This document shows positions 1-64,000 of a stretch of DNA of 64,000 nucleotides, in pieces. The stretch comes from Desulfobacula sp. (GTDB taxonomy: Bacteria; Desulfobacterota; Desulfobacteria; Desulfobacterales; Desulfobacteraceae), in NCBI GenBank assembly GCA_023701135.1, contig JAMPXP010000009.1:1-64000 (forward strand). Direction: 5' to 3'. The notes beneath the pieces are model-generated. The model was not told the origin of the DNA. It ran no database searches and worked only from the letters and a program-made list of their open reading frames with translations. A program made the position numbers and the translations under genes. The stretch's first letter is position 1. Every line of letters begins with the position of its first letter.

Positions 1-18
1 AACTGAAATGTGCGCCAT
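1..18 (-). CDS. Start of a leftward gene cut by the window edge
   Basis: Only six codons are visible (ATG GCG CAC ATT TCA GTT, read leftward from position 18), so the product cannot be named. The start is supported by a near-perfect ribosome-binding site on the minus strand (AAGGAGG, five bases before the ATG). The leader carries two inverted repeats listed separately. The gene is divergent from the module beginning at 519. Confidence 0.5.
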
Positions 19-26
19 ATTGACCT

Positions 27-48
27 CCTTGAAATAAAATTTTCAAGG
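27..48 (-). promoter_or_regulatory. Hairpin overlapping the ribosome-binding site of the left-edge gene
   Basis: CCTTGAAA (27-34) and TTTCAAGG (41-48) form a perfect 8-bp inverted repeat around a 6-base loop. In the minus-strand transcript the 3' arm contains the AAGG of the AAGGAGG ribosome-binding site, so the folded stem would partly hide it. The stem is AT-rich, as in structures that open with temperature or on ligand binding, but the regulatory role is inferred. Confidence 0.4.
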
Positions 49-49
49 C

Positions 50-67
50 GCGCAAAAATTTTTGCGC
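50..67. promoter_or_regulatory. Perfect 18-bp palindrome, possible operator
   Basis: GCGC, five A, five T, GCGC is a perfect palindrome lying 32 bases before the start codon of the left-edge gene. Its position fits an operator or a second leader stem for that gene. No regulator is identified. Confidence 0.35.
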
Positions 68-322
68 ACATTTGTCAATAGAAAAATGAAAAATTTTTAA
101 TAAATTTAATGGGTTTTTATGTGCAAAAACCTAACCGGACAGCACTGACTCATCCTGATATCTAAAAAATTTCAAATCATAAAATATGCCAAAAATTTTT
201 ATAAATCCATGGAAAATCGAATCGGTTTTTTAAATAACTGGACCTGAGAAACTGGATAATCGTCGAACAATCCGTTATGATTACGAAATTACGATATTGC
301 AATTCGTCATGGCCGGGAGTAT

Positions 323-392
323 CCTAATAAAAATCTAACAAAATTCTAATACTATTTGAAATTATAGGATATTTTTCTAACATATTCCTAAT
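323..392 (+). promoter_or_regulatory. Predicted Pho boxes upstream of the P-type ATPase module
   Basis: Three direct repeats, CTAAT (324-328), CTAAC (335-339) and CTAAT (346-350), are spaced exactly 11 bp. A second pair, CTAAC (377-381) and CTAAT (388-392), has the same spacing. PhoB-type regulators bind direct repeats with an 11-bp period, and the same repeats precede pstC and phnG in this window. The rest of 68-518 is AT-rich with no gene I can support. Confidence 0.6.
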
Positions 393-399
393 GATTAGC

Positions 400-428
400 T
401 TGACAAGGTTTCCTTTTTTTTCGATAAT
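400..428 (+). promoter_or_regulatory. Sigma70-type promoter of the DUF5132/HMA/ATPase module
   Basis: TTGACA (400-405) and GATAAT (423-428) are separated by 17 bases, close to the sigma70 consensus. The predicted start near 435 leaves a leader of about 85 bases before the ATG at 519. The promoter lies just downstream of the predicted Pho boxes. Confidence 0.6.
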
Positions 429-518
429 GAACCCCATTCAACAGTGAAAGGGTTATTTCTATTGGAAGAAATTCAATTCCTGACACAATCCTAACAGTTA
501 TTTTTCAGGAGGTTTAAA

Positions 519-767
519 ATGAAATTTGTTCCCAAAGGTCTTACGGTTGGTAATGTGGCCATCGGCGTGGGCATTGTATTGCTGGCCCCCATTGTACTGC
601 CGGTGATCGGCAGCATTGTAAAACCGGTGGTCAAGGCCGCCATTAAAGGAAGCCTGGTGGCCTATGAAGGCGTACGGGTGGCATTTGCAGAAGCCAGGGA
701 ATCATTGGAAGATCTGACTGCTGAAGCCAAGTCTGAGATTGCCGGGGAACCGGCGGCAGAAGAATAA
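519..767 (+). CDS. Small DUF5132-like membrane protein
   Basis: An 82-residue protein with a long hydrophobic stretch (about residues 8-50, rich in Val, Ile and Gly) and an acidic Glu/Ala-rich tail. This is the layout of the small DUF5132-type proteins found next to HMA-domain proteins and P-type ATPases; I assign that family from pattern and context, and its function is not known. The start is well supported by AGGAGG at 507-512. It is the first gene of a module with the HMA-like protein (783-1322) and the cation ATPase (1336-4521), behind a consensus promoter and predicted Pho boxes, so phosphate-starvation control is likely. It may be an accessory subunit of the pump. Confidence 0.6.
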   Translation: MKFVPKGLTVGNVAIGVGIVLLAPIVLPVIGSIVKPVVKAAIKGSLVAYEGVRVAFAEARESLEDLTAEAKSEIAGEPAAEE

Positions 768-782
768 TGATGCTTTGTTGAA

Positions 783-1322
783 ATGAATATCACACCCCAG
801 GCAACAATCGAACATCGGATGACCGGCCGTATCCGGATCAGGATAACAGGTCCCGCCAGACCCAAAAATGAATATTTTGAAACCCTCGAGGCCCTGATCA
901 AGAAGGAATTTAATTTTCAGACCGTTCTCATCCGCCCGGGGACCGGCAGCATGGTCCTGAAGGATCCGAACCTGGATCTGGAAGCCCTCGCCCGGTTCGG
1001 GCAGTCCCAGGGCCTCTTTCTCCTGGAGACAGGGAAAACTTCTTCCCGGACTCCGGTCACCGGTCATTCGAAACGGTATATTAAAAAATTGAACCATGGT
1101 ATCCGGAAAATCAGCGGGGGCCGGCTGGATATGTCCAGCTCGATTTTTTTTCTTCTGATTTTCCATGCCATGGGTGAAATTATTCGCGGAAACCTGGCGC
1201 TACCGTCCTGGTTTACCGCCCTCTGGTTTGCTTCAACCCTGTATAACAGGGATATTTTAAATTCCGGCGATGCGGACGGCCATCCCCATGCGGACGGCCA
1301 TGACGGGGACGCATCCGAATAG
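783..1322 (+). CDS. HMA_2-like protein with membrane segment
   Basis: A 179-residue protein. Residues about 8-85 resemble the HMA_2-type ferredoxin-like fold (an HRMTGRIRIRI strand, later TGSMVLKD), but no CXXC metal site is present. A hydrophobic segment follows at about 120-155, and the tail is rich in His and Asp (DGHPHADGHDGD), suggesting weak metal binding. It follows the DUF5132-like gene by 15 bases and is followed closely by the P-type ATPase, whose N-terminus carries a similar domain, so an accessory role to the pump is inferred. The ribosome-binding site is weak, so translation may be coupled to the upstream gene. Confidence 0.6.
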   Translation: MNITPQATIEHRMTGRIRIRITGPARPKNEYFETLEALIKKEFNFQTVLIRPGTGSMVLKDPNLDLEALARFGQSQGLFLLETGKTSSRTPVTGHSKRYIKKLNHGIRKISGGRLDMSSSIFFLLIFHAMGEIIRGNLALPSWFTALWFASTLYNRDILNSGDADGHPHADGHDGDASE

Positions 1323-1335
1323 TCAAAAAATTATA

Positions 1336-4300
1336 ATGCTCCATGAAAGTGTGATGATGACCATAAAGCCTGTACACACACGGGTAAACGGCAGGGGAAG
1401 GTATTTTGTTTCCGGGCTCAGGGGGTCCGGGGATTTTAAGGCTGCCCTTGAAACCCGTCTCATGACCTGCCCCCGGGTTAACCGGCTGTTCATAAGCCCG
1501 GTGACCGGAACCCTTCTGATATATTATGATGTATCCTTCAGCCGCCTGGAGATGACGGCCGTCATCCGGAAAACGGCGGAAGAGATTCAAGAATGGAACG
1601 CTGCCGGGGAGAAAGATCCGGAGATCCGGCCCGGGGAAAGCAAACTCAAGTCCACGGCCCGGCGGACTCTGGACAAGGTCAAAAACCTGATCCGGCCCCG
1701 GACCGGGGATGAACCCCGGAACTGGTATACCCGTTCCGTGAATGAGGTGCTCCATGAGTTTGAAACAGATCCGAAATCCGGAATCTCAACCGATGCGGTG
1801 GTGCTTCGGCGCCGGGAATATGGTGAAAATATCCTGCCCAAAACCGAATCCCGTTCCGGAGTTCAAATTTTTCTGGAGCAGATGAATTCCCTGCCGGTCT
1901 ATCTTCTGGGTGCCGCTGCCGGAGTATCGGTCCTCACCGGAGGGCTTCTGGATGCGGTGATCATTCTCGGGGTGGTCCTGGCCAACAGCGCCATCGGCTA
2001 TGTCACCGAAACCCGGGCGGAAAAAAATATCGATGCCCTCAACGACCTGGTCCACCATATGGCCGAGGTCATCCGTGACGGCAAGCCGGTCTTTATTTCT
2101 GCCGAGGAAGTGGTGCCGGGCGATATTCTAGTATTGAAACCCGGCTCCTATGTTCCTGCCGACTGTCGTATCATAAAGGCCTTCCAGTTGACCATTGATG
2201 AATCCATGCTGACCGGGGAAAACCTTCCGGTGGAAAAATTTGTCCAGCCCATCATGGAGAACGATACAGCCCTGGCGGACCGGCGGAATATGGCCTTCAT
2301 GGGAACGGCCATCACCGGGGGTCAGGGTCTTGCCGTGGTCGTCGCCACGGGCCGGACCACGGAAATCGGAAAATTAAAAATCCTGCTGGACGATACCCTG
2401 GTGCCCAGGATGCCCATTGAACGGCAGTTGGATGCCATCGGCAACAAGCTTATCCTGGGATGCGGTCTGGTCTGCACCGGGGTCTTCGGCCTGGGGCTTT
2501 TCATGGGATTCGGGTTTCTCAATATGCTGAGGATGTCCATCTCTCTTGCTGCAGCCGCTGTTCCAGAAGGACTGCCCACCATTGCCACCGTCAATTTCGC
2601 CCTGGGCATCAACCGGATGAAAAAAAATAATATCATTGTCCGCCATCTGCCTGCCGTTGATACCCTGGGCGCCATCCAGACCCTCTGCCTGGATAAAACC
2701 GGCACCATTACGGAAAACCGGATGAAAGCGACCACCCTATATACCGGTGAAAAATGGCTGAACATTGAAACCGGAAGCCCCATTCTGGGGGGTGAAAAGA
2801 TCCGTCCTTCGGATCTGCCTGAACTGGAAATGCTGTATACGGTATGCGCCTTGTGCTGTGAGACCAGAATCAACGGGAAATGTGCAGACGGCCGGTTGGA
2901 TATTTCAGGATCAGCCACGGAAAGCGCCTTAACGGAACTGGTGGATGGCGGTGGAATTGATGTCAAAAAAATCCGGAAAGCCTCTCCCCTGATCAAAATC
3001 AATCACCGCTCGGAGCAACGGCTGTTTATGAGTACGGTCCATCGCTCCCGGGAACAGAACGGTTTTTTTGTCATGGTCAAAGGCAGCCCCCTGGACGTTC
3101 TTTCCCGGTGCGAGACCCACCTCATGGACGGGAAAACCTTGCCGCTGACCGCAGGAACCCGGTTGCGAATCCAGAAGGCCAATATCGAGATGGCGGAAAA
3201 CGCATTGAGGGTATTAGGGTTTGCCTTTTGCAGGACCGATCTCGGTCCCGGTGAGGAACCGGAAACACGGATGACCTGGCTGGGCTTAATCGGTATGATG
3301 GACCCGCCGAGAAAAGGCATCCGGGAATTGATCCGCCGGTTTCAACAGGCAGGCGTCAGGACGGTCATGATCACCGGAGACCAGCAGATCAGCGCCTGCG
3401 CCATTGCCCGTGAGATTGATCTTTCCCAGGGCCGGCCCCTGGAGATCATGGACGCATCGGAGCTGGCCCGCCTTGATGAAGCAGAATTGATCCAACGCGC
3501 CCGAACCGTGCATGTGTATTCACGGGTCACCCCATCCCAGAAGCTGAAAATCGTGAAGGCCATCAAGGCTTCCGGCCAGACCGTGGCCATGACCGGTGAC
3601 GGCATCAATGACAGCCCGGCCCTGAAGGCGGCCGACATTGGAATTGCCATGGGCCGGACCGGGACGGATCTGGCAAGGGATGTGGCCGATGTGGTCCTGA
3701 GCCGGGACAATATTGAACTCATGGCCGAGGCCCTGGCCGATGGAAGGTGTATTTACCAGAATATCCGAAAGGCGGTTCATTTTTCCCTATCCACCAATAT
3801 CAGTGAAATTCAGTTGATCCTAACAGCCTTGGCTTGCGGATTGAACTCTCCGTTGAATGTCATGCAGCTTTTGTGGATCAACCTGATTTCCGATGTCCTT
3901 CCGGGACTTGCCCTGTCAGTGGAAAAACCGGAACAGGATGTCATGGAGCAGCGGCCCCGGAATCCGGATGATCCCTTGTTCAGCAAAAGCGATTTCCGGG
4001 GGATGTTCATTGAATCCGGAACCATCACGGCCGGGGCCATGGGAGCCTTTCTTTACGGGATATCCCGTTATGGCGCCAGCGCCATGGCCGGGGGCCTTGC
4101 CTTTCAGGCCCTCACCTTTGGCCAGTTATTTCATGCCCTGTCCTGCCGTTCTGAAACCACAGGAATTTTTACAAAAAAGAAACTGCCCCGGAATGCATAT
4201 ATGAACTGGGCCATCGGCGGTTCTCTCATGATCCAGGTGATGAGCATTTTCCTTCCGCCCCTTCGGTCCTTATTGGGCCTTTCCGCCGTCACGCTCATGG

Positions 4301-4521
4301 ACGGATTGGTCATCGGCGCTGCATCCACCCTGCCCTTCCTTTTCAATGAAGCCAACAAGGCCGTGAAAGAAACCCTGTCTCTTAAACATCGCCTGCCGGA
4401 TAGGGGCGGGACGGGGGAAGAGGCTTCGGATGCCAAGGAGACGGATGCGTGTAACACCGAAGAGCCCTGCCGGCCTGCCCCGGAAGAGATGGAAGCCGGG
4501 TTCGGGAATTTCTGTAACTAG
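1336..4521 (+). CDS. Cation-translocating P2-type ATPase with N-terminal HMA-like domain
   Basis: ATP-driven cation pump of the inner membrane, about 1061 residues from the chosen ATG. All P-type landmarks are present: TGEN in the actuator domain (293-296), the membrane motif PEGL (410-413), the phosphorylation motif DKTGT with Asp453, and the hinge TGDGIND around 755, then a C-terminal membrane domain. PEGL is typical of P2 pumps (Ca2+/Mn2+-like); the CPC of heavy-metal P1B pumps is absent. An HMA_2-like domain without CXXC occupies about residues 10-80, which is unusual for P2 pumps. The ion is not determinable. The reading frame is open from 1270, but that start lies inside the upstream gene; 1336 or 1354 are likelier, neither with a strong ribosome-binding site. 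Confidence 0.85.
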   Translation: MLHESVMMTIKPVHTRVNGRGRYFVSGLRGSGDFKAALETRLMTCPRVNRLFISPVTGTLLIYYDVSFSRLEMTAVIRKTAEEIQEWNAAGEKDPEIRPGESKLKSTARRTLDKVKNLIRPRTGDEPRNWYTRSVNEVLHEFETDPKSGISTDAVVLRRREYGENILPKTESRSGVQIFLEQMNSLPVYLLGAAAGVSVLTGGLLDAVIILGVVLANSAIGYVTETRAEKNIDALNDLVHHMAEVIRDGKPVFISAEEVVPGDILVLKPGSYVPADCRIIKAFQLTIDESMLTGENLPVEKFVQPIMENDTALADRRNMAFMGTAITGGQGLAVVVATGRTTEIGKLKILLDDTLVPRMPIERQLDAIGNKLILGCGLVCTGVFGLGLFMGFGFLNMLRMSISLAAAAVPEGLPTIATVNFALGINRMKKNNIIVRHLPAVDTLGAIQTLCLDKTGTITENRMKATTLYTGEKWLNIETGSPILGGEKIRPSDLPELEMLYTVCALCCETRINGKCADGRLDISGSATESALTELVDGGGIDVKKIRKASPLIKINHRSEQRLFMSTVHRSREQNGFFVMVKGSPLDVLSRCETHLMDGKTLPLTAGTRLRIQKANIEMAENALRVLGFAFCRTDLGPGEEPETRMTWLGLIGMMDPPRKGIRELIRRFQQAGVRTVMITGDQQISACAIAREIDLSQGRPLEIMDASELARLDEAELIQRARTVHVYSRVTPSQKLKIVKAIKASGQTVAMTGDGINDSPALKAADIGIAMGRTGTDLARDVADVVLSRDNIELMAEALADGRCIYQNIRKAVHFSLSTNISEIQLILTALACGLNSPLNVMQLLWINLISDVLPGLALSVEKPEQDVMEQRPRNPDDPLFSKSDFRGMFIESGTITAGAMGAFLYGISRYGASAMAGGLAFQALTFGQLFHALSCRSETTGIFTKKKLPRNAYMNWAIGGSLMIQVMSIFLPPLRSLLGLSAVTLMDGLVIGAASTLPFLFNEANKAVKETLSLKHRLPDRGGTGEEASDAKETDACNTEEPCRPAPEEMEAGFGNFCN

Positions 4522-4584
4522 ATGGGGCGGGATATTTGCAAATAGCACTTTATGCCATTCCATCATCTAATATAGGGAGAGATT

Positions 4585-5106
4585 ATGTACTGGATATCAG
4601 TAACGGCAGTGGGCGCATTTGTTTATTTTTATTTGAAAGGCCGGAAAAAAAATGAACACGGAGCATCAAAGGGAACAACAACGGAAAGAAAGGAAAATAA
4701 AGGGGCGGCCGCCAAAGCGCCCCGGAGTCCTGAGGAAATGCGCAATCTGCTGGACCAGGAGCCGGACCCCTGGAAGCGGCATCTGATATACATCAGTTGC
4801 CTGGATCAGGTGTATAAAAAAAGATCGGAAGATCAAAAATGGCGTCATCTGGCAAGGGATTATGCCCAGGCCTATGTGAAAGAGTTTCCGGATTTGAAAC
4901 CTGCTGTTTTTGAAAATCTTGGTGAAGCTCCTAAAATGGTGCCTGCTTTTAAACAACTGGCCATCCTTTTCGAAGAAGACCAGGAATATGAAAAAGCCGT
5001 TGATATTTGTGAAAATGCCATGGTGCATGGCTTGGTGGATGGGACCAAAACCGGCTATGAGGGCCGGATGGAAAGGCTCAGTAAAAAGTTAAAGGCAGGC
5101 CTTTAA
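4585..5106 (+). CDS. Membrane-anchored TPR-like protein
   Basis: A 173-residue protein with one N-terminal membrane segment (about 2-19), a basic stop-transfer sequence, a low-complexity linker, and a helical domain (about 55-170) that looks like degenerate tetratricopeptide repeats (for example YEKAVDICENAMVHGL). Such proteins usually act as protein-binding scaffolds at the membrane. The start has a good ribosome-binding site (AGGGAGAG). It lies 63 bases after the ATPase and probably belongs to the same transcript. It converges with the minus-strand HMA gene: the two stop codons overlap by four bases, leaving no room for a terminator. I do not recognise a specific family. Confidence 0.6.
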   Translation: MYWISVTAVGAFVYFYLKGRKKNEHGASKGTTTERKENKGAAAKAPRSPEEMRNLLDQEPDPWKRHLIYISCLDQVYKKRSEDQKWRHLARDYAQAYVKEFPDLKPAVFENLGEAPKMVPAFKQLAILFEEDQEYEKAVDICENAMVHGLVDGTKTGYEGRMERLSKKLKAGL

Positions 5107-5462
5107 ATAAAGGCGGCAATAAGCGACAGCCCGTTGGCTTCGAGAACCCGGCCGGCGATCCATGAAAAGGTGGCCTTTCCGACGGTGGCGGCAATTTTTT
5201 CATGGGCTTCCACCAGTTTTTTGTTTTCTTTCTGGGTGTCAATGGGATAGCCGTTGTCATTTAAAACGGCAATGAGCCGGAGTGATGATACCGAAAGCGG
5301 ATCATACATCACCACAACGCTTCCGGTCACGGTGTTGATGTTTATCTTATACACGCCGCCCATTGTCAGCAACTCCCTGATCTTGTTCAATTGATAGGGA
5401 TTGTGCCTGAGTTTTGCAAATTTTAATCTCAGCCTTCCGGGAACATCGTGGGCCATATACAT
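5103..5462 (-). CDS. HMA_2-like protein, opposite strand
   Basis: A 119-residue protein whose first 80 residues resemble the HMA_2-like domains of the neighbouring module (AHDVPGRLRLKF, then TVTGSVVVMYDP). It lacks the CXXC metal-binding pair. The C-terminal 35 residues are mildly hydrophobic (WIAGRVLEANGLSLIAAFI). It ends against the TPR-like gene and starts in the same intergenic region as phnG, where 11-bp repeats occur in its own orientation, so it is probably co-regulated with both the ATPase module and the C-P lyase operon. Function unknown; an accessory role for the pump is inferred. Confidence 0.65.
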   Translation of the reverse strand: MYMAHDVPGRLRLKFAKLRHNPYQLNKIRELLTMGGVYKININTVTGSVVVMYDPLSVSSLRLIAVLNDNGYPIDTQKENKKLVEAHEKIAATVGKATFSWIAGRVLEANGLSLIAAFI

Positions 5463-5532
5463 TTTTAATTTCCTCCCAATCTGGTGTCATCCATAATCAA
5501 TTGCCTTTCATGCTGGATAATAAATGTTGTTT

Positions 5533-5570
5533 ATTAAGTTTTGATTAGGGGTTTTTAAAAAACAAGTTAG
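5533..5570 (-). promoter_or_regulatory. Predicted Pho boxes for the minus-strand HMA gene
   Basis: On the minus strand CTAAC (5566-5570) and CTAAT (5544-5548) are 22 bp apart, with weaker TTTAA (5555-5559) and TTAAT (5533-5537) in the 11-bp phase positions. The repeats are oriented toward the gene starting at 5462. Confidence 0.5.
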
Positions 5571-5607
5571 GACTGATTCCCGGCGGTAAACTTCAATTCA
5601 CCAAATC

Positions 5608-5634
5608 TTAACCATTCCGTAACAGATTATTAAT
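5608..5634 (+). promoter_or_regulatory. Predicted Pho boxes of the phn operon
   Basis: TTAAC (5608-5612), GTAAC (5619-5623) and TTAAT (5630-5634) are spaced exactly 11 bp. They lie 38-64 bases before the phnG start, where PhoB boxes are expected in place of a -35 element. A TTAAA-containing stretch near 5655 could be the -10 region. Confidence 0.55.
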
Positions 5635-5671
5635 CATTTCCTCATTTTTTCTGTGTTAAATTCATTTCACC

Positions 5672-6130
5672 ATGAATTCATTACACGGAAAACCCAAGCG
5701 GATGGACAGAGAATCCTGGATCGGGCTTCTGGGAAGCGCGGACCCGGCAGATCTCGAGGCCGGCCTGGAAGGGCTGGAGGGCGGCGAGTACGCCCGCATT
5801 ACAGGCCCGGAAACCGGTATGCTCATGGTCCAGGCCAAGGCCGACGGGTCGGGCTCACGGTTTAACCTGGGTGAAATGACGGTTTCAAAATGTATTCTTG
5901 AGGTTCAGGGCAAATTTATGGGGTCCGGCTGGGTCATGGGGTCCGATCTTCGCCATGCAGAGCTGGCTGCCTTGTTTGATGGCCTTTTGCAGGACCCGGC
6001 CCATCATGATCACCTCATGACCACCCTGATTCCAAGGCTAGAGGAAAAAGAGAGGACCAGGCGGGAGCGTCTTTTAAAGGATGTTTCCGATACAAAGGTG
6101 GAATTTTTCACTCTGAAACGGGGAGAATGA
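5672..6130 (+). CDS. phnG: C-P lyase subunit PhnG
   Basis: Subunit of the carbon-phosphorus lyase core complex, which with PhnH, PhnI and PhnJ converts phosphonates to ribose-triphosphate-linked intermediates during phosphate starvation. At 152 residues it has the usual PhnG length. The typical central region is present (RFNLGEMTVSKCILEV, then GWVMGSDLRHAELAALFDGLL). The ATG at 5672 has no clear ribosome-binding site and lies very close to the predicted transcription start, so the message may be nearly leaderless; ATG 5702 is an alternative. First gene of the phn operon, preceded by predicted Pho boxes. Confidence 0.9.
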   Translation: MNSLHGKPKRMDRESWIGLLGSADPADLEAGLEGLEGGEYARITGPETGMLMVQAKADGSGSRFNLGEMTVSKCILEVQGKFMGSGWVMGSDLRHAELAALFDGLLQDPAHHDHLMTTLIPRLEEKERTRRERLLKDVSDTKVEFFTLKRGE

Positions 6131-6137
6131 GAAGATC

Positions 6138-6716
6138 ATGCTGAAAGGCTTTGATTCTGATGTCTTTGACAGCCAAGCCGTCTTCAGAAAACTTCTCACG
6201 GCCGTGGCCAACCCCGGGACCCTCATGGATATCAATATTGACCTGACCTGCCCTGAAGGCATCCACCCGGCCTCCGGGGGCGTTCTTCTGACCCTCATGG
6301 ATTCTGAAACCCCCTTCTGGTCCGATATGGAACATGCTTCGGCCGGCGTTCAATGGCTCAGATTTCATACGGGCGCTCCCTATACGCGGCTCAAACATCA
6401 TTCTTCCTTTGCCCTGTGCACCCATTGCGATCATCTTGAAGATCCCGCTCTCTTCAACCCGGGGACCATGGAGTCCCCGGATACGGCCACCACCCTGGTC
6501 ATCCAGACGAGAGGAATGGATGATACCGGCAGAATCAGGCTGACGGGCCCTGGGCTGGGGAAACCAAAATTTTTAAACTTAAAAGGGGTTAAACCCGATT
6601 TTCTGCAGAACCGCTCGGAACTCTGCCGTTCCTACCCCCTGGGAGTGGATATGATTTTTATCTGTGACCGGACCCTGGCGGCCCTGCCCAGGACCACAAA
6701 AGCGGAGGTCCTCTGA
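6138..6716 (+). CDS. phnH: C-P lyase subunit PhnH
   Basis: A 192-residue PhnH, part of the PhnGHIJ core complex. The conserved N-terminus is clear (FRKLLTAVANPGTL), followed by TLMDSETPFW and the C-terminal PLGVDMIFICD segment, all typical of the family. It begins seven bases after phnG ends and its stop codon overlaps the first base of phnI, so the operon is translationally tight. No defect is visible. Confidence 0.93.
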   Translation: MLKGFDSDVFDSQAVFRKLLTAVANPGTLMDINIDLTCPEGIHPASGGVLLTLMDSETPFWSDMEHASAGVQWLRFHTGAPYTRLKHHSSFALCTHCDHLEDPALFNPGTMESPDTATTLVIQTRGMDDTGRIRLTGPGLGKPKFLNLKGVKPDFLQNRSELCRSYPLGVDMIFICDRTLAALPRTTKAEVL

Positions 6717-7837
6717 TGTATGTGGCCGTCAAAGGGGGGGAGGCTGCGGTGGAGAATTCCCGGAGGCTGGCAGCCGAATCCCGGCGGGGTCCGCAAGAGA
6801 TCCCTGAAATCCGGCCGGAACAGATGGCGCATCAGCTCGGCCTGGCCGTAGACCGGGTCATGGCGGAAGGGGCCCTCTATGATGTAACCGCAGCCGTCCG
6901 GGCCCTTAAACAGGCCCAGGGAGACATTGTGGAGGCCGTCTTTCTCGTCAGGGCCTTTCGAACCACCCTGAGACGGTTCGGGAATTCCAAACCCGTGAAC
7001 ACGGAAGAAATGAAGGCCCTGCGCCGGATCTCCGGCGCCTTCAAGGATATTCCCGGCGGACAGATCCTGGGGGCCACCTGCGATTATACCCACCGCCTCA
7101 TTGAATTTGAAGACGGTCCCGGCCTGCCGGAAGGTCCGGAAAACCCTCGCGAAGAAACCGGAAGGCCCGTTTCAGAAGACTGGGAACCCCTGTCCCGGAT
7201 CACGGATATGCTGGTCAGACAGGGGCTGATGCAGCCGGGACAGGGCGAACTCATCGGTGAAAAAACAGAGGATCTGACCCGGCAGCCCTTGAAGGTTCCG
7301 GCCAAAAGAAGCATCCGGCTCCAGGCCCTGGCCCGGGGGGATGAGGGATTTCTCCTGGGGTCGGCCTATTCCCTGCAAAGGGGCTTCGGCCTGGATCACC
7401 ACCCGTTCCTGGGGGAACTCCGGGTGGGATTTGTGGAAGTAAGGGTCACCCCGCCGGAACTGGGGTTCGACATTAAAGTGGGAGAACTCCGGGTCACGGA
7501 GTGTTTCATGATCAACCGGAGCAACGGGACAAAGCAGGAGGCCCCGGGGTTTGAAAACGGCTATGGCCTAGTCTTCGGCCGGAATGAAAGAAAGGCCATG
7601 TCCATCTCTCTCCTGGACCGGGCCCTGCAGAACAGTGAAAAATCCGGCGATGAAAAATATCCGGCCCAAAGCCAGGAATTTATTCTTTGCCATAGCGACA
7701 ACGTGGAGTCCTCCGGGTTTGTCCAGCACCTGAAACTGCCCCATTATGTGGATTTCCAATCCGAAATGGTATCCATCCGGAACCTTCGGAAAAAACACCG
7801 GCAAACCAGGAAAAAGAACAATGGCGCCGACCTATAA
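6716..7837 (+). CDS. phnI: C-P lyase subunit PhnI
   Basis: The nucleosidase subunit of the C-P lyase core, which with PhnG, PhnH and PhnL is reported to couple phosphonate to the ribose of ATP. It is full length (373 residues). Conserved regions are intact, including the MYVAVKGGEAA start, LLGSAYSLQRGFGLDHHPF, GYGLVFGRNERKAMS and SGFVQHLKLPHYVDFQSE. It overlaps phnH by one base and phnJ by 17 bases. PhnI needs PhnL for its reaction in the E. coli system, and phnL is broken here, which bears on whether this operon works. Confidence 0.95.
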   Translation: MYVAVKGGEAAVENSRRLAAESRRGPQEIPEIRPEQMAHQLGLAVDRVMAEGALYDVTAAVRALKQAQGDIVEAVFLVRAFRTTLRRFGNSKPVNTEEMKALRRISGAFKDIPGGQILGATCDYTHRLIEFEDGPGLPEGPENPREETGRPVSEDWEPLSRITDMLVRQGLMQPGQGELIGEKTEDLTRQPLKVPAKRSIRLQALARGDEGFLLGSAYSLQRGFGLDHHPFLGELRVGFVEVRVTPPELGFDIKVGELRVTECFMINRSNGTKQEAPGFENGYGLVFGRNERKAMSISLLDRALQNSEKSGDEKYPAQSQEFILCHSDNVESSGFVQHLKLPHYVDFQSEMVSIRNLRKKHRQTRKKNNGADL

Positions 7838-8660
7838 TTTTGCATACCTGGATGAACAGTCCAAGAAAATCATCCGCCGGGCCATCCTCAAGGCCCTGGC
7901 CGTTCCGGGATTCCAGGTGCCCTTCGGCGGAAAGGAAGTCCCCCTGCCCAATGGCTGGGGAACCGGGGGAATTCAGATCACGGCCGCCCTCCTGGGAAAA
8001 GAGGACGTCCTCAAGGTCATTGACCAGGGATGCGATGACACGGTCAATGCCGTCAGCATAAAGGATTTTTTCCGGAAGACCGCCGGAATCCGGATTACGG
8101 AAAATACCCCCGAGGCCACCCTGATCCAAACCCGGCACAGGATCCCGGAGACCCCCCTGAAGGAGGGTCAGATCATGGTTTACCAGGTGCCCGCCCCGGA
8201 GCCCCTCGGGTTTATCGAGCCCCGGCAGGCGGAAACCCTGAAAATGCATGCTTTTGAAGAATACGGGGCCATCTATGTCAGGCTCTATGAGGATATCTCA
8301 ACCCACGGCCGGATAGTGACGGCCTTTGATTACCCGGCCCTGATCCATGGGCGCTATATCATCAGCCCTTCCCCCATCCCCGGATTTGATAACCCGAAAC
8401 TGCACCAGTCCCCGGCCATCCATCTCTTCGGGTCCGGCCGGGAAAAACGGATCTATGCCATACCCCCCTATACCGATGTGAAGAGCCTGGATTTCGAAGA
8501 CTATCCCTTTGAACCGGAAACCTGGGACCAGTCCTGCGCCCTCTGCGGGTCAACCGCCTCTTTCCTGGATGAAATCATCACGGACGACAAGGGATCACGG
8601 CTTTTTGTCTGTTCGGATACGGAATACTGCCGGAACCACCGGCAGGGGGAGGGACCATGA
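7821..8660 (+). CDS. phnJ: Radical SAM C-P lyase PhnJ
   Basis: The enzyme that cleaves the carbon-phosphorus bond of 5-phosphoribosyl-1-phosphonates using a [4Fe-4S] cluster and SAM. The 279-residue protein starts at the ATG encoding MAPTYNFAYLDEQ; the frame is open upstream, but that part lies inside phnI. Its four cysteines (239, 242, 264, 270, in the pattern CALC...CSDTEYC) match the spacing of the E. coli cysteines 241, 244, 266 and 272, so the active site appears intact. It overlaps phnI by 17 bases and phnK by four. Confidence 0.96.
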   Translation: MAPTYNFAYLDEQSKKIIRRAILKALAVPGFQVPFGGKEVPLPNGWGTGGIQITAALLGKEDVLKVIDQGCDDTVNAVSIKDFFRKTAGIRITENTPEATLIQTRHRIPETPLKEGQIMVYQVPAPEPLGFIEPRQAETLKMHAFEEYGAIYVRLYEDISTHGRIVTAFDYPALIHGRYIISPSPIPGFDNPKLHQSPAIHLFGSGREKRIYAIPPYTDVKSLDFEDYPFEPETWDQSCALCGSTASFLDEIITDDKGSRLFVCSDTEYCRNHRQGEGP

Positions 8661-9451
8661 CCGACGGGATGAAAGATAAGAGCCTGCCCCTTCTGAGAGT
8701 CCAAAACCTATCAAAATTCTACGGCAGGACCATGGGGTGCCATGAGATCAGCTTTGAACTGGGCAAGGGAGAGGTCATCGGTTTTGTTGGGGAGTCCGGC
8801 TCAGGCAAGTCCACCCTGCTCAACTGCATTGCCGGCCGGCTCGCCACCACCAACGGATCCGTATTTTTCAATTCTTCCGACGGGTTCATTGATCTTTGTC
8901 GGGCCGAAGAAATGCTGCGGAGAAAAATAGCCCGGTCCGAGATCGGTTTTGTGGCCCGGAACCCGGCAGAGGGTCTCAAAATGGACATCAGCGCCGGCGG
9001 CAATATCGGGGAGCGCCTCATGGCCAACGGCATGAGACATTACGGCCAGATCCGGAAAATCGCCCGGCAATGGCTGGAAACCGTCGAGATCGATATAAAA
9101 CGGATGGATGACCCGCCCTCCGCCTTTTCCGGGGAAATGCAGCAGCGTCTCCAGATCGCGGCCAACCTGGTCACGGACCCGAAGATCATCCTCATGGATG
9201 AACCCGCATCCGGACTGGATGTGTCCGTTCAGGCAAGACTGGTGGACCTGCTCCGAAAACTGACGGCCCGGTTCAGCCTGTCCTTGGTCCTGGCGACCCA
9301 TGATCCGATCATGGCAAGAATTTTAAGCCACCGGCTTTATGTCATGAAGGACGGCCGGATTGTGGAATCTGGGCTCAGCGACCAGATCATGGATGATCCC
9401 CGGGAACCCTATACCCAGCTTCTGGTGTCTTCGGTATTAACCCCCGGATGA
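8657..9451 (+). CDS. phnK: C-P lyase ATP-binding protein PhnK
   Basis: ABC-type ATPase that docks on the C-P lyase core complex; it is not a transporter subunit despite its fold. The 264-residue protein has Walker A GESGSGKST (45-53), a slightly non-standard signature (FSGEMQQRLQIA), Walker B IILMDEPASGLD and the switch histidine in ATHDP. It begins four bases inside phnJ. Its stop codon abuts the remnant of phnL, so the deletion that removed the front of phnL reaches almost to the end of phnK without damaging it. Confidence 0.93.
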   Translation: MTDGMKDKSLPLLRVQNLSKFYGRTMGCHEISFELGKGEVIGFVGESGSGKSTLLNCIAGRLATTNGSVFFNSSDGFIDLCRAEEMLRRKIARSEIGFVARNPAEGLKMDISAGGNIGERLMANGMRHYGQIRKIARQWLETVEIDIKRMDDPPSAFSGEMQQRLQIAANLVTDPKIILMDEPASGLDVSVQARLVDLLRKLTARFSLSLVLATHDPIMARILSHRLYVMKDGRIVESGLSDQIMDDPREPYTQLLVSSVLTPG

Positions 9452-9452
9452 T

Positions 9453-9814
9453 GAAAGACGCCGCCTTGGACCCCTCCTTGCCCGGCGTATGGAAGTCCGG
9501 AAAGCAGAGCAGCGGGGCCGGCAGCTCCTGGAGCGCCTGAACATCCCCGAGAACCTTCCGCATCTGCCCGCCGCAACATTTTCCGAAGGCGAACAGCAAC
9601 GGATCAACCTGGCCAGAGGCTTTGCCGCTCCCTGGCCCATCCTGCTTCTCGACGAACCCACGGCCTCCCTGGACCCTGGAACCCGGTACATTGCCATGGA
9701 TCTCATCCGGGAAGCGGTTCAGGCCGGTACCTGCGTTATCGCCGTTTTTCTAACCCCCCCCCGGACCCGAAGGAAATTCCCGGCCGGATCATTGACCTGT
9801 CCCGAACCGCATGA
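9453..9814 (+). pseudogene. phnL: Remnant of phnL, 5' deleted and frameshifted
   Basis: Only the second half of PhnL remains: GPLLARR, then QLLERLNIPENLPHLPAATFSEGEQQRINLARGF (9510-9620) and Walker B LLLDEPTASLD. The Walker A half, roughly the first 100 residues, is missing. Where IFHDPP would be expected the frame reads FLTPP across nine C residues (9753-9761); switching frame there restores a PhnL-like tail (EIPGRIIDLSRTA, stop at 9812-9814). The switch histidine is lost. ATP binding is therefore impossible. No phnM, needed for the later pyrophosphohydrolase step, follows. A sequencing error could explain the frameshift but not the missing N-terminal half. Confidence 0.85.
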
Positions 9815-9858
9815 TTACCGTGTGTTAAGCCTGAAACCCGTTGGCTTTGCCTGAATCG

Positions 9859-10260
9859 TCAACTGTCTGTGGGGCATGAGGCTTTCCTGGCCCTGCAGAT
9901 TTTTCTGATCAGGTTGATGAGGCTGAATAAAAGGATGAGTGCTAGGAACCACCATATCTCTGGGGGAAAGGTCCGGCGGCCGGCAAAGGCGGCGTAAAAA
10001 TAAGGGGCCGTGCTGGAAACAAAGGTAATCAGGCTCCAGGTAAAAATCGCCCTGAAGGTCTGGATTTCGCCGGTGATGGATGCCATCAGGCGGCTCCAGC
10101 CCATGACATAGGTCGGTACGGTGACCATGTCCAGAAAAAAGAAAACCCAGGGGTTGATGCCGAATCCCTCCATGGTTCTGTAGAGCACCAGGAATTTGGC
10201 CATGTCATAGCCCCAGATGGCGAGCATGGCCCGGAACCGGGTTTTTGGACCCAGGTTCAT
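9859..10260 (-). CDS. Small multi-pass membrane protein
   Basis: A 133-residue protein with about three or four membrane segments (for example FFFLDMVTVPTYVMGW and WWFLALILLFSLINLI) and a basic C-terminus. I do not recognise the family. It is the last gene of a minus-strand operon with the Lgt-like protein (sharing one base), a phosphatidylserine decarboxylase and the unknown 795-residue protein, so a role in lipid or envelope modification is inferred from context only. It ends convergently, 44 bases from the phnL remnant. Confidence 0.55.
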   Translation of the reverse strand: MNLGPKTRFRAMLAIWGYDMAKFLVLYRTMEGFGINPWVFFFLDMVTVPTYVMGWSRLMASITGEIQTFRAIFTWSLITFVSSTAPYFYAAFAGRRTFPPEIWWFLALILLFSLINLIRKICRARKASCPTDS

Positions 10261-11312
10261 CAGATCTTGCCCTCATGGACATGGAATGAAATTTCAGACC
10301 CCGTGACCACACTCCGGCCGGTGTGAACAAAGGCTGCCACCCACACGGATTCGATCAAAAAGATCATCCAGGGATTCCACAGGGCATGGAGTCCGGGACG
10401 GAGCCCCGGCAGGTCCTTCGGTGCCGGAAACATAAGGACGACAATGAGGGAATAGGCAATGCCCCCAAGGGCCATGAGCTGGTAGGGGGTGATCTTTAAA
10501 CCGCCCCGGAAATCGGCCCGGAAAAATTCAGACACAAACCGCCAGACCTGAGTCACGATGAGGGTTTCCAGAAAAGCAGCCCCATAATACCCGTTCAGGA
10601 ACAGCCAGGTCCCGAAAAGTGCGGCCGCGGAATAGAGGCTTGCCGTCATGATCTGGACCGGGATCACCTTTTCCCCCTCCAGGCCTGAAGCATAGGCGAT
10701 TTTTTTGGTCTTGCCAAAAAACACCAGGTAGAACCCGGAGAACAGTTTTTGGACAAAGGGACTGCACTGGCGGAGGGGTTTGCCGTAACAGCAGCCGAAA
10801 CTGATGCAGGCCAGCCTTCCTAAACCCTCTCCATAGGCATAGGCCACACACAGGGCCGACAGAAAGACCGTGGCGTTGACATCAAATCGAAAGGCCCGTC
10901 CCAGGGTCAGGTTCGTAAGATACACCAGCCAGGGGCTGATCAAAATGCCGATGAAAACGGCTCCGCCCACGGTCAGGGTTCCCTTTTTTTTCTCTACTAT
11001 CCGGGCCATGATTTTTGAGGCCGGCATGCACAGGCCCAGCATGGCCAGGATCAACAGGCCCAGTTCGGATAAGGGGATTCCGGCCGAGGCCCCCAGGATG
11101 AAAAAGATGATCACGGCAAAGGTATAGGCATTGGCGCATAAAAGACCGTAATAGGTCAGGTTCAGCCCCTCCCATTTTCCGTGGAGGGATTTTTCCTTTG
11201 GCAGGACCGCCATGATCTGCCATTTTTCCTTGGGCAGGGTTTTAAACCCCCAGAGGATGGTGATGAGAATTGAAACTGCAAGGATACCGAGAAAAATGAA
11301 TTGATCCATCAA
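10260..11312 (-). CDS. Lgt-family (prolipoprotein diacylglyceryl transferase-like) membrane protein
   Basis: A 350-residue multi-pass membrane protein. The region GEGLGRLACISFGCCYGKP matches the Lgt signature around the conserved Arg and GCC(Y)G, and WRFVSEFFRADFRGG...TPYQLMA matches the C-terminal Lgt region. Lgt transfers diacylglycerol from phosphatidylglycerol to lipoproteins. The usual HGG motif before the signature is not evident and there is a long N-terminal part, so this is probably a paralogue with another acceptor rather than the housekeeping enzyme. It overlaps the decarboxylase stop by four bases. Its link with a phospholipid decarboxylase supports a lipid-related role. Confidence 0.7.
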   Translation of the reverse strand: MMDQFIFLGILAVSILITILWGFKTLPKEKWQIMAVLPKEKSLHGKWEGLNLTYYGLLCANAYTFAVIIFFILGASAGIPLSELGLLILAMLGLCMPASKIMARIVEKKKGTLTVGGAVFIGILISPWLVYLTNLTLGRAFRFDVNATVFLSALCVAYAYGEGLGRLACISFGCCYGKPLRQCSPFVQKLFSGFYLVFFGKTKKIAYASGLEGEKVIPVQIMTASLYSAAALFGTWLFLNGYYGAAFLETLIVTQVWRFVSEFFRADFRGGLKITPYQLMALGGIAYSLIVVLMFPAPKDLPGLRPGLHALWNPWMIFLIESVWVAAFVHTGRSVVTGSEISFHVHEGKI

Positions 11313-12316
11313 ACAGCCCTCCCTATGGTCTCCCGGACACTCACTTCGGTTTCCACCAGGGGTCTTCCAAATCCTTGGGAGAAACGGCTCTGAACATCGG
11401 TCCGGTTCAGGTTCTCCAGCAGATCATCTGAAAACCGGACCCGGTTTTTCTGAAAAATGAGGACAGTGGTGGAACTGCCCGGCCGGAACAGGCTTTTGGG
11501 CCGGCCCTTTTCAAGGAAAAGCCCCTTGGCGACTCCCTCGGGACGGTCATAGCGCTCGGAACTGTAGCATTGGACAATCCGCCCGATCATGAGGGCCACG
11601 ATTTCCACCATGGCCACAAAGCCGATGCGGGTCCCTTTGTCCACATCCGTATCCATGACGGTCACCACCCGCCGGTTTTTTGAAAACGGGGTCACGGACC
11701 GGACCACGGCCCCCGGATTACAGGAATGGTATGCCCCGTCCACCTCGTAAACGTCCACCACCTTTCCCGAGACCGGGGTGTGGTTATAATGGTATTTTTC
11801 AGGCGTCAGACGGAACACGGCATAATTTCCGTTTTCAAAGGCCGATAACCACTGGGCCTTGTCCTGTCCGATCAGTTCCCGGAAATTGAAAAATTTTTCC
11901 TTGATGAACAGGGCCGCGGTTTGGCCGAAGGATCCGGTCAGCATCCTGGCATCGGCCGGAGAGACGACACAGGAGGCATCCCCTGTCATGGGCCGGCATT
12001 CCCAGTACCGGATCTGTCTTTCAAACAGTTTCCGGTAGGTATTGAGTTCCTCAACCCGGCCATGGATTTCTTCCGGGGGGATACCAAGGGAATCCAGCAT
12101 CTTCATCGGTTCTGAAATCCCGGAACGGCCCGGGCAGTCATAGTTCAGGTATCCGAAAAAGGCCGAAAACCTGGACGATAACAATAGATTGAAAAGAAAG
12201 GGGGTGTGTTCCCGGATACCGGAATAGAGGGTTTGGATCATCCGGTCCGCCGTAAGGCGTTCGGTCCTGACCCTCAGGGTGTTACGTTCAATATACTGGT
12301 GGGTGACGGATTTCAT
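11309..12316 (-). CDS. psd: Phosphatidylserine decarboxylase family protein
   Basis: Pyruvoyl-dependent decarboxylase that makes phosphatidylethanolamine from phosphatidylserine. The 335-residue protein has the family landmarks SPADAR, FRLTPEKYHYNHTPVSGKV (substrate region), FVAMVEIVALMIGRI, and the self-cleavage motif RPGSS (Gly280-Ser281-Ser282), where serine becomes the pyruvoyl group. It is of the longer type with an N-terminal extension. The start has AGGAGG seven bases upstream. Between the unknown 795-residue gene (12 bases away) and the Lgt-like gene. No phosphatidylserine synthase is nearby, so the substrate may differ. Confidence 0.85.
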   Translation of the reverse strand: MKSVTHQYIERNTLRVRTERLTADRMIQTLYSGIREHTPFLFNLLLSSRFSAFFGYLNYDCPGRSGISEPMKMLDSLGIPPEEIHGRVEELNTYRKLFERQIRYWECRPMTGDASCVVSPADARMLTGSFGQTAALFIKEKFFNFRELIGQDKAQWLSAFENGNYAVFRLTPEKYHYNHTPVSGKVVDVYEVDGAYHSCNPGAVVRSVTPFSKNRRVVTVMDTDVDKGTRIGFVAMVEIVALMIGRIVQCYSSERYDRPEGVAKGLFLEKGRPKSLFRPGSSTTVLIFQKNRVRFSDDLLENLNRTDVQSRFSQGFGRPLVETEVSVRETIGRAV

Positions 12317-12328
12317 GGGTGTTTCCTC

Positions 12329-14716
12329 CTATTCCGGATGCCGGGCTTGCCTGTCGGTATAAAGAATCATCAGGAAAATCAGTTTCCGGATGTCTTCCAG
12401 GTCCAGGGTGTCATTCAGGCAGGGCTGTCTTATGGATTCCAGGAAAGCCGAAAGGTCCCGGCCCTTGAGAATGAGATCCAGGGCAGCCCTTAAGGCCGGA
12501 TCTCCTGAACCGGCCCCGTGGTCCATTTTTTCACATTCCTCTTGCAATACCGAAAAGGCCTCGGCCGTCTGTTTTTTTCTCAGGCCGTCGATAAAATAGG
12601 CCTCGGCCCTTTGGTTGAAGACCTCACCCCTCAGTTTCATGGGGTCCTTTTTCCGGCTGGTTTCCATGATCCCGCCCACCAGCCTGCCGCAGGCGGAAGC
12701 GGAAGAAGAAAAGAGCCTGGCTTCAAGGCCGGACAGGGTGTCTTCAAGGCCCATGACTCTGATCAGGTCCCGGCCGTCGGCCTTGATGGTCTCAATCAGG
12801 GCCTGTTGGTAATCTCTGACCCTCACCCGGGTATATCCCGGATATCTCCGGCTCTGTCTTGTCTTTGGAATCCTGGAAAGGATGCTTAAAAAAAAGACAT
12901 TCCGGGTCCGGGTTTTGACATAAAAGGTGGGGATGTTTAGGGCGCTGCAGAAAAAGACCTGGCGCCGCTCGCTTTCCACATCCGGGGTGTCCGGGATCAT
13001 ATGGGGATTTACCTTTCCGGACAGGATATACTGGAATGAAAGGGCCGTCACCAGGTTCTGGAGATCGGCGGCCCCGCCCATATCCGACAGGATGCTTTCA
13101 AACATGCTGTAATAGCGGTATTCAAATCCGGTATAGCCCATTTTTGAAAATTCCCGGAGCCGGACCAGTTGATAAAGGGGCATATCTTCGTCAAAGACAC
13201 CCATCTGGGCCAGGTCTTTTTTCAACTGATCCCCATTGCCCGGTCTTCCGTCCAGGGAGGGACTCTGGTCCGTGCTCATGACGGACACGAAATAGTCGAT
13301 GAGCCTGGCATCGGGGATAAAATCCCCCCTCAGCAAAAACACCCGGCTGATGATCCGGTCCAGCCAGGCCGGGCCAAAGGGGGTCACCGGGCTTCCAAGG
13401 ACCCGGATATCGGCCTTCTTCTTCCACCGCCTCCAGATCATGCGCAGATGGGTATAGTCGATTTCATGGGGCAGAAACCCCAGGGCCTTTTCCGGGTGGA
13501 AATCTTCAAAATTCAGCCTCAGGGGCGAGGCGCTGTAGGCGCCGGGAAACAGGCATAGAAAATGTTCGATGATTTTGATGGCCAGGTCTCCCAGGTATTT
13601 TTCATGAAAGGGGGTAAACCCTGATCCGGGGTCGGCCAGGAGCCTGCCGAGTTTTTTGCTGCCCAGGCTGATATGGGTCCCGTTGTTGGCAAGACTCATA
13701 TTGGACGTATTGGGCAGCACCACCAGGTTCGAGGTAATGATGCCGGCTTCTTTCAGCTTGGAGATCCCGTTGATGTGGCTGCGGCTTAAAACCTTGTGGC
13801 AGAGCTTCATATACCGGTGCTTTTCCTGTCCCCGGGTCCAGCCGGACAAACAGGGACTCATGAACAGGTCCCGGTAGAAGGAATCGGAAATACAGTCATT
13901 GAGTTCTTTTTGCCGCAAAGGGGGGGATGAGGAAAAAAAGACTCTGACTTCCTGTCCATGGTCCTTAAGAAGGAATTTCTTCTGGGCGTACTGCACCAGG
14001 ACCTGGGTCAGCAAAAACCGGATCAGGGTTTCCCGGGCAATGTTTTTGCCAAGGCTGCCGGAACCATTGGCCGCTGCGGGATAGAAGGAAAAAATTTCAG
14101 GAGAGGTATTGTCGTTTAAAAAATGGGCCATCATTTTTTCCCCGGCTATCCGGAGAAAGGAGTAAAGGCTCTCCTCTGACCCGACAACGTCGGCCAGGGC
14201 CAGTTTTAACAGATAACTCACGGGAATGCGGACGAATTCCTCGCCCCCTTTCATCAGGGTGAAATGATCGGCGTCGGTCCGGGTCCCGTAATCGGGGCGG
14301 GTCTTGTCGGATTTCAGATCCGCCTTGAACACCAGGTTGGAAAATGAGTTCAGCGCCCTCCGGGGAAACCTCACCCAACTGTTTTCCCAGATATTGTCCC
14401 GGTCCTGGTTCAGATATTTATTCAGGGCCTCGATTTTTTTCCTGGAGGTGTCCCCGGATTCCACTCTCCGCACCATGTTTTTATAATAATTGGAATCTTC
14501 AATGGTTCGGGCCAGATCCAGGTCTTCTTTTTTTCCCAGGACCGCTGCCTGGAATTCATTTTCCACACCGGCCGTGCCGTCTTCAGCGGAAAAGGGCAGA
14601 GACCGGACAAATTCATCCGAAGAGCCGGTGTTGATTTCCATGATCCGGAGAAGGGTGTCCATGTCCGGGACCGCATTCATTGGGTCCGGCCCGGTTTTTC
14701 TTGCATATAATCCCAT
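12329..14716 (-). CDS. Large protein of unknown function, lipid operon
   Basis: A 795-residue predicted soluble protein; I recognise no family. It has no signal peptide or clear membrane segment, is rich in Arg, Lys, Asp and Leu, and appears helical. Noticeable stretches are LVVLPNTSNMSLANNGTHISLGSKK (about 340-365), a Trp/Arg/Lys cluster (RMIWRRWKKKADIRVLG) near 437-453, and MGYTGFEYRYYSMFESILSDMGG near 535-557. The AGGAGG before the start is 12 bases away, slightly far. First gene of the operon with the decarboxylase, Lgt-like and small membrane proteins, which suggests a lipid-linked enzyme or scaffold. Codon use looks like its neighbours and no frameshift is visible. Confidence 0.75.
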   Translation of the reverse strand: MGLYARKTGPDPMNAVPDMDTLLRIMEINTGSSDEFVRSLPFSAEDGTAGVENEFQAAVLGKKEDLDLARTIEDSNYYKNMVRRVESGDTSRKKIEALNKYLNQDRDNIWENSWVRFPRRALNSFSNLVFKADLKSDKTRPDYGTRTDADHFTLMKGGEEFVRIPVSYLLKLALADVVGSEESLYSFLRIAGEKMMAHFLNDNTSPEIFSFYPAAANGSGSLGKNIARETLIRFLLTQVLVQYAQKKFLLKDHGQEVRVFFSSSPPLRQKELNDCISDSFYRDLFMSPCLSGWTRGQEKHRYMKLCHKVLSRSHINGISKLKEAGIITSNLVVLPNTSNMSLANNGTHISLGSKKLGRLLADPGSGFTPFHEKYLGDLAIKIIEHFLCLFPGAYSASPLRLNFEDFHPEKALGFLPHEIDYTHLRMIWRRWKKKADIRVLGSPVTPFGPAWLDRIISRVFLLRGDFIPDARLIDYFVSVMSTDQSPSLDGRPGNGDQLKKDLAQMGVFDEDMPLYQLVRLREFSKMGYTGFEYRYYSMFESILSDMGGAADLQNLVTALSFQYILSGKVNPHMIPDTPDVESERRQVFFCSALNIPTFYVKTRTRNVFFLSILSRIPKTRQSRRYPGYTRVRVRDYQQALIETIKADGRDLIRVMGLEDTLSGLEARLFSSSASACGRLVGGIMETSRKKDPMKLRGEVFNQRAEAYFIDGLRKKQTAEAFSVLQEECEKMDHGAGSGDPALRAALDLILKGRDLSAFLESIRQPCLNDTLDLEDIRKLIFLMILYTDRQARHPE

Positions 14717-14820
14717 CGTTTCCGTCAGCCTCCTGTTTTGTTCTCACCCCTAAAGGGTCCCTCAATATCCCAGGAATTTGTTTGGAAATGATGATTAACC
14801 TGCTAAGAAATGGTTTGAAT

Positions 14821-16863
14821 TTATGTGAGTTTAAACTGGATCACGATCCCATGGAGCTTTTGATACATATGGGTCAGTTTCCGGATCTGGTCTTCGATCC
14901 GCTTGGTATCTGTAACCGTCGCCACACAGGCTGCGCCCACATCCATGACATCCTGCCGGGTTTGCTGGGTCCGGTCTACGGCATCCTTGGCGTCTTTGGC
15001 AATGGAGCGGGCCGAATGGGAAACCTCATTCAACCGTTTTGAGACTTCTTTTTCGAGCTTAACCGTATTCTGAAGGGACAGGGACACGGTTTCGGCAAAC
15101 CGGGAGGTCCCGGAAATGGTTTTTGATATTTCATTCAGGGTGGCGGTCTGTTCTTCCACGGACCCGGAAATGGAGAACATGATGTCGTGGGTTTCTTTGA
15201 TGACCTCCACAATATCCAGGATGCTCCTGGAGACCAGGTCCGTATTGGTCTGCATGGTCTGGATTTTTCCCTTGATGATACCCACGGCCTCGGTGGTCCG
15301 TTTTGAAAGCTCTTTGACTTCGATGGCCACCACGGTAAATCCTTTCCCGGCCTCTCCGGCACCGGCGGCCTCAATGGCTGCATTCAGGGCCAGGAGATGG
15401 GTCTGGTCGGCTATCCCCCGGATCAGTTCCAGCACCTCATGGATTTCTTTGGCCGACCGGGAGAGATCCCGGACTATGGCAGTGCCGTCATCGGCTTTTT
15501 GACTGGCGGAAAAGCTGACATGGGTTCCCCGGCCCGTATGCAGGGCCACTTCTTTGAGAGAGGCCGACAATTCCTCAATGGAGGAGGCAATGGCGGAAAC
15601 GGCCGAGGATACATCGCCCGTGGATCTGCCGATCTGATCGATTTCCGATGATACATAAACCGAGGACTGGGCCAGTTCAGTCACCATCTCATGGGCTTTT
15701 TCCGCTGAGACGGCCATGGCCTCGATTTTTTTAACCGTATATTCCGTGGATATGCCGGCATCCTTTGATTTGCCGTTCATGACCGACGCATTTTTACCCA
15801 GGTCCTGTGATGCCAGGGAAATATCCCGGATGGCCAGATCCAGGTTCCCCATCTGAAGCTGAACTTCAGAGATGATGGCCAGAAGCTTTTTCACAAAGGT
15901 ATTGAACCAGTGGGCCAGCTCTCCCAGTTCGTCCTTTGAATGAATGGGCAGGGTCCCGGTCAAATCCCCTTTTCCCCCGGCGATTTGCTTCAGGCGTTTC
16001 ACGACGATTTTAACAGGCTTGGTAATAATGGACCGGGTCAGAAAAATAATGATCAGCACGTTGAAAAGAATGGTCAATGCGCTGATGACGACAACAACGG
16101 TTTCTCTCCGGTGCCGCGCCTTCATGAGATCAGCCTGGGTGATATCGATGAGTTCCAGCCGGCTCAGGATCCGGGTCCGGCTGTTCTCCGCAAGGAGCAG
16201 GTCCTCGGCGATATCCGCCTTCATGTTGTGGAGGGTCTTCTGCATGTCTTCAGCGGTTTTCCCTTGTGACATGAGCTTGTCCATATCGGCTTGAATAAGG
16301 GCCAGGTCCGTTGCCGGGGAAATGCTTTCAACGGTGATCTCATGAACGGTATCGGTAAAATCTCCATTGGCGTCCAGGATGCCCCGGCTGATGATGACGG
16401 CCTCCGGGGCTTCCCGTAAGGCATATCCGCCTTTGGCCAGGTCCCTGCGCTGGACTCGGGTGAAAAGGCTTTGATAATTGCCATGGCCTTTTAAAACCTG
16501 CTCCTCTTTAATCCTTCGTGTATTCTTCAGCCAGAGGGTGATTTTTTCCCCTGAATCGGCTTCAAGGAGGGAGGGTAGTTTTAAGAGCCTGTCCTGGAGG
16601 CTGATAACCGTAGCCCTCAGGTCAACGTTCAGATTTTTCTGAATCTGCAAAAGGTCCTCCGATTTTGAACCCACCTCCCGGTCCCAGTACCGGATTGAAT
16701 ACAGCAGGCCCAGGATACAGAGGTTCGATGCCAGGGCCACTCCCAGGACGAGTTTTGTTCCGATGTTTATCCTTTTTTTAAAGGAGGGGCCTTTGTCCTC
16801 TTTTTCAGATTGCAAGGCAGGCCCTCCCGTTGCTTTGTCCGAATATGCAGCCTCAGATTCCAT
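14821..16863 (-). CDS. Methyl-accepting chemotaxis protein
   Basis: Transmembrane chemoreceptor that signals to the CheA/CheW complex. From ATG 16863 (AAGGAG eight bases upstream) it has 680 residues: a cytoplasmic lead of about 30, TM1 (LVLGVALASNLCILGLLYSI), a periplasmic helical sensor of about 210 residues, TM2 (VVVVISALTILFNVLIIIF), a HAMP domain, and a methylation/signalling domain with the hairpin tip IADQTHLLALNAAIEAAGAGEAGKGF. The tip is conserved except His in place of the usual Asn in QTNLLALNAAIEAA. The ligand is unknown, but the gene is divergent from pstC across a region with Pho boxes, so phosphate-related taxis is possible. Confidence 0.9.
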   Translation of the reverse strand: MESEAAYSDKATGGPALQSEKEDKGPSFKKRINIGTKLVLGVALASNLCILGLLYSIRYWDREVGSKSEDLLQIQKNLNVDLRATVISLQDRLLKLPSLLEADSGEKITLWLKNTRRIKEEQVLKGHGNYQSLFTRVQRRDLAKGGYALREAPEAVIISRGILDANGDFTDTVHEITVESISPATDLALIQADMDKLMSQGKTAEDMQKTLHNMKADIAEDLLLAENSRTRILSRLELIDITQADLMKARHRRETVVVVISALTILFNVLIIIFLTRSIITKPVKIVVKRLKQIAGGKGDLTGTLPIHSKDELGELAHWFNTFVKKLLAIISEVQLQMGNLDLAIRDISLASQDLGKNASVMNGKSKDAGISTEYTVKKIEAMAVSAEKAHEMVTELAQSSVYVSSEIDQIGRSTGDVSSAVSAIASSIEELSASLKEVALHTGRGTHVSFSASQKADDGTAIVRDLSRSAKEIHEVLELIRGIADQTHLLALNAAIEAAGAGEAGKGFTVVAIEVKELSKRTTEAVGIIKGKIQTMQTNTDLVSRSILDIVEVIKETHDIMFSISGSVEEQTATLNEISKTISGTSRFAETVSLSLQNTVKLEKEVSKRLNEVSHSARSIAKDAKDAVDRTQQTRQDVMDVGAACVATVTDTKRIEDQIRKLTHMYQKLHGIVIQFKLT

Positions 16864-16960
16864 CCGTTTTCTCCTTTTCTGAATGATCACTGCATTATGG
16901 TGTGTTTCCCTTCCCCGCGTCAAGATCCGGACCCAGGACTCACATGTTTCAAATCATTTC

Positions 16961-16976
16961 CTAATCGAATCCTAAT
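16961..16976 (+). promoter_or_regulatory. Upstream pair of Pho-box-like repeats between mcp and pstC
   Basis: CTAAT at 16961-16965 and 16972-16976, 11 bp apart. They are about 105 bases upstream of the main pst cluster, so they may be auxiliary sites or serve the chemoreceptor. Between the two clusters, around 17010-17027, is CGTATA-6-TATACG, a small inverted repeat that itself contains CCTAA. The intergenic region 16864-17176 shows no gene. Confidence 0.4.
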
Positions 16977-17081
16977 GAAATTTTGCAATTTTCCCGGCGT
17001 TTTTTCCCGTATATCCTAATATACGTTGGATAAAGGTCCCAGGCTGCCGGCCATGGCTTCCGATCCCGAAGCAACAATACG

Positions 17082-17135
17082 CTAATCATTTTCTAATATT
17101 TCATTAAACTTACCCTAACAATCCCGGTTTATAGT
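17082..17135 (+). promoter_or_regulatory. Pho boxes and -10 element of the pst operon
   Basis: Four repeat units in 11-bp phase, CTAAT (17082-17086), CTAAT (17093-17097), TTAAA (17104-17108) and CTAAC (17115-17119), are followed ten bases later by TATAGT (17130-17135) as a -10 element. This is the arrangement expected of a PhoB-activated promoter. It is the best example of the motif in the window and anchors the interpretation of the others. Confidence 0.7.
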
Positions 17136-17176
17136 ATGCCCAGAATAATACAAAAAATGAAAATACAGAGGCTGTT

Positions 17177-18565
17177 TTGACCCCCACTTACATCTTGATC
17201 ATATTGCTCCTGCTCTCCACCGCAGGATATTACCTGGGAAGGCGAAGGGCGCTGGCCGTTGTCGAAGGAACCGGCGGACCCAAGGTCCTTCATTCCCGGC
17301 CTGTTTATTATGGAGCCCTGACCGCCCTCTGGTGCGCCGTGCCCACCCTTTTCATCTTTTCCTTCTGGCTTGTATGTGAATCCACCGTGATTACGGATAT
17401 GGTGCTTTCCAAGCTCCCGGAGACCATCCAAAGCCTTCCGGCGGACCGCCTGAACCTGGTCATGAATGACATTAAAAATCTGGTGAACGGGAATATTGTT
17501 TCCGGAGAAGAAAATGCCGATCTTCAGGCAGCGGCGGATTATTACCAATATCTTCGTTCCCTGAGCCAGGGGGCTCTTTTTGTTCTCATATCGGTGATCT
17601 GCATCGGAGCCGTTTCCATCCTGCAAAATCGCATCCGGCCGGAACTCCGGGCCAGAAACCATGTGGAGCGAGTGATCTATTATATCCTGATCGCCTGCTC
17701 GGTCCTGGCCATTTTTACCACCATCGGTATTGTCCTGTCGGTTTTATACGAATCCATCCGGTTTTTTAAAATTATTCCGGTCCAGGATTTCCTGTTCGGG
17801 CTCAAATGGAGTCCCCAGACGGCCATCCGGGCCGATCAGGTCGGATCATCCGGGGCCTTCGGGGCCATCCCCGTTTTCATCGGAACCTTGCTGGTATCCG
17901 CCATTGCCATGATCGTAGCCGTCCCTGTGGGACTCATGTCCGCCATCTACCTGTCCGAGTATGCCAACAGAAAATTCAGGGCCTATGCCAAGCCTTTGCT
18001 GGAAATTCTGGCCGGAATCCCCACGGTTGTCTATGGATTCTTTGCCGCCCTGGTGGTGGCCCCGGTCATCCGGGACAGCGGGGCCCTCATGGGTCTTGAC
18101 ATATCCAGCGAGAGCGCCATGGCAGCCGGGCTGGTCATGGGCGTCATGATCATTCCCTTTGTGTCTTCCCTTTCCGATGATGTCATCAATGCCGTTCCCC
18201 AGGCCCTTCGGGATGGAGCCCTGAGCCTGGGGTCCACCCAGTCCGAAACCATCCGCCACATTGTCCTGCCGGCAGCCCTGCCCGGGATTGTGGGCGGTGT
18301 CCTGCTGGCGGTGTCAAGGGCCATCGGTGAAACCATGATCGTGGTCATGGCGGCCGGGCTTTCCGCCAATCTGACCCTGAATCCTTTGAAAACCGTGACC
18401 ACGGTCACGGTTCAGATCGTCACCCTTCTGGTGGGGGACCAGGAATTTGACAGCCCGAAAACCCTGGCCGCCTTTGCCCTGGGTTTGCTTCTTTTTGTGG
18501 TCACCCTCATTCTCAACGTCATTGCCCTTTATGTGGTGCGAAAATACAGGGAGCAATATGAATAA
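17177..18565 (+). CDS. pstC: Phosphate ABC transporter permease PstC
   Basis: One of the two membrane subunits of the high-affinity phosphate importer. At 462 residues it is longer than typical PstC because of an N-terminal part with extra membrane segments and a helical loop (about residues 60-140). The permease domain is conserved in the second half (GAFGAIPVFIGTLLVSAIAMIVAVPVGL, AGIPTVVYGFFA, and the ATPase-contacting loop RDGALSLGSTQSETI). The start is TTG with CAGAGG six bases upstream. It overlaps pstA by eight bases and follows the Pho-box promoter. Confidence 0.93.
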   Translation: MTPTYILIILLLLSTAGYYLGRRRALAVVEGTGGPKVLHSRPVYYGALTALWCAVPTLFIFSFWLVCESTVITDMVLSKLPETIQSLPADRLNLVMNDIKNLVNGNIVSGEENADLQAAADYYQYLRSLSQGALFVLISVICIGAVSILQNRIRPELRARNHVERVIYYILIACSVLAIFTTIGIVLSVLYESIRFFKIIPVQDFLFGLKWSPQTAIRADQVGSSGAFGAIPVFIGTLLVSAIAMIVAVPVGLMSAIYLSEYANRKFRAYAKPLLEILAGIPTVVYGFFAALVVAPVIRDSGALMGLDISSESAMAAGLVMGVMIIPFVSSLSDDVINAVPQALRDGALSLGSTQSETIRHIVLPAALPGIVGGVLLAVSRAIGETMIVVMAAGLSANLTLNPLKTVTTVTVQIVTLLVGDQEFDSPKTLAAFALGLLLFVVTLILNVIALYVVRKYREQYE

Positions 18566-19847
18566 ACCGGAAAATACAACCAGCGGGTCCGTCCGGACCG
18601 TGGACCTTGTACAAAAGGGTCTGGCCCGGCGGTATAAAGCGGAAAAACGCTTCCGCCGGATGGGGCTCTGCGCCATCAGTTTCAGCCTGCTCTGCCTTGC
18701 TGTGCTGTTCATCAGCATTTTCGGGTCCGGCTACTCCGCCTTTCAGCAGACCGTGATCGAGCTGGATATAGTTCTGGACCCTTCCGGCCTGAACCCTAAC
18801 AACCTGGCCGGCGCCGATTTTAACGGGCTTGTGAAAACCGCTCTGTACAATATGTTTCCTGAAGTCAAAGACCGGGGAGAAAAGAAAAAACTCTTGTCCC
18901 TTCTGAGTTCAGGGGCTGCCTATAAACTGGCGGATTTTGTCAAGGCCCATCCGGACAGGATCGGCAAGGCCCTGTCCCTCTGGGTTCCGGCCGACGATGA
19001 TGTGGACATGCTCATGAAGGGCCATATCAACCGGAATCTGCCTGAAACTGAACGGCGGCTCAATGATCAGCAGATTTCCTGGATCGAAGCCCTGGAGGAA
19101 CAGGGTAAAATCAAGAAGAAATTCAATACCACCTTTTTTACGGCCGGAGATTCCAGGGAGCCGGAGCTGGCCGGTATCTGGGGAGCCACCTGCGGATCTT
19201 TCTATACCCTTGTCATTACCCTGATTCTGTCCTTTCCCATTGGCGTGGCCGCAGCAGTCTACCTGGAAGAATTTGCCCCGAAAAACCGGTTCACGGATAT
19301 TATTGAAGTCAATATCAACAACCTTGCCGCTGTGCCCTCCATTGTTTTCGGGCTCCTGGGCCTGGCGGTGTTCCTGAATTTTTTCGAACTTCCCCGGTCT
19401 TCCTCCCTGGTGGGGGGCCTTGTGCTGACCCTGATGACCCTTCCCACCATTATCATTGCCGGCCGGGCCGCTTTGAAATCCGTTCCCCCCTCCATCCGGG
19501 AGGCGGCCCTGGGTGTGGGGGCCTCCAAAACCCAGATGGTGGCCCACCATGTCCTTCCCCTGGCCATGCCCGGCATGCTCACCGGCACCATCATCGGCAT
19601 GGCCCGGGCCCTGGGTGAAACGGCCCCCCTTCTGATGATCGGGATGGTGGCTTTTATTGTGGATATTCCGGGCGGGTTTACAGACCCCTCCACGGCCCTG
19701 CCAGTGCAGATCTTCCTATGGGCCGACAGCCCTGAAAGGGGCTTTATGGAAAAGACCTCGGCCGCCATCATGGTCCTGCTGGTATTCCTGGTGATCATGA
19801 ATTCGGCGGCTGTTTATTTAAGAAAGAAATATGAAAAACGATGGTAG
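18558..19847 (+). CDS. pstA: Phosphate ABC transporter permease PstA
   Basis: Second permease of the phosphate importer. From the ATG that overlaps the pstC stop codon it has 429 residues. After a first membrane segment (about 36-56) comes an unusually long insert of about 140 residues, predicted periplasmic, before the conserved permease domain (GVAAAVYLEEFAPKNRFTDII, AVPSIVFGLLGLAVF, REAALGVGASKTQMVAHHVLP, RALGETAPLLMIGM). The frame is open further upstream, but that part lies inside pstC. PstS follows after 25 bases. Confidence 0.93.
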   Translation: MNKPENTTSGSVRTVDLVQKGLARRYKAEKRFRRMGLCAISFSLLCLAVLFISIFGSGYSAFQQTVIELDIVLDPSGLNPNNLAGADFNGLVKTALYNMFPEVKDRGEKKKLLSLLSSGAAYKLADFVKAHPDRIGKALSLWVPADDDVDMLMKGHINRNLPETERRLNDQQISWIEALEEQGKIKKKFNTTFFTAGDSREPELAGIWGATCGSFYTLVITLILSFPIGVAAAVYLEEFAPKNRFTDIIEVNINNLAAVPSIVFGLLGLAVFLNFFELPRSSSLVGGLVLTLMTLPTIIIAGRAALKSVPPSIREAALGVGASKTQMVAHHVLPLAMPGMLTGTIIGMARALGETAPLLMIGMVAFIVDIPGGFTDPSTALPVQIFLWADSPERGFMEKTSAAIMVLLVFLVIMNSAAVYLRKKYEKRW

Positions 19848-19872
19848 TTAACAACAAACAATAGGAGAAAAA

Positions 19873-20925
19873 ATGAAAAAACTACTGCTTAGCGTATTGT
19901 CCCTTGTTTTTATCGCGGGTGTCGGCAATGTCGGCGCCGAATCCAGAGATTATATCTCAATCGTCGGATCCTCAACCGTTTACCCCTTTTCCACGGTAGT
20001 GGCTGAAAACTTTGGGAAAACCACCAAATTCAAGACCCCGAAAATCGAATCCACCGGGTCCGGCGGAGGACACAAACTCTTTGGCGCCGGTGTGGGGGTC
20101 CAGCATCCCGATATCACCAATTCCTCCAGGAGAATCCAGAAGTCGGAAGTAGAAACCGCTATGAAAAACGGGATCAATGAAATCGTTGAAATCAAGATCG
20201 GTTACGACGGCATTGTGATCGCCAATTCCAAAAAAGCAAAACAGTTCAACCTGACCCGGAAAGATATCTTCCTGGCACTGGCAGCCAATGTTCCCAACCC
20301 CGACGGAACCCCGACGGTGGTGCCCAATCCCTACAAGACCTGGAAAGACGTGAATCCTGAACTTCCCGCCATGGCCATTGAAGTCCTGGGCCCCCCGCCC
20401 ACTTCCGGAACCCGTGACGCTTTTGTAGAACTGGTGATGGAAACCGGCGGAAAAAAATTCGAATTCATCAAAGCCATGGAAAAAGCCGATGGAAAGCAGT
20501 TCAAATCCATCTGCCACACGGTCCGTGAAGACGGCCCCTATATCGAAGCCGGTGAAAACGACAATTTGATTGTCCAGAAACTGGATGCCAATCCCAATGC
20601 TCTGGGAATCTTCGGTTTCAGCTTCCTGGACCAGAATGCCGACAAGCTCCAGGGTTCCGTGGTGGAAGGGGTTGCCCCGGTTTTCGAAGCCATTGCCGAT
20701 GGCTCCTACCCGGTGTCCCGTCCCCTGTTCTTTTATGTGAAAAAGGCCCATGTGGACCAGATTCCCGGCATCCGCGAATACCTTAAGGAATTCACCAGTG
20801 AAAAAGCCTGGGGAGATGAGGGCTACCTGACCGATAAGGGCCTGATTCCCATGCCGGCGGCTGAAAGAAAAAAATACAGTGATATTGCAAACAACCTGAC
20901 GCCGCTTAACGCATCGGATTTATAA
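19873..20925 (+). CDS. pstS: Periplasmic phosphate-binding protein PstS
   Basis: Substrate-binding protein delivering phosphate to PstCA. The 350-residue precursor has a typical signal peptide cleaved near GNVGA/ESRD. Phosphate-binding motifs are clear: GSSTVYPFS near the mature N-terminus, STGSGGG, SSRRI and [10 protein letters not shown]. The ribosome-binding site AGGAG lies just before the ATG. Its place after pstCA rather than first in the operon is unusual. A perfect 14-bp hairpin follows directly and may protect the pstS message or reduce read-through into pstB. Confidence 0.95.
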
Positions 20926-20934
20926 TTTTTCCCC

Positions 20935-20966
20935 ATACCGGATGGAAAAACCTTTCCATCCGGTAT
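20935..20966. terminator. Perfect 14-bp hairpin between pstS and pstB
   Basis: ATACCGGATGGAAA (20935-20948) pairs perfectly with TTTCCATCCGGTAT (20953-20966) around the loop AACC. There is no T-run downstream in the pst direction, so it is more likely a partial terminator or an RNA-stabilising element that sets the PstS:PstB ratio. On the opposite strand it is followed by AAAAATTA rather than T. Confidence 0.6.
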
Positions 20967-20983
20967 ATTATAAAGGCTGCATC

Positions 20984-21877
20984 ATGTATCAAGCCAGTGA
21001 AACCATAAACCATAAGGTTGAAACGAAAATGACGGAAAACCCCTTGCCCGGAAAGCGAAAAAGTCAACTGGTGGACCGGAATGTCCGGGAAACCGTCGGC
21101 CAGGCAAAAGTCCCCAATTTCCGGATGCGCTGCGAAAATGTGAACGTCTATTATCAGTTTGGTGAAAAAAAGGCCATCAACAATGTCACCCTGGACATCG
21201 GCAAAAATGAAGTCATTGCCATGATCGGCCCTTCCGGGTGCGGGAAATCCACCTTTATCCGGTGCCTGAACCGGATGAACGATACCATTGAAGGCTGCCG
21301 GGTGGAAGGGACCATCCTTTTGGACGACACGGATATCTATGATAAAAAAATCGATGTGGTGCCTTTAAGGGCCAGGATCGGAATGGTTTTTCAAAAGCCC
21401 AACCCCTTTCCCAAATCTATTTACGACAATATTGCCTATGGCCCGAAAATTCATGGCCTGGTCCAGAACCGCCAGGAAACCGATGAACTGGTGGAACAGT
21501 CCCTGAAACGGGCAGGGCTCTGGAATGAAGTCAAAGACCGCCTGACCCAGCCGGGAACCGGGCTTTCCGGCGGCCAGCAGCAGCGGCTTTGCATTGCCAG
21601 AACCATTGCCGTGAACCCTGAAGTCATTCTCATGGACGAGCCCTGTTCAGCCCTGGACCCCATTGCCACGGCCGTCATCGAAGACCTCATTGATGAATTG
21701 AAAAAAGAATATTCCATTGCCATTGTCACCCATTCCATGCAGCAGGCCTCCCGGGTTTCCCAGCGCACCGCCTTTTTCCACATGGGCGACCTCATTGAAA
21801 TCGGCCCCACGGACCAGATCTTCCTTAGCCCCCTCCATCAATTGACCAACGACTATATCACCGGCCGGTTCGGGTAG
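20984..21877 (+). CDS. pstB: Phosphate ABC transporter ATP-binding protein PstB
   Basis: ATPase of the phosphate importer, 297 residues from ATG 20984, chosen because AAAGG lies seven bases upstream; an earlier ATG at 20942 sits inside the hairpin stem. The first 45 residues are an extra N-terminal tail. Motifs are complete: Walker [10 protein letters not shown] (about 81-89), signature [13 protein letters not shown], Walker [14 protein letters not shown], switch His in VTHSM. No phoU, phoR or phoB follows; the Pho regulators must lie elsewhere. Confidence 0.95.
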
Positions 21878-21988
21878 ATTCAAAATCGAGTGATTAATTT
21901 CCTTGTCTTTTGGATGGCTGTTCAGTAGAATATCCCGTAAAATAGACTGAGCAGCTATTTTTGGATTAACCGATAGACAGGGGAAAAC

Positions 21989-22728
21989 ATGAAACGTGGA
22001 ATTCTCTTTTTATACTTGACCATTATTACCATAGGTATTCTGGCCGGTTCTCAGATGGTGTGTGCAGAACGGGAACGATTCCTGAAAATATCTCTACTGA
22101 AATTGTAAAGCTCAGTGACGATCTTTTCCAGATCGGTAACGTGAAAGTTGATAGTTCTCAACGGTTCATCAGCATTCCAGGGGCCATCAATATGTCGGAC
22201 GGGTTGATCGAATATCTTGCGTGCAGTCTCAAGGGCAAGCTTCATGAGAGCATCATAGCTCTTGATGCCGAGCCTTACCATATTCACGTGGCGCTTCTGC
22301 TCCTCGGCCTTGTTCCCGGAGACAGACCCATTGCTTTTCAGGGCGCTCCGGAGCCACCCTGCGGAGACCCTCTCATAATTAGAATTTCCTGGAAAGGACT
22401 GGATAATAAATTAGTGGAATATGCTCCTGAAGATCTGGTTTTCAATATTGAAAATAAAAAGACCATGGAAAAGGCAGACTGGGTCTTCTCGGGGTCAAAG
22501 ATTTTTGACGGCAAATATATGGCCCAGATGGAAGGTTCCATTGTGGCAATTTTCCATGACCCCCATGCCGTCATCGATCACAGAAGCAATTCCGGCGCTG
22601 ATGACACACATTTTTTTATCAATAAGGAAATAATGCCGCCTTTAGGCATGCCTGTGGAATTTAAAATCTCTGCTGAAAATGATCCAACAGTTAAAAAGCG
22701 GGTACGATGCGAAACTAAAGGCGAATAG
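21989..22728 (+). pseudogene. YdjY-domain protein with frameshift after the signal peptide
   Basis: The ATG at 21989 opens a 39-codon frame (stop 22106-22108) that is a classic signal peptide (GILFLYLTIITIGILAGSQMVCA). The YdjY-like domain continues in another frame, open from the GTG at 22060 to 22728: SDGLIEYLACSLKGKLHESII, then AEPYHIHVALLLLGLVPG. A single frameshift at about 22065-22085 separates the two parts. The intact paralogue at 34190-34975 has its signal peptide and domain in one frame. This could be a real inactivating mutation, a sequencing error or recoding. Function of YdjY-like proteins is unknown. It follows pstB by 111 bases. Confidence 0.65.
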
Positions 22729-22741
22729 AGGGAGAAAATTG

Positions 22742-22990
22742 ATGGACAATAAAGGAACGCTGGGACTCACACCCCCCAAAAACGCCCGGGAGCTTTTAAA
22801 TATGTATTATTTGGAAGCACGATCCCATCTTCTTGAAACAGCCGCCATCCTGGACCGGATTGAACGGGCGCCGGGGGGAGCGGAAGCCATGGAAGACCCG
22901 AGGATGAAAAGCCTTTTGGACATCTGCGAAATACTGACAAAAGAAAAGGCAAACCGTGCCGAACAATTTTTGATGGCCTTATCTGTATGA
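22742..22990 (+). CDS. Small hypothetical protein upstream of the cupin gene
   Basis: An 82-residue, mostly helical, predicted cytoplasmic protein starting at ATG 22742 with AGGGAG upstream. The pattern (ARELLNMYYLEARSHLLETAAILDRIER, then KSLLDICEILTKEKANRAEQFLMAL) suggests a helical hairpin or bundle. I do not recognise the family. It overlaps the cupin gene by four bases and so probably belongs to the cupin/TatD/kinase/regulator operon. It is much too short to be an EboA protein. Confidence 0.6.
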   Translation: MDNKGTLGLTPPKNARELLNMYYLEARSHLLETAAILDRIERAPGGAEAMEDPRMKSLLDICEILTKEKANRAEQFLMALSV

Positions 22991-23349
22991 AAATGAATTC
23001 CATTGTCCGTTATCTGGATGAAACCCAAGCCGTTCCCTGTCCTTACGGGGATGTCCGGCGCGTGGTCACCGGCGGGGAAGGGACTGCCAATATCCATGTG
23101 GTGAGCGTCACAAAGGGAGGGGAGCATTTTCATAAAGCCTATGACGAGGTTTATTATTTCCTTTCCGGAACAGGGTCTATTACCCTTGATTCAGAGACCT
23201 ATCCGGTGAGGCCGGGAACCGTCACCGTCATACCGGCCGGAATGATTCATTCCCTTTCGTCGGATACGGATGAGCCGCTGTTGTTCATCATCATCGGGAC
23301 ACCGCCCATGTCCATTGAGGATGACCGGGCTGCGCCGCAGAAACCGTGA
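22987..23349 (+). CDS. Cupin-domain protein
   Basis: A 120-residue single-domain cupin. Motif 1 has the metal-ligand pattern EHFHKAYDEVYYFLSG and motif 2 reads PGTVTVIPAGMIHSL, giving His, His, Glu and His ligands. Small cupins of this type bind a divalent metal and act as sugar isomerases, dioxygenases or ligand sensors; the sequence does not decide between them. It overlaps the small helical gene by four bases and is followed 40 bases later by the EboB-like TatD gene, so a role in the same metabolite pathway is inferred. Confidence 0.8.
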   Translation: MKMNSIVRYLDETQAVPCPYGDVRRVVTGGEGTANIHVVSVTKGGEHFHKAYDEVYYFLSGTGSITLDSETYPVRPGTVTVIPAGMIHSLSSDTDEPLLFIIIGTPPMSIEDDRAAPQKP

Positions 23350-23389
23350 TATAAAAGATTAAGGGCTTTAATGACATAGAGGTGATCCA

Positions 23390-24226
23390 ATGAAAATTAT
23401 CGAACCCCATATTCACATGATTGCAAGAACAACCCAGGATTATGAACGCATGGCCCGGATGCATACCGTGGCCTGCTGCGAACCGGCCTTCTGGGCAGGA
23501 TATGACCGGACATCGGCAAAGGCCTTTCATGATTATTTCACTCATATTTCAGAATTCGAGCCCACCCGGGCGGCCCAATACAATATTGATCATTACTGTT
23601 ATATCTGCATGAATCCAAAAGAGGCTGAAAATTTAGGCCTTGCCAGGGAAGTGATTTCCTTTATCCCGGATTTCTTAAACAAACCCACGGTGCTGGGAAT
23701 CGGTGAGATCGGCCTGAACAAAAACACAAAAAATGAAATGACCGTTTTTGAAGAGCAGGTGGAGCTGGCTGTCACCCACAACCAGCTCATGTGGATTCAC
23801 ACCCCCCATCTGAACGACAAATACAAGGGAACAAAAATGATGGTGGACTATCTTAACGGTCACAAAGGAATTGATCCGGGGAAAATCGCCTTTGACCACT
23901 GTGAGGAGCATACCATTAGAATGGTTCTGGATTCAGGCTTCTGGGCATCCATGACCATTTACCCCATGACCAAGAATTCCCCTTCCAGGGTCATTGATGC
24001 GGTTGAAATTTTCGGAATTGAGCGGATCATGGCCGATGCTTCCGGCGACTGGGGGCCTTCCGACCCCAAAACCCTTCATGATGCCGTTTTTGAAATGAAG
24101 ATCCGGGGACACCGGGAAAAGGATGTGGAAACAATTTTTTATAACAACCCCTGTTTTTTCCTGGGCCAGAATCCCAAATTCAAGCATAAACCGATACTAT
24201 CAAGGCAGGATGCCTGGGAGAAATGA
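23390..24226 (+). CDS. TatD-family metal-dependent hydrolase, EboB-like
   Basis: A 278-residue TIM-barrel amidohydrolase of the TatD type. The N-terminal metal motif is EPHIHM; further candidate ligands are Glu in GIGEIGLN, His in IHTPH, FDHCEEHT, and Asp in DASGDWGPSDP. The sequence RTTQDYERMA...EPAFWAGYDRT...FHDYF and YPMTKNSPSR are characteristic of the subgroup found in ebo gene clusters (EboB) rather than of the TatD nuclease. In cyanobacteria ebo genes are needed to move a scytonemin precursor to the periplasm; the role here is unknown. It overlaps the kinase gene by four bases. UbiA and phosphatase-like ebo partners lie 13-16 kb downstream. Confidence 0.8.
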   Translation: MKIIEPHIHMIARTTQDYERMARMHTVACCEPAFWAGYDRTSAKAFHDYFTHISEFEPTRAAQYNIDHYCYICMNPKEAENLGLAREVISFIPDFLNKPTVLGIGEIGLNKNTKNEMTVFEEQVELAVTHNQLMWIHTPHLNDKYKGTKMMVDYLNGHKGIDPGKIAFDHCEEHTIRMVLDSGFWASMTIYPMTKNSPSRVIDAVEIFGIERIMADASGDWGPSDPKTLHDAVFEMKIRGHREKDVETIFYNNPCFFLGQNPKFKHKPILSRQDAWEK

Positions 24227-25641
24227 ACCCCAAAAATAGGAATCGACCACCCGGAAGCCTTCGCATCAGGCTTATGCTTCCGGCCATGGTGTTTATCCTT
24301 ATTTTTTCCATTCTGTTCATTATTATCAACAATTATTATACGTCCAGGATTCTGGACAACCGACTTGAACGCGAAGCCGTCCGGATCTCGGGAATTCTTT
24401 ATGAATACCGATTCGCCCTGAACCCCGCCTATCTGAAATTTCTCGGTAAAATTATCGAGGGACGGATTGCTGTGTTCGACCGGTCCGGTAACGTCATTGC
24501 CGCCTCCTTTGACGAGACGCAAACCCCTGATTTTCTTTTATATGTCAATCCGACTGAAATCGGAAAAAAACATACAGAGAGCGGCCAGGACCAGGTCATT
24601 ATAAAAATAGCCAGGAATAACCATTCTTTTCTTATGGCCTCAAGAAAACTCTTTTTTTCTGATTCAGATGAAAGCATTCTAATTATCATATTAACTCCTC
24701 TGGATGATCTTCAATCGGTAAAATATCAGACCGGTTTGAGAACTTTAGTTTCAGGCAGCTTCGCCCTTATCCTAGCATTTTTTTCAGCAGGATTTGTTTT
24801 AGGGAAAATTTCAGCCGCAGTGGACAATGTACTGAATGTCACCGATAGAATCGCCTCCGGTGATTTTACATGTAGGGCAGAGCTTTCTGATATTCGTGAA
24901 CTCAATACCCTGGCCTTATCCATCAACCGGATGTCGGATAAATTATCTGCCTATGAAAAAAAACTGGTGGATTCCACACGACTGTTATCCGTGAACAAAA
25001 TTACGGCGGCCATGGCCCATGAAATTAAAAACCCTTTATCCAGTATGAAAATGTTGGCCCAGATCATCCAAAAACGTTTTGAGCATGACCCGGAAGGCGT
25101 AGAAATGACGGCGGCTTTTATCAAGGAAATCAATCGCGTGGACACACTGGTGTCCGACCTCCGGACTCTGTCCGGATCAACAAAATATTCATTTTCAATG
25201 GTTCTACCCCGACAGCCTCTTGATGAAATGATACTGGTGATGAAACCAAAGCTGGATCATCTGAATATCCGTCTTGAAACCCGGATTGATCAAGGTCTTC
25301 CGGAAACCCGGATGGACAGGGACAAGATCAAACAAGTCCTCTGGAACCTGATAATGAATGCAGTGGAAAGCATGCCTCAGGGAGGGGCAATTGAAATTTC
25401 CGTGGCACGGGATGATCAGAAACAATATATTGAATACCGGATTCAGGATCAGGGATCAGGCATTGCTCCTGAGTTTCTGACGGATATTTTTACGCCGTTT
25501 TTTACAACCAAAAAAGAAGGCATCGGCATCGGGCTTTATATCAGCAGAGAAATTGCCCTGGCCCATAAAGGTGAAATTCGTATCCATCCGACCGGCCAGG
25601 GCACAGCGGCTGTTCTTTTAATCCCCATCAATGAGACATAA
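24223..25641 (+). CDS. Membrane histidine kinase of an NtrC-type two-component pair
   Basis: A 472-residue sensor kinase. TM1 spans about 17-38, a periplasmic domain of about 130 residues follows, TM2 is near 172-195, then a HAMP domain, a HisKA domain with the phosphorylatable His266 in MAHEIKNPLSS, and an ATPase domain with NLIMNAVES, GSGIAPEF and GIGIGLYISREI. It overlaps the EboB-like gene by four bases and precedes the sigma54 response regulator by 12, so the pair is co-transcribed with, and probably senses something related to, the cupin/TatD pathway. The PEP-CTERM gene nearby recalls PrsK/PrsR kinase-regulator pairs, but this kinase lacks the long PrsK architecture. Confidence 0.9.
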   Translation: MNPKNRNRPPGSLRIRLMLPAMVFILIFSILFIIINNYYTSRILDNRLEREAVRISGILYEYRFALNPAYLKFLGKIIEGRIAVFDRSGNVIAASFDETQTPDFLLYVNPTEIGKKHTESGQDQVIIKIARNNHSFLMASRKLFFSDSDESILIIILTPLDDLQSVKYQTGLRTLVSGSFALILAFFSAGFVLGKISAAVDNVLNVTDRIASGDFTCRAELSDIRELNTLALSINRMSDKLSAYEKKLVDSTRLLSVNKITAAMAHEIKNPLSSMKMLAQIIQKRFEHDPEGVEMTAAFIKEINRVDTLVSDLRTLSGSTKYSFSMVLPRQPLDEMILVMKPKLDHLNIRLETRIDQGLPETRMDRDKIKQVLWNLIMNAVESMPQGGAIEISVARDDQKQYIEYRIQDQGSGIAPEFLTDIFTPFFTTKKEGIGIGLYISREIALAHKGEIRIHPTGQGTAAVLLIPINET

Positions 25642-25653
25642 CAGGCAGGTATT

Positions 25654-27069
25654 ATGGCAGATATTCTTGTAGTGGATGATGAAGAATCCATATGTTATGC
25701 ATTTAAACAGTGCATCCGGCATATGGGGCACACCCCGCATCTGGCTTCCAATGCAAAGGATGCCCTGAAAATAATCTCCATGGTCGACCCGGCTATTATT
25801 TTTCTGGACAATCGACTTCCCGGAGAAAGCGGTATCTCCTTTCTTGAAAAAATAAGAGACCGGCATAAAGAAACGGCTGTAGTGATCATGACCGCTTTCG
25901 GCAATATGGATACGGCCATAGATGCGGTAAAAAAAGGGGCCTATGATTATTTGACAAAGCCGGTTGATCTGCATCAGATTGAAGATATAACCGAAAGGAT
26001 TCTGAAACCCGGGAAGGCTGAATTTGTTTCGGCCCAGGATCAATCAGGTTATGATTTTTATATTCATGAAGACAGCATTATCGGATCAACCGATGCAATT
26101 TCAGACATCTATAAAATGATCGGCCTCCTGACCACCAATGATGTGCCCGTTCTCATTGAGGGGGAAAGCGGAGTGGGAAAGGAACTCGTGGCCCGGGCTA
26201 TCCATAACCGGAGCGACAGGAAGAATTTCCCCTTTGTGGCCATCAATTGCGGTGCCATGCCGGAAAACCTGCTGGAATCAGAGCTGTTCGGGCATGAAAA
26301 GGGCTCATTCACAGGTGCCGATACGGTGAAAATCGGTAAATTTGAATATGCAAAAGATGGGACCCTTTTTCTGGATGAAATCGGGGATTTAAAATTTTCA
26401 CTTCAGATCAAGCTGCTCAGGGTTCTCCAGGAAAAAACCATTGTCCGGGTGGGTGGGCTCAAAACCATTCCGGTCGGTTCTGCAAGGGTGATCACGGCCA
26501 CCAATAAAAATCTTCTGGGAGAAATGAAAGCCGGTCGGTTCAGAAGTGATCTGTATTATCGTCTCCAGTTGATTACCTTGAAAATTCCCCCCTTAAGGGA
26601 AAGGCGCGCTGATATTCCGGAACTCGTATCCCATTTCATCCGCAAGGCAAACAGGGAAATGGGGCTTGATATAAAAGGCATTGAAAAAAATGCCCTGGAG
26701 CTTCTGATGGGCCATCACTGGCCGGGTAATATCCGGGAACTTGAAAATGTCATTAAACGAGGAGCCCTCCTTTCCAGGGTGGAGACCATCGGGCGTCATA
26801 ATATTGAATTTGCAGAAGTACATGGAATTGAAGGAAAAGATCATCTATCGAGTGTTTCGATTTCAGACCAGGTCCGGTTCTGGTTTGAAAAAAGAGAAGA
26901 ACTCTTTCCCAAAACAGACCGGCTCTATTCAGATATCCTTGCTGTTGTAGAACAGACTTTGATTCAAAAAGCCCTGGAAGTCTGTAACAACAACCAGTTG
27001 AAAGCCTCCGACCTTCTCGGCATGAATCGCACCACCTTGAGAAACAAGATCAGGGAGTATGATCTGTAA
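25654..27069 (+). CDS. Sigma54-dependent response regulator (NtrC family)
   Basis: A 471-residue activator with three domains: receiver (1-120, phospho-acceptor Asp52 in IIFLDNRLP), AAA+ domain (about 148-385; Walker A GESGVGKE, the sigma54-contacting loop GSFTGAD with Ser in place of the usual Ala, Walker B GTLFLDEIGD) and a C-terminal Fis-type helix-turn-helix (NNNQLKASDLLGMNRTTLRNKI). It opens sigma54 promoters when phosphorylated, most likely by the kinase 12 bases upstream. Predicted -24/-12 sites at 32472, 33346 and 35074 are natural targets. It converges on the inositol-phosphate synthase gene, the two overlapping by 20 bases. Confidence 0.93.
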   Translation: MADILVVDDEESICYAFKQCIRHMGHTPHLASNAKDALKIISMVDPAIIFLDNRLPGESGISFLEKIRDRHKETAVVIMTAFGNMDTAIDAVKKGAYDYLTKPVDLHQIEDITERILKPGKAEFVSAQDQSGYDFYIHEDSIIGSTDAISDIYKMIGLLTTNDVPVLIEGESGVGKELVARAIHNRSDRKNFPFVAINCGAMPENLLESELFGHEKGSFTGADTVKIGKFEYAKDGTLFLDEIGDLKFSLQIKLLRVLQEKTIVRVGGLKTIPVGSARVITATNKNLLGEMKAGRFRSDLYYRLQLITLKIPPLRERRADIPELVSHFIRKANREMGLDIKGIEKNALELLMGHHWPGNIRELENVIKRGALLSRVETIGRHNIEFAEVHGIEGKDHLSSVSISDQVRFWFEKREELFPKTDRLYSDILAVVEQTLIQKALEVCNNNQLKASDLLGMNRTTLRNKIREYDL

Positions 27070-28252
27070 TCTTTTGGCAATAGTCTTCCAGCAGCCTGAA
27101 CTGCTTTTCAAGGGAATGTTCATCAATACCCCAGGGGGATTTGAAAAAGGATGCCATATGACTCATGACACCGGATTCCCCTCTTTCCAGGGCCAGGATA
27201 CCGAATCTTGCCAGATCCAGGATAAGGGGGGAAGCCAGGGCTGAATCACATCCCTGCCAGGTGAATTGCAGGGTCATTTTGGTATTGAGAAAGCCCTGGA
27301 AATGAATAAAATCCCAGGCGGTTTTTCTATCTCCAAGGGAAGGCACATAATCGATGGATACCCTGGAATGGGGCTGATACCCCAGGATATGGGGTAACAA
27401 TCGGTCTTTGCTCCTGATCTTGGTGGAGCTGTTTTCCGCATTCTGAAGGATTTTCCCGTCCATATTGCCCAGGATATTATAGCCTTCCCAGCTCAGAACC
27501 TCCAGATTCCGCATGGCAAACATGGGGGCAAGGGCCGATTTTACAAGGGTTTCACCTGTTTTACCGTCGCTGCCCATAACCGGAACCCGGTATTCGTGTG
27601 CAAGAGCTGCAAGCCCCCCTGAAAAGCCACCTTCCGACGGGGTAAAATTGATATAGACACATCTTGAGGTAATGGCTGCATAAGCATATATAAGGCTTGG
27701 CCGGATTGTTGAGATTTGATTCTCATCAATAAGTTTAGAGATTGATTCCATGCTCGATAACCCGCTTAATTCTGAAATTTGCGGTTCTGTGGAGGCAAGA
27801 TTGATAACGACGACTTTATCCAGTTTATTTTCAGTTTTAAAGTGGTCGATATCCTCTTTAACTTTTTCTATGGCTTCCTTAATAGAATCAGTTTTAAATA
27901 CATGCCCCTGTTCGGAAATCTCTGATATGGCCATGCCCGCATTCAGGGTGATTCCAGGAAATGTTTTTATCTGGATTTCTTTGATTTGTTGCCCGATCTC
28001 CCAAATCTCCTGAATATTTTCAAGCCCCAAATCCTTTAATGCATTTAGAGAATCAGCGCAGGATCTGATGTCCCAACCGCCGAAAACAAAATCCGACAAA
28101 GGAGTAAATTTTATTTTATTAAAGGGCTTTTTTTCTGATATCAATCCTGTGGCAGGACAAAGGTTTTTTGAGACTGCAATGGCGCCTGCCATTACAGTTG
28201 TTGATAAATGACCACATACTCCGACAAACAGGACGCCAACTTTATGATCCAT
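27050..28252 (-). CDS. Inositol-3-phosphate synthase (myo-inositol-1-phosphate synthase family)
   Basis: NAD-dependent enzyme that cyclises glucose 6-phosphate to inositol 3-phosphate. From ATG 28252 (GGGAG just upstream; the frame is open to 28306) it has 400 residues. The Rossmann start GVLFVGVCGHLSTTVMAGAI, the NFTPSEG segment, GSDGKTGETLVKSALAPMF, the GYNILGNMDG motif and DYVPSLGDRKTAWDFIHF follow the family pattern. It is encoded opposite the response regulator. Synthases of this type occur near ebo-like genes in some genomes (from memory, unverified), and here it sits between the EboB-like gene and the UbiA/phosphatase operon, suggesting it supplies a cyclitol building block. A 13-bp stem-loop lies 80-112 bases upstream. 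Confidence 0.88.
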   Translation of the reverse strand: MDHKVGVLFVGVCGHLSTTVMAGAIAVSKNLCPATGLISEKKPFNKIKFTPLSDFVFGGWDIRSCADSLNALKDLGLENIQEIWEIGQQIKEIQIKTFPGITLNAGMAISEISEQGHVFKTDSIKEAIEKVKEDIDHFKTENKLDKVVVINLASTEPQISELSGLSSMESISKLIDENQISTIRPSLIYAYAAITSRCVYINFTPSEGGFSGGLAALAHEYRVPVMGSDGKTGETLVKSALAPMFAMRNLEVLSWEGYNILGNMDGKILQNAENSSTKIRSKDRLLPHILGYQPHSRVSIDYVPSLGDRKTAWDFIHFQGFLNTKMTLQFTWQGCDSALASPLILDLARFGILALERGESGVMSHMASFFKSPWGIDEHSLEKQFRLLEDYCQKITDHTP

Positions 28253-28331
28253 GACAGACTCCCAAAATGAATACCGTAACGAATTGAACAGAGGAATTCT
28301 TACCAAATATACAGGAATAGTTAAACAAAAC

Positions 28332-28364
28332 GCAACTTAATAACCGGGGGAGTTATTAAGTTGC
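28332..28364. repeat. Perfect 13-bp inverted repeat in the leader of the inositol-phosphate synthase
   Basis: GCAACTTAATAAC (28332-28344) and GTTATTAAGTTGC (28352-28364) flank the loop CGGGGGA. On the minus strand it is followed by GTTTTGTTT, so it may be a weak terminator for the HEAT-repeat gene or an operator/attenuator for the synthase. The rest of 28253-28603 is very AT-rich; I see no gene in it. Confidence 0.5.
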
Positions 28365-28603
28365 TATGTAAGGGGAATTACATATTTTGTTTAAGATTAT
28401 AAGAAGCAATGATCGTACCATTTAAAGGATAGAATTGAATTTAAATTTATTATTGGAATAACTATTTGAATTATTACTATAAAATTTAAATTTTGATAGC
28501 GGATTTTTAAACAGGGCGCCTAATAAAGAATTAAATATTGAGAGAATAAATTCATATTTTGTTCATATTTTGACAATATCTGTTAAATTTTAACCATTAC
28601 ACC

Positions 28604-29362
28604 TCAAGATTTTTCGACTTTTCTCATGAGCTCTTGTGCCCTCTCCCTTTCACGGCCATCAGCGCTCCTCATCACATTTCTGAGAATCACCTTTTTCGTC
28701 TCAACGGTTGAAACCGGAGATTCAACATATTTAATCAACTGGTTTGAAATCGATTCATCCAGGGGTACGGACCGGTTGAAATAGGATAAGATCCTAACCA
28801 CTTCGGTGGGGCTTTCCAGCCTTTTTCCAACCGCATTGGTTAACGCCTGATGTGCCTCCCGGGTTCCGATTCTTCCCAGGGCCTGTAGAGAAGTGTGCAG
28901 GATTCGATTATCCTCTGTATGCCCGACAAGGGTGATAATTTTTTGGATCGAGTCCGGATCATTCTCTTGCGCTTTTTGAATCAAGCTGTTCAGTGTTAAT
29001 GGATCAACCGGATCTTTACCTGCACCGAGATTGTTATTTCCTGCTTGTGGCGGCTGATGCCCACCATTCTTTTGGACTACCGTACCATGCATTGGGTGAT
29101 TTACATTTTCCGGTTTCGGCGATTCCGCTTTTAAAGGTTCTGCCATGGGAGGCCCTTGAGCGGTATCACTATTCAGCCTATTTGTGCCGGCAGGTGAATC
29201 CCTCCGGACTATTTTTTCTGCATGACCATCGGATTTTTCCAAGTGGGTCTCATTCTTTTTTTTTATAAACGTATTTTGATTGTTAAGGAACAAATGCCCC
29301 AGAAAAACAAAACATATAAACGCAATGGCATAACCGGTCACTATCAATGTCTTTTTACTCAT
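28604..29362 (-). CDS. Membrane-anchored HEAT-repeat protein
   Basis: A 252-residue protein with an N-terminal membrane anchor (about 5-26), a Pro/Asn/Lys-rich linker of about 100 residues, and C-terminal helical repeats (about 125-250) of HEAT type (for example ILHTSLQALGRIGTREAHQALTNAV). Such domains bind proteins; the domain is predicted to face the periplasm. It lies downstream of the large secreted toroid protein, beyond a strong terminator, so it may have its own promoter or depend on read-through. Function unknown. Confidence 0.6.
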   Translation of the reverse strand: MSKKTLIVTGYAIAFICFVFLGHLFLNNQNTFIKKKNETHLEKSDGHAEKIVRRDSPAGTNRLNSDTAQGPPMAEPLKAESPKPENVNHPMHGTVVQKNGGHQPPQAGNNNLGAGKDPVDPLTLNSLIQKAQENDPDSIQKIITLVGHTEDNRILHTSLQALGRIGTREAHQALTNAVGKRLESPTEVVRILSYFNRSVPLDESISNQLIKYVESPVSTVETKKVILRNVMRSADGRERERAQELMRKVEKS

Positions 29363-29403
29363 ACCAGACAGATCTCCACCTAATCCTGTTAAAATGTTGT
29401 GCC

Positions 29404-29440
29404 AAAAAAAACGGCCGCCGAAAATTTCTTCCGGCGGCCG
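29404..29440 (-). terminator. Intrinsic terminator of the large secreted-protein gene
   Basis: CGGCCGCCG pairs with CGGCGGCCG (arms 29432-29440 and 29412-29420) around an 11-base loop. On the minus strand it is followed directly by eight T residues (A at 29404-29411). It lies 30 bases past the stop codon of the 981-residue gene. Confidence 0.85.
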
Positions 29441-29469
29441 AAACTTAAATACTCACCGTATCCCTGCGA

Positions 29470-32415
29470 TTAGGGGGCAAGTGCGGGCAGATTCGGAATA
29501 ATATAATGCTGTCCGTTAAAATCAAACTCTGCCTGCCATGACCAGACCCCATTGGCTGGCCGTCTGGTATCTAAATCAGATTCAATCTCTGCTGTTTTAG
29601 CGACTGAATCACAGGCCGTCCTGACAACTTCGCCGGGGCCCACCGTTCCGAGAACAGCCGTTCCCTTTACAATGGTCCTGTTGGTCGGGACGCTTGTCAG
29701 AGTAACGACCAGGTTCTCTGCCACACCGGTTCCGAAATTCTGGAATTCAACAACAATTCCATCATGATAGATAAACCGGCCGTTTCGAACTCTAAAACAA
29801 TATTCATAGTCCTGGGCAAACACAAGGGCAATGGACAGGATCTCATTGGTTGCCGTGTCAATCAATCCATGGCTGTCGTGAACCCTGAGGGTTACAAGAC
29901 CGGAAATAGGAGCCGGAAATGTCTTCTGGACAACGGAAAAGTCGCCCGGATTCACTGGGGTACCGTCGTCACCATTTGCTTCATTAAAAAGACCATCCCC
30001 ATCGATGTCCCACTCATAGAGCACAATGCCGTCACCGAGACAGGATGGATCACCAGGCGTCGAGCAGGCATTGGGGTCATAGGAAGAGGTTCCGTCAAAG
30101 GTCAGCGTAACGCCGGGTGCGCCGGCCCAGGGGCCGTTGGTTTGGGCAACAGGTCCCACATTGCCGCTGTTCACCTGAACCGTGGAGGTGTCAACATCCG
30201 ACATGGGCGGTGTGCTGTCATCCGTTACCATGAGGGTCACGGTATAGGTTTCGTCAGCCCCCGTATCCGGATAGGATGTATTGACATTGATCCCGAATGC
30301 ACCCTGACCCGGAGCTGGAGAAGCAGCGCTGTTCCACCAGAGACCGTCGGCAGCATCAAAATCCCATTTATATTGGATCAGATTTTTCGTGGCATCCTGA
30401 TGGAAAGACCCTGATCCTTGCAACGACACATTCTGTCCGGCATTAACCGGACCGTAAGGTCCGCCGGCAACGGCCACCGGCGGCAGCCCGGCAACGGCAG
30501 GAGCCAGCATGGCAAGGGCAACACCCGTGGTCATGGGCTCGGGAATCCAACCGCCGCAGGTTCCCCACGAACCTTCAGCTCTTTGGTTTGCAATGAGATA
30601 ATCCGTATAAAGGGCGTCCCAGTTCCGCCCGTTCAAGGTATCCAGGTGTAGGAATTTCATGCCTTTATAAAAGGCATACATACCGTACATACTTCCCAGG
30701 TTTCCATCATAACACGTTAAATTCCAGTTGGCATCCAGATAGCCGAGAGCGGCCTGGACACTGGGATGGGTTGCATCATAGCCCACCCATTTCAGCATGG
30801 CAAGGCCTGCGCCGGTTTTGGGGAAATTGACCCAAGAGTCAGGGTAGTCATATCCAAAACCACCGTTTGCATTCTGGGAATATTCGAGCCAGCCTTTGAA
30901 CAGATCAACGGCTGTCGGGTTGATATTGATTCCCCAACGGGTCTTTGCTTCTTCAAGGGCCAGGGTCGGCCATTGAGATACCGAGTTATCGATGGAGTCA
31001 TAGTTTGGAGCATACCTCCATCCGGCCATGGTGCAGCTAAGTGGAAGCGGGATTGTCGGGCAATATGAATCATCAAAGTATGACTCTCTATCGATGTTGA
31101 AAAGACCGCCATTATTTCTTCTGGCGATACTGGTTCCAGGAACGATGATGTCCCGGAAGGACAGGTTGTTATAGATATCAATATCTTCGAAATCAAGTCC
31201 GTCCGGCTTGGACCACAATAGCGGCACTCCGGTCCAGATCTGTTCGCCGGGAATTCCTTCGGTGGACCGGGTATAGGAAAATCCTCCGTTTCCGCAGCAG
31301 CTCCATGAATGAAAGATAATATCAATATAGATGTCTTCTTCAATCAGATGCAGGACAATGGGTCTTTCCAGATCCACCTGTGTGTTCCAGCCCCCATGAA
31401 ACTCCATAAACGGTCGATAGGGCTTGGTAAAAACATCTGCATCTCCCGTTGTACCATAGGCCCATTCAGTATTGACGGGCCCACACGGAAGTTCTGTCGG
31501 CAAACTGCCGCCTGAACCGTCAAAGTCGGTTTGGGCCCAGGCTAGCCAGTCTTTCATATCCACCATGATATCAAAATAGGTTCTGCCGGCCAGCGGCCCC
31601 TCTGAAACGGTTCGTGTCTGGGCGGTTGCCAGATCGCAGGAATTGACGATGGCCAGCATGGCGATGGACGGTTCATACAAGGCAGGGTTGGTACTTTGGC
31701 TGATATAAATCCCCTTGCCGTCGTTGTCCAGATCTCCGTCATTGGCTTCAGGATCACCCATGCAGCCTTGAACTCCGATGTCCTCTATTTTGCCTTGGTT
31801 AAAAAGCCATCTTAAGCCCTGTTCAACCACGATTTTATAAATATCGGTATCCGGCGAAGCCACGGAATGCCCGTGGTTTTGATAGGCGATCAAGGCCATA
31901 CCGGTTTGACCGACCGGACTATTCCACCCCCCCCAATAAATCCCGACGTTTGGGTCATAGGTGATATTGGTATAGAGGTTTCTGAGCCCGTTGTCGATGG
32001 CGGAATTTTTCCGGCGGTTGGTGCTGTCTGCCGCCAGGGTCATGACCTGGATGGTGGCCGAAGCAATATCGGTGGGGTTGGCCTGATCCCTCACCGTCAG
32101 CCGGACCCAGTTCAGGCCCGATGACAAAAAGGTATGGGTTGTATTAATATACCTGCGATTGGCCGGCACCGAATACGGGATGACGGTGCCGTCACTGAAT
32201 TCCCACATGGCTTCATAAACAGTGGTATCGGTTATTTCAGACGCTCTGCCGAAATAAGTCCTGGATTCACCCACCAGGGCATAGGCGCTTTGAATGTCTG
32301 TTCCGCTTGGCTGGCCCCACACCTGGATGGCGGCAGAGGCCTGGGTCGGTGTACCCAATAAAAGCACGGTACACCACAAAAGAAGTGTTTTTAGCAGTAC
32401 GAATCTAATTTTCAT
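29470..32415 (-). CDS. Secreted PKD and alpha/alpha-toroid (prenyltransferase/squalene-cyclase-like) protein
   Basis: A 981-residue exported protein with a signal peptide (cleavage near ASA/AIQV). Domain order: a PKD-like beta domain (about 30-130), a long central region (about 135-650) with the repeat pattern of alpha/alpha-toroid proteins (WLEYSQNANGGFGYDYPDSW, LGYLDANWNLTCYDGNLGSMYGMYAFYKGMK), two further PKD domains (about 655-870; YKWDFDAADG and YEWDIDGDGLF), and a C-terminal beta domain. There is no anchor or PEP-CTERM tail, so it may be fully secreted, possibly by the type II system nearby. Similar toroid repeats occur in the protein at 35193. A sigma54-type promoter precedes it. Catalytic activity is not established. 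Confidence 0.75.
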   Translation of the reverse strand: MKIRFVLLKTLLLWCTVLLLGTPTQASAAIQVWGQPSGTDIQSAYALVGESRTYFGRASEITDTTVYEAMWEFSDGTVIPYSVPANRRYINTTHTFLSSGLNWVRLTVRDQANPTDIASATIQVMTLAADSTNRRKNSAIDNGLRNLYTNITYDPNVGIYWGGWNSPVGQTGMALIAYQNHGHSVASPDTDIYKIVVEQGLRWLFNQGKIEDIGVQGCMGDPEANDGDLDNDGKGIYISQSTNPALYEPSIAMLAIVNSCDLATAQTRTVSEGPLAGRTYFDIMVDMKDWLAWAQTDFDGSGGSLPTELPCGPVNTEWAYGTTGDADVFTKPYRPFMEFHGGWNTQVDLERPIVLHLIEEDIYIDIIFHSWSCCGNGGFSYTRSTEGIPGEQIWTGVPLLWSKPDGLDFEDIDIYNNLSFRDIIVPGTSIARRNNGGLFNIDRESYFDDSYCPTIPLPLSCTMAGWRYAPNYDSIDNSVSQWPTLALEEAKTRWGININPTAVDLFKGWLEYSQNANGGFGYDYPDSWVNFPKTGAGLAMLKWVGYDATHPSVQAALGYLDANWNLTCYDGNLGSMYGMYAFYKGMKFLHLDTLNGRNWDALYTDYLIANQRAEGSWGTCGGWIPEPMTTGVALAMLAPAVAGLPPVAVAGGPYGPVNAGQNVSLQGSGSFHQDATKNLIQYKWDFDAADGLWWNSAASPAPGQGAFGINVNTSYPDTGADETYTVTLMVTDDSTPPMSDVDTSTVQVNSGNVGPVAQTNGPWAGAPGVTLTFDGTSSYDPNACSTPGDPSCLGDGIVLYEWDIDGDGLFNEANGDDGTPVNPGDFSVVQKTFPAPISGLVTLRVHDSHGLIDTATNEILSIALVFAQDYEYCFRVRNGRFIYHDGIVVEFQNFGTGVAENLVVTLTSVPTNRTIVKGTAVLGTVGPGEVVRTACDSVAKTAEIESDLDTRRPANGVWSWQAEFDFNGQHYIIPNLPALAP

Positions 32416-32471
32416 ATAAGTTCCCCCGAATAATAAATTTTTATTACAGTAGAATTCCCCTTAACACAGCC

Positions 32472-32488
32472 GGCAAGTGTTCCCCCAC
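32472..32488 (-). promoter_or_regulatory. Predicted sigma54 promoter of the secreted PKD/toroid gene
   Basis: On the minus strand the sequence reads TGG-8-TTGC, with GG and GC ten bases apart, as required for -24/-12 promoters. The -24 part is TGGGGG rather than TGGCAC, so the match is moderate. The predicted start lies about 45 bases before the ATG at 32415. Confidence 0.45.
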
Positions 32489-32574
32489 AAGCTCGGCTGG
32501 AATTGCTTCAATGTCTCACCCCCCTCTTATTGTTCTGTTATTGTGTTTTACGCTTTTTAATTATTTCAACGCAC

Positions 32575-32614
32575 AAGTACATTTCCTGAATTAATACAGG
32601 AAATGTACTTTTTT
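32575..32614. terminator. Perfect 14-bp hairpin after the PEP-CTERM gene
   Basis: AAGTACATTTCCTG (32575-32588) and CAGGAAATGTACTT (32597-32610) pair around an 8-base AT loop. The T-run is on the plus-strand side (32609-32616), although the gene that ends next to it (32644) is on the minus strand. It probably ends or stabilises the minus-strand message and may block plus-strand transcription. Confidence 0.65.
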
Positions 32615-32643
32615 CTCAAAAGTTGGAGCAGGTTCGTGGCTTT

Positions 32644-33279
32644 TTATTTTTTCCTTTTCAGTGCAGTCATGGCAAGCATGCCGAAACCAAAAAGAATCAT
32701 GGTGCCGGGTTCCGGGATCGGATCAGGGCCTGTGCCTTGCCAGCGCTCAAAGTCCACATTGTCGATTTTGAAAAGATCGGCATCACTCCCTTTTAATGCA
32801 CTGGTAATAAATAAAGTATCAAAACCACCTGCAATAGTCAGTGATATGTGTTCATAATCTGCAACAGATTCAGTTAAAACACCATAGCTGACGCCGCCCT
32901 TAAATGCTTCATAGCTGATTGTTGAAGCACTGGGAACACTGCCAATATTACTGATATCAAAGGAAAAAGATCCGAAAATCAGACCTGCCGTAGCCTGAAT
33001 ACCGATAAATGTTTCATAGACTGGCGAGGTTGTTGTTGGGCCGGATTTTGTACCATCATTGTACCCACTGACAAGATAATTGTCGCCTGGTGAGTCGCTG
33101 TCATCAATCCAGGTATCATTAAGAAGAGCTGGATCTCCTGCATAAAACTGAACATTTGAAATTAATGGATCAGTATGACCCGGTACTACCGTGCTGAAAT
33201 CAATAATCGTTGAAAACGCCTGACCCACTCCTAATAGTAAAAACAGAGCGACAGTCAGTAAAACAGATTTTTTATTCAT
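32644..33279 (-). CDS. PEP-CTERM sorted exported protein
   Basis: A 211-residue precursor with an N-terminal signal peptide (cleavage near GQAFS) and a C-terminal PEP-CTERM tail: PIPEPGTMILFGFGMLAMTALKRKK (about 187-211), i.e. the Pro-Glu-Pro motif, a hydrophobic segment and a basic end. Such proteins are processed by an exosortase and placed at the surface, often with exopolysaccharide. The mature part is beta-rich and of unknown function. No exosortase gene is in the window. A strong sigma54 promoter match precedes it, as described for PrsK/PrsR-controlled PEP-CTERM genes. Confidence 0.88.
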   Translation of the reverse strand: MNKKSVLLTVALFLLLGVGQAFSTIIDFSTVVPGHTDPLISNVQFYAGDPALLNDTWIDDSDSPGDNYLVSGYNDGTKSGPTTTSPVYETFIGIQATAGLIFGSFSFDISNIGSVPSASTISYEAFKGGVSYGVLTESVADYEHISLTIAGGFDTLFITSALKGSDADLFKIDNVDFERWQGTGPDPIPEPGTMILFGFGMLAMTALKRKK

Positions 33280-33345
33280 AATGAATTCCCCCTTTAAAAT
33301 ATAAATAATTATTACCCCCTACCCAAAAACTCTTGTTGTGATTAT

Positions 33346-33363
33346 TAGCATTTATCGTGCCAG
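33346..33363 (-). promoter_or_regulatory. Predicted sigma54 promoter of the PEP-CTERM gene
   Basis: The minus strand reads TGGCACG-4-ATGCT, differing from the TGGCACG-4-TTGCT consensus at one position, with GG and GC exactly ten bases apart. The predicted start lies about 55 bases before the ATG at 33279. No gene is seen in 33280-33541 besides this. Confidence 0.7.
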
Positions 33364-33541
33364 AAAAAAATATGCCGCAAAGATACTTAACATGCTGAAA
33401 TTAAAGCAATTTTATTTGAATGGGGTTTTTATATGTAAAAAAAGTATGATAAGGCTGAAAAAGATTTCATAAAACTATGAAATAAATGTAATAAATGAAA
33501 AGAATTCTGAACGGAATATTCGGCATTATATTTAAATTATT

Positions 33542-34168
33542 TTATATTTTCATAACAAAAGGCCAGATGAGCAGGGGAACCAAAACCGCCATGAAAATAC
33601 CGGCACCGGATCCTTCTCCGGAAACCTGCCCCATCCATGAGAACAAGAGACATGCCGGTAGGGAACCGGTCAGAAGGGCTGCTGTAAACCGTGAAAATCT
33701 CATTCCTGAAAGTCCTGCAAGGATCGATACAATTTCGGGCAGCATCGGCAGTATCCTGCTGATGATCACGGCATATCCTCCCCATTGATCAAAAAAAAGT
33801 CTGAACCGATTCATTTCATCATCCGAGGCAAGGTATCGAGCCGCCCGGTATCCTAAAAGCCTTGCCGTTCCATACCCGATGATACCGGCACCGGCGGTTC
33901 CTGCCACGCCCAGAGCCGCACCCTCCCATATGCCGTACACCGCCCCAAGCGCTGCGATCACGCCTGTTGCCGGAATCGGTAAAACCAGATCCGACAATAA
34001 GAGCAGGATTCCGATGAGCCAGGCCCAGGACCGGATATCGGAAAATAAAGCGGTGCAGGCCTTGAAATCCAAAAAAGCCTCAAGACTTTCTCCCCAGATC
34101 AAAAATGAAAAAAGAAAGATAGTCCCTGTCAAAACAAAAACAGTGAGTAGTTTTAATACCGGTTTCAT
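33542..34168 (-). CDS. VTT-domain (TVP38/TMEM64/DedA-like) membrane protein
   Basis: A 208-residue integral membrane protein with about five or six hydrophobic segments. The core LVLPIPATGVIAALGAVYGIWEGAALGVAGTAGAGIIGYGTARLLG, followed by FDQWGGYAVIISRILPMLPEIVSILAG, is the conserved VTT region with its re-entrant loop and Arg-X-X-Pro. Members act in lipid scrambling or undecaprenyl-phosphate recycling in other bacteria; the role here is not shown. It follows the YdjY-like gene by 21 bases in the same direction, so the two are probably co-transcribed. Confidence 0.8.
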   Translation of the reverse strand: MKPVLKLLTVFVLTGTIFLFSFLIWGESLEAFLDFKACTALFSDIRSWAWLIGILLLLSDLVLPIPATGVIAALGAVYGIWEGAALGVAGTAGAGIIGYGTARLLGYRAARYLASDDEMNRFRLFFDQWGGYAVIISRILPMLPEIVSILAGLSGMRFSRFTAALLTGSLPACLLFSWMGQVSGEGSGAGIFMAVLVPLLIWPFVMKI

Positions 34169-34189
34169 TCGGAAACATCCAGGTGAAGC

Positions 34190-34975
34190 CTATGGCGCAC
34201 TTTTTCTGATCCTGAATTTTACAGGCATCCCCTTTGGCGGCAGAACATTTTTATTTGCCCAATACCGGGTGTCATCCTCGCCGGAGGGGAGCGGGTGACC
34301 GATCATTGCATAGGGATCATGATAGGTGGCAACAATGGACTGCTCCACCTGGGCCATGAATCTGCCGTTGACAATCTGGGACCCTGTATAAATCCAGTGA
34401 GTCTTTTCCATACTTTGGTCGGTCCTTTTGTCAAGCAACAAGTCTTCGGCCCTGTATGTCACCAATTTTTTTTCAGGGTTGATCCATGACACCCAGATTT
34501 CAATGGAATCCCCCTCCGGAATCCCTTGGTGCCCCTGTTGTTTAAACCGGTTTATTCCAGGCTCAAGTCCCAGCAGCAGCATGGCTATTTGAAGATCAAA
34601 AGGCTCTGCGATTAATTTTAACACACTTTCATGAAGCTTTCCGGCTTCACCGCAGGCTAGATATTCCACAATTCCGTCCTGCTGATTGACCTCACCGTCC
34701 ACCAGAACATATTCTTCTCTTTTGTTCACCGTGATATTACCAACTCTGAAGATACCGTCTTCAACCTTTTGGATGGGCGGCGGAGATGAGGCCTTATTTC
34801 CTTTGTTTTTATTTTTATCCCATAACGGGGCATCCCGCCCCGGAAGAGGCACGGGTTGTTTGTCGGAATCTGCTGAATTTTTAACGGTGTTTGTTTCCTC
34901 TGAAAAAACAGGTGGCGTCATCGTGGTCATCGTGACAAAAAGGCAAAGCATCAAGATCATCGGTAGTCGTTTCAT
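34190..34975 (-). CDS. Exported YdjY-domain protein
   Basis: A 261-residue precursor starting at the ATG with AGAGGAC upstream; the frame is open to 35161. Signal peptide at 1-27 (MILMLCLFVTMTTMTPPVFS), a Pro/Lys-rich linker, and a YdjY-like domain (about 80-258: DGIVEYLACGEAGKLHESVLKL, AMLLLGLEPG, and the end HDPYAMIGH...DDTRYWANKNVLPPKGMPVKF). The end matches the frameshifted copy at 21989-22728 closely, so the two are paralogues and this is the intact one. Function unknown. It is probably transcribed with the VTT-domain gene from a sigma70-like promoter at 35022-35050. Confidence 0.75.
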   Translation of the reverse strand: MKRLPMILMLCLFVTMTTMTPPVFSEETNTVKNSADSDKQPVPLPGRDAPLWDKNKNKGNKASSPPPIQKVEDGIFRVGNITVNKREEYVLVDGEVNQQDGIVEYLACGEAGKLHESVLKLIAEPFDLQIAMLLLGLEPGINRFKQQGHQGIPEGDSIEIWVSWINPEKKLVTYRAEDLLLDKRTDQSMEKTHWIYTGSQIVNGRFMAQVEQSIVATYHDPYAMIGHPLPSGEDDTRYWANKNVLPPKGMPVKFRIRKSAP

Positions 34976-35021
34976 AACATTGTCCTCTAAATGTTGATCA
35001 TAAAAGATGATATTACTAGAA

Positions 35022-35050
35022 TATTTAATCGTTTCATTTCTTTGCGTCAA
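35022..35050 (-). promoter_or_regulatory. Sigma70-like promoter of the YdjY/VTT operon
   Basis: On the minus strand TTGACG (35045-35050) and TAAATA (35022-35027) are separated by 17 bases. It faces the YdjY-like gene starting at 34975. Confidence 0.4.
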
Positions 35051-35073
35051 GCCTTGATTTCCTGCAACATCCT

Positions 35074-35090
35074 CTGGTATGTAATTTGCT
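35074..35090 (+). promoter_or_regulatory. Predicted sigma54 promoter of the toroid/Ebo-like operon
   Basis: TGGTATG-4-TTGCT (35075-35090) has GG and GC ten bases apart and a consensus -12 half. The predicted start near 35101 gives a leader of about 90 bases before the ATG at 35193. It is the likely target of the NtrC-type regulator at 25654. Confidence 0.6.
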
Positions 35091-35192
35091 TTCTTTACAC
35101 AAATTGTACAGCCCGGGTTTATATTTAATCCGGATGACCGAACCGACTCTTTATGAGTCAAAAACCATTATGACTTAATTTGGGAGGAAATA

Positions 35193-36419
35193 ATGAAATC
35201 GTTCAAAATAAAAAGTTCTGTCACAAAGCACCTGCTGATTTTATCGGTTATGTCATGCCTGATGTGTTCATCGTTTTTAAACACTCCCGTATCCGCAAGT
35301 CAAACTATTCTCAAGTCCGACCACGATATGGTGTCTTTGAAAAACGAGCTCATCCGGACCTATAAAATGGGGTTCGATTATCTGAAAAAAAGCCAGAACC
35401 CGGACGGGTCCTGGTCAAACCCCGGCTTTCCCGCTCTCACCGGGCTGGTGGTGTATGCATTTCTCACCTCCCCGGAATATTTAAACCAAAAAGAAAAACC
35501 GGAATTCATTCAAAAGGCCCTGGGCTACATTGTGAGCAATGCCAAGGATAACGGGGCCATCTATAAGGAGGGCCTTCCCAACTACAATACCGCCATCTGT
35601 GTCATGGCCCTTCTGGCAGCCAATGACGCCAAATATCATCCTTATATCCTCAAGGCCCGGCGATTTATCGTGACCGAGCAACTGGATCAGGGAGAGCAAG
35701 GCGTCGCCGATCAACCTCTGGATGGCGGGATTGGATACGGCACCAAGGATCATTCAGACATGTCCAATACCTATATTGCGCTGGAAGCCATGAAAGCCAG
35801 CGAATTTCTGGAATCCGACGACCAGCTCGCAGCCTATGTGGACCTTCAGGGCCTTCAGAACAAACCCCTGGACTGGGACGCGGCCTTAAAATTTATCCAG
35901 AGATGCCAGAACCTGCCCGGTTCCAATGACCAGGCCTGGTCCAGCGCAGACCCGAAGAACAAGGGAGGGTTTGTGTATTTCCCAGGCAACAGCAAAGCCG
36001 GAGAAGAGGATCTTGGGAACGGCAAAAAGGCGCTGCGCTCCTACGGCTCCATGACCTATGCCGGCCTTTTGAGCTTTATTTTTGCCGACCTGAAAAAAGA
36101 GGATCCCAGGGTCCAGGCTGCCTATGGATGGCTCAAGAATAATTATACCCTGGAAGAAAACCCTGGTGTGGGCCAGGAAGGCCTCTACTATTATTACCAC
36201 ACCATGGCCAAGGCCCTGACGCTGTATGGCGAAGACTTTATGGCGCTTGAAAATGGAAAAAAAATTGACTGGAGGAAAGAAATGGCGGTCAAATTTGTGA
36301 ATAATCAGAGAGAGGACGGCTCCTGGATCAATCCAACGGCCCGGTGGTGGGAGAATGATCCTGTTCTGGTCAGTGCCTATTCCTTGATTTCTTTGAACAT
36401 GATCACTCCGAAATTATAA
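35193..36419 (+). CDS. Exported alpha/alpha-toroid protein (prenyltransferase/squalene-cyclase-like repeats)
   Basis: A 408-residue precursor with a signal peptide (cleavage near PVSA/SQTI). The mature part shows the repeats of the alpha/alpha-toroid fold: FDYLKKSQNPDGSW near the start, an inner YIVSNAKDNGAIY repeat, AALKFIQRCQ and FVNNQREDGSW near the end (QW-like motifs). No DXDD or DXXDXX acid motif of terpene cyclases is evident, so cyclase activity is doubtful and a binding or structural role is as likely. The start has GGGAGG nine bases upstream. It leads the operon that continues, ten bases later, with the TIM-barrel, UbiA and phosphatase-like genes. Confidence 0.8.
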   Translation: MKSFKIKSSVTKHLLILSVMSCLMCSSFLNTPVSASQTILKSDHDMVSLKNELIRTYKMGFDYLKKSQNPDGSWSNPGFPALTGLVVYAFLTSPEYLNQKEKPEFIQKALGYIVSNAKDNGAIYKEGLPNYNTAICVMALLAANDAKYHPYILKARRFIVTEQLDQGEQGVADQPLDGGIGYGTKDHSDMSNTYIALEAMKASEFLESDDQLAAYVDLQGLQNKPLDWDAALKFIQRCQNLPGSNDQAWSSADPKNKGGFVYFPGNSKAGEEDLGNGKKALRSYGSMTYAGLLSFIFADLKKEDPRVQAAYGWLKNNYTLEENPGVGQEGLYYYYHTMAKALTLYGEDFMALENGKKIDWRKEMAVKFVNNQREDGSWINPTARWWENDPVLVSAYSLISLNMITPKL

Positions 36420-36429
36420 CAGGGGCTAT

Positions 36430-37263
36430 ATGAAATTCGCCTTCAGTACCAATGCATTCAGGAATTTTCCATTTTCCGATGCGGCAGCGGCCGTGTCCAA
36501 CGCTGGGTACACCGGCATTGAAATCATGTGCGATACCCCCCATGCCTTTCCCGGCCAACTGCCGGCCACCGGTATCCGGGATATCAGGGAGAGTCTGAAA
36601 CAGAACCACCTGGCCATCTCCAATCTGAATGCCTTCATGATGTGCGCGGTGCAGGATTTTCATCATCCGTCCTGGATAGAGAAAGATGAGGCCTTCCGGC
36701 AGATAAGAATCCAATATACCCTGGATTGTATTGATCTGGCGGCAGAGCTGGGTGCAAAAACCATTTCCACGGAGCCCGGAGGCCCCCTTCCTGACGGGAT
36801 GGACCGGGAGACGGCCCTTTCCATTTTTTCCGAAGGGTTGAAAGCCGTCCTTCCCCGTGCAGAAGATAAGGGCATCCGGGTGCTCATTGAGCCGGAACCG
36901 GATCTTCTCATCCAGACCTCGGATGAATATCTCTCTTTTATGGAAGGGTTCACCCACCCGAACCTCGGGCTGAATCTGGATGTGGGTCATTTTTATTGTG
37001 TGGGCGAGGACCCGGCCCAAGTCATATTGAAGCTCAAGGATCATACCCGGCATTATCACCTTGAAGATATCCCAAAAAACAGGGAACACCGGCATATCCT
37101 TCCTGGGCATGGAGGGATTGATATGACAGGGGTATTGCATTCCATTGAGAAAACAGGATATGAGGGCTTTGTCACGGTGGAGTTGTATCCCTATCTGGAT
37201 GCGCCGGTAAAGGCCGCAGAAGAAGCGCTGATCTATCTAAAAAGAGCCCTTGGCCATGATTAA
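36430..37263 (+). CDS. Sugar phosphate isomerase/epimerase-like TIM-barrel protein
   Basis: A 277-residue protein of the xylose-isomerase-like TIM-barrel superfamily. Candidate metal ligands are Glu in LIEPEPD, Asp and His in NLDVGHF, His in HLEDIPKNREHRHILPGHGGID, and Glu in VTVELYPY. These enzymes isomerise or epimerise sugars, keto acids or cyclitols; a substrate cannot be named, but with inositol-3-phosphate synthase nearby an inosose-type substrate is attractive. It starts ten bases after the toroid gene and its stop codon overlaps the UbiA start (ATGATTAA). A second, divergent family member ends the operon. Confidence 0.8.
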   Translation: MKFAFSTNAFRNFPFSDAAAAVSNAGYTGIEIMCDTPHAFPGQLPATGIRDIRESLKQNHLAISNLNAFMMCAVQDFHHPSWIEKDEAFRQIRIQYTLDCIDLAAELGAKTISTEPGGPLPDGMDRETALSIFSEGLKAVLPRAEDKGIRVLIEPEPDLLIQTSDEYLSFMEGFTHPNLGLNLDVGHFYCVGEDPAQVILKLKDHTRHYHLEDIPKNREHRHILPGHGGIDMTGVLHSIEKTGYEGFVTVELYPYLDAPVKAAEEALIYLKRALGHD

Positions 37264-38131
37264 AAAAATAGTAACGGTTTTCGAACTTATCCGGTTGCCC
37301 GGCATGTTCACGGCCCATGCCGACATCCTGGCCGCATTTTTGATTACAGGTGCGGGGTTGGGCCGTTTCGGCTCCCTAATCTGGATTTTAATCGCCTCGT
37401 CCTGTCTGTTTTCCGCAGGCATGGCCTTAAACGATTATTTTGACATTGAGGTGGACAGAAAAGAAAGACCCAAACGACCCATCCCTTCCGGCCGGATATC
37501 CGGTCCGGCAGCCGGGGCCATCGGGTTTGGGCTGCTGGTTGCCGGAATCTGCGCCGCCGGTTTTGCCGGCCTCAAGCCCTTCGCTATCAGCCTTGCCCTG
37601 GCCGCCGCCATTCTGCTCTACGACGGTCTGCTGAAGGATTACCCGGTTCTAGGACCGCTGACCATGGCTGCCTGCCGGTATTTTAATGTTCTCATGGGGT
37701 TGTCCATTCTGCCGTTCGAAGGCTGGGCCTATATTCCGTTCATCACCTTCCTGTATATTTTCGGCGTCACCGTATTGAGCAAAAAAGAAGCAGCAGGCGG
37801 GAAGGCAGTCAAGACGGTTGGCGTCTGTGCCTTGTTTTTGGGGTGCGCGGCCCTGCTCTATTATTATCTTTTTCTCATCCGGATTCTGCCCGTATTTACC
37901 GGCGCCTTCCTGATGATGGCCTTTGCCGTTTTTTTATCCGGCCGTGTCCTAAGCTTGCTGACCCATCACAGCCCATTGGATTTTCAAGCCGCCATGAAAC
38001 TTCTCTTGCTGTCCATTATCATTCTTGATACCATCCTTGCATCAGGATCAGTGCCGGTTTATGCCGCGGCTCCCATTCTTTTGCTGTATGTTCCGGCAGT
38101 CTTGTCGGCCCGGCTTTTCCGGGTCACATAA
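37256..38131 (+). CDS. UbiA-family prenyltransferase, EboC-like
   Basis: Integral membrane prenyltransferase, 291 residues from the ATG overlapping the previous stop; a TTG lies six bases earlier. The first Asp-rich motif is NDYFDIEVDRKERPKRPIPSG and the second lies around YDGLLKDYPVLGP, both expected for Mg-prenyl-diphosphate binding, with about eight or nine membrane segments. Its sequence and placement between TIM-barrel and phosphatase-like genes fit the EboC subgroup more than quinone biosynthesis. The acceptor is unknown; a cyclitol or sugar phosphate is an inference from the neighbours. The next gene begins 30 bases on. Confidence 0.85.
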   Translation: MIKKIVTVFELIRLPGMFTAHADILAAFLITGAGLGRFGSLIWILIASSCLFSAGMALNDYFDIEVDRKERPKRPIPSGRISGPAAGAIGFGLLVAGICAAGFAGLKPFAISLALAAAILLYDGLLKDYPVLGPLTMAACRYFNVLMGLSILPFEGWAYIPFITFLYIFGVTVLSKKEAAGGKAVKTVGVCALFLGCAALLYYYLFLIRILPVFTGAFLMMAFAVFLSGRVLSLLTHHSPLDFQAAMKLLLLSIIILDTILASGSVPVYAAAPILLLYVPAVLSARLFRVT

Positions 38132-38161
38132 ATTTTATTAATTTCTGTTAAAGGAGTCATG

Positions 38162-39508
38162 ATGTACCCGCATGTGTTCTGTTTTAATATCGTGGGTCTT
38201 TCTCCGGCGCTTTTAAATAAGCTCATTGACATGCCGGGATTTTCCGGACTCATGAAAACCGGTCAAAAAACCGATCTGGAACCTGTTTTCCCCTGTCTCA
38301 CCCTTCCGGGGCAGGCCTCTTTTTCAACCGGGACCTATCCTTGCGACCATGGCATCGTCGCCAATGGCTTTTTCAACCGGGACCGGTTTGAGGTCAGCTT
38401 CTGGGACCAATACCGGTCCCTGGTCCAGGCGGAACCACTCTGGGAAAGCATGAAACAGCAGGCCCCGGACCTTAGGACCGCTCTTTTGTTCTGCCAGAAC
38501 AGCCTTTACGGTCAAGCCGATTTTATTGTCACGCCCAAACCCATGCATACGGATGAAGGCCTGATTCAATGGTGTTATTCCAAACCCGTGGGATTGTATG
38601 AGGGCCTTGTCAGGGATATCGGCAGGCCCTTCAATCTCATGGACTATTGGGGGCCCTTTGCCTCCTCAAACGCCTCCCAGTGGATCATGGAGGCCGCCAT
38701 CCGTCTGGTGGAAACCCATCAGCCCCATTTCATGGTCACTTATATTCCCCACCTTGACTATTCGTGTCAGAAATTCGGGCCCCATGATCCAAGGGTGGAT
38801 GAGGATTTGAAAATCATTGACCAGATGATGGCGGAGTTTATGCTTGCCCTTGAAAAAAAAGGGCTCCGGGAGAATACAACGATCTGTGTTTTTTCCGAAT
38901 ATTCCCTTTCCCCGGTCACTGAAGCCGTTCTTTTGAACATAGCCCTGCGCAGGGCGGGTTTTTTAACGGTCCGTGACATTGAAAATCGCGAATACCTTGA
39001 TTTTGAAATGAGCCGGGCCTTTGCCATGGTGGATCACCAGGTGGCCCATATCTATATCAGGGATAAAAAGGATATCGCGCCTGTAAAAAAATGCATTGAA
39101 ACCCTGGCCGGAGTCAACAGGGTGCTTGATGAAACCGGGAAAAAAACCTTCCGGATTGATCATGAAAGATCCGGGGAACTTGTGGCGGTTTCAGACCCGG
39201 ACAAATGGTTTGCCTATTACTGGTGGGACAATCCGGAAAAGGCTCCGGACTTTGCATCCCATATCGATATCCACAGAAAACCGGGATACGACCCCCTTGA
39301 GCTGTTCATGGATTTGCAAACCTTTAAGATTCCCCAGAAAACAAACCTCATCAAAGGTTCCCATGGGGCACCGCCGCGAAACGGAGAGGGAATGGCCGTA
39401 TTGATGCTAAGCGGAAAAAGAGCCGCCTCTCTATCCTTACCGAAAACAATGAAGATGGTGGAGGTTTCACCAATACTGAGGACCATGGCAGGCTTTTCCG
39501 ATGTTTAA
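38162..39508 (+). CDS. Alkaline-phosphatase-fold (nucleotide pyrophosphatase-like) protein, EboF-like
   Basis: A 448-residue metallo-phosphoesterase of the nucleotide pyrophosphatase/phosphodiesterase type. The nucleophile region FPCLTLPGQASFSTGTYPCDHGIVANGFF carries the expected Thr, and YIPHLDYSCQKFGPHDP supplies Asp and His ligands; FSEYSL stands where SDHG is usual, which may alter metal binding. KGSHGAPPRNGEG gives the last His. No signal peptide is seen, so it is predicted to be cytoplasmic. The pattern fits the EboF-like proteins encoded with EboB and EboC. ATG 38162 is favoured (AGGAG five bases upstream) over 38159. It overlaps the second TIM-barrel gene by eight bases. Confidence 0.82.
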   Translation: MYPHVFCFNIVGLSPALLNKLIDMPGFSGLMKTGQKTDLEPVFPCLTLPGQASFSTGTYPCDHGIVANGFFNRDRFEVSFWDQYRSLVQAEPLWESMKQQAPDLRTALLFCQNSLYGQADFIVTPKPMHTDEGLIQWCYSKPVGLYEGLVRDIGRPFNLMDYWGPFASSNASQWIMEAAIRLVETHQPHFMVTYIPHLDYSCQKFGPHDPRVDEDLKIIDQMMAEFMLALEKKGLRENTTICVFSEYSLSPVTEAVLLNIALRRAGFLTVRDIENREYLDFEMSRAFAMVDHQVAHIYIRDKKDIAPVKKCIETLAGVNRVLDETGKKTFRIDHERSGELVAVSDPDKWFAYYWWDNPEKAPDFASHIDIHRKPGYDPLELFMDLQTFKIPQKTNLIKGSHGAPPRNGEGMAVLMLSGKRAASLSLPKTMKMVEVSPILRTMAGFSDV

Positions 39509-40334
39509 GCTCGGTTATAATACCAATGGATTTGCAAACCATTCCCTTTTATCAGCCATTGATATCATCGGCTCCCTCGGATATGACGGCATCGCCCTTA
39601 CCATTGACCACCATGCCCTGAACCCCTGGGATGAGCGCTTCAAAAAAACCATTTTTGAAGTCAAAAAAAAACTGGACCATTATGCTTTATCGTCGGTTGT
39701 GGAAACCGGGGCAAGATTTCTACTGGACCCCCGGATCAAACACGAACCCACTCTGATTTCAACGGACTTGAAAAAAAGGGAAGCCCGGATCTCTTTTATT
39801 GAAAAATGCCTTGAAATTGCATCCGAGCTGAATTCAGACGCCGTGTCCATCTGGTCCGGGAAAATACTGCCGGGTGTGGATGCGCCACAGGCTTGGGAAT
39901 GGCTGGTATCAGGATGCGTGAAACTTTCTGAAAAAGCTTCTGAATATGGGCTCTATATCGGTTTTGAACCTGAACCCGGCATGTTTGTGGAAACCATGGA
40001 TCAATACCGCCTTTTAAAAGAAAGGGTGAACCATGATTTTTTCAGACTCACTCTGGATCTCGGCCACGCCTTCATAACCGAAGCGGATGTTCCGGAGACG
40101 CTTTGGACCTACCGTGCGGACATCGTCAACATTCATCTGGAGGATATGAAAAAGCACATTCATGATCACCTTTTTTTCGGTGAGGGAGATATGGATTTTG
40201 AAACCATTCTCCAGACCCTTGATGTAATCGGTTACAACGGTCAGGTCAATATTGAACTGAGCCGTCACAGTCATAACGCGCCTGAGATATCGGAAAAAGC
40301 CATCAGGTTCATCAAAAATATCAGGACAGGATAA
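39501..40334 (+). CDS. Second sugar phosphate isomerase/epimerase-like TIM-barrel protein
   Basis: A 277-residue xylose-isomerase-like TIM barrel, same length as the protein at 36430 but clearly divergent. Candidate metal ligands: Glu in IGFEPEPGMF, Asp and His in LTLDLGHAF, His in NIHLEDMKKHIHDHLFFGEGDMDF, and Glu in VNIELSRHSH. It begins eight bases inside the phosphatase-like gene and is the last gene of the operon; the T2SS operon starts 82 bases later. A role in the same Ebo-like pathway is inferred; it may be the counterpart of the TIM-barrel EboE. Confidence 0.8.
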   Translation: MFKLGYNTNGFANHSLLSAIDIIGSLGYDGIALTIDHHALNPWDERFKKTIFEVKKKLDHYALSSVVETGARFLLDPRIKHEPTLISTDLKKREARISFIEKCLEIASELNSDAVSIWSGKILPGVDAPQAWEWLVSGCVKLSEKASEYGLYIGFEPEPGMFVETMDQYRLLKERVNHDFFRLTLDLGHAFITEADVPETLWTYRADIVNIHLEDMKKHIHDHLFFGEGDMDFETILQTLDVIGYNGQVNIELSRHSHNAPEISEKAIRFIKNIRTG

Positions 40335-40416
40335 ATTTGTATCATGATCAAACCGAGGATTCTTTACTTGCAGAAAAAAAAATGATACCAAGACATAAAC
40401 TTCAGGATAATAAACG

Positions 40417-40881
40417 ATGAGACATACAAAGAACAATTCCCGGTGCGGTATTTTGAGTGAAAAAGGCTTTTCTTTTCTTGAATTGATGGTGGTGGTGGTC
40501 ATCCTCGGCATTCTGGCAACCTATATTGCTCCCCGGTTCATGGGCAGGACCGACGATGCCAAGGCGGTCAAGGCAAAGGTGGATATCCTTGCCATTGAAA
40601 CGGCCCTAAAGCTGTACAAGCTTGACAACGGGGATTATCCCACAACGGAACAGGGCCTTGCCGCCCTGGTGGAAAAGCCCTCCACCGAGCCGGTTCCCCT
40701 GAACTGGAAAGAAAAGGGGTATCTTGAAAAAGCAAAGGTTCCGACGGATCCCTGGGGCAAAGAGTATTTATATCTGTCGCCGGGAGTTCATGATGACTAT
40801 GATCTCATTTCCTATGGGGCAGACGGGGTTCAGGGTGGAGAGGGCAAAAATAAAGATGTCAACAGTTGGGACCTTGACTAG
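40417..40881 (+). CDS. gspG: Type II secretion major pseudopilin GspG
   Basis: Major subunit of the T2SS pseudopilus. The 154-residue precursor has a 17-residue leader and the prepilin site EKG/FSFLELMVVVVILG, then the typical GspG C-terminal signature DNGDYPTTEQGLAALVEKP and DPWGKEYLYLSPG with the calcium-binding end (GADGVQGGEGKNKD). It is the first gene of the T2SS operon and overlaps gspH by 26 bases. The prepilin peptidase GspO is not encoded in the window. Confidence 0.95.
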   Translation: MRHTKNNSRCGILSEKGFSFLELMVVVVILGILATYIAPRFMGRTDDAKAVKAKVDILAIETALKLYKLDNGDYPTTEQGLAALVEKPSTEPVPLNWKEKGYLEKAKVPTDPWGKEYLYLSPGVHDDYDLISYGADGVQGGEGKNKDVNSWDLD

Positions 40882-41386
40882 ATCCGGCACCGTATCCGGT
40901 TTCACATTGATGGAACTGACGGTGGTCATTATCATCATCTCCTTGCTGCTGCTGTTTTCCTTCCCCTTGCTCAGAAACATATCCTTTTTTTCCGATCCAC
41001 CGGGCCGGACCGGAGATTTGGTTCGTCTGATCCAGGATCTTAAAAAACGGGCCATTGAACTTCATAAGGATTTTTACATGCATCTGGATACCGGCTCAGG
41101 AACGCTCTGGGTAACGGATGAAACCATGAATGAAGCGGTAAAATTATCGGCAAAGCAGAACAGCACACTTCTTGCCGGCGACCTTTCCATTCAGGGTGTT
41201 GAAACCCCGGGAGGAACGAAAACCGCTGCCCGGGAATATGAAATCGCCTTTAAAAAAGAAGGCTATTCAGATTTTGCCCTGATCCATATGATTGAAAACA
41301 AAAAGCGCCTGACACTGAAGATAGAACCATTCCTTACCCAAGTTCAACTCCTTGACACGCATATCCATTTTGAAGACTGCCTGTAG
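40856..41386 (+). CDS. gspH: Type II secretion minor pseudopilin GspH
   Basis: A 176-residue minor pseudopilin. Starting at ATG 40856, within the end of gspG, it has a 15-residue leader ending VSG/FTLMELTVVIIIISLLLLFSFP, the prepilin cleavage site and hydrophobic helix; Glu follows at +5. The rest is a divergent beta-rich globular domain, as usual for GspH. The frame is open upstream to 40724, but that would give an unlikely leader. Assignment to GspH rests on gene order between gspG and gspI. Confidence 0.8.
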   Translation: MSTVGTLTRSGTVSGFTLMELTVVIIIISLLLLFSFPLLRNISFFSDPPGRTGDLVRLIQDLKKRAIELHKDFYMHLDTGSGTLWVTDETMNEAVKLSAKQNSTLLAGDLSIQGVETPGGTKTAAREYEIAFKKEGYSDFALIHMIENKKRLTLKIEPFLTQVQLLDTHIHFEDCL

Positions 41387-41792
41387 CCATAGAAAACGAT
41401 CCGCAGGGAGTGAGGGCTTCACCTTTCTTGAGGTCATGATCAGTGTTTCCATTATTGCCATAATTTTCGTTTCCCTTTTCAGGATGCAGTCCGGAAGCAT
41501 CTCCCTTGCCGAGACCGGGCGGTTCAATATTCTGGCGCCGATTCTGGCGGAACGGATGTTAATCAAAATTGAAACCGATATCCTCAACTGGTCGGAGGTT
41601 GAAGGAAATTTCGGTGAAACCTATCCGGGATTCGGATGGACCTGTGAAATTGAGGATGTTCCGCTTCATGAGCTGGATTTTGTGGGCAAGGATAGCAATC
41701 ACAAGCTTAAAAGAATCATTGTCACCATCACCGGGCCCTCCTCAAGGCAGACGCCTTTCAAAACAGAAACCTGGAGGGTTGTTTTTGATTAA
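41352..41792 (+). CDS. gspI: Type II secretion minor pseudopilin GspI
   Basis: A 146-residue minor pseudopilin with a 22-residue leader and the prepilin site SEG/FTFLEVMISVSIIAIIFVSLF. It caps the pseudopilus with GspJ and GspK. The start is TTG at 41352, inside gspH, without a clear ribosome-binding site; no in-frame ATG precedes the prepilin motif. Length and position between gspH and gspJ fit GspI. It overlaps gspJ by eight bases. Confidence 0.82.
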   Translation: MTRISILKTACSHRKRSAGSEGFTFLEVMISVSIIAIIFVSLFRMQSGSISLAETGRFNILAPILAERMLIKIETDILNWSEVEGNFGETYPGFGWTCEIEDVPLHELDFVGKDSNHKLKRIIVTITGPSSRQTPFKTETWRVVFD

Positions 41793-42441
41793 TACGAAAA
41801 AATATGAAGGCTTCACCCTTCTTGAAATCCTCATCGCCATTCTGATCTTTGCTCTGATCATGACGGTATTGTTTTCATCCTTCAAAGCCTTTGTCGTTTC
41901 AAGTGAAGCGGTCAAGGAAAGCGTGACACAAAATGAAGCCGTCCAGGCGGTTTTCAGAAGAATCCGCCTGGATCTTGAGAGTGTATACGTTCAACAACCG
42001 CCTCAATATAAAACGCCCGAGCTTAATTCTGATCCGGACCCCTACCGGTTTGCGGGCCAGAAGGACCGGTTTTCCTTTAGCTCCCTGGCCCATGCCGGTT
42101 TTCGGAAAAACGAAAAATTATCCATTACCAGGATCTCCTATTATATGAAAGAAAATACAGATCACACCTTTGACCTTTACCGGTCCCATATCCTTCCGCC
42201 CTTTTCTGAAGATGGGGATTCGTGCAACGACCCGTTGGTGTGCAGGGGGATCTCAGGATTTGAAGCCGGTTTTGCCGATGATACGGGTGAGCGCCACAAA
42301 ACCTGGGATTCAGACTTGGAAGCGTTTCATTATGCCTTCCCGGCCAGCGTTGATCTGAAAATCACCTTTGGTTCCGGAGAAAAAAAGCAGGTTGTCGAAG
42401 CCTCCTTTAAGCTTCCTGTTGAAAGGAGACGATCTGAATAA
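41785..42441 (+). CDS. gspJ: Type II secretion minor pseudopilin GspJ
   Basis: A 218-residue minor pseudopilin. The TTG at 41785 is chosen because GGAGGG lies six bases before it and it gives a short leader, INTKKYEG/FTLLEILIAILIFALIM, with the canonical cleavage site. The frame is open to 41569, but that stretch lies inside gspI. The C-terminal region KITFGSGEKKQVVEASFKLPV is typical. With GspI and GspK it forms the pseudopilus tip. gspK begins directly after. Confidence 0.85.
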   Translation: MINTKKYEGFTLLEILIAILIFALIMTVLFSSFKAFVVSSEAVKESVTQNEAVQAVFRRIRLDLESVYVQQPPQYKTPELNSDPDPYRFAGQKDRFSFSSLAHAGFRKNEKLSITRISYYMKENTDHTFDLYRSHILPPFSEDGDSCNDPLVCRGISGFEAGFADDTGERHKTWDSDLEAFHYAFPASVDLKITFGSGEKKQVVEASFKLPVERRRSE

Positions 42442-42445
42442 CCGG

Positions 42446-43531
42446 ATGGAAAACGAAAAAGGCATGGCCCTTGTGGTCACCTTGGCAGTTGTGGCGACCC
42501 TGCTGGCAGCCGGGCTCTGGCTTGCAAAATTTGCAGGGGATGCGGTGATGATCACCCTGATTGAAAAAGACCGATTCCAGGCGGAGCAGCTTGCCCTGTC
42601 CGGAATTGAAATCGCAAAGCTCATTCTTGTCGAAGACGCTGCACAAAATTCCACAGACTCGGTTCAGGACGCCTGGGCGGACCCGGAACAATTGTCACGG
42701 GCTGTGGCTGCCCTGGGACTAGAAAAGGACTCGCTCAATATCAAAATTATCGATGAATTGTCCAAGATTCAGATGAACGCATTGATCCGGCAATTTCCCG
42801 GAAATGAGTTAAACCCGGATCAGGCAAATCTCTGGGAACGGTTTTTCAGCAATCAGGGAAAAAGAGAAGAGGATTTTGATCCGGCACAAAGAGTCAATGC
42901 CGTAAAGGACTGGCTGGATTCGCAGGATGATGATGCCGTTACCGGACTTTCTGGTGCTGAAACCGATTATTATATGGGCCTGATCCCCCCCTATGCCTGC
43001 GCCGATGGGCCTTTTCATCATGTTGAAGAGCTATTCAAGGTAAAGGGATTCAGTGAAGACGACTTCAAAAAAAAGGATCTCCTTTCCGGAGAAAACCCGG
43101 AAGAAAAAGGATTGGCGGATTATTTTACCGTATACGGCCTTGAGAATAATCCAGGCCCTGAAGACGGATACCGCTATCCGGGGTTGATCAATATCAACAC
43201 TGCCGGGGTCGAAGTCCTTTCTGCGCTTCTTCCGGAAGGAATGGAGCTGTTGGCAGAGGATTTAGTGGATTTCAGACAGAAAAAGAATGAAAACAAAACC
43301 GAATATATCCATGCCCTGGATCAGGGGTGGTATAAAAGGGTGATTGACCTGCCGGCAGCGGAGCAGGCTCGCCTGGACCGTATTGTTGAGTATTCAAGTC
43401 GGTTTTTTAAAATTGAGAGCAGTGCCCGGAAAAATTCTTCGTCCACGACCCTCAACGCATTTTTGATACGAGAAAAAAATGGGTTGTCCGGAAAATGGAC
43501 CTGCCGGGTGTTGCAGATGGAAAGAGAATAG
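42446..43531 (+). CDS. gspK: Type II secretion minor pseudopilin GspK
   Basis: The largest minor pseudopilin, 361 residues from ATG 42446. The N-terminus ENEKGMALVVTLAVVATLLAAGLWLA is the GspK prepilin site and helix (GspK lacks the usual Glu+5). The large globular domain contains NINTAGVEVLSALLPEGM, the helix-hairpin-helix-like part typical of GspK. AAAGGAG lies 17 bases before the ATG, so an upstream non-ATG start (CTG 42434) is possible. It closes the pseudopilin block, 92 bases before gspL. Confidence 0.88.
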   Translation: MENEKGMALVVTLAVVATLLAAGLWLAKFAGDAVMITLIEKDRFQAEQLALSGIEIAKLILVEDAAQNSTDSVQDAWADPEQLSRAVAALGLEKDSLNIKIIDELSKIQMNALIRQFPGNELNPDQANLWERFFSNQGKREEDFDPAQRVNAVKDWLDSQDDDAVTGLSGAETDYYMGLIPPYACADGPFHHVEELFKVKGFSEDDFKKKDLLSGENPEEKGLADYFTVYGLENNPGPEDGYRYPGLININTAGVEVLSALLPEGMELLAEDLVDFRQKKNENKTEYIHALDQGWYKRVIDLPAAEQARLDRIVEYSSRFFKIESSARKNSSSTTLNAFLIREKNGLSGKWTCRVLQMERE

Positions 43532-43623
43532 ATTCTTTCGGTATGAATCTTGCTTTTTTTAAGGCTTTATGCAAAACAGGGTAACGGATTGGGAGATATA
43601 CTTCAACAACAGGGTAAGAATTG

Positions 43624-45036
43624 ATGGCAGCTCCATATCTTCTCATAGATCATGATCGCTTCGGCCTAAGGGCTATCCTGATGGCGGAAGCCAATGGCAA
43701 GAAGGTTGTCCAAAGCCGTTGCGAACTTCTTTTTAAAGATTTGCCCGAGCCTCTTAACCCCCCTGATTTACGGGACACTGATCTCTTTGATGTCGCCATG
43801 GACCGTGTGGCAGATAGCATGGATTTGTCATCCTGTTCGACTGCCGTCGTTCTGGTTTCCCAGGAGGCTGTTTATTTCAGAACCATCGGTCTTCCTTTCC
43901 GGTCTGGGAAAAAAATACAGCAAGTTCTGCCCTTTGAGATTGAACCGCTCCTGCCCGCGAGCAATGAACCCTTTATCTTTGATTTCCATATCCTGGATCA
44001 GACGGGCGAAACGACAATGATCCTGACGGCATCCGTTGCCGAATCACGGATTGAAACCTATTTTTCGAAACTCGGCCATTGGGGAATACGGCCAAAGGTC
44101 ATCACTCCTGCAGGGTATGCCGGCGCCGTTGCCTTTTTAAAACAAAATATCCATCTTTCAGATATTGCCTATTTTTATCTTACGGAAGGTCTGATCTCCC
44201 TGACCTTGGTGCATGATCGAAAACCCTGGGCTGTAAGAACGCTCCCCGGTTCTTTCAGGTCTGCAGATATGCTTGCCGCAGTTCTTCATCAGACCATTAC
44301 AGGCTTTCGCCAGAAAACAGGGGAGAATATCGAATTCAATCCGATCATTACGTTTGGCCGGGATGCCACAGCCAAGGACGATTTTCTGAAAAATTTTGAA
44401 AAAGCCGTGGGCCTGCAGGTTCAAGTAGTTGAGGACATAGACGGGTTGACCATGGCAGCAGAGGATGATGCCGGCCACCGGATCAATTTCTGCAAAGGAA
44501 AATACAAGGCCGCGTCTTTTCTAAAAACCCATTTTCATTCCCTTGCTGCGGGTATTGTTCTTTTTTTCTGTACCATCGGGCTATGGATGGTCGGCACAAG
44601 TCTTGATAATGCTGAATTGTATGCGAAAATTCGTTTTCTTGATGAAAAAGCACTGTCGATTTTTACGGCAACCTTTCCGGACCAGAAACGAATTCAGGAC
44701 CCTTATCTTCAAATGAAGGCAAACGTGAAGGAAATCCTCAAGAAAACAAACGCAGATCCTGATAAAAACCAAACCATTGAAAAAAAAGTGAGGGTCATGG
44801 ATGCCTTGGCCGAACTTTCCGAGAGAACAGACCCGTCCATTGATGTGGAAATTTCTTCTTTCTTATTAAATGAGGGCAGGATTGTTTTATCCGGCTCGAC
44901 CGATAATTTCAATGCGGTGGACAAGATCAAAACCGGGCTGGAATCATCTAAGATCTTTAAAAAGGTCGGCATCAGCAGTGCGGCTGCTGATAAAAAAGGA
45001 GACAGAGTCAGTTTTAAATTTAATATAGACCTGTAA
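43624..45036 (+). CDS. gspL: Type II secretion inner-membrane protein GspL
   Basis: A 470-residue bitopic platform protein that recruits the ATPase GspE. The first ~300 residues form the actin-like cytoplasmic domain (VVLVSQEAVYFRTIGLPF, QQVLPFEIEPLLP are typical of GspL/PilM). One membrane segment follows at about 303-322 (LAAGIVLFFCTIGLWMVG), then a periplasmic ferredoxin-like domain (LLNEGRIVLSGSTDNFNAVDKIKTGLE). A TTG three bases earlier is also possible. gspM begins six bases after its stop. Confidence 0.88.
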   Translation: MAAPYLLIDHDRFGLRAILMAEANGKKVVQSRCELLFKDLPEPLNPPDLRDTDLFDVAMDRVADSMDLSSCSTAVVLVSQEAVYFRTIGLPFRSGKKIQQVLPFEIEPLLPASNEPFIFDFHILDQTGETTMILTASVAESRIETYFSKLGHWGIRPKVITPAGYAGAVAFLKQNIHLSDIAYFYLTEGLISLTLVHDRKPWAVRTLPGSFRSADMLAAVLHQTITGFRQKTGENIEFNPIITFGRDATAKDDFLKNFEKAVGLQVQVVEDIDGLTMAAEDDAGHRINFCKGKYKAASFLKTHFHSLAAGIVLFFCTIGLWMVGTSLDNAELYAKIRFLDEKALSIFTATFPDQKRIQDPYLQMKANVKEILKKTNADPDKNQTIEKKVRVMDALAELSERTDPSIDVEISSFLLNEGRIVLSGSTDNFNAVDKIKTGLESSKIFKKVGISSAAADKKGDRVSFKFNIDL

Positions 45037-45041
45037 AACAT

Positions 45042-45578
45042 ATGCGCAATTTTTCAAAAAGGGAAACCTATGTTCTGATTTCAGGAGGTTTATTTCTGAT
45101 CCTGTTTTTTGGTATCCGTCTCGGAATCCTGCCGGTTTTTGAGAAAAAAGACGATTACCAACGGATACTGAAAGAAAAACAGGCGGCCCTGGAAGAAATG
45201 ATGACCCTGCAACAGCAGTTCCAGGCAGTCTCATCGGATTTCGATGTCCGGAAAAAGGCGCTTTCATCCAGAAAAGAAGGGTTTTCCCTGTTTTCATTTC
45301 TGGATGCCGAGGCCCAGAAAAGCGGCCTCAAAGACAAGGTGGCCTATATGACCCCATCTTCAAAGATAATTGAAAACAGCGACTATTCCTTGGACACGGT
45401 TAAATTCAAACTCACGGAAGTGTATTTAAAAGAGCTCATGGATTTCATATCTCATATTGAAACTTCGGAAAACGGTGTCGCCATTACGGCTCTTCTTTTG
45501 ACAAAAACAGGGAAAAACAATGACCGGCTGGATGCCGTCATTGAAACAGAAACGCTGATGCTCAAGGGCAAAGGGTAA
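45042..45578 (+). CDS. gspM: Type II secretion inner-membrane protein GspM
   Basis: A 178-residue bitopic protein: a short cytoplasmic tail (FSKRETYVLISGG is typical of GspM/PilO), one membrane segment (about 10-29), a coiled-coil stretch (KEKQAALEEMMTLQQQFQAV) and a small ferredoxin-like periplasmic domain (VYLKELMDFISHIE). It partners GspL. It lies between gspL and gspC with gaps of five and seven bases. Confidence 0.88.
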   Translation: MRNFSKRETYVLISGGLFLILFFGIRLGILPVFEKKDDYQRILKEKQAALEEMMTLQQQFQAVSSDFDVRKKALSSRKEGFSLFSFLDAEAQKSGLKDKVAYMTPSSKIIENSDYSLDTVKFKLTEVYLKELMDFISHIETSENGVAITALLLTKTGKNNDRLDAVIETETLMLKGKG

Positions 45579-45585
45579 TAAGACC

Positions 45586-46569
45586 ATGAAATATCTGTTT
45601 GTCCTCATCAACCTTATTCTGCTGGCAGTGTCCGCATTCTTCTTCGCTGATATTATGGACAAGACCGTTCTGAAAGACTCCTTTTTTGTGCCTGAAATCA
45701 AAGTCCCGGCCAACAGATTGACGGATCCCGCTCAACAACAGGAAAGTAACAGCGCCTTCCGGCAAGGTCATGACATCATTGTGCAGCGGAACCTTTTCAA
45801 GGTTCAAATCGAGAGCAAAGAGGGCTCGGACAATGAGTCGTCATACTCGACGGAAAAACTTGAACCGACCACTCTTTCTCTGACACTTTGGGGGACTGTA
45901 ACCGGCGGTTCTGAACTCTATGCCGTCATTGAAGATAAAAAATCCCGGCTTCAGGCCCTGTTTGAGGAAGGGGATTTAATTCAAGACGCAACGATTAAAA
46001 AAATTCTGAAAAAAGAAGTCATACTAACGTATCAGGGTAAAGATCAAGTTCTTGAAATGGAAACCGATTCTGGAAAATCCGGGCCAATCAAAAAATCAGT
46101 GGAAACCCAAATCCCAGACACAGCCATGAACGATAGCCAAGCTCCCTTAATCCAGACGTCTCCATCGACTCTTGGCAATACCGGCGACATCATGACACAG
46201 ATTAAATTCAGGCCCTTTTTTTCTAAAGGTGCACCAGACGGTGTAATGATCTATGCCATCAAACCGGAGTCTGTTTTCAACCGGGTTGGGCTCAGAAATG
46301 GAGACATTGTAAAAGAAATCAACGGAACCCCGGTTGCATCAATTGAAGAGGCCTCTGCTTCGCTGTCTGGTTTAGAGAGCAATCCTGCCGCCAAAATTAC
46401 CCTGATAAGAGGTGGCGCAACAAAAGAAATATTCTTTAATGCCGGGCAGTCCGACAAGGAGCAAGGTCATGAAGAGGAACCAGGGGAGATGAAAGAAGAG
46501 AAATCAGAGGATATTGAAGTGGAAAAAATTGAAAATGCCGATGAAAAGAATAAAGGAGAGGAATCATAA
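45586..46569 (+). CDS. gspC: Type II secretion protein GspC with PDZ domain
   Basis: A 327-residue protein linking the inner-membrane platform to the secretin. It has an N-terminal membrane segment (about 4-22), the HR domain (about 95-155; LSLTLWGTVTGGSELYAVIED), a linker, and a C-terminal PDZ domain (about 205-285; IYAIKPESVFNRVGLRNGDIVKEINGTPV), which is often responsible for substrate choice. The last 40 residues are a Glu/Lys-rich tail not usual for GspC. It shares one base with gspD (TAATG). Confidence 0.9.
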   Translation: MKYLFVLINLILLAVSAFFFADIMDKTVLKDSFFVPEIKVPANRLTDPAQQQESNSAFRQGHDIIVQRNLFKVQIESKEGSDNESSYSTEKLEPTTLSLTLWGTVTGGSELYAVIEDKKSRLQALFEEGDLIQDATIKKILKKEVILTYQGKDQVLEMETDSGKSGPIKKSVETQIPDTAMNDSQAPLIQTSPSTLGNTGDIMTQIKFRPFFSKGAPDGVMIYAIKPESVFNRVGLRNGDIVKEINGTPVASIEEASASLSGLESNPAAKITLIRGGATKEIFFNAGQSDKEQGHEEEPGEMKEEKSEDIEVEKIENADEKNKGEES

Positions 46570-48593
46570 TGTGCTTTGTTAGAAAATGGGTGATGACGGG
46601 CATCGTTTTGTATATCGCCTGTGCCGTTTTTCTCTTTGCTTCCGATACCGGTGCGGCTGATCCGGTTACCCCGGGAGTGAATCCGGTCGAAGGGGATTCT
46701 TCTTTTGTGTCCATTGATTTTAATAATGTGGATATTAACGTGTTCATTAAATTCATGAGCAAATTGACAGGCAAAAACTTTGTGGTGGACAACCGGGTCA
46801 AAGGGAATGTGACCATTATTTCCCCGACAAAAATATCGGTGAAAGATGCCTACCGGGTTTTTGAATCCGTTCTTGAAATAAACGGCTTTTCAACCGTCGA
46901 AGCCGGTTCGGTCATCAAAATCGTTCCTGCTCCCAATGCAAAGGGGGATAATCTCGACACCCGAATGGTAACGGAAACCGATGATGAGACTATTGATGAC
47001 CGGGTTGTGACCCGGCTCATTCCTCTGGAATATGCAAAATCAGACGAGCTGAAAAACCTGTTTACCCCTCTGGTTCCCAAAGGCAGCATTGTTCTTTCCT
47101 ATCGTGATACCAATATGCTCATTGTAACAGCAACCCTTTCAAGCATTGACCGGCTTCTAAAAATTGTGGAAAAAATAGACGTTGAAAGTGTTGGAAAGCA
47201 GATATCGGTGCTTCCTTTAAAACATGCGGATGCTAAAAAGCTGGTACAGAGCCTTTCCACTATTTTCAGCGCCAAGGCGAAAGATGCCAAGGCAAAACAA
47301 AGCACGGAACTGGATGTGAGTTTTGTGGCCGACGAAAGAACCAATTCCGTCATTCTTCTTGCCGGCATCCAGGAAATAAACCGGGTCAAGGAATTGATCG
47401 ATTTACTGGACCAGGAGGTCCCAAAGGGAGATGAAAGAATACGGGTGTATTATCTTGAGCATGCATCGGCCGAAAGCCTAGTGAAGGTATTGCTGGAAAT
47501 CCCCACCGACAAGCAGGATCAGGCAGCTCAGGGAGCCCAGAAAAAGGCCCCCATCCTGTCTGAAAAAGTGAAAGTCATGGCCGACAAGGCTACCAATAGT
47601 CTCATTATTATGGCCGACAAAGAGGATTACCCGGTACTGGAAGATGTGATCGGCAAGCTTGATATCCCGAGGGCCATGGTGTATATCGAATGCCTCATCA
47701 TGGAAGTCAACACGACCCGGGGTCTGAATATCGGGACCGAATGGAAGGCATCCCAGGGATATAACAATGACAGCCGGGTGGTTTTCGGCGGTTTCGGCGG
47801 CACAAACACGACTTCCGGATATTCCAACCTGACAGGGGCTTCAACAGCAGGAACTTCCGGATATTCCACCTTGCCCACGGGATTTTCTGTGGGGGTGCTG
47901 GGAAAAAAATTTAGTATCGGGGGCGTGACCTTCCCTGATATCCAGGCCATTGTTCAGGCCTTTCAAAACGATAAGGATGTCCATATCCTTTCAACGCCCC
48001 AGATATTAACTACAGAAAACGAAGAAGCCTCCATTACGGTGGGGAAAAACGTTCCCTTCCAGACCCGGTCTGCGGCCGAGGCCGGAACGGCCACCTATAA
48101 TTCTTTTGAATATAAGGATGTGGGTATCACCCTGAAAATAACTCCCCAGATCAGCAAGGACAAGCTTGTTCGGCTGAATGTCTCCCAGGAGCTGACCAAA
48201 CTGGATTCTTCAGCCAGCCAGACTAGCCCGGACAGACCCACCACCTTCAAGCGCCAGATAGAGACCACCATTATTGTGGAAGATGCCAACAGCGTTGTCA
48301 TCGGCGGCCTGATCGATGAAAGCCTGACCAAAACGGAATATAAGACCCCTTGCCTCGGTGATGTGCCTGTGCTGGGATGGGGTTTTAAAAGCGTATCAAA
48401 AGGTGAGGATAAAACCAATCTCTATGTTTTTCTGACGCCCAGGGTTGTAAAGAATCCCCTGGAATTAGACAAAATTTACAATGAAAAAGCCAAAGATATC
48501 GAATCCATCAAAACCGGAGAGGTTCTTTTATACAACAAGCTGATACAAAAAAAAGATGAAGAGATCCAAGATGAACCCAAAAAGGATGAGTAA
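46569..48593 (+). CDS. gspD: Type II secretion outer-membrane secretin GspD
   Basis: The 674-residue secretin forming the outer-membrane channel. It has a signal peptide (cleavage near DTGAA), N0-N3 domains (N0 begins SIDFNNVDINVFIKFMSKLTGKNFVVD), and the secretin domain (about 370-620) with EEASITVGKNVPF, VGITLKITPQIS and the signature VVIGGLIDESLTKTEYKTPCLGDVPVLGWGFKS. The tail is Lys/Glu rich. Length is typical. It precedes gspE by 14 bases. No pilotin (GspS) gene is apparent. Confidence 0.95.
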   Translation: MCFVRKWVMTGIVLYIACAVFLFASDTGAADPVTPGVNPVEGDSSFVSIDFNNVDINVFIKFMSKLTGKNFVVDNRVKGNVTIISPTKISVKDAYRVFESVLEINGFSTVEAGSVIKIVPAPNAKGDNLDTRMVTETDDETIDDRVVTRLIPLEYAKSDELKNLFTPLVPKGSIVLSYRDTNMLIVTATLSSIDRLLKIVEKIDVESVGKQISVLPLKHADAKKLVQSLSTIFSAKAKDAKAKQSTELDVSFVADERTNSVILLAGIQEINRVKELIDLLDQEVPKGDERIRVYYLEHASAESLVKVLLEIPTDKQDQAAQGAQKKAPILSEKVKVMADKATNSLIIMADKEDYPVLEDVIGKLDIPRAMVYIECLIMEVNTTRGLNIGTEWKASQGYNNDSRVVFGGFGGTNTTSGYSNLTGASTAGTSGYSTLPTGFSVGVLGKKFSIGGVTFPDIQAIVQAFQNDKDVHILSTPQILTTENEEASITVGKNVPFQTRSAAEAGTATYNSFEYKDVGITLKITPQISKDKLVRLNVSQELTKLDSSASQTSPDRPTTFKRQIETTIIVEDANSVVIGGLIDESLTKTEYKTPCLGDVPVLGWGFKSVSKGEDKTNLYVFLTPRVVKNPLELDKIYNEKAKDIESIKTGEVLLYNKLIQKKDEEIQDEPKKDE

Positions 48594-48607
48594 ATAAAGC
48601 AAAAAAC

Positions 48608-50296
48608 ATGATTGACGCGCTGATAAATATCCTGGGAAAAAAGACGGCTCTTTCAAAGGAAAGCCTGGAAAAGATGCGGGCAGCCTGCCTGAAAGACCGT
48701 TCAAGGCTCATGGACACGCTTGTGGAAACCAAGCTGGTACAGGAAAATGAGACCCTTGAAGCCTTAAGTCTGATTTACGGCATCCCTTTTGCAGCCACCC
48801 TGACCGTGGAAACGGCAAAAGACGGCTGGACAGCAAAAATTTCAAGGCAGTTTTTAAAAAAATGCAATATGGTCCCCCTTGTCAGAGATGATGAAGTCAC
48901 CATCGCCCTGAATGATCCCTCGGATTTGAGTTTTGTTGATGATATCGCTTCTCTTCTGAAACTGGAAGCCTATTCCCTGGTCCTTGCACCCAGAAGCCAG
49001 ATCCAGTCTGCCATCAATACCCTCTATGACCGGTCCGGAGAAAGCGCCCAACAGCTTGTTGACGACATGGAAGACAATGGGTTTACCATTATTGATGATT
49101 TCGAACGGACGGCGGATCTTCTGGATGATACCAGTGACGCCCCGGTCATCCGGCTGGTGAACCATATGATTTCCCAGGCCGTCAAGGCCGGGGCCAGCGA
49201 TATCCATATTGAGCCCTTCCAGGATGTCCTGAAGGTCCGGTACCGGATCGACGGGATCTTATATGAAATGCTGACCCCTCCCAAGGGCGTTCAGGCCTCC
49301 TTGATATCCAGGATCAAGGTCATGGCCAAGATGAATATTGCGGAAAAAAGAGTGCCCCAGGATGGACGGGCCCAGGTCAGAATCGGCGATCAGGAGATTG
49401 ATATCCGTATTTCAACGGTTCCCACTTCCCATGGGGAACGACTGGTCATGAGGCTTTTGAATAAATCCGGATATTTCCTTGAATTCTCGGAGTTCGGCCT
49501 TTCCGATGAGAATTACCGGACCATCCATAAGATTATCCGCCAGAACAACGGGATTGTTCTGGTGACGGGCCCCACCGGAAGCGGAAAAACCACCACCCTT
49601 TATGCGGCCCTGTCGGAAATCAATTCCCCGGATAAAAATATCATCACCATTGAAGACCCGGTGGAATATAATCTTAAGGGCATTGGCCAGATCCAGGTCA
49701 ATGCAAAGACCGGGGTGACCTTTGCCAAAGGCCTCAGGTCCATTGTCCGCCAGGACCCGGATATCGTTCTGATCGGGGAAATAAGGGATCTGGAAACGGC
49801 AGAGATCGCCATTCAGTCGGCCCTGACAGGCCATCTGGTCTTTTCCACCCTGCATACCAATGACTCGGCCGGTGCCGTCACCCGGCTGGTGGACCTGGGT
49901 GTGGAGCCTTACCTGATTTCCTCTTCCGTGAATTCGGTGGTGGCCCAGCGTCTGGTCAGGGTACTCTGCAATGACTGCAAGGAAGGGTACCGGTTGGATG
50001 AATCCCATCTCAAGGCTCTGAACGGTCCTGGTGAAAAATTCCTCGGAGAATATGTCTATAAGCCCAAAGGGTGTCCCAGATGTTTTAACACCGGGTATTC
50101 CGGCCGCCAGGCCATTTTTGAAATCATGATCATGGATGATACCCTTAAAACTCTCGTCCTGCAGACTTCGGACGCCAATCAGATCAAAGCGGCCGCTCTC
50201 AGGGCCGGTATGGTCACCCTTCGCCGGGACGGCATGATCAAGGTGCTCAAAGGCATTACATCCATTGACGAGGTGCTTCGTGTCACCCAGGAATAG
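48608..50296 (+). CDS. gspE: Type II secretion ATPase GspE
   Basis: The hexameric ATPase that drives pseudopilus assembly, 562 residues. It has the N-terminal MshEN/GspL-binding domains (1-150), Walker A GPTGSGKTTTLYAAL, the Asp box EDPVEY, Walker B DIVLIGEIRD and the His box TGHLVFSTLHTNDS. A zinc tetracysteine follows: CNDCKEGY and CPRCFNTGY. All catalytic elements are present. The end is followed immediately by yidD. Confidence 0.95.
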   Translation: MIDALINILGKKTALSKESLEKMRAACLKDRSRLMDTLVETKLVQENETLEALSLIYGIPFAATLTVETAKDGWTAKISRQFLKKCNMVPLVRDDEVTIALNDPSDLSFVDDIASLLKLEAYSLVLAPRSQIQSAINTLYDRSGESAQQLVDDMEDNGFTIIDDFERTADLLDDTSDAPVIRLVNHMISQAVKAGASDIHIEPFQDVLKVRYRIDGILYEMLTPPKGVQASLISRIKVMAKMNIAEKRVPQDGRAQVRIGDQEIDIRISTVPTSHGERLVMRLLNKSGYFLEFSEFGLSDENYRTIHKIIRQNNGIVLVTGPTGSGKTTTLYAALSEINSPDKNIITIEDPVEYNLKGIGQIQVNAKTGVTFAKGLRSIVRQDPDIVLIGEIRDLETAEIAIQSALTGHLVFSTLHTNDSAGAVTRLVDLGVEPYLISSSVNSVVAQRLVRVLCNDCKEGYRLDESHLKALNGPGEKFLGEYVYKPKGCPRCFNTGYSGRQAIFEIMIMDDTLKTLVLQTSDANQIKAAALRAGMVTLRRDGMIKVLKGITSIDEVLRVTQE

Positions 50297-50306
50297 GGCG
50301 GTTTTC

Positions 50307-50627
50307 ATGTTTTTTTTCACGGTTCTGTGCGGGTTTTACCAGATTGTCCCGGCCCAGGCACAAAATCCGGTCATCAGGTTTTACCAGGAGTATATATCCC
50401 CGGTGGACGGCAACCGGTGCCCCATGCAACCGTCCTGTTCCGCCTATGCAAACGAGGCCTTTGAAAAACACGGCCTTCTCATGGGCTGGATCATGGCCAG
50501 CGATAGGCTTGTCCGCTGCGGGAGGGACGAAACAAAGCTTTCCCCCGCCATTATCCTTGACAGCCGGGAATATAGCTTTGATCCTGTGGACGCCAATGAC
50601 TTCTGGTGGTTTGAGAAAAAAAAATGA
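50307..50627 (+). CDS. YidD-like membrane-insertion efficiency factor
   Basis: A 106-residue protein with an N-terminal hydrophobic signal (FFFTVLCGFYQIVPAQA) and the YidD core: FYQEYISPVDGNRCPMQPSCSAYANEAFEKHGLLMGWIMASDRLVRCGRD, with its conserved Cys pattern. Canonical YidD is cytoplasmic at the membrane and helps YidC-dependent insertion; a cleavable signal peptide suggests that this version is exported and has another role. ATG 50307 is preferred to a TTG within gspE. It overlaps the TPR gene by four bases, and together they sit in the T2SS operon. Confidence 0.75.
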   Translation: MFFFTVLCGFYQIVPAQAQNPVIRFYQEYISPVDGNRCPMQPSCSAYANEAFEKHGLLMGWIMASDRLVRCGRDETKLSPAIILDSREYSFDPVDANDFWWFEKKK

Positions 50628-51550
50628 GGCTCTGGTTTTCATGCTTCCTATCCGGCCTATTTCTTATCTTTCCGGCCCCGGAGGGTTCTTGCGAAGAAAA
50701 AATCACCATCACTTCAGAGATGCAATATGATTATGCCCAAACTCTTTTCAGGAATAAAGACTATGATGCCGCCAGGGTCGAGTATAAGCGGTTTATCCAT
50801 TTTTTCCCGGAGAGCGGCCGTCTGGCGGAGGCAAAATTCAATATTGCCGTCTGCCTGTTTGAGCAAAAAAAATATATGGAGGCTGCCAGGGATTTCAATG
50901 AAATCATCCTTGAAGAAGGCCCCTATGCCGGGGAAGCTTATTTCTATCAGGCCCGGGCTTTCATAAACCTTGGAAACACGGGCTATGCCGAGATCGTCCT
51001 GCAAAATTACCTTAAGCTGACCGATGATCTGAAAACAAAAGACAGGATTTATGCTGAGCTGGCAAGGCTTCACCTTTTGCAGGCTAAGGCATTTAAGCCG
51101 GATTCCCTGGCCCTTGCCAAGGAATACCTGTCAAAAATTTCACCTTCAGGCACCCATGCCCATGAAGCTGAAAAAAACATGGATCTGATTCTTGAGGCGG
51201 AAAAAGCCCCCCGGAAAAATCCCGGAGCAGCAGGGTTTTTTTCCATTATCCCGGGGGGTGGGTTTCTCTATTGCGAACGATATCAGGATGCCCTGGTCAC
51301 ATTTTTACTGAACGCCGGTCTGATGCTGGCGGCCTATGAGGCCTATGAAAATGACAATAAAGCCCTTGCCGGTGTCATCGGATTTGTGGAAACCGGTTTT
51401 TATATGGGCAATATATACGGGGCTGTATCGTCTGCCCATAAATACAACCAGGCCGGGGTATTAAAGGTGCTGAACAGGGATATGGCCCTTGCCCCGAAGA
51501 TTGATCCCGGGGGCAGGGGGTTTGCCGTAACTCTTGATTTTGATTTTTAG
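50624..51550 (+). CDS. Exported TPR protein with C-terminal membrane-associated domain
   Basis: A 308-residue precursor with a signal peptide (cleavage near PEGSC), three or four TPR-like repeats (about 28-170; YAQTLFRNKDYDAARVEYKRFIHFFPESG is of the outer-membrane lipoprotein/BamD-like type) and a C-terminal domain (about 195-290: IPGGGFLYCERYQDALVTFLLNAGL...GNIYGAVSSAHKYN) with hydrophobic segments. That domain pattern is often found with YidD-like proteins, which it overlaps here. A role in envelope assembly or secretion is inferred. It ends two bases from the oppositely oriented gspF. Confidence 0.7.
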   Translation: MRLWFSCFLSGLFLIFPAPEGSCEEKITITSEMQYDYAQTLFRNKDYDAARVEYKRFIHFFPESGRLAEAKFNIAVCLFEQKKYMEAARDFNEIILEEGPYAGEAYFYQARAFINLGNTGYAEIVLQNYLKLTDDLKTKDRIYAELARLHLLQAKAFKPDSLALAKEYLSKISPSGTHAHEAEKNMDLILEAEKAPRKNPGAAGFFSIIPGGGFLYCERYQDALVTFLLNAGLMLAAYEAYENDNKALAGVIGFVETGFYMGNIYGAVSSAHKYNQAGVLKVLNRDMALAPKIDPGGRGFAVTLDFDF

Positions 51551-51552
51551 CC

Positions 51553-52788
51553 TCATTGTATCAACTGGTTGATTTCAAATATGGGCAGGCAGATGGCCAT
51601 GATGATGCAGCCGACCACAACGCCCATGGCCAGGATGATCAGGGGCTCGATGAGGGAGGTTGCTGCGGTGATGGCCGTTTGAACATCTTTTTCAAAAAGA
51701 TCGGCGGTTTTCTCCAGCATTTTTTCAATCTCCCCGCTGGTCTCACCGATTTTAATCATCTGGGAGGCAAGGTAGGGGAAAAATTTGCTCTGACCCAGGA
51801 TTTCTCCCAGTTCCCCTCCCTGTTCAACCGCATCACAGGCCTTTGATATCAATTCATGGAACACCCTGTTTCCGGCAATACTTTTTGTGATATTCAGGGC
51901 CGTCAGCATGGGCACCCCGTTTTCCAGGAGCGATCCCAACGTTCTTGTAAATCGTGCGGCAATGATTTTTTTGAGGAGTTCACCGGTAACCGGTAATGAA
52001 ATTAAAAGCCTGTCAATGAAAAAGCCGCCCTTGTCCGTTTTCTTCAGAGAAAAAATAAGGACCATACAAAGAATCGGCGCCAGAACCACGGCCCACCACC
52101 AGGATTTGAAAAAAGTGCTGACAGAGATGAGAATAATCGTCGGCAGGGGCAGGGTCTGGTTCATATCGGAAAAAATAGCCACAATCCCGGGAACCACATA
52201 GGTTAAAAGAATGATCAGCACCCCGAACCCGATGAGGGCCATCAAAACCGGATAGGCAAGCGAGGCCTGGATTTTTTTTTTGGAATCTTCCCGGTTTTCC
52301 GTAAAATCCGCCAGCCGCTCAAGAACAATTTCCAGGGTGCCGGAAGATTCCCCTGCATTCACCATATTGATAAAAATGGGCGAAAACACATTGGGGTAGA
52401 GTGCAAGCGCTTTTGCAAAGCTATTGCCTTCTTCAATGGCATCTTTGATCTTTGATAGAACCCGTTTCAGGGTTTTGGATTTTGTCTGGGGGACAAGGGT
52501 GGATACGGATTTTACCAGGGGAAAGCCGGCAGACAAAAGGGTGGACAATTGCCGGGTGATCAAGGCCAGCTCAGATGAACCGACTTTCGAGAACAGACTG
52601 AATTCTGAAAAAAAAGACAGGGATCTTGTTGCCCCGGCTCCGGGCTGGGATTCTATTTTATTCAAAGATGTGGGAAAGATCTGCTGCTGCCGGAGCTTTG
52701 ATTTGGCAGCAGATGCGCTTTCAGCATCAATAATGCCGGATACGGCTTTCCCTTTGCCGTTCAGTGCCCGGTATTCAAATACAGCCAT
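51553..52788 (-). CDS. gspF: Type II secretion inner-membrane platform protein GspF
   Basis: The 411-residue polytopic platform protein. The N-terminus FEYRALNGKGKAVSGIIDAESASAAKSKLRQQQIFPTSL is characteristic; two GspF helical domains follow (LITRQLSTLLSAGFPLVKSV..., and ARFTRTLGSLLENGVPMLTALNITK...), with membrane segments near 170-195, 215-240 and the C-terminus (LIILAMGVVVGCIIMAICLPIF). It is on the strand opposite to all other gsp genes, converging on the TPR gene, so it needs its own promoter between 52789 and the RHS locus. Confidence 0.95.
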   Translation of the reverse strand: MAVFEYRALNGKGKAVSGIIDAESASAAKSKLRQQQIFPTSLNKIESQPGAGATRSLSFFSEFSLFSKVGSSELALITRQLSTLLSAGFPLVKSVSTLVPQTKSKTLKRVLSKIKDAIEEGNSFAKALALYPNVFSPIFINMVNAGESSGTLEIVLERLADFTENREDSKKKIQASLAYPVLMALIGFGVLIILLTYVVPGIVAIFSDMNQTLPLPTIILISVSTFFKSWWWAVVLAPILCMVLIFSLKKTDKGGFFIDRLLISLPVTGELLKKIIAARFTRTLGSLLENGVPMLTALNITKSIAGNRVFHELISKACDAVEQGGELGEILGQSKFFPYLASQMIKIGETSGEIEKMLEKTADLFEKDVQTAITAATSLIEPLIILAMGVVVGCIIMAICLPIFEINQLIQ

Positions 52789-53008
52789 GGAAGAGCCTCC
52801 TGGGAATTTTTGATATCGACCTGAGAATTCACAGGATCAACATACCATATCCCCAAAAAAAGCCAAAGATTAAAAAAAGTTCGTTTTTTTTCAAAACTCA
52901 GGGTTTTCCCTGATTGACTTCCTGCGAATTATTTTGTTAGAAGAAAAACCAGTAAACTAAAAAAGAGTTTGATAAAAAATTGAATAGGGCTTTCATCCGA
53001 ATAATTAA
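52789..53008. other. AT-rich intergenic region between gspF and the RHS locus
   Basis: This stretch must hold the gspF promoter but no clear consensus was found. TCAGGG-4-CCCTGA (about 52902-52917) is a short inverted repeat that could be a weak terminator. No gene or RNA was seen. Confidence 0.4.
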
Positions 53009-53326
53009 CTATTTTCAGGGGAATGGTCATGGATTTATCAAAAACGCCTTAAAACCATTGCGGTTGAAGGAGGCAATCAAACCATCCGGGCCTATGACCT
53101 GGACTACGCGGAAAGCCCCAATACCGGGCGATCCCCTCTTGAAACCCTGACCGCCTATGGATCGGATTATTCCCTGGACGGAAATCATGAAATCAGCGAC
53201 GGCTCATCCCTGCCGCCCACCCGGATAACCTATCACAAAGACCTGACGGAATTTGCCGCCTCGCCCGCAGCGCTCACCAACAATCTCTCCATCGGCCAGG
53301 GCTTTACCGACAGTTACAATTACCCT
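53009..53326 (+). pseudogene. In-frame RHS/SpvB-like coding sequence lacking a start codon
   Basis: The frame of the RHS protein is open from after a stop at 53006-53008 and encodes convincing RHS/SpvB-type sequence (KRLKTIAVEGGNQTIRAYDLDY, then GSDYSLDGNHEISDG), but has no ATG, GTG or TTG start before ATG 53327. In full-length proteins this lies after a long N-terminal region. The RHS gene has therefore been truncated at its 5' end near 53010-53040. Confidence 0.7.
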
Positions 53327-56300
53327 GTGGTCACCGGGGACTGGAACGGTGACGGCAAAACCGATATTGCCAGGGTGGGGGATACCGGCGTGGTTTTTTA
53401 TACACCTGAGAGTGCTGCCGCCGACCTGGCCGTTTCCTTTACCGCCTCCTCCGGCAGTACCACCGGCATTGGTTACCAACCCTCCTCCCTGTATCAGAAT
53501 ACCCTATTGCCCTTTGTGGTCCATACCGTATACCGGATCACCACCAACGACGGGTTCGGCAACACATCAGAAACCAATTACCGGTTCTCGGGCGGGCTTT
53601 ACGATTATGAACAGCGCGAGATCAGAAGCTTTGCCGCAGTAACCAAGACCAAGCCGGACGGAACAAAGGAGATCACCACCTTTCACCAGGATAGATTCCT
53701 GGACGGCCTGCCTGAAAAAACCGAGTTTAAAGACCCGGCCGACACCCTTTTGGCCCAAACCCTTTACACCTGGGTCAGCAGCCCCTATAACAGCGAGTCT
53801 TCCTTTATCTTTCTCCAGTCCAAGGCAGAAACCCGGCACGAGAACGGGGAGACCCTTTTATCCCAGGAAAACTATACCTGGGACGAGACCCACGGCAGCC
53901 TTCTGACCCAGACCCTTCTTGCCACACCCGGCTCGGGCCTTACAGAAAACATCACCACTGCCTACGAATACGGTTATTACGGCAGCGGCGGCACCTATCC
54001 CTTAAGAACCGTGCAGGAGACCCTGACCGGCAGCACCACCGGCCTTGCGCGGCAGACCGGGTATGCCTATGAAACCGGCACCGGCAACCTTGTATCAGAG
54101 ACCGCCTTTAACCTGACAGGCCCGGACCCGGTCACCACCTACGGCCATGACGGGTACGGCAATATCACCAGTGTGACCGACCCCCTGGGCCGGGTCACCC
54201 TTTACGGGTACGACACCCTGACCCACACCCATGCCGTCACCACCACAAAACCCGCCACGGGCAGCTTTAATCATATCACGCAATACCCCGACCTGGACTA
54301 CCGGTATGCCAAACCCCTGACTTTCAGGAACGAAAACAGCCATGACACCGCTTATGAATATGATGTCTTCGGCAGGGTCACCCGGATCAGCTACCCGGAC
54401 GGGGGCGAAGACACCTATGCCTATATGGACGACATTTTGCCCAGATCCGTCACCAAGGGCAAAAGGGATGGGACGGACAGCTTCATCCATACCGTCACCT
54501 ACCTGGACGGGTTCGGCAGGACCATCGAGACGGTGGAGCCTTCTATCAGCAATACTTTTGCCGTCACCCTGTTCACCTTTGACCATATGGGCAGAGCCGC
54601 CTGCATCAGGGGACCCCTGATCAAAACAGGCAATGCCTTTTTATCTGCGGACTTTGCCTCCATATCCGCAACCCCGGCCAATGTGGGGTCAGGGACCCCC
54701 ACCACCTGGACCCGGAACTATTATGACACCAGATCCAGGCTCATCTGCCTGCAAAGATCCGGTGAAGAAACCACCTGGTTCGCCCATGAGCTGCTCAAGA
54801 CCGTGACCACGGACCCGGACGGGAACAAAAAAACCAGGATCTCCGATCTTCTGGGCCGTCCCGTAGAAATCATCGAGCACGGCCCCACCGACCATGGCAC
54901 CACCTATACCTATACCCCGGCCGGGGATCTTTTGAGCGTGTCCCGGATCAACCCCCTGACCGGCAATCCCATCGAGAACCGCATCACCTATAATACCCTG
55001 GGCCAAAAACTCACCCTGCAGGACCCGGACATGGGCGCCTGGTCCTATGCCTATGACCTTGCCGGCAACCTTGTCACCCAGACCGACGCCCGGAACACGA
55101 CCATCACCTTTGAATACGACGCCCTGAACCGGAAGACCAGAAAAACCTACCCGGACGCAAGCTTTGCAGAATACCGGTATGACGCCGGGGTCAACGGCAT
55201 TGGCCTCCTGTACAAAAAGATCAATGCCCATGCCACCACCGAGTACGCTTCCTATGATGCCATGGGACGGCCCCTGGAAGAAAAGCGCACCGCCGGCGCC
55301 ACCGTCATCCTTTTTGACTATGCCTATGACCTTGCCGGCCGCCTGGCCTCCAAAGCCGTGACAAAGGACAATGTGGCCTTTAAGACCCTGAACTATGCCT
55401 TCTACCCCGGCACCAGCCTCTTAAAACGGGTCAGTGACGGCAATAACAATACCCTGTCCGAGATCTCCCTGTATTCTCCCCAGGGCAAGATGGAAGCCGT
55501 CAGCTTTAACGGGGGTAAGACCGTGACCACGTATTCTTATTTTCCCCTGACCGGACGCCTGAGCACCCTCAACGCCTATACGGTCCCTGCCGGGCAGAGC
55601 ATCATCTACAAGGTCTATGATTACAACAAATCCGGGGATATCACAGGAATCCACGACCTGAAAAATAATATCGATTATGCCTATGACTATGACCCCCTTC
55701 ACCGGCTCATCTCGGAGCAATCCTCGGGAGGAGGGGCAGGCGCGGGCACAACGGTTGAAGTGATCGAGTTCACCTATACCGAAGAAGAGGGTAAGCCCGT
55801 TCACGCCCCGGTACAGACAAGCCTTAACGGGGCATCCACTCAGTACACCTATACGGCCACCGGCACAAGGAGCAGTAAACAGGAGGGGCTCAATACCACC
55901 CTCTATGAGGTCAACCACGACAACCAGATCCAGACCATCACCGCGGGCGGGGTGGCCACCAATTTCTTCTACGACGCCGACGGCAAACGGATCAAGAAAA
56001 CCCAGGGCCCATCCACCACCCTGTATTTTGGCGAGGACCTGGAGATCATCAATAATATCCCCGCCCTTTACGCCTTTGCCGGGAACCTGCGCATCGCCAA
56101 AATGACCGAAGCCGCCACAGAGTATTATCACAAGGACCACCAGGGCTCCACCAATGCCATGTCCACGGAAAGCGGAACCCTTATTGACACGGCCGAATAT
56201 TTGCCCTATGGTCCGGACAGGTATGCCAATGCTCTTTTAAATCACAGCGCCTATAAATACACAGACCAGGAGCAGGACGCCGGCACGGGGCTGTACAACT

Positions 56301-57007
56301 ACGATGCCCGGCTCTATGACCTCAACCTCGGCCAGTTCGTCATGGCCGACACCATCGTGCCTGATCCGTATAATCCCCAGAGCTTGAACCGGTATGCGTA
56401 TTGTTTGAATAATCCTATACGGTATGTGGACCCGACAGGGCACTATTCATTTATGGGTGATGGGAATGACGACACCCCAGACAATAATGGGTATTATGGG
56501 AACTGGACTCATCGCTCCTCTGATGGTAATTCAGGGGGAGTTCCTGGATATTCTCCTTCCGACCTTAGTTCTATTGCATCAGATATCGAAAAAAAGGTTA
56601 ATGCAATTCAAAACGCCATGAATCAAAATTATCCGGATTGGAAAAATAATTGTAGTAAATTTGTCCAGGAGGTAGCAAAAGCAGTGGGGATAGATTTGGC
56701 TGTGCCAGCAAATCAGATGCTTAAACAAATAGAGGAGGACTCAGAATGGGGAAAAACAAAAGATCCCAAGGTGGCCCAACAAAAAGCCAATGAAGGGAAT
56801 CTAACTGTTTTTGGCGTTCCCGGCGAAAGACATGGGCATGTAGGGGTTGTGGAACCCGGCACACTTTCTAGTGATGGGTTCCCGTCTGGCACTTGGGGCT
56901 CAATGAGCCCAAACCTTAACCCCCCTCAACAGGATACGCCTATATCAAAATCTTTTAGAAAAAGCGACTGGGAGAAAATTAGCTATGGCTACCACGCAAT
57001 CGATTAA
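53327..57007 (+). CDS. RHS-repeat polymorphic toxin with NlpC/P60-like C-terminal tip
   Basis: The open reading frame from the first ATG encodes 1226 residues. After an FG-GAP/VCBS-like motif (DWNGDGKTDIARV) come many YD/RHS repeats and the RHS core (KYTDQEQDAGTGLYNYDARLYD...LNRYAYCLNNPIRYVDPTG), then a variable tip of about 190 residues. The tip has a Cys/His pair as in NlpC/P60 or CHAP peptidoglycan hydrolases: Cys1109 in NCSKFVQEVAKAVG and His1169/His1171 in RHGHVGVV. It is AT-rich compared with the GC-rich core, a mark of tip exchange. The predicted activity is cleavage of periplasmic peptidoglycan in rival cells. The gene lacks its normal N-terminus, so it may be an inactive or silent cassette. 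It overlaps its immunity gene by 23 bases. Confidence 0.85.
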   Translation: MVTGDWNGDGKTDIARVGDTGVVFYTPESAAADLAVSFTASSGSTTGIGYQPSSLYQNTLLPFVVHTVYRITTNDGFGNTSETNYRFSGGLYDYEQREIRSFAAVTKTKPDGTKEITTFHQDRFLDGLPEKTEFKDPADTLLAQTLYTWVSSPYNSESSFIFLQSKAETRHENGETLLSQENYTWDETHGSLLTQTLLATPGSGLTENITTAYEYGYYGSGGTYPLRTVQETLTGSTTGLARQTGYAYETGTGNLVSETAFNLTGPDPVTTYGHDGYGNITSVTDPLGRVTLYGYDTLTHTHAVTTTKPATGSFNHITQYPDLDYRYAKPLTFRNENSHDTAYEYDVFGRVTRISYPDGGEDTYAYMDDILPRSVTKGKRDGTDSFIHTVTYLDGFGRTIETVEPSISNTFAVTLFTFDHMGRAACIRGPLIKTGNAFLSADFASISATPANVGSGTPTTWTRNYYDTRSRLICLQRSGEETTWFAHELLKTVTTDPDGNKKTRISDLLGRPVEIIEHGPTDHGTTYTYTPAGDLLSVSRINPLTGNPIENRITYNTLGQKLTLQDPDMGAWSYAYDLAGNLVTQTDARNTTITFEYDALNRKTRKTYPDASFAEYRYDAGVNGIGLLYKKINAHATTEYASYDAMGRPLEEKRTAGATVILFDYAYDLAGRLASKAVTKDNVAFKTLNYAFYPGTSLLKRVSDGNNNTLSEISLYSPQGKMEAVSFNGGKTVTTYSYFPLTGRLSTLNAYTVPAGQSIIYKVYDYNKSGDITGIHDLKNNIDYAYDYDPLHRLISEQSSGGGAGAGTTVEVIEFTYTEEEGKPVHAPVQTSLNGASTQYTYTATGTRSSKQEGLNTTLYEVNHDNQIQTITAGGVATNFFYDADGKRIKKTQGPSTTLYFGEDLEIINNIPALYAFAGNLRIAKMTEAATEYYHKDHQGSTNAMSTESGTLIDTAEYLPYGPDRYANALLNHSAYKYTDQEQDAGTGLYNYDARLYDLNLGQFVMADTIVPDPYNPQSLNRYAYCLNNPIRYVDPTGHYSFMGDGNDDTPDNNGYYGNWTHRSSDGNSGGVPGYSPSDLSSIASDIEKKVNAIQNAMNQNYPDWKNNCSKFVQEVAKAVGIDLAVPANQMLKQIEEDSEWGKTKDPKVAQQKANEGNLTVFGVPGERHGHVGVVEPGTLSSDGFPSGTWGSMSPNLNPPQQDTPISKSFRKSDWEKISYGYHAID

Positions 57008-57665
57008 TTTCGAGTATAAAATAAATCTCATTATTAAAGTCTGTATATTTTTTCTTAGTATTCACACAATTTTTGTAACTAGCGGCATTGCGTTTGAATT
57101 TACAAAAATAACCAAAATTGAGATAAAAAAAATAACCGTAGGGGAACATATAGAATTTAAAGCTTCTTATGCAAATTTTGATTTACAATTGATGGGGGTC
57201 CATGAAGAAGACAATCCGAAACTATTTGATGGTCCATTGGTAATCAAAAAAAAGGGGGGCAACTCTTTAACAGAAATTGATTTATCCTTGATCTATGCAT
57301 TATATGGGCTGGAAAATAGCAATTGTATCGTTGTGCATACTGTAAGCGGAAGCGAAAGTTATTTTGATATTGTTGATCTGTCCAAGGGTAGGCAGATTCA
57401 TGAAACTATTGATGCTTATTCCGACAAAATCGATATGGAAAAATATTTTTTGAGAATTTGGCCGTATTGTGAAGAAACAACTGTGGGAGAGGGGGATTCA
57501 TGTACTGCAGGGCGTATCTATTTTTTTGATAAAAGCAATAATTATAAGCCAACCCTATTGGAGTCAGAATCCAGAGAATTTAACAAAGAAATAATTGGCA
57601 TTGAATTTGAAGGAACCAAAAATATAATAGAACCGAAAACTAAAAATGCAAGGATTGGGCTATAG
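56985..57665 (+). CDS. Probable exported immunity protein of the RHS toxin
   Basis: A 226-residue protein that begins within the end of the RHS toxin gene, the usual place for an immunity gene. It has a hydrophobic N-terminal segment (about 14-36: INLIIKVCIFFLSIHTIFVTSGIAF) that looks like a signal peptide or anchor, followed by a mixed alpha/beta domain with Cys at positions fit for disulphides (LENSNCIV, WPYCEE, GDSCTAG). Periplasmic location fits neutralising a peptidoglycan-cleaving tip. I do not recognise a family, as expected for polymorphic immunity proteins. Composition is AT-rich like the tip. Confidence 0.6.
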   Translation: MATTQSINFEYKINLIIKVCIFFLSIHTIFVTSGIAFEFTKITKIEIKKITVGEHIEFKASYANFDLQLMGVHEEDNPKLFDGPLVIKKKGGNSLTEIDLSLIYALYGLENSNCIVVHTVSGSESYFDIVDLSKGRQIHETIDAYSDKIDMEKYFLRIWPYCEETTVGEGDSCTAGRIYFFDKSNNYKPTLLESESREFNKEIIGIEFEGTKNIIEPKTKNARIGL

Positions 57666-57688
57666 CCCTCTGTGACAAGATGCTGCAT

Positions 57689-58048
57689 CTATTTTTTAGC
57701 ATGAGACTTCCAAGTGCTTTGTATGGCATCGCGCATGACCACCATCAGGCCCGGCCATTCTTTGGGCGTATGCCTTTTGAGGGCCTGGAGAACATGCTGG
57801 TGGATTTTCTGTCGGGAAGGCTGCTTAAGGCGGATGATTAAAATGCCATGGTGAGGTTCATCCCGGTGGATGGTAAACCCTTTGTCGGTTGTGATCAGGA
57901 GACATTGAAGATCCTGGACCATTTGCCATAAAGCCTCATCAGTGATGCCCTGATCATCGGTTCCGCGGATATCCATGACATCATACCCTTGAAGGATAAG
58001 CTCTTTTACCGTTATGAGCGGGATGTTTTCATCAACCAAAATTTTCAT
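57689..58048 (-). CDS. DUF5615 PIN-like toxin component
   Basis: A 119-residue DUF5615-type protein: the N-terminus MKILVDENIPLITVKELILQGYDVMDIRG and LITTDKGFTIHRDEPHHGILIIRL carry the acidic residues (Asp6, Glu7, Asp96-like TTDKGF) of PIN-like nucleases. Such proteins are paired with DUF433 partners in putative toxin-antitoxin modules. It overlaps the DUF433 gene by four bases. The module lies between the RHS immunity gene and an orphan RHS fragment and was probably inserted in the RHS locus. Confidence 0.8.
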   Translation of the reverse strand: MKILVDENIPLITVKELILQGYDVMDIRGTDDQGITDEALWQMVQDLQCLLITTDKGFTIHRDEPHHGILIIRLKQPSRQKIHQHVLQALKRHTPKEWPGLMVVMRDAIQSTWKSHAKK

Positions 58049-58272
58049 ATGGCATGTTCAATGGGGGTAATCTGTTCTTCTGCAAGGGATGCTGCGTATT
58101 CCAGGCAGGCATAGATATCATCCTGTTGAAGTGACGGGTAATCTTCCAGAAGCTCTTCGATTTTATCCCCGCTAGCAAGCATGCGGATGATCTGGTGGAC
58201 AGGAATTCTGGTCCCTTTGACACATGCCTGGCCGTGGCATATTTTAGAATTTATTGTAATTCGATCATACAT
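58045..58272 (-). CDS. DUF433 antitoxin-like protein
   Basis: A 75-residue DUF433 protein: GQACVKGTRIPVHQIIRMLASGDKIEELLEDYPSLQQDDIYACLEYAASL is the complete domain with its helix-turn-helix-like end. The start at 58272 has GGAG about seven bases upstream; the frame is open to 58404. It is the upstream partner of the DUF5615 gene, likely the antitoxin and autorepressor. The 218 bases between it and the RHS fragment contain no gene I can support. Confidence 0.85.
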   Translation of the reverse strand: MYDRITINSKICHGQACVKGTRIPVHQIIRMLASGDKIEELLEDYPSLQQDDIYACLEYAASLAEEQITPIEHAI

Positions 58273-58490
58273 ATAGGCTCCTTGTGATCCTGTTGTATAA
58301 ATTTTTCTTGCTTTGACATTCCCTGGGTAAATTGTCCATGGCATGGATGATGTTTTTTCGTCGTGATTCTCAAGCGTCTCTACATCAACGATCCGGTTAA
58401 GCATCTCTTTTCTTTAATATCGGTCAATGTGACGTTTGTCAATGAGGATGATCTAACATGCTGGAAATCGGCATGTTTTTTAAAACAGAA

Positions 58491-58794
58491 ACCCCGATCT
58501 GGACTACCGGTATGCCAAACCCCTGACCTTCAGGAACGAAAACAGCCATGAGACCTCACCAGGGACCCCCACCACCTGGACCCGGAATTATTATGACACC
58601 AGATCCAGGCTCATCTGCCTGCAAAGATCCGGTGAAGAAACCACCTGGTTCGCCCATGAGCTGCTCAAGACCGTGACCACGGACCCGGACGGCAATACAA
58701 AAACCCGGATCTCCGATCTTCTGGGTCGCCCCCTAGAAATCATTGAACACGGCCCCACCGACCATGGCACCACCTATGCCTATACCCCGGCCGG
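58491..58794 (+). repeat. Orphan RHS fragment, internally deleted duplicate of the RHS gene
   Basis: Bases 58491-58554 repeat 54285-54348 and bases 58557-58794 repeat about 54687-54924 of the RHS gene with few mismatches, so an internal piece of about 340 bases is missing at the joint. Frame-preserving RHS codons are visible (TWTRNYYDTRSRLICLQRSGEETTWF), but there is no start or stop of its own. Its right end lies one base from the stop codon of the CoA-transferase gene. It is a recombination scar or a cassette remnant. Confidence 0.85.
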
Positions 58795-58795
58795 C

Positions 58796-60667
58796 TTATC
58801 CGGCATTGGTCTTGGATAAATCAATGGTCAGGGCGTAGACGCCCTGCTCCATTTTTGCCTGGACCGGGTAGGGGCCCTTTTCAAAGACTTTCATCATATA
58901 GCGGTTGGACGCCAGGACATCGGCGGTCATGCCCTGGACTCCCCTTTCCCTGGCCAGTTTGGCCAGCATCTGGTAGAGGTAGGTGGCAATGCCGTATCCC
59001 TGGTATTCTTCATCCACGACAAAGGCGACATCCACAATGGGTTTATTCCTGTGGCGGGCGTATCTGGCCTCGGCAATGAGGGTCTGCTGGCCGGGTTCGC
59101 CGATGAGGGCCACTATGGAGAGGACATCCCGGTAATCCACATTGACATATTCCTGCATCCGTTCATGGGGCATGGTTTTGATGGGGGAAAAATACCGGTA
59201 ATAGATGGCTTTATCGGAAAAACGGTAAAACAGCCGCCGCATCTGGTCTTCATCCGAGGGTTTGATGGCCCTGAACCGGATGTTCAGGTTGTTTTTAAAG
59301 GTATGCCGGGTTTCCAGGTCCGAAGGATAAAAATGGGCGCTGTCGGCCAGGAAAATCTGGTCCTTGTAGAGGATATTGATCTTTTTGGCGCCTTCCACCA
59401 GCAGGGGCCGGTCCTCGGGGTGAGCGATTTCGATGAGGGCCTGGGCCCTTTCCCGCAGAGTCCTGCCCCGCAAATGGGCAATGCCCTGTTCCGTGGCCAC
59501 AAGATCAATGGATTCGGGCAGGCTCAGAAGATCGGGCTGGTCTTCCACTGAAAGCCGGATATTGGGTTTACCTTCCCGGTTGCGGCTGGGAAGGGCCACG
59601 ATGGTATAGCCGCCCTGGGAGATTTCAGCCCCGTTGAAAAAATCCGCCATCTGGCCGGGGCCCGCCGTGACATTGGAGGCGCTGTTGTGCAGGATCACCC
59701 GGCCGGACAGATCCACCCGACGGACCGGAAGAACAAACACAAATCTATGGTTGCGGCCGATTTCCATGGGGTTGAAGACCTTGTCAATGCTCTGGAATTC
59801 CACCATGGGGTTCCGGTCCAGGAACTGCATCAGTTCCTTGGTGCCCAAGGCATAGGCCGTCAGGGACCTGCCCCGGAAAAGGCCCTTGCGCCGGTTGGTG
59901 ACGGCCCCGCTTTTCACAAGGTCCATGAGGGAATCGGTAAAAAACGGACTGTGGATTCCCAGTTCCTTTTTTGTGGCCAGGTGTCTGGGCAGGGCCTCGA
60001 AGATCGGGCCGAAGGTAAAGGCCAGGCAGCTTCCGTCTTCGATGACCGAAGCTACATTGGCGGCCAGTTTATCAAACACGGGCTCCACGGGAAACCGGGG
60101 AAAATAAAAGGGCGGGACATTGGATTCAATGACCATGTCAAAATCATCAAAGGAAACAAAGGTATCTCCGATGGTGTAGGGGATATCGTGGTTGATCTCG
60201 CCAACTACAAGACTTGCCTGGTCCATGGCCCTTCGGGCCACATCCACCCCCACGCCCAGGCTGCAATACCCGGCCCGGTTGGGCGGGGTGATCTGGACAA
60301 AGGCGACGTCAATGGGGATCTGCCCGTCCTTCATGAGGGAGGGAATGGCGGAAAAGCGTGACGGCACCAGGTCCACCTGACCTGCGGCAATGGCTTCCGC
60401 CGACACCCAGCCGGAAAAAAAGGTTTTCAGGCGAAAGCGTCTGGATTGAAGGGCCTTATAAGAAATGGCATCCCCGAAGCTGACCAGTTGGATCAGGGTC
60501 AGGTCCTGGAGGGCATATCCCTTTTCATCCATGAGGCAGTTGACCAGGGTCCGGGGTTCGGCTGCCCCGGTGCCGATGAAGATATTCATGCCGGGTTCGA
60601 TTTTCTTTAATACATCGGCCGGACTCACCAGCTTTTTTTTCCATGAAGGTGTTTTTTTAAGAAACAT
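58796..60667 (-). CDS. Acetyl-CoA hydrolase/transferase fused to a GNAT acetyltransferase
   Basis: A 623-residue fusion from ATG 60667 (AAGGGAA upstream; the frame is open to 60694). Residues about 10-430 are the acetyl-CoA hydrolase/4-hydroxybutyrate CoA-transferase domains (GMNIFIGTGAAEPRTL, ITPPNRAGYCSLGVGVDVA, SASNVTAGPGQMADFFNGAEISQGGYTIVALPS). Residues about 460-610 form a GNAT domain (AFVVDEEYQGYGIATYLYQMLAKLARERG holds the acetyl-CoA loop). The reaction is CoA transfer to a short acid; the GNAT part may acetylate lysines and regulate it. The stop is one base from the orphan RHS fragment, and the C-terminal end seems intact. Confidence 0.9.
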   Translation of the reverse strand: MFLKKTPSWKKKLVSPADVLKKIEPGMNIFIGTGAAEPRTLVNCLMDEKGYALQDLTLIQLVSFGDAISYKALQSRRFRLKTFFSGWVSAEAIAAGQVDLVPSRFSAIPSLMKDGQIPIDVAFVQITPPNRAGYCSLGVGVDVARRAMDQASLVVGEINHDIPYTIGDTFVSFDDFDMVIESNVPPFYFPRFPVEPVFDKLAANVASVIEDGSCLAFTFGPIFEALPRHLATKKELGIHSPFFTDSLMDLVKSGAVTNRRKGLFRGRSLTAYALGTKELMQFLDRNPMVEFQSIDKVFNPMEIGRNHRFVFVLPVRRVDLSGRVILHNSASNVTAGPGQMADFFNGAEISQGGYTIVALPSRNREGKPNIRLSVEDQPDLLSLPESIDLVATEQGIAHLRGRTLRERAQALIEIAHPEDRPLLVEGAKKINILYKDQIFLADSAHFYPSDLETRHTFKNNLNIRFRAIKPSDEDQMRRLFYRFSDKAIYYRYFSPIKTMPHERMQEYVNVDYRDVLSIVALIGEPGQQTLIAEARYARHRNKPIVDVAFVVDEEYQGYGIATYLYQMLAKLARERGVQGMTADVLASNRYMMKVFEKGPYPVQAKMEQGVYALTIDLSKTNAG

Positions 60668-60815
60668 GGGGGTTCCCTTTTTGTTATTCAGCATTCCGGC
60701 CGGGAAAATATTTTATGCCGGACCTTCCTATTCATAATGGAATATGGGGGAACTGTCCATAAAGATTTCCCGGCCCAAGGTTTCTTTTCCATGAAAGAAA
60801 TGATAGAAAATCCCC

Positions 60816-61670
60816 ATGAACTGGTTTGCTTTTTCCCTCATCTCCAGCATTACCCTGAGCCTGAGGGAGTTTTCCGTTAAAAGGGCCGGGAAAAACATAC
60901 CATCTGCCGTCATGAGTTTCGGCATGAATTTTTTCATGTTTCTCATCATTCTGGTGTTGAATGTTCTCTCCCGGAATTATCATCCGCTTACACTTCACTT
61001 TGCCGGGATTCTGATAACGGCAGCCATCCTGGATTCCCTTGCCACCCTGCTCTATCTCTCCTCCATCAAAACCGGAGATCTGTCAAAAATCATTCCCATG
61101 CTCTGCTTTATTCCGGTCATCCAGTTGTTTGTCACCCCGGTGCTGATTCATGAAAACCTTTCCGTCATCGGGATGATGGGGGTGTTCACGGTGGTGTCCG
61201 GGTCCTATCTTCTCTATGTGGAGAGCTTTGACGGCATCCTGTCCCCCATCCGATCAGCCTTCCGGGACAAAAGCGCCATGATGATGCTGGGGGCGGCGTT
61301 TTTGTGGGGAATCACCTCCAGCTTTCACAAGATGGGCATACGGCAGACCAATGCCCTGTTCTGGGGGGCCTGTGAGATCGGCCTCATTTCCCTGATCCTG
61401 TCGCCCTTTGCCCTCAGGGCCGGGAAAACCCATTGGGCGTCCCTGAAAAAAACCATTCTTCCCGGATTTCTCAGCAGTTTCACGGTATTGTCCTATTATT
61501 TTGCCATAGGCCTCGGGCCCGTGGCCTATGTTTCTTCGGTGAGGCGGCTGGGCGTCTTGTTTACCATGATGATGGGTATCCTGATCTTAAAGGAAGGCAT
61601 CCGGCGACTCGGGTTTCTCGGCGGGATCATCATGATTGCCGGGGCCGTCCTCATCAGTCTCTTTGGATAG
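60816..61670 (+). CDS. EamA/DMT-family transporter
   Basis: A 284-residue inner-membrane protein with about ten hydrophobic segments in two homologous halves, the EamA (drug/metabolite transporter) layout. The repeated pattern is AILDSLATLLYLSSIKTGDLSKIIPMLCFIPV in the first half and VLSYYFAIGLGPVAYVSSVRRLGVLFTMMMGI in the second. The substrate is unknown. It is divergent from the CoA-transferase-GNAT gene and ends four bases from the YcaO-TPR gene. No strong ribosome-binding site was seen. Confidence 0.85.
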   Translation: MNWFAFSLISSITLSLREFSVKRAGKNIPSAVMSFGMNFFMFLIILVLNVLSRNYHPLTLHFAGILITAAILDSLATLLYLSSIKTGDLSKIIPMLCFIPVIQLFVTPVLIHENLSVIGMMGVFTVVSGSYLLYVESFDGILSPIRSAFRDKSAMMMLGAAFLWGITSSFHKMGIRQTNALFWGACEIGLISLILSPFALRAGKTHWASLKKTILPGFLSSFTVLSYYFAIGLGPVAYVSSVRRLGVLFTMMMGILILKEGIRRLGFLGGIIMIAGAVLISLFG

Positions 61671-61674
61671 AAGG

Positions 61675-63405
61675 CTATGCGGTTTTTAATTTTTCAATAT
61701 TGGTTCGTGCAAATTCGATGGAAGGGTCTATTTCAAGGGCCATTTCATAATATTGGACAGCCAGTTTGATCTCCCCCAGTTCCCGGTAGCAGGACCCGAT
61801 ATTGGCATAGTTGAGGGCCAGGGAGGGATCAATTTCCAGGGCTTTTTCAAAACAGGCCAGGGCCGCCCTGTGGTCCTTCTGCATAAATCGGCAAAAGCCC
61901 ATGGTATTGAACATGTCCGGCCGCTGGGGGTCGATGTCCAGACCGAGGCGACAGGTTTCAACGGCCTGTTCATATTGCTGAAGGTCCTTTTGGCAGGCCC
62001 CCATATGGGAATAGATATCGGGCAGGTTCAGGCGTACAGGCTGTCTTTTCAGGGCCGTCTCAAATTCGTTCAAGGCTTTTTCCCGGTCTTCCAGGGCATG
62101 GAGCATGAGACCTCGGTAAAAGCTGGTATAATATTGTCCGGGCAGGGCTTTTTCCAGGGCGCTGAGTTTTCTCAAGGCCGGGGCCGGATCAAAATTTTCA
62201 GTGATGAGCCGGGCCGTAAACATGCCCACACTGGCGGAAACCGCCCTTTCCCTGAAATGGGCGCCGGGAATGACGGCATAAAAGGCCGGAATCTGGAGAC
62301 GGTCATGGGTGGTGCGGATGACCAGGACTTCAAAGCCCCTTTTGGCAAGGGCCCGGATCAGGTTCTCCACCTCGATGCGGATATTGTTGCTGGACAGGTT
62401 GGGCAGATCCTTGATGGAAACCAGGGTTTCAGGATGGGTGATGAATCGTGCATCCTCGATGCGGGTGAATTTGGGCAGGCCGCTGGCCACATAATTGGAG
62501 CCTGAATTAAAGTCCCCGGCAAGCTGGGCGGTTTCGGTCAAGGCCCGGCTCATGGCCTTTTCCGGGTCCGGGGAGGTCCCCGCAGTCCAGACGATTTCAC
62601 TCATGGCCGGAAAAGTGGACGGGTCATAGGCCAGAACCGCCACCGTGGGAATGCCCGTGTCCAGGGAAAAATCCGAGGCATAGATGTTAATGCCCTGCCG
62701 TTTATATTTTTCCAGCATCTCACGGACCAAAGGATCGGTAAAAGAATCCAGGCGGATACCCGGCACCTTTAATCCGCCGTGACTGACCAGGGAAGAGGTA
62801 TGGCGTTCGACCAGTTCGCAGATGCCCTGGCTCAAGGCTTCTTCCGTGCAGTTGCCGGCGCTGGGCCCGTTGAATTCATTGATCATATAAAACCAGTCAA
62901 AGGGGATCAGGACCTCTGTTCGCCGGGTCAGGTTATAGCCCTTGGTCCATTTCAGGGGGAGGTCCTCAAACACGGGCTTGACGGCCAGGGCGTCGGCTTC
63001 GTTGTCGTGGATGGATTGGATGATCCGGTCAAAGGAAAGGGCCTTTTCACCCAGTTCCTTTGCGGTTGCGCAAAAGAAATTTTGTTCATTTTTGACAAAG
63101 GAAAAAAAACTGAACCGTTCGGCCAGCTCCATGACGGCGCTGGCTTCGGACTGGGCCGGGGTTCCGCCCTTGCCCATCTGCTTTTTGGTGCCGATGACCT
63201 CAACGGCGTCGCTGCCGCATTCGCTGAAAAATACGGGGATATCCAGCCTGCCGTTATCGATTCGTCTTGTCCGGCTCAGGATATCAAGGTTCAGCCGGGC
63301 GGTTTTTTCTTTAAACCCGGCCACGGTTGCTTCCGGGGACATGATCTTGTCCTGGTCATAGGTATAGCCTTTAAAGGCATCTTTCAATTCAACAATATAT
63401 GTCAT
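61675..63405 (-). CDS. YcaO-domain protein with C-terminal TPR repeats
   Basis: A 576-residue protein. Residues about 50-400 form a YcaO domain, which phosphorylates amide or thioamide backbone atoms with ATP in peptide modification; ATP-binding signs are GKGGTPAQSEASAVMELAERFS and CTEEALSQGICELVERH, and AMSRALTETAQL. Residues about 415-576 are TPRs (FYRGLMLHALEDREKALNEFETAL and three more). The C-terminal Pro-rich end of E. coli YcaO is absent. No precursor peptide or partner dehydrogenase is nearby, so the substrate is open; the TPRs could bind it. A MOSC gene follows upstream by 39 bases, in the same direction, and may share the transcript. Confidence 0.85.
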   Translation of the reverse strand: MTYIVELKDAFKGYTYDQDKIMSPEATVAGFKEKTARLNLDILSRTRRIDNGRLDIPVFFSECGSDAVEVIGTKKQMGKGGTPAQSEASAVMELAERFSFFSFVKNEQNFFCATAKELGEKALSFDRIIQSIHDNEADALAVKPVFEDLPLKWTKGYNLTRRTEVLIPFDWFYMINEFNGPSAGNCTEEALSQGICELVERHTSSLVSHGGLKVPGIRLDSFTDPLVREMLEKYKRQGINIYASDFSLDTGIPTVAVLAYDPSTFPAMSEIVWTAGTSPDPEKAMSRALTETAQLAGDFNSGSNYVASGLPKFTRIEDARFITHPETLVSIKDLPNLSSNNIRIEVENLIRALAKRGFEVLVIRTTHDRLQIPAFYAVIPGAHFRERAVSASVGMFTARLITENFDPAPALRKLSALEKALPGQYYTSFYRGLMLHALEDREKALNEFETALKRQPVRLNLPDIYSHMGACQKDLQQYEQAVETCRLGLDIDPQRPDMFNTMGFCRFMQKDHRAALACFEKALEIDPSLALNYANIGSCYRELGEIKLAVQYYEMALEIDPSIEFARTNIEKLKTA

Positions 63406-63444
63406 TTCTCTTCCTTGGGATTCGTGTCCCGTGTCCTTTTTCCC

Positions 63445-63882
63445 CTAAAGGCCGGCCGGTTCAATCCGGTCGCCGACCCGGATGACGCCGCCCTTCAGAA
63501 TTTTAGCAAATACACCTTCCTTGGGCATAATGCAATCCCCTGTCCGGTAAAATATGGCGCATTTTTGGTGGCATTCCTTTCCGATCTGGGTGATTTCCAC
63601 AAGGGCGGTTTCCCCGAGCCTGAAAATTTTTCCAATGGGCTCGTTTTTCCAGTCAATGCCGGTTGTGGCAATATTTTCGGCAAAATCCCCGAAATTCAGT
63701 TTGAAATCTTCAGAGCTTGCTTTTTCAATGCTTTCCGAGGCCAGAAAGCTTAATTGCCGGTGCCAGTCCCCGGCATGGGCATCCCCTTTGATGCCGTGGT
63801 TTTCCATGAGTTCGGCGGTTTCAACGCAGTGCTTGACGGTTCCCTTTTTGTGGCTCACGGCTATGGATACGATTTTCATCAT
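63445..63882 (-). CDS. MOSC-domain protein
   Basis: A 145-residue MOSC (molybdenum cofactor sulfurase C-terminal) domain protein: GIKGDAHAGDWHRQLSFLASESI, GDFAENIATTGID and EITQIGKECHQKCAIFYRTGDCIMPKEGVFAKILKGG, with the conserved Cys in GKECHQKC. Such stand-alone domains bind the molybdenum cofactor or carry sulfur for metal-sulfur clusters. Two ATGs (63882, 63879) follow AGGAG. It is the first gene of the pair with the YcaO-TPR gene. Confidence 0.9.
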   Translation of the reverse strand: MMKIVSIAVSHKKGTVKHCVETAELMENHGIKGDAHAGDWHRQLSFLASESIEKASSEDFKLNFGDFAENIATTGIDWKNEPIGKIFRLGETALVEITQIGKECHQKCAIFYRTGDCIMPKEGVFAKILKGGVIRVGDRIEPAGL

Positions 63883-63955
63883 TATTATAGTCTCCTATGC
63901 TACATTGTGACATTCTTTATACCACAAAAGGGTAGTCATCTGTCAAGGCCAAACC

Positions 63956-63994
63956 CTGAACCGGGAATGCTGCAAAATGGCAAACCCGGTTCAG
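63956..63994. repeat. Perfect 10-bp inverted repeat at the right edge
   Basis: CTGAACCGGG (63956-63965) and CCCGGTTCAG (63985-63994) flank 19 bases that contain a shorter TGC/GCA repeat. No T-run follows. It may be a terminator of a gene beyond the window or a leader structure. The rest of 63883-64000 shows no gene. Confidence 0.4.
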
Positions 63995-64000
63995 ATCATG

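Follow-up and report, generated by a model that had tools for sequence, protein, structure and literature searches.

The ebo operon was named in 2016. Such clusters comprise eboA to eboF, with an eboG variant, and the available text of PMC5133447 places them in Bacteroidetes, Cyanobacteria, eustigmatophyte plastids and Deinococcales; for the substrate of EboD the same text offers only a guess. A role of ebo in export of the scytonemin monomer is described for Nostoc (PMC6282210, accessible part), and EboC homologues farnesylate quinolines in vitro (PMC9235831, accessible part), an activity that counts against a cyclitol as acceptor. Related sets that contain an inositol-phosphate synthase (MIPS) are present in Streptomyces (Actinomycetota), Gemmatirosa (Gemmatimonadota) and haloarchaea. 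Two Streptomyces plasmids carry, as annotated, the order MIPS-SCO3242-TIM-EboA-TatD-EboE-EboF, and haloarchaeal plasmids (Natronococcus, Halocatena) the order TatD-TIM-UbiA-TIM-MIPS-EboF. SCO3242 or SCO3243 turn up in the transcriptome literature, in the parts accessible.

The window, a stretch of 64,000 nucleotides of a Desulfobacula sp. genome analyzed as a whole, holds one conserved ebo-related cluster, rearranged in this genome. Profile searches recovered all the genes that an earlier note on this DNA had named, at the same positions and in agreeing classes. The likeness to ebo clusters proposed in that note lies in the EboB-, EboC-, EboF- and EboG-type proteins, the TIM-barrel partner and the clustering itself, and in this sense the set is Ebo-related. 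A canonical ebo operon was nevertheless rejected, because EboE was not found in the window, EboA and EboD were not detected among the 20 window proteins scanned by profile search, and the EboC-like protein scores below its NCBIfam cut-off. MIPS occupies the place of EboD and two other TIM barrels that of EboE, while an exported toroid protein, YdjY-domain and PEP-CTERM proteins and a sigma54 kinase/regulator pair are added to what the ebo cluster contains. That EboA and EboD are missing, as the note had stated, holds for the window, but the genome has an EboD-like gene on another contig (C12; NF004852, 531 bits). The search of the whole genome for EboA, which gave no match, shows little because the control sequences were not matched either; in the corresponding test for EboE the top score was that of TIM1, with 38.9 bits (NF035939, cut-off 250 bits, not reached).

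The first unit, on the forward strand, opens with a YdjY-domain protein (22060–22728; NF040466, 140.5 bits), a gene that 8 of the 11 MIPS-type loci with an EboC-like gene also contain. It is followed by a small helical protein of the EboG type (22742–22990, forward strand; open frame from 22679, ATG at 22742 after gagggaga), which the earlier note had overlooked; where EboA or EboG is taken as the mark of an ebo cluster, it is this protein that provides it here. EboG homologues adjoin EboB in 45 of 80 EboB loci, the window protein matches a Deinococcus member of an EboD-type cluster (3.3e-23), and its predicted structure is helical with a mean pLDDT of 88. It probably corresponds to the published EboG, given that Deinococcus is an eboG taxon in the available text of PMC5133447. 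Next come a cupin (22987–23349, forward strand; PF07883, 1.4e-13), which adjoins EboB also in the same-family genomes L187 and L188 and in L046, and the EboB-type TatD-like metal hydrolase (23390–24226, forward strand; PF01026, 5.9e-11), whose His, Glu and Asp residues are invariant among four relatives. The latter shares 75% identity with EboB from L040/L045 and, among the matches listed, 51–53% with Deinococcus and 39–43% with Streptomyces TatD proteins of ebo-type clusters; this sequence similarity is the evidence for its Ebo subgroup. The two-component control genes that the note had assigned to the cluster are a sensor histidine kinase with HAMP domain (24223–25641) and an NtrC-type sigma54 response regulator (25654–27069), both on the forward strand and both recovered by profile searches. 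A related kinase adjoins the same regulator in L045, L187, L188, L189 and L190 (214–480 bits; truncated in L049), and the regulator adjoins MIPS in L049 and L186–L190 and is one gene away from it in L045.

MIPS itself is encoded on the reverse strand (27050–28252; open frame to 28306, ATG at 28252 after gggagt), and its assignment in the earlier note is supported by both of its domains (PF07994, 2.6e-47; PF01658, 2.8e-34). For MIPS as an enzyme family, substrate and product are known. Identity of the window protein to four relatives is 45–47%, and four lysines are conserved; these residues (278, 282, 310 and 371) are invariant in five relatives and align with the catalytic lysines K274, K278, K306 and K367 of the Archaeoglobus fulgidus enzyme (1u1i), an enzyme that matches the cluster MIPS profile with 399.9 bits. 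Proteins scoring above 567 bits (next score at most 257) form a subgroup: within the order 8 of 389 genomes have it, within the phylum 15 of 395, both counts including the Desulfobacula genome itself and together amounting to 22 different genomes; low-scoring fragments, truncated by contig ends or interrupted by stops (e.g. G478, G168 and G634), were not classed. The cluster type is a separate clade when 28 of its sequences are placed in one tree with 20 other MIPS; from this tree, as from the others, the duplicate contigs L185 (= L049) and L051 (= L045) were omitted. In a Gemmataceae EboB locus (L124), omitted from the MIPS tree, a MIPS gene (441 bits) lies about 6 kb from EboB.

The earlier note had held that lack of conserved linkage in relatives would speak against its reading. 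Genes of the EboB, EboC, EboF, EboG or TIM type lie near the cluster-type MIPS in 21 of 22 genomes, versus none of 20 other MIPS genes in the stretch fetched (Fisher p 8e-11, to be read only as a guide because the genomes are related), and this control led us to reject a chance neighbourhood. It also bears on the idea of ordinary inositol metabolism, in which MIPS would serve phosphatidylinositol or osmolyte synthesis beside UbiA, TatD and phosphodiesterase genes that are there by chance: MIPS enzymes are common, and pairs of MIPS and TIM genes lacking EboC exist, but the separate clade, its linkage and the recurrence of related sets in Streptomyces, Gemmatirosa and haloarchaea leave this explanation disfavoured and very improbable. 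In 11 of the 22 genomes such a pair, formed with the TIM barrel TIMa, has no EboC-like gene with it; eight of these 11 also have TIM1, and the ring module would therefore be able to work without this prenylation.

MIPS and EboD are nearly exclusive of each other. EboD exceeded its cut-off in 2 of 17 genomes (16 of the 22 MIPS carriers and one EboD-type genome), namely G153 and the Desulfobacula genome, and the MIPS profile that had detected the subgroup found no match in the EboD-type genomes G153 and G767. The Desulfobacula genome thus carries both MIPS and an EboD-like gene, which counts against a simple replacement model. Cluster-type MIPS is absent from all 20 same-genus genomes listed, so that the cluster is patchy.

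The second unit is an operon on the forward strand, of which the genes from 36430 to 40334 had been described in the note as TIM-barrel, UbiA and phosphatase genes; profile searches agree on the families. Its first gene encodes the exported squalene-cyclase-like toroid protein (35193–36419; PF13243, 4.3e-9), which, as the note proposed, belongs with the set, occurring in 9 of the 11 MIPS-type loci with an EboC-like gene. It is 48–51% identical to five relatives. Its model is of low confidence (mean pLDDT 62), with fold matches to the AprG transaldolase, squalene-hopene cyclase and MstE that concern the toroid shape only. A normal class II terpene cyclase is unsupported, since the DxDD string is not conserved, being found in one of six toroid sequences (L050) and not in the window protein.

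The operon continues with TIM1 (36430–37263; PF01261, 6.1e-43) and, after two intervening genes, ends with TIM2 (39501–40334; PF01261, 1.7e-37), both xylose-isomerase-like TIM barrels. TIM1 and the TIM of the haloarchaeal cluster form one clade (0.99), and TIM2 groups with the TIM adjoining MIPS in Streptomyces and Gemmatirosa (support 1.0). EboE has been retained next to MIPS in Streptomyces and Gemmatirosa, and the TIM barrels are therefore not simple EboE replacements there. The Streptomyces cluster resembles the window in having MIPS beside an EboC-like UbiA, a TIM2-type barrel, TatD and EboF; it differs in keeping EboA and EboE and in showing no EboG, toroid or YdjY match in the stretch. 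Six functions are shared with the haloarchaeal cluster, whose TIM barrels belong to the TIM1 and TIMa clades, whereas EboG, toroid, YdjY and two-component matches are absent from its stretch.

The UbiA prenyltransferase of the operon (37250–38131; gene taken from 37256) is closest to the EboC model NF035940 among NCBIfam models (197.6 bits, under the cut-off of 250), followed by the SCO3242 model NF045897 (153.5 bits, cut-off 260). In the UbiA tree its neighbours are EboC/SCO3242 proteins, and it is separate from the four other UbiA proteins of its genome and from five of seven others sampled, so that the placement outside the Ebo subgroups by which the note would have been contradicted was not seen. 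Two non-ebo UbiA frames (L011 and L023; 241 and 120 residues) fall inside the EboC side on long branches. The tree omits L047, L225 and L187 (partial) and the 807-residue frame of L072, and the N-terminus of the Streptomyces UbiA was shortened. The UbiA on contig C12, considered as a second EboC, was rejected as it groups with non-ebo UbiA proteins. L054 (in genome G767), a cluster from Desulfobacteraceae that has both EboD and EboE, contains an EboC nested among those of MIPS-type clusters (0.99), which suggests exchange of modules. The intervening EboF-type protein (38159–39508; phosphodiesterase family PF01663, 7.6e-55) has two metal ligands replaced by Gln and Tyr, as do PF01663 proteins of EboD-type clusters; the pattern, which is the evidence for its Ebo subgroup, recurs in 23 of 23 PF01663 sequences above 300 bits, the only matches taken for EboF counts. 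Without the canonical ligands, the role as a phosphatase is doubtful.

Between MIPS and the second unit lie further genes on the reverse strand. An exported PKD-repeat protein (29470–32415; PF18911, 1.6e-14) and a PEP-CTERM/XDP1-like surface protein (32644–33279; NF041927, TIGR02595) are regarded as accessory, and homologues of 1003 and 87 bits, respectively, adjoin the L190 cluster. The genome holds two exosortase genes. Membership is uncertain for a VTT/DedA membrane protein (33542–34168; PF09335, 9.7e-17), a relative of which is also found in L046, L186, L224 and L225. A second YdjY-domain protein (34190–35161; NF040466, 123.6 bits over residues 143–319) probably has its true start within the frame.

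Sigma54-type sites precede three of these transcription units. A −24/−12 site at 28405–28420 on the reverse strand (TGGTACGATCATTGCT) starts 168 bases upstream of the MIPS ATG, a second at 33347–33362 on the same strand (TGGCACGATAAATGCT) 83 bases upstream of the PEP-CTERM gene, and a third at 35075–35090 on the forward strand (TGGTATGTAATTTGCT) 118 bases upstream of the toroid operon. They are the three sites scoring at least 11.5 between 20 and 42 kb, where 0.9 would be expected (20 mononucleotide shuffles). A site was found upstream of 7 of 9 MIPS-holding units versus 8 of 514 control genes; one of the seven (L045) is counted through a TonB receptor gene leading the unit, picked after the site was seen, MIPS itself having none there, so that without that choice the figure is 6 of 9. 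No site was detected in the 300 bases tested upstream of MIPS in L188 and L190, nor was one seen upstream of MIPS in L038 and L199; for the toroid gene none was found within 300 bases in L187, L189 and L224, and for the PEP-CTERM gene none in L190. L191 has a site and no regulator in its stretch.

The cluster is split, as the note had claimed, and relatives from other families have it uninterrupted: HK-RR-MIPS-YdjY-toroid-TIM-TIM-UbiA-EboG-EboB-EboF in L049 and EboG-EboB-HK-RR-MIPS-toroid-TIM1-UbiA-EboF-TIM2 in L190, with single-run or near-complete sets also in L050 (cut by contig ends) and L189. Further near-complete sets are those of L051/L045 (EboF not in the stretch), L038 (without EboG) and L191 (without toroid). 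The split arrangement is common to the same-family genomes L187/L225 and L188/L224. The arrangement in this bacterium is one order of a cluster that recurs across Desulfobacterota-type relatives and has counterparts in Actinomycetota, Gemmatimonadota and haloarchaea, and it was not found described in the literature searched. Neither a gene cluster joining MIPS, a UbiA family prenyltransferase, TatD and a sugar phosphate isomerase nor a mention of inositol in the ebo literature was found in those searches. The disrupted order relative to L049 and L190, the EboD on contig C12 and the lack of MIPS in the same-genus genomes could also be read as remnants of a broken, now functionless ebo system with inverted segments. 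This seems to us the least probable explanation, slightly behind ordinary inositol metabolism, as the genes are full-length open frames, the MIPS lysines are retained, sigma54-type sites precede the split units or, in the case of the kinase unit, the run of genes is unbroken, and a similar split order exists in two same-family genomes. We regard it as about an even chance that this is a conserved, probably sigma54-controlled ebo-type cluster in which MIPS replaces EboD and other TIM barrels replace EboE.

In such a cluster MIPS would convert glucose 6-phosphate to inositol phosphate, which TIM1 and TIM2 might isomerize, epimerize or dehydrate, and the EboC-like membrane enzyme would add a prenyl chain to the resulting cyclitol. 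Prenylation of a cyclitol is proposed because the nearest solved relative, DGGGP synthase (6m31; top structure match of a six-sequence EboC-like profile, 90 bits), prenylates a polyol phosphate, although this archaeal membrane-lipid enzyme is a superfamily relative only. Alternatively, the TIM barrels may form a polyhydroxybenzene by dehydrating and aromatizing a cyclitol of the inosose or quinate kind, and EboC may prenylate it to give a quinone, pigment or signal that would itself be the functional product and be exported later. TIM1 and TIM2 weakly match inosose dehydratase (TIGR04379; 48 and 45 bits) and still more weakly the dehydroshikimate dehydratase QuiC (27 and 22 bits), and aromatics are substrates of many UbiA enzymes. 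Yet both score higher with sugar epimerase/isomerase models (58–68 bits, like the others far under the cut-offs), and the polyol phosphate acceptor of DGGGP synthase points the same way. The in vitro preference of EboC homologues is for quinolines (PMC9235831, accessible part), whereas all ebo mutants studied in Nostoc pile up the same scytonemin monomer and not stepwise intermediates (PMC6282210, accessible part). An aromatic end product appears unlikely, though clearly less so than the two explanations discussed above.

Under the preferred reading, a prenylated inositol or cyclitol compound for use at the membrane, as proposed for ebo, EboB, EboG and EboF would process or assemble the product, which at the inner membrane would most likely be a carrier or handle by which a small molecule reaches the periplasm; there the exported proteins (toroid, YdjY, PEP-CTERM/PKD) may act. 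Through −24/−12 promoters, the kinase and NtrC-type regulator would activate the toroid-TIM1-UbiA-EboF-TIM2 operon as well as the genes for MIPS and the PEP-CTERM protein. A wider proposal, which we put forward tentatively and rate somewhat short of even, is that ebo is modular: if EboD and MIPS are interchangeable for the ring step, the ebo product would be a prenylated cyclitol, with inositol as one possible head group, serving as a general lipid handle for moving small molecules across the inner membrane in bacteria and archaea. MIPS in the place of EboD in natural clusters would point to a cyclitol in the ebo product, and Streptomyces, haloarchaea and desulfobacteria may thus offer both the organisms and a defined first intermediate for tracing it.

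The ebo-type genes of the window constitute one conserved cluster, carried on a contig (C16) of an assembly of 4.8 Mb in 42 contigs. In order, forward-strand genes for YdjY1, a small helical protein, a cupin, a TatD-like hydrolase (EboB), a histidine kinase and an NtrC-type sigma54 regulator (22060–27069) are followed on the reverse strand by those for inositol-phosphate synthase (MIPS), HEAT-like, PKD, PEP-CTERM and VTT proteins and YdjY2 (27050–35161), and again on the forward strand by those for an exported toroid protein, the TIM barrel TIM1, the EboC-like prenyltransferase UbiA, a PF01663 phosphodiesterase (EboF) and TIM2 (35193–40334); the type II secretion gene gspG starts at 40417, after TIM2. 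The split described in the earlier note was borne out and is at least family-level, since two same-family genomes also have it (L187/L225 and L188/L224, the halves of the latter lying about 20 kb apart). In other families the cluster forms single runs, HK-RR-MIPS-YdjY-toroid-TIMa-TIM1-UbiA-EboG-EboB-EboF in L049 (= L185) and EboG-EboB-HK-RR-MIPS-toroid-TIM1-UbiA-EboF-TIM2 in L190, with PKD and PEP-CTERM genes just upstream of the latter on the opposite strand; the order in L189 resembles that of L190. The clusters lack the toroid in L191, EboG in L038 and, within the stretch, EboF in L045/L051; that of L050 is cut by contig ends. By EboB, the nearest named relative is a Desulfotignum MAG (93%). 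In the nearest relative, a VTT gene directly follows EboB (L046:8224–10410), the kinase, regulator, MIPS, PKD and PEP-CTERM genes being missing between them. Toroid genes flank TIM1-UbiA-EboF-TIM2 on either side in a same-family genome (L224:3646–4848 and 8880–10064).

The small protein preceding the cupin and EboB (22742–22990), overlooked earlier, is putatively EboG-type. The genome scan covered 80 EboB loci, of which 49 gave matches above 40 bits; in 45 the matching gene lies immediately upstream of EboB, although three of these loci also trained the profile and many contigs are short. A 24-sequence profile matched a Deinococcus plasmid hypothetical protein between EboD and EboB (3.3e-23), and PMC5133447 places Deinococcus among the eboG taxa, on which the name rests.

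With a profile built from five cluster MIPS proteins, 8 of the 389 genomes in the order and 15 of the 395 in the phylum passed 567 bits, making 22 distinct genomes in all, our own among them; the remaining matches reached at most 257 bits, and fragmentary MIPS, such as those at contig ends or with stops, were left unclassed. EboB-, EboC-, EboF-, EboG- or TIM-type genes lie within the fetched stretch in 21 of the 22, against none of 20 other MIPS genes drawn from the upper part of the lower-scoring class, some of which have generic kinases or regulators, so that the proposed linkage holds. In the 22nd genome, G435, a regulator adjoins MIPS on an 8.9 kb contig with no EboC-like gene found. The MIPS tree (L124 left out) separates 28 cluster-type sequences from the 20 others. 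EboC-like genes occur in 10 of the 22 genomes, while 11 carry MIPS-TIMa without EboC (L192–L198, L200–L203), eight of these with TIM1. A queC-like gene was recognized by eye upstream of MIPS-TIMa in both L192 and L200.

EboD, the usual ring-forming enzyme, is absent from the window as had been stated, but not from the genome: among 17 genomes searched it exceeded the cut-off only in G153 and our own, where a second locus (contig C12, L044:3496–7394) has a TIM barrel paired with an EboD-like cyclase (531 bits to NF004852), then a methyltransferase-like frame in the opposite direction and a UbiA gene that is not of the EboC type. The genome holds both ring-forming enzymes. The EboD-type genomes G153 and G767 gave no match to the cluster MIPS profile. 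L054, in G767, is a telling intermediate between the two cluster types, having the order UbiA-EboG-EboB-EboF-EboD-EboE and an EboC nested inside the MIPS-type clade (support 0.99). A Gemmataceae EboB locus (L124:10001–17875), in which a MIPS scoring 441 bits lies on the other strand roughly 6 kb from EboB, is possibly a planctomycete version of the MIPS-type cluster.

Among plasmid records, the two Streptomyces plasmids read show MIPS-SCO3242-TIM2-EboA-TatD-EboE-EboF, Gemmatirosa EboG-EboB-EboF-UbiA-MIPS-TIM2 with EboE on the opposite strand, and the haloarchaeon Natronococcus TatD-TIM1-UbiA-TIMa-MIPS-EboF; in the haloarchaeon Halocatena MIPS and EboF are divergent. Since Streptomyces and Gemmatirosa keep EboE, the TIM barrels do not everywhere substitute for it. 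In a TIM tree, window TIM2 groups with the Streptomyces and Gemmatirosa TIMs (support 1.0), and TIM1 falls in a clade with a haloarchaeal one (0.99). On one Streptomyces plasmid (L229:6563–17113) a gene of the ScyD/ScyE family lies upstream of the cluster, and one for a multicopper oxidase downstream. No description of a MIPS-containing ebo variant was found in the literature searched, in keeping with the claimed novelty, but its parts are visible in public Streptomyces annotation.

Sigma54 control, in line with the cluster's own two-component control proposed earlier, is likely for MIPS and may extend to the PEP-CTERM and toroid units, the relatives tested having predicted sites before the former only. 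Three sigma54-type sites scoring at least 11.5 lie in 20–42 kb of the window (0.9 expected in mononucleotide shuffles). They precede MIPS, the PEP-CTERM gene and the toroid operon, all on the strand of the gene that follows. Sites of at least 11 lie within 300 bases of the MIPS-holding unit in 7 of 9 loci (in one, L045, before a gene chosen after seeing the site) versus 8 among 514 control genes, some of these being from the window; the exceptions are L188 and L190. Outside this count, L038 and L199 have no site before MIPS, and within 300 bases none precedes the toroid gene of L187, L189 or L224 or the L190 PEP-CTERM gene. By eye, the gene leading the L045 unit behind its site is TonB-receptor-like (L045:9688–11826) and could serve uptake or export of a compound.

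Against 1u1i, the MIPS of A. fulgidus, the cluster MIPS profile scores 399.9 bits, and the four lysines are kept. In EboF-type proteins of either cluster type the Thr and the last His are conserved, but all 23 sequences (38159–39508 and 22 relatives) have Gln and Tyr where ENPP enzymes bind metal through His. This pattern, common to both types, upholds the EboF assignment but makes a reading as a plain zinc phosphatase unsafe; the EboF passage of PMC5133447 is silent on this change, and the term "active site" is absent from that paper.

The window EboC keeps NDxxDxxxD, and the best solved-structure match of its profile is DGGGP synthase. EboC homologues prenylate quinolines in vitro (PMC9235831), for which reason a prenylated aromatic product, with the TIM barrels aromatising a cyclitol whose ring EboC would prenylate, is an alternative, though a less likely one. 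For Nostoc, PMC6282210 proposes a prenylated cyclitol carrier and reports that Ebo proteins are required for the scytonemin monomer to reach the periplasm; scytonemin also requires an exosortase (PMC12188702), and our genome has two exosortase genes and the PEP-CTERM gene within the cluster. The window cluster is a variant of ebo that contains MIPS, is conserved and is probably regulated; by analogy, the compound it makes for use at the membrane would most likely be a prenylated inositol or cyclitol.
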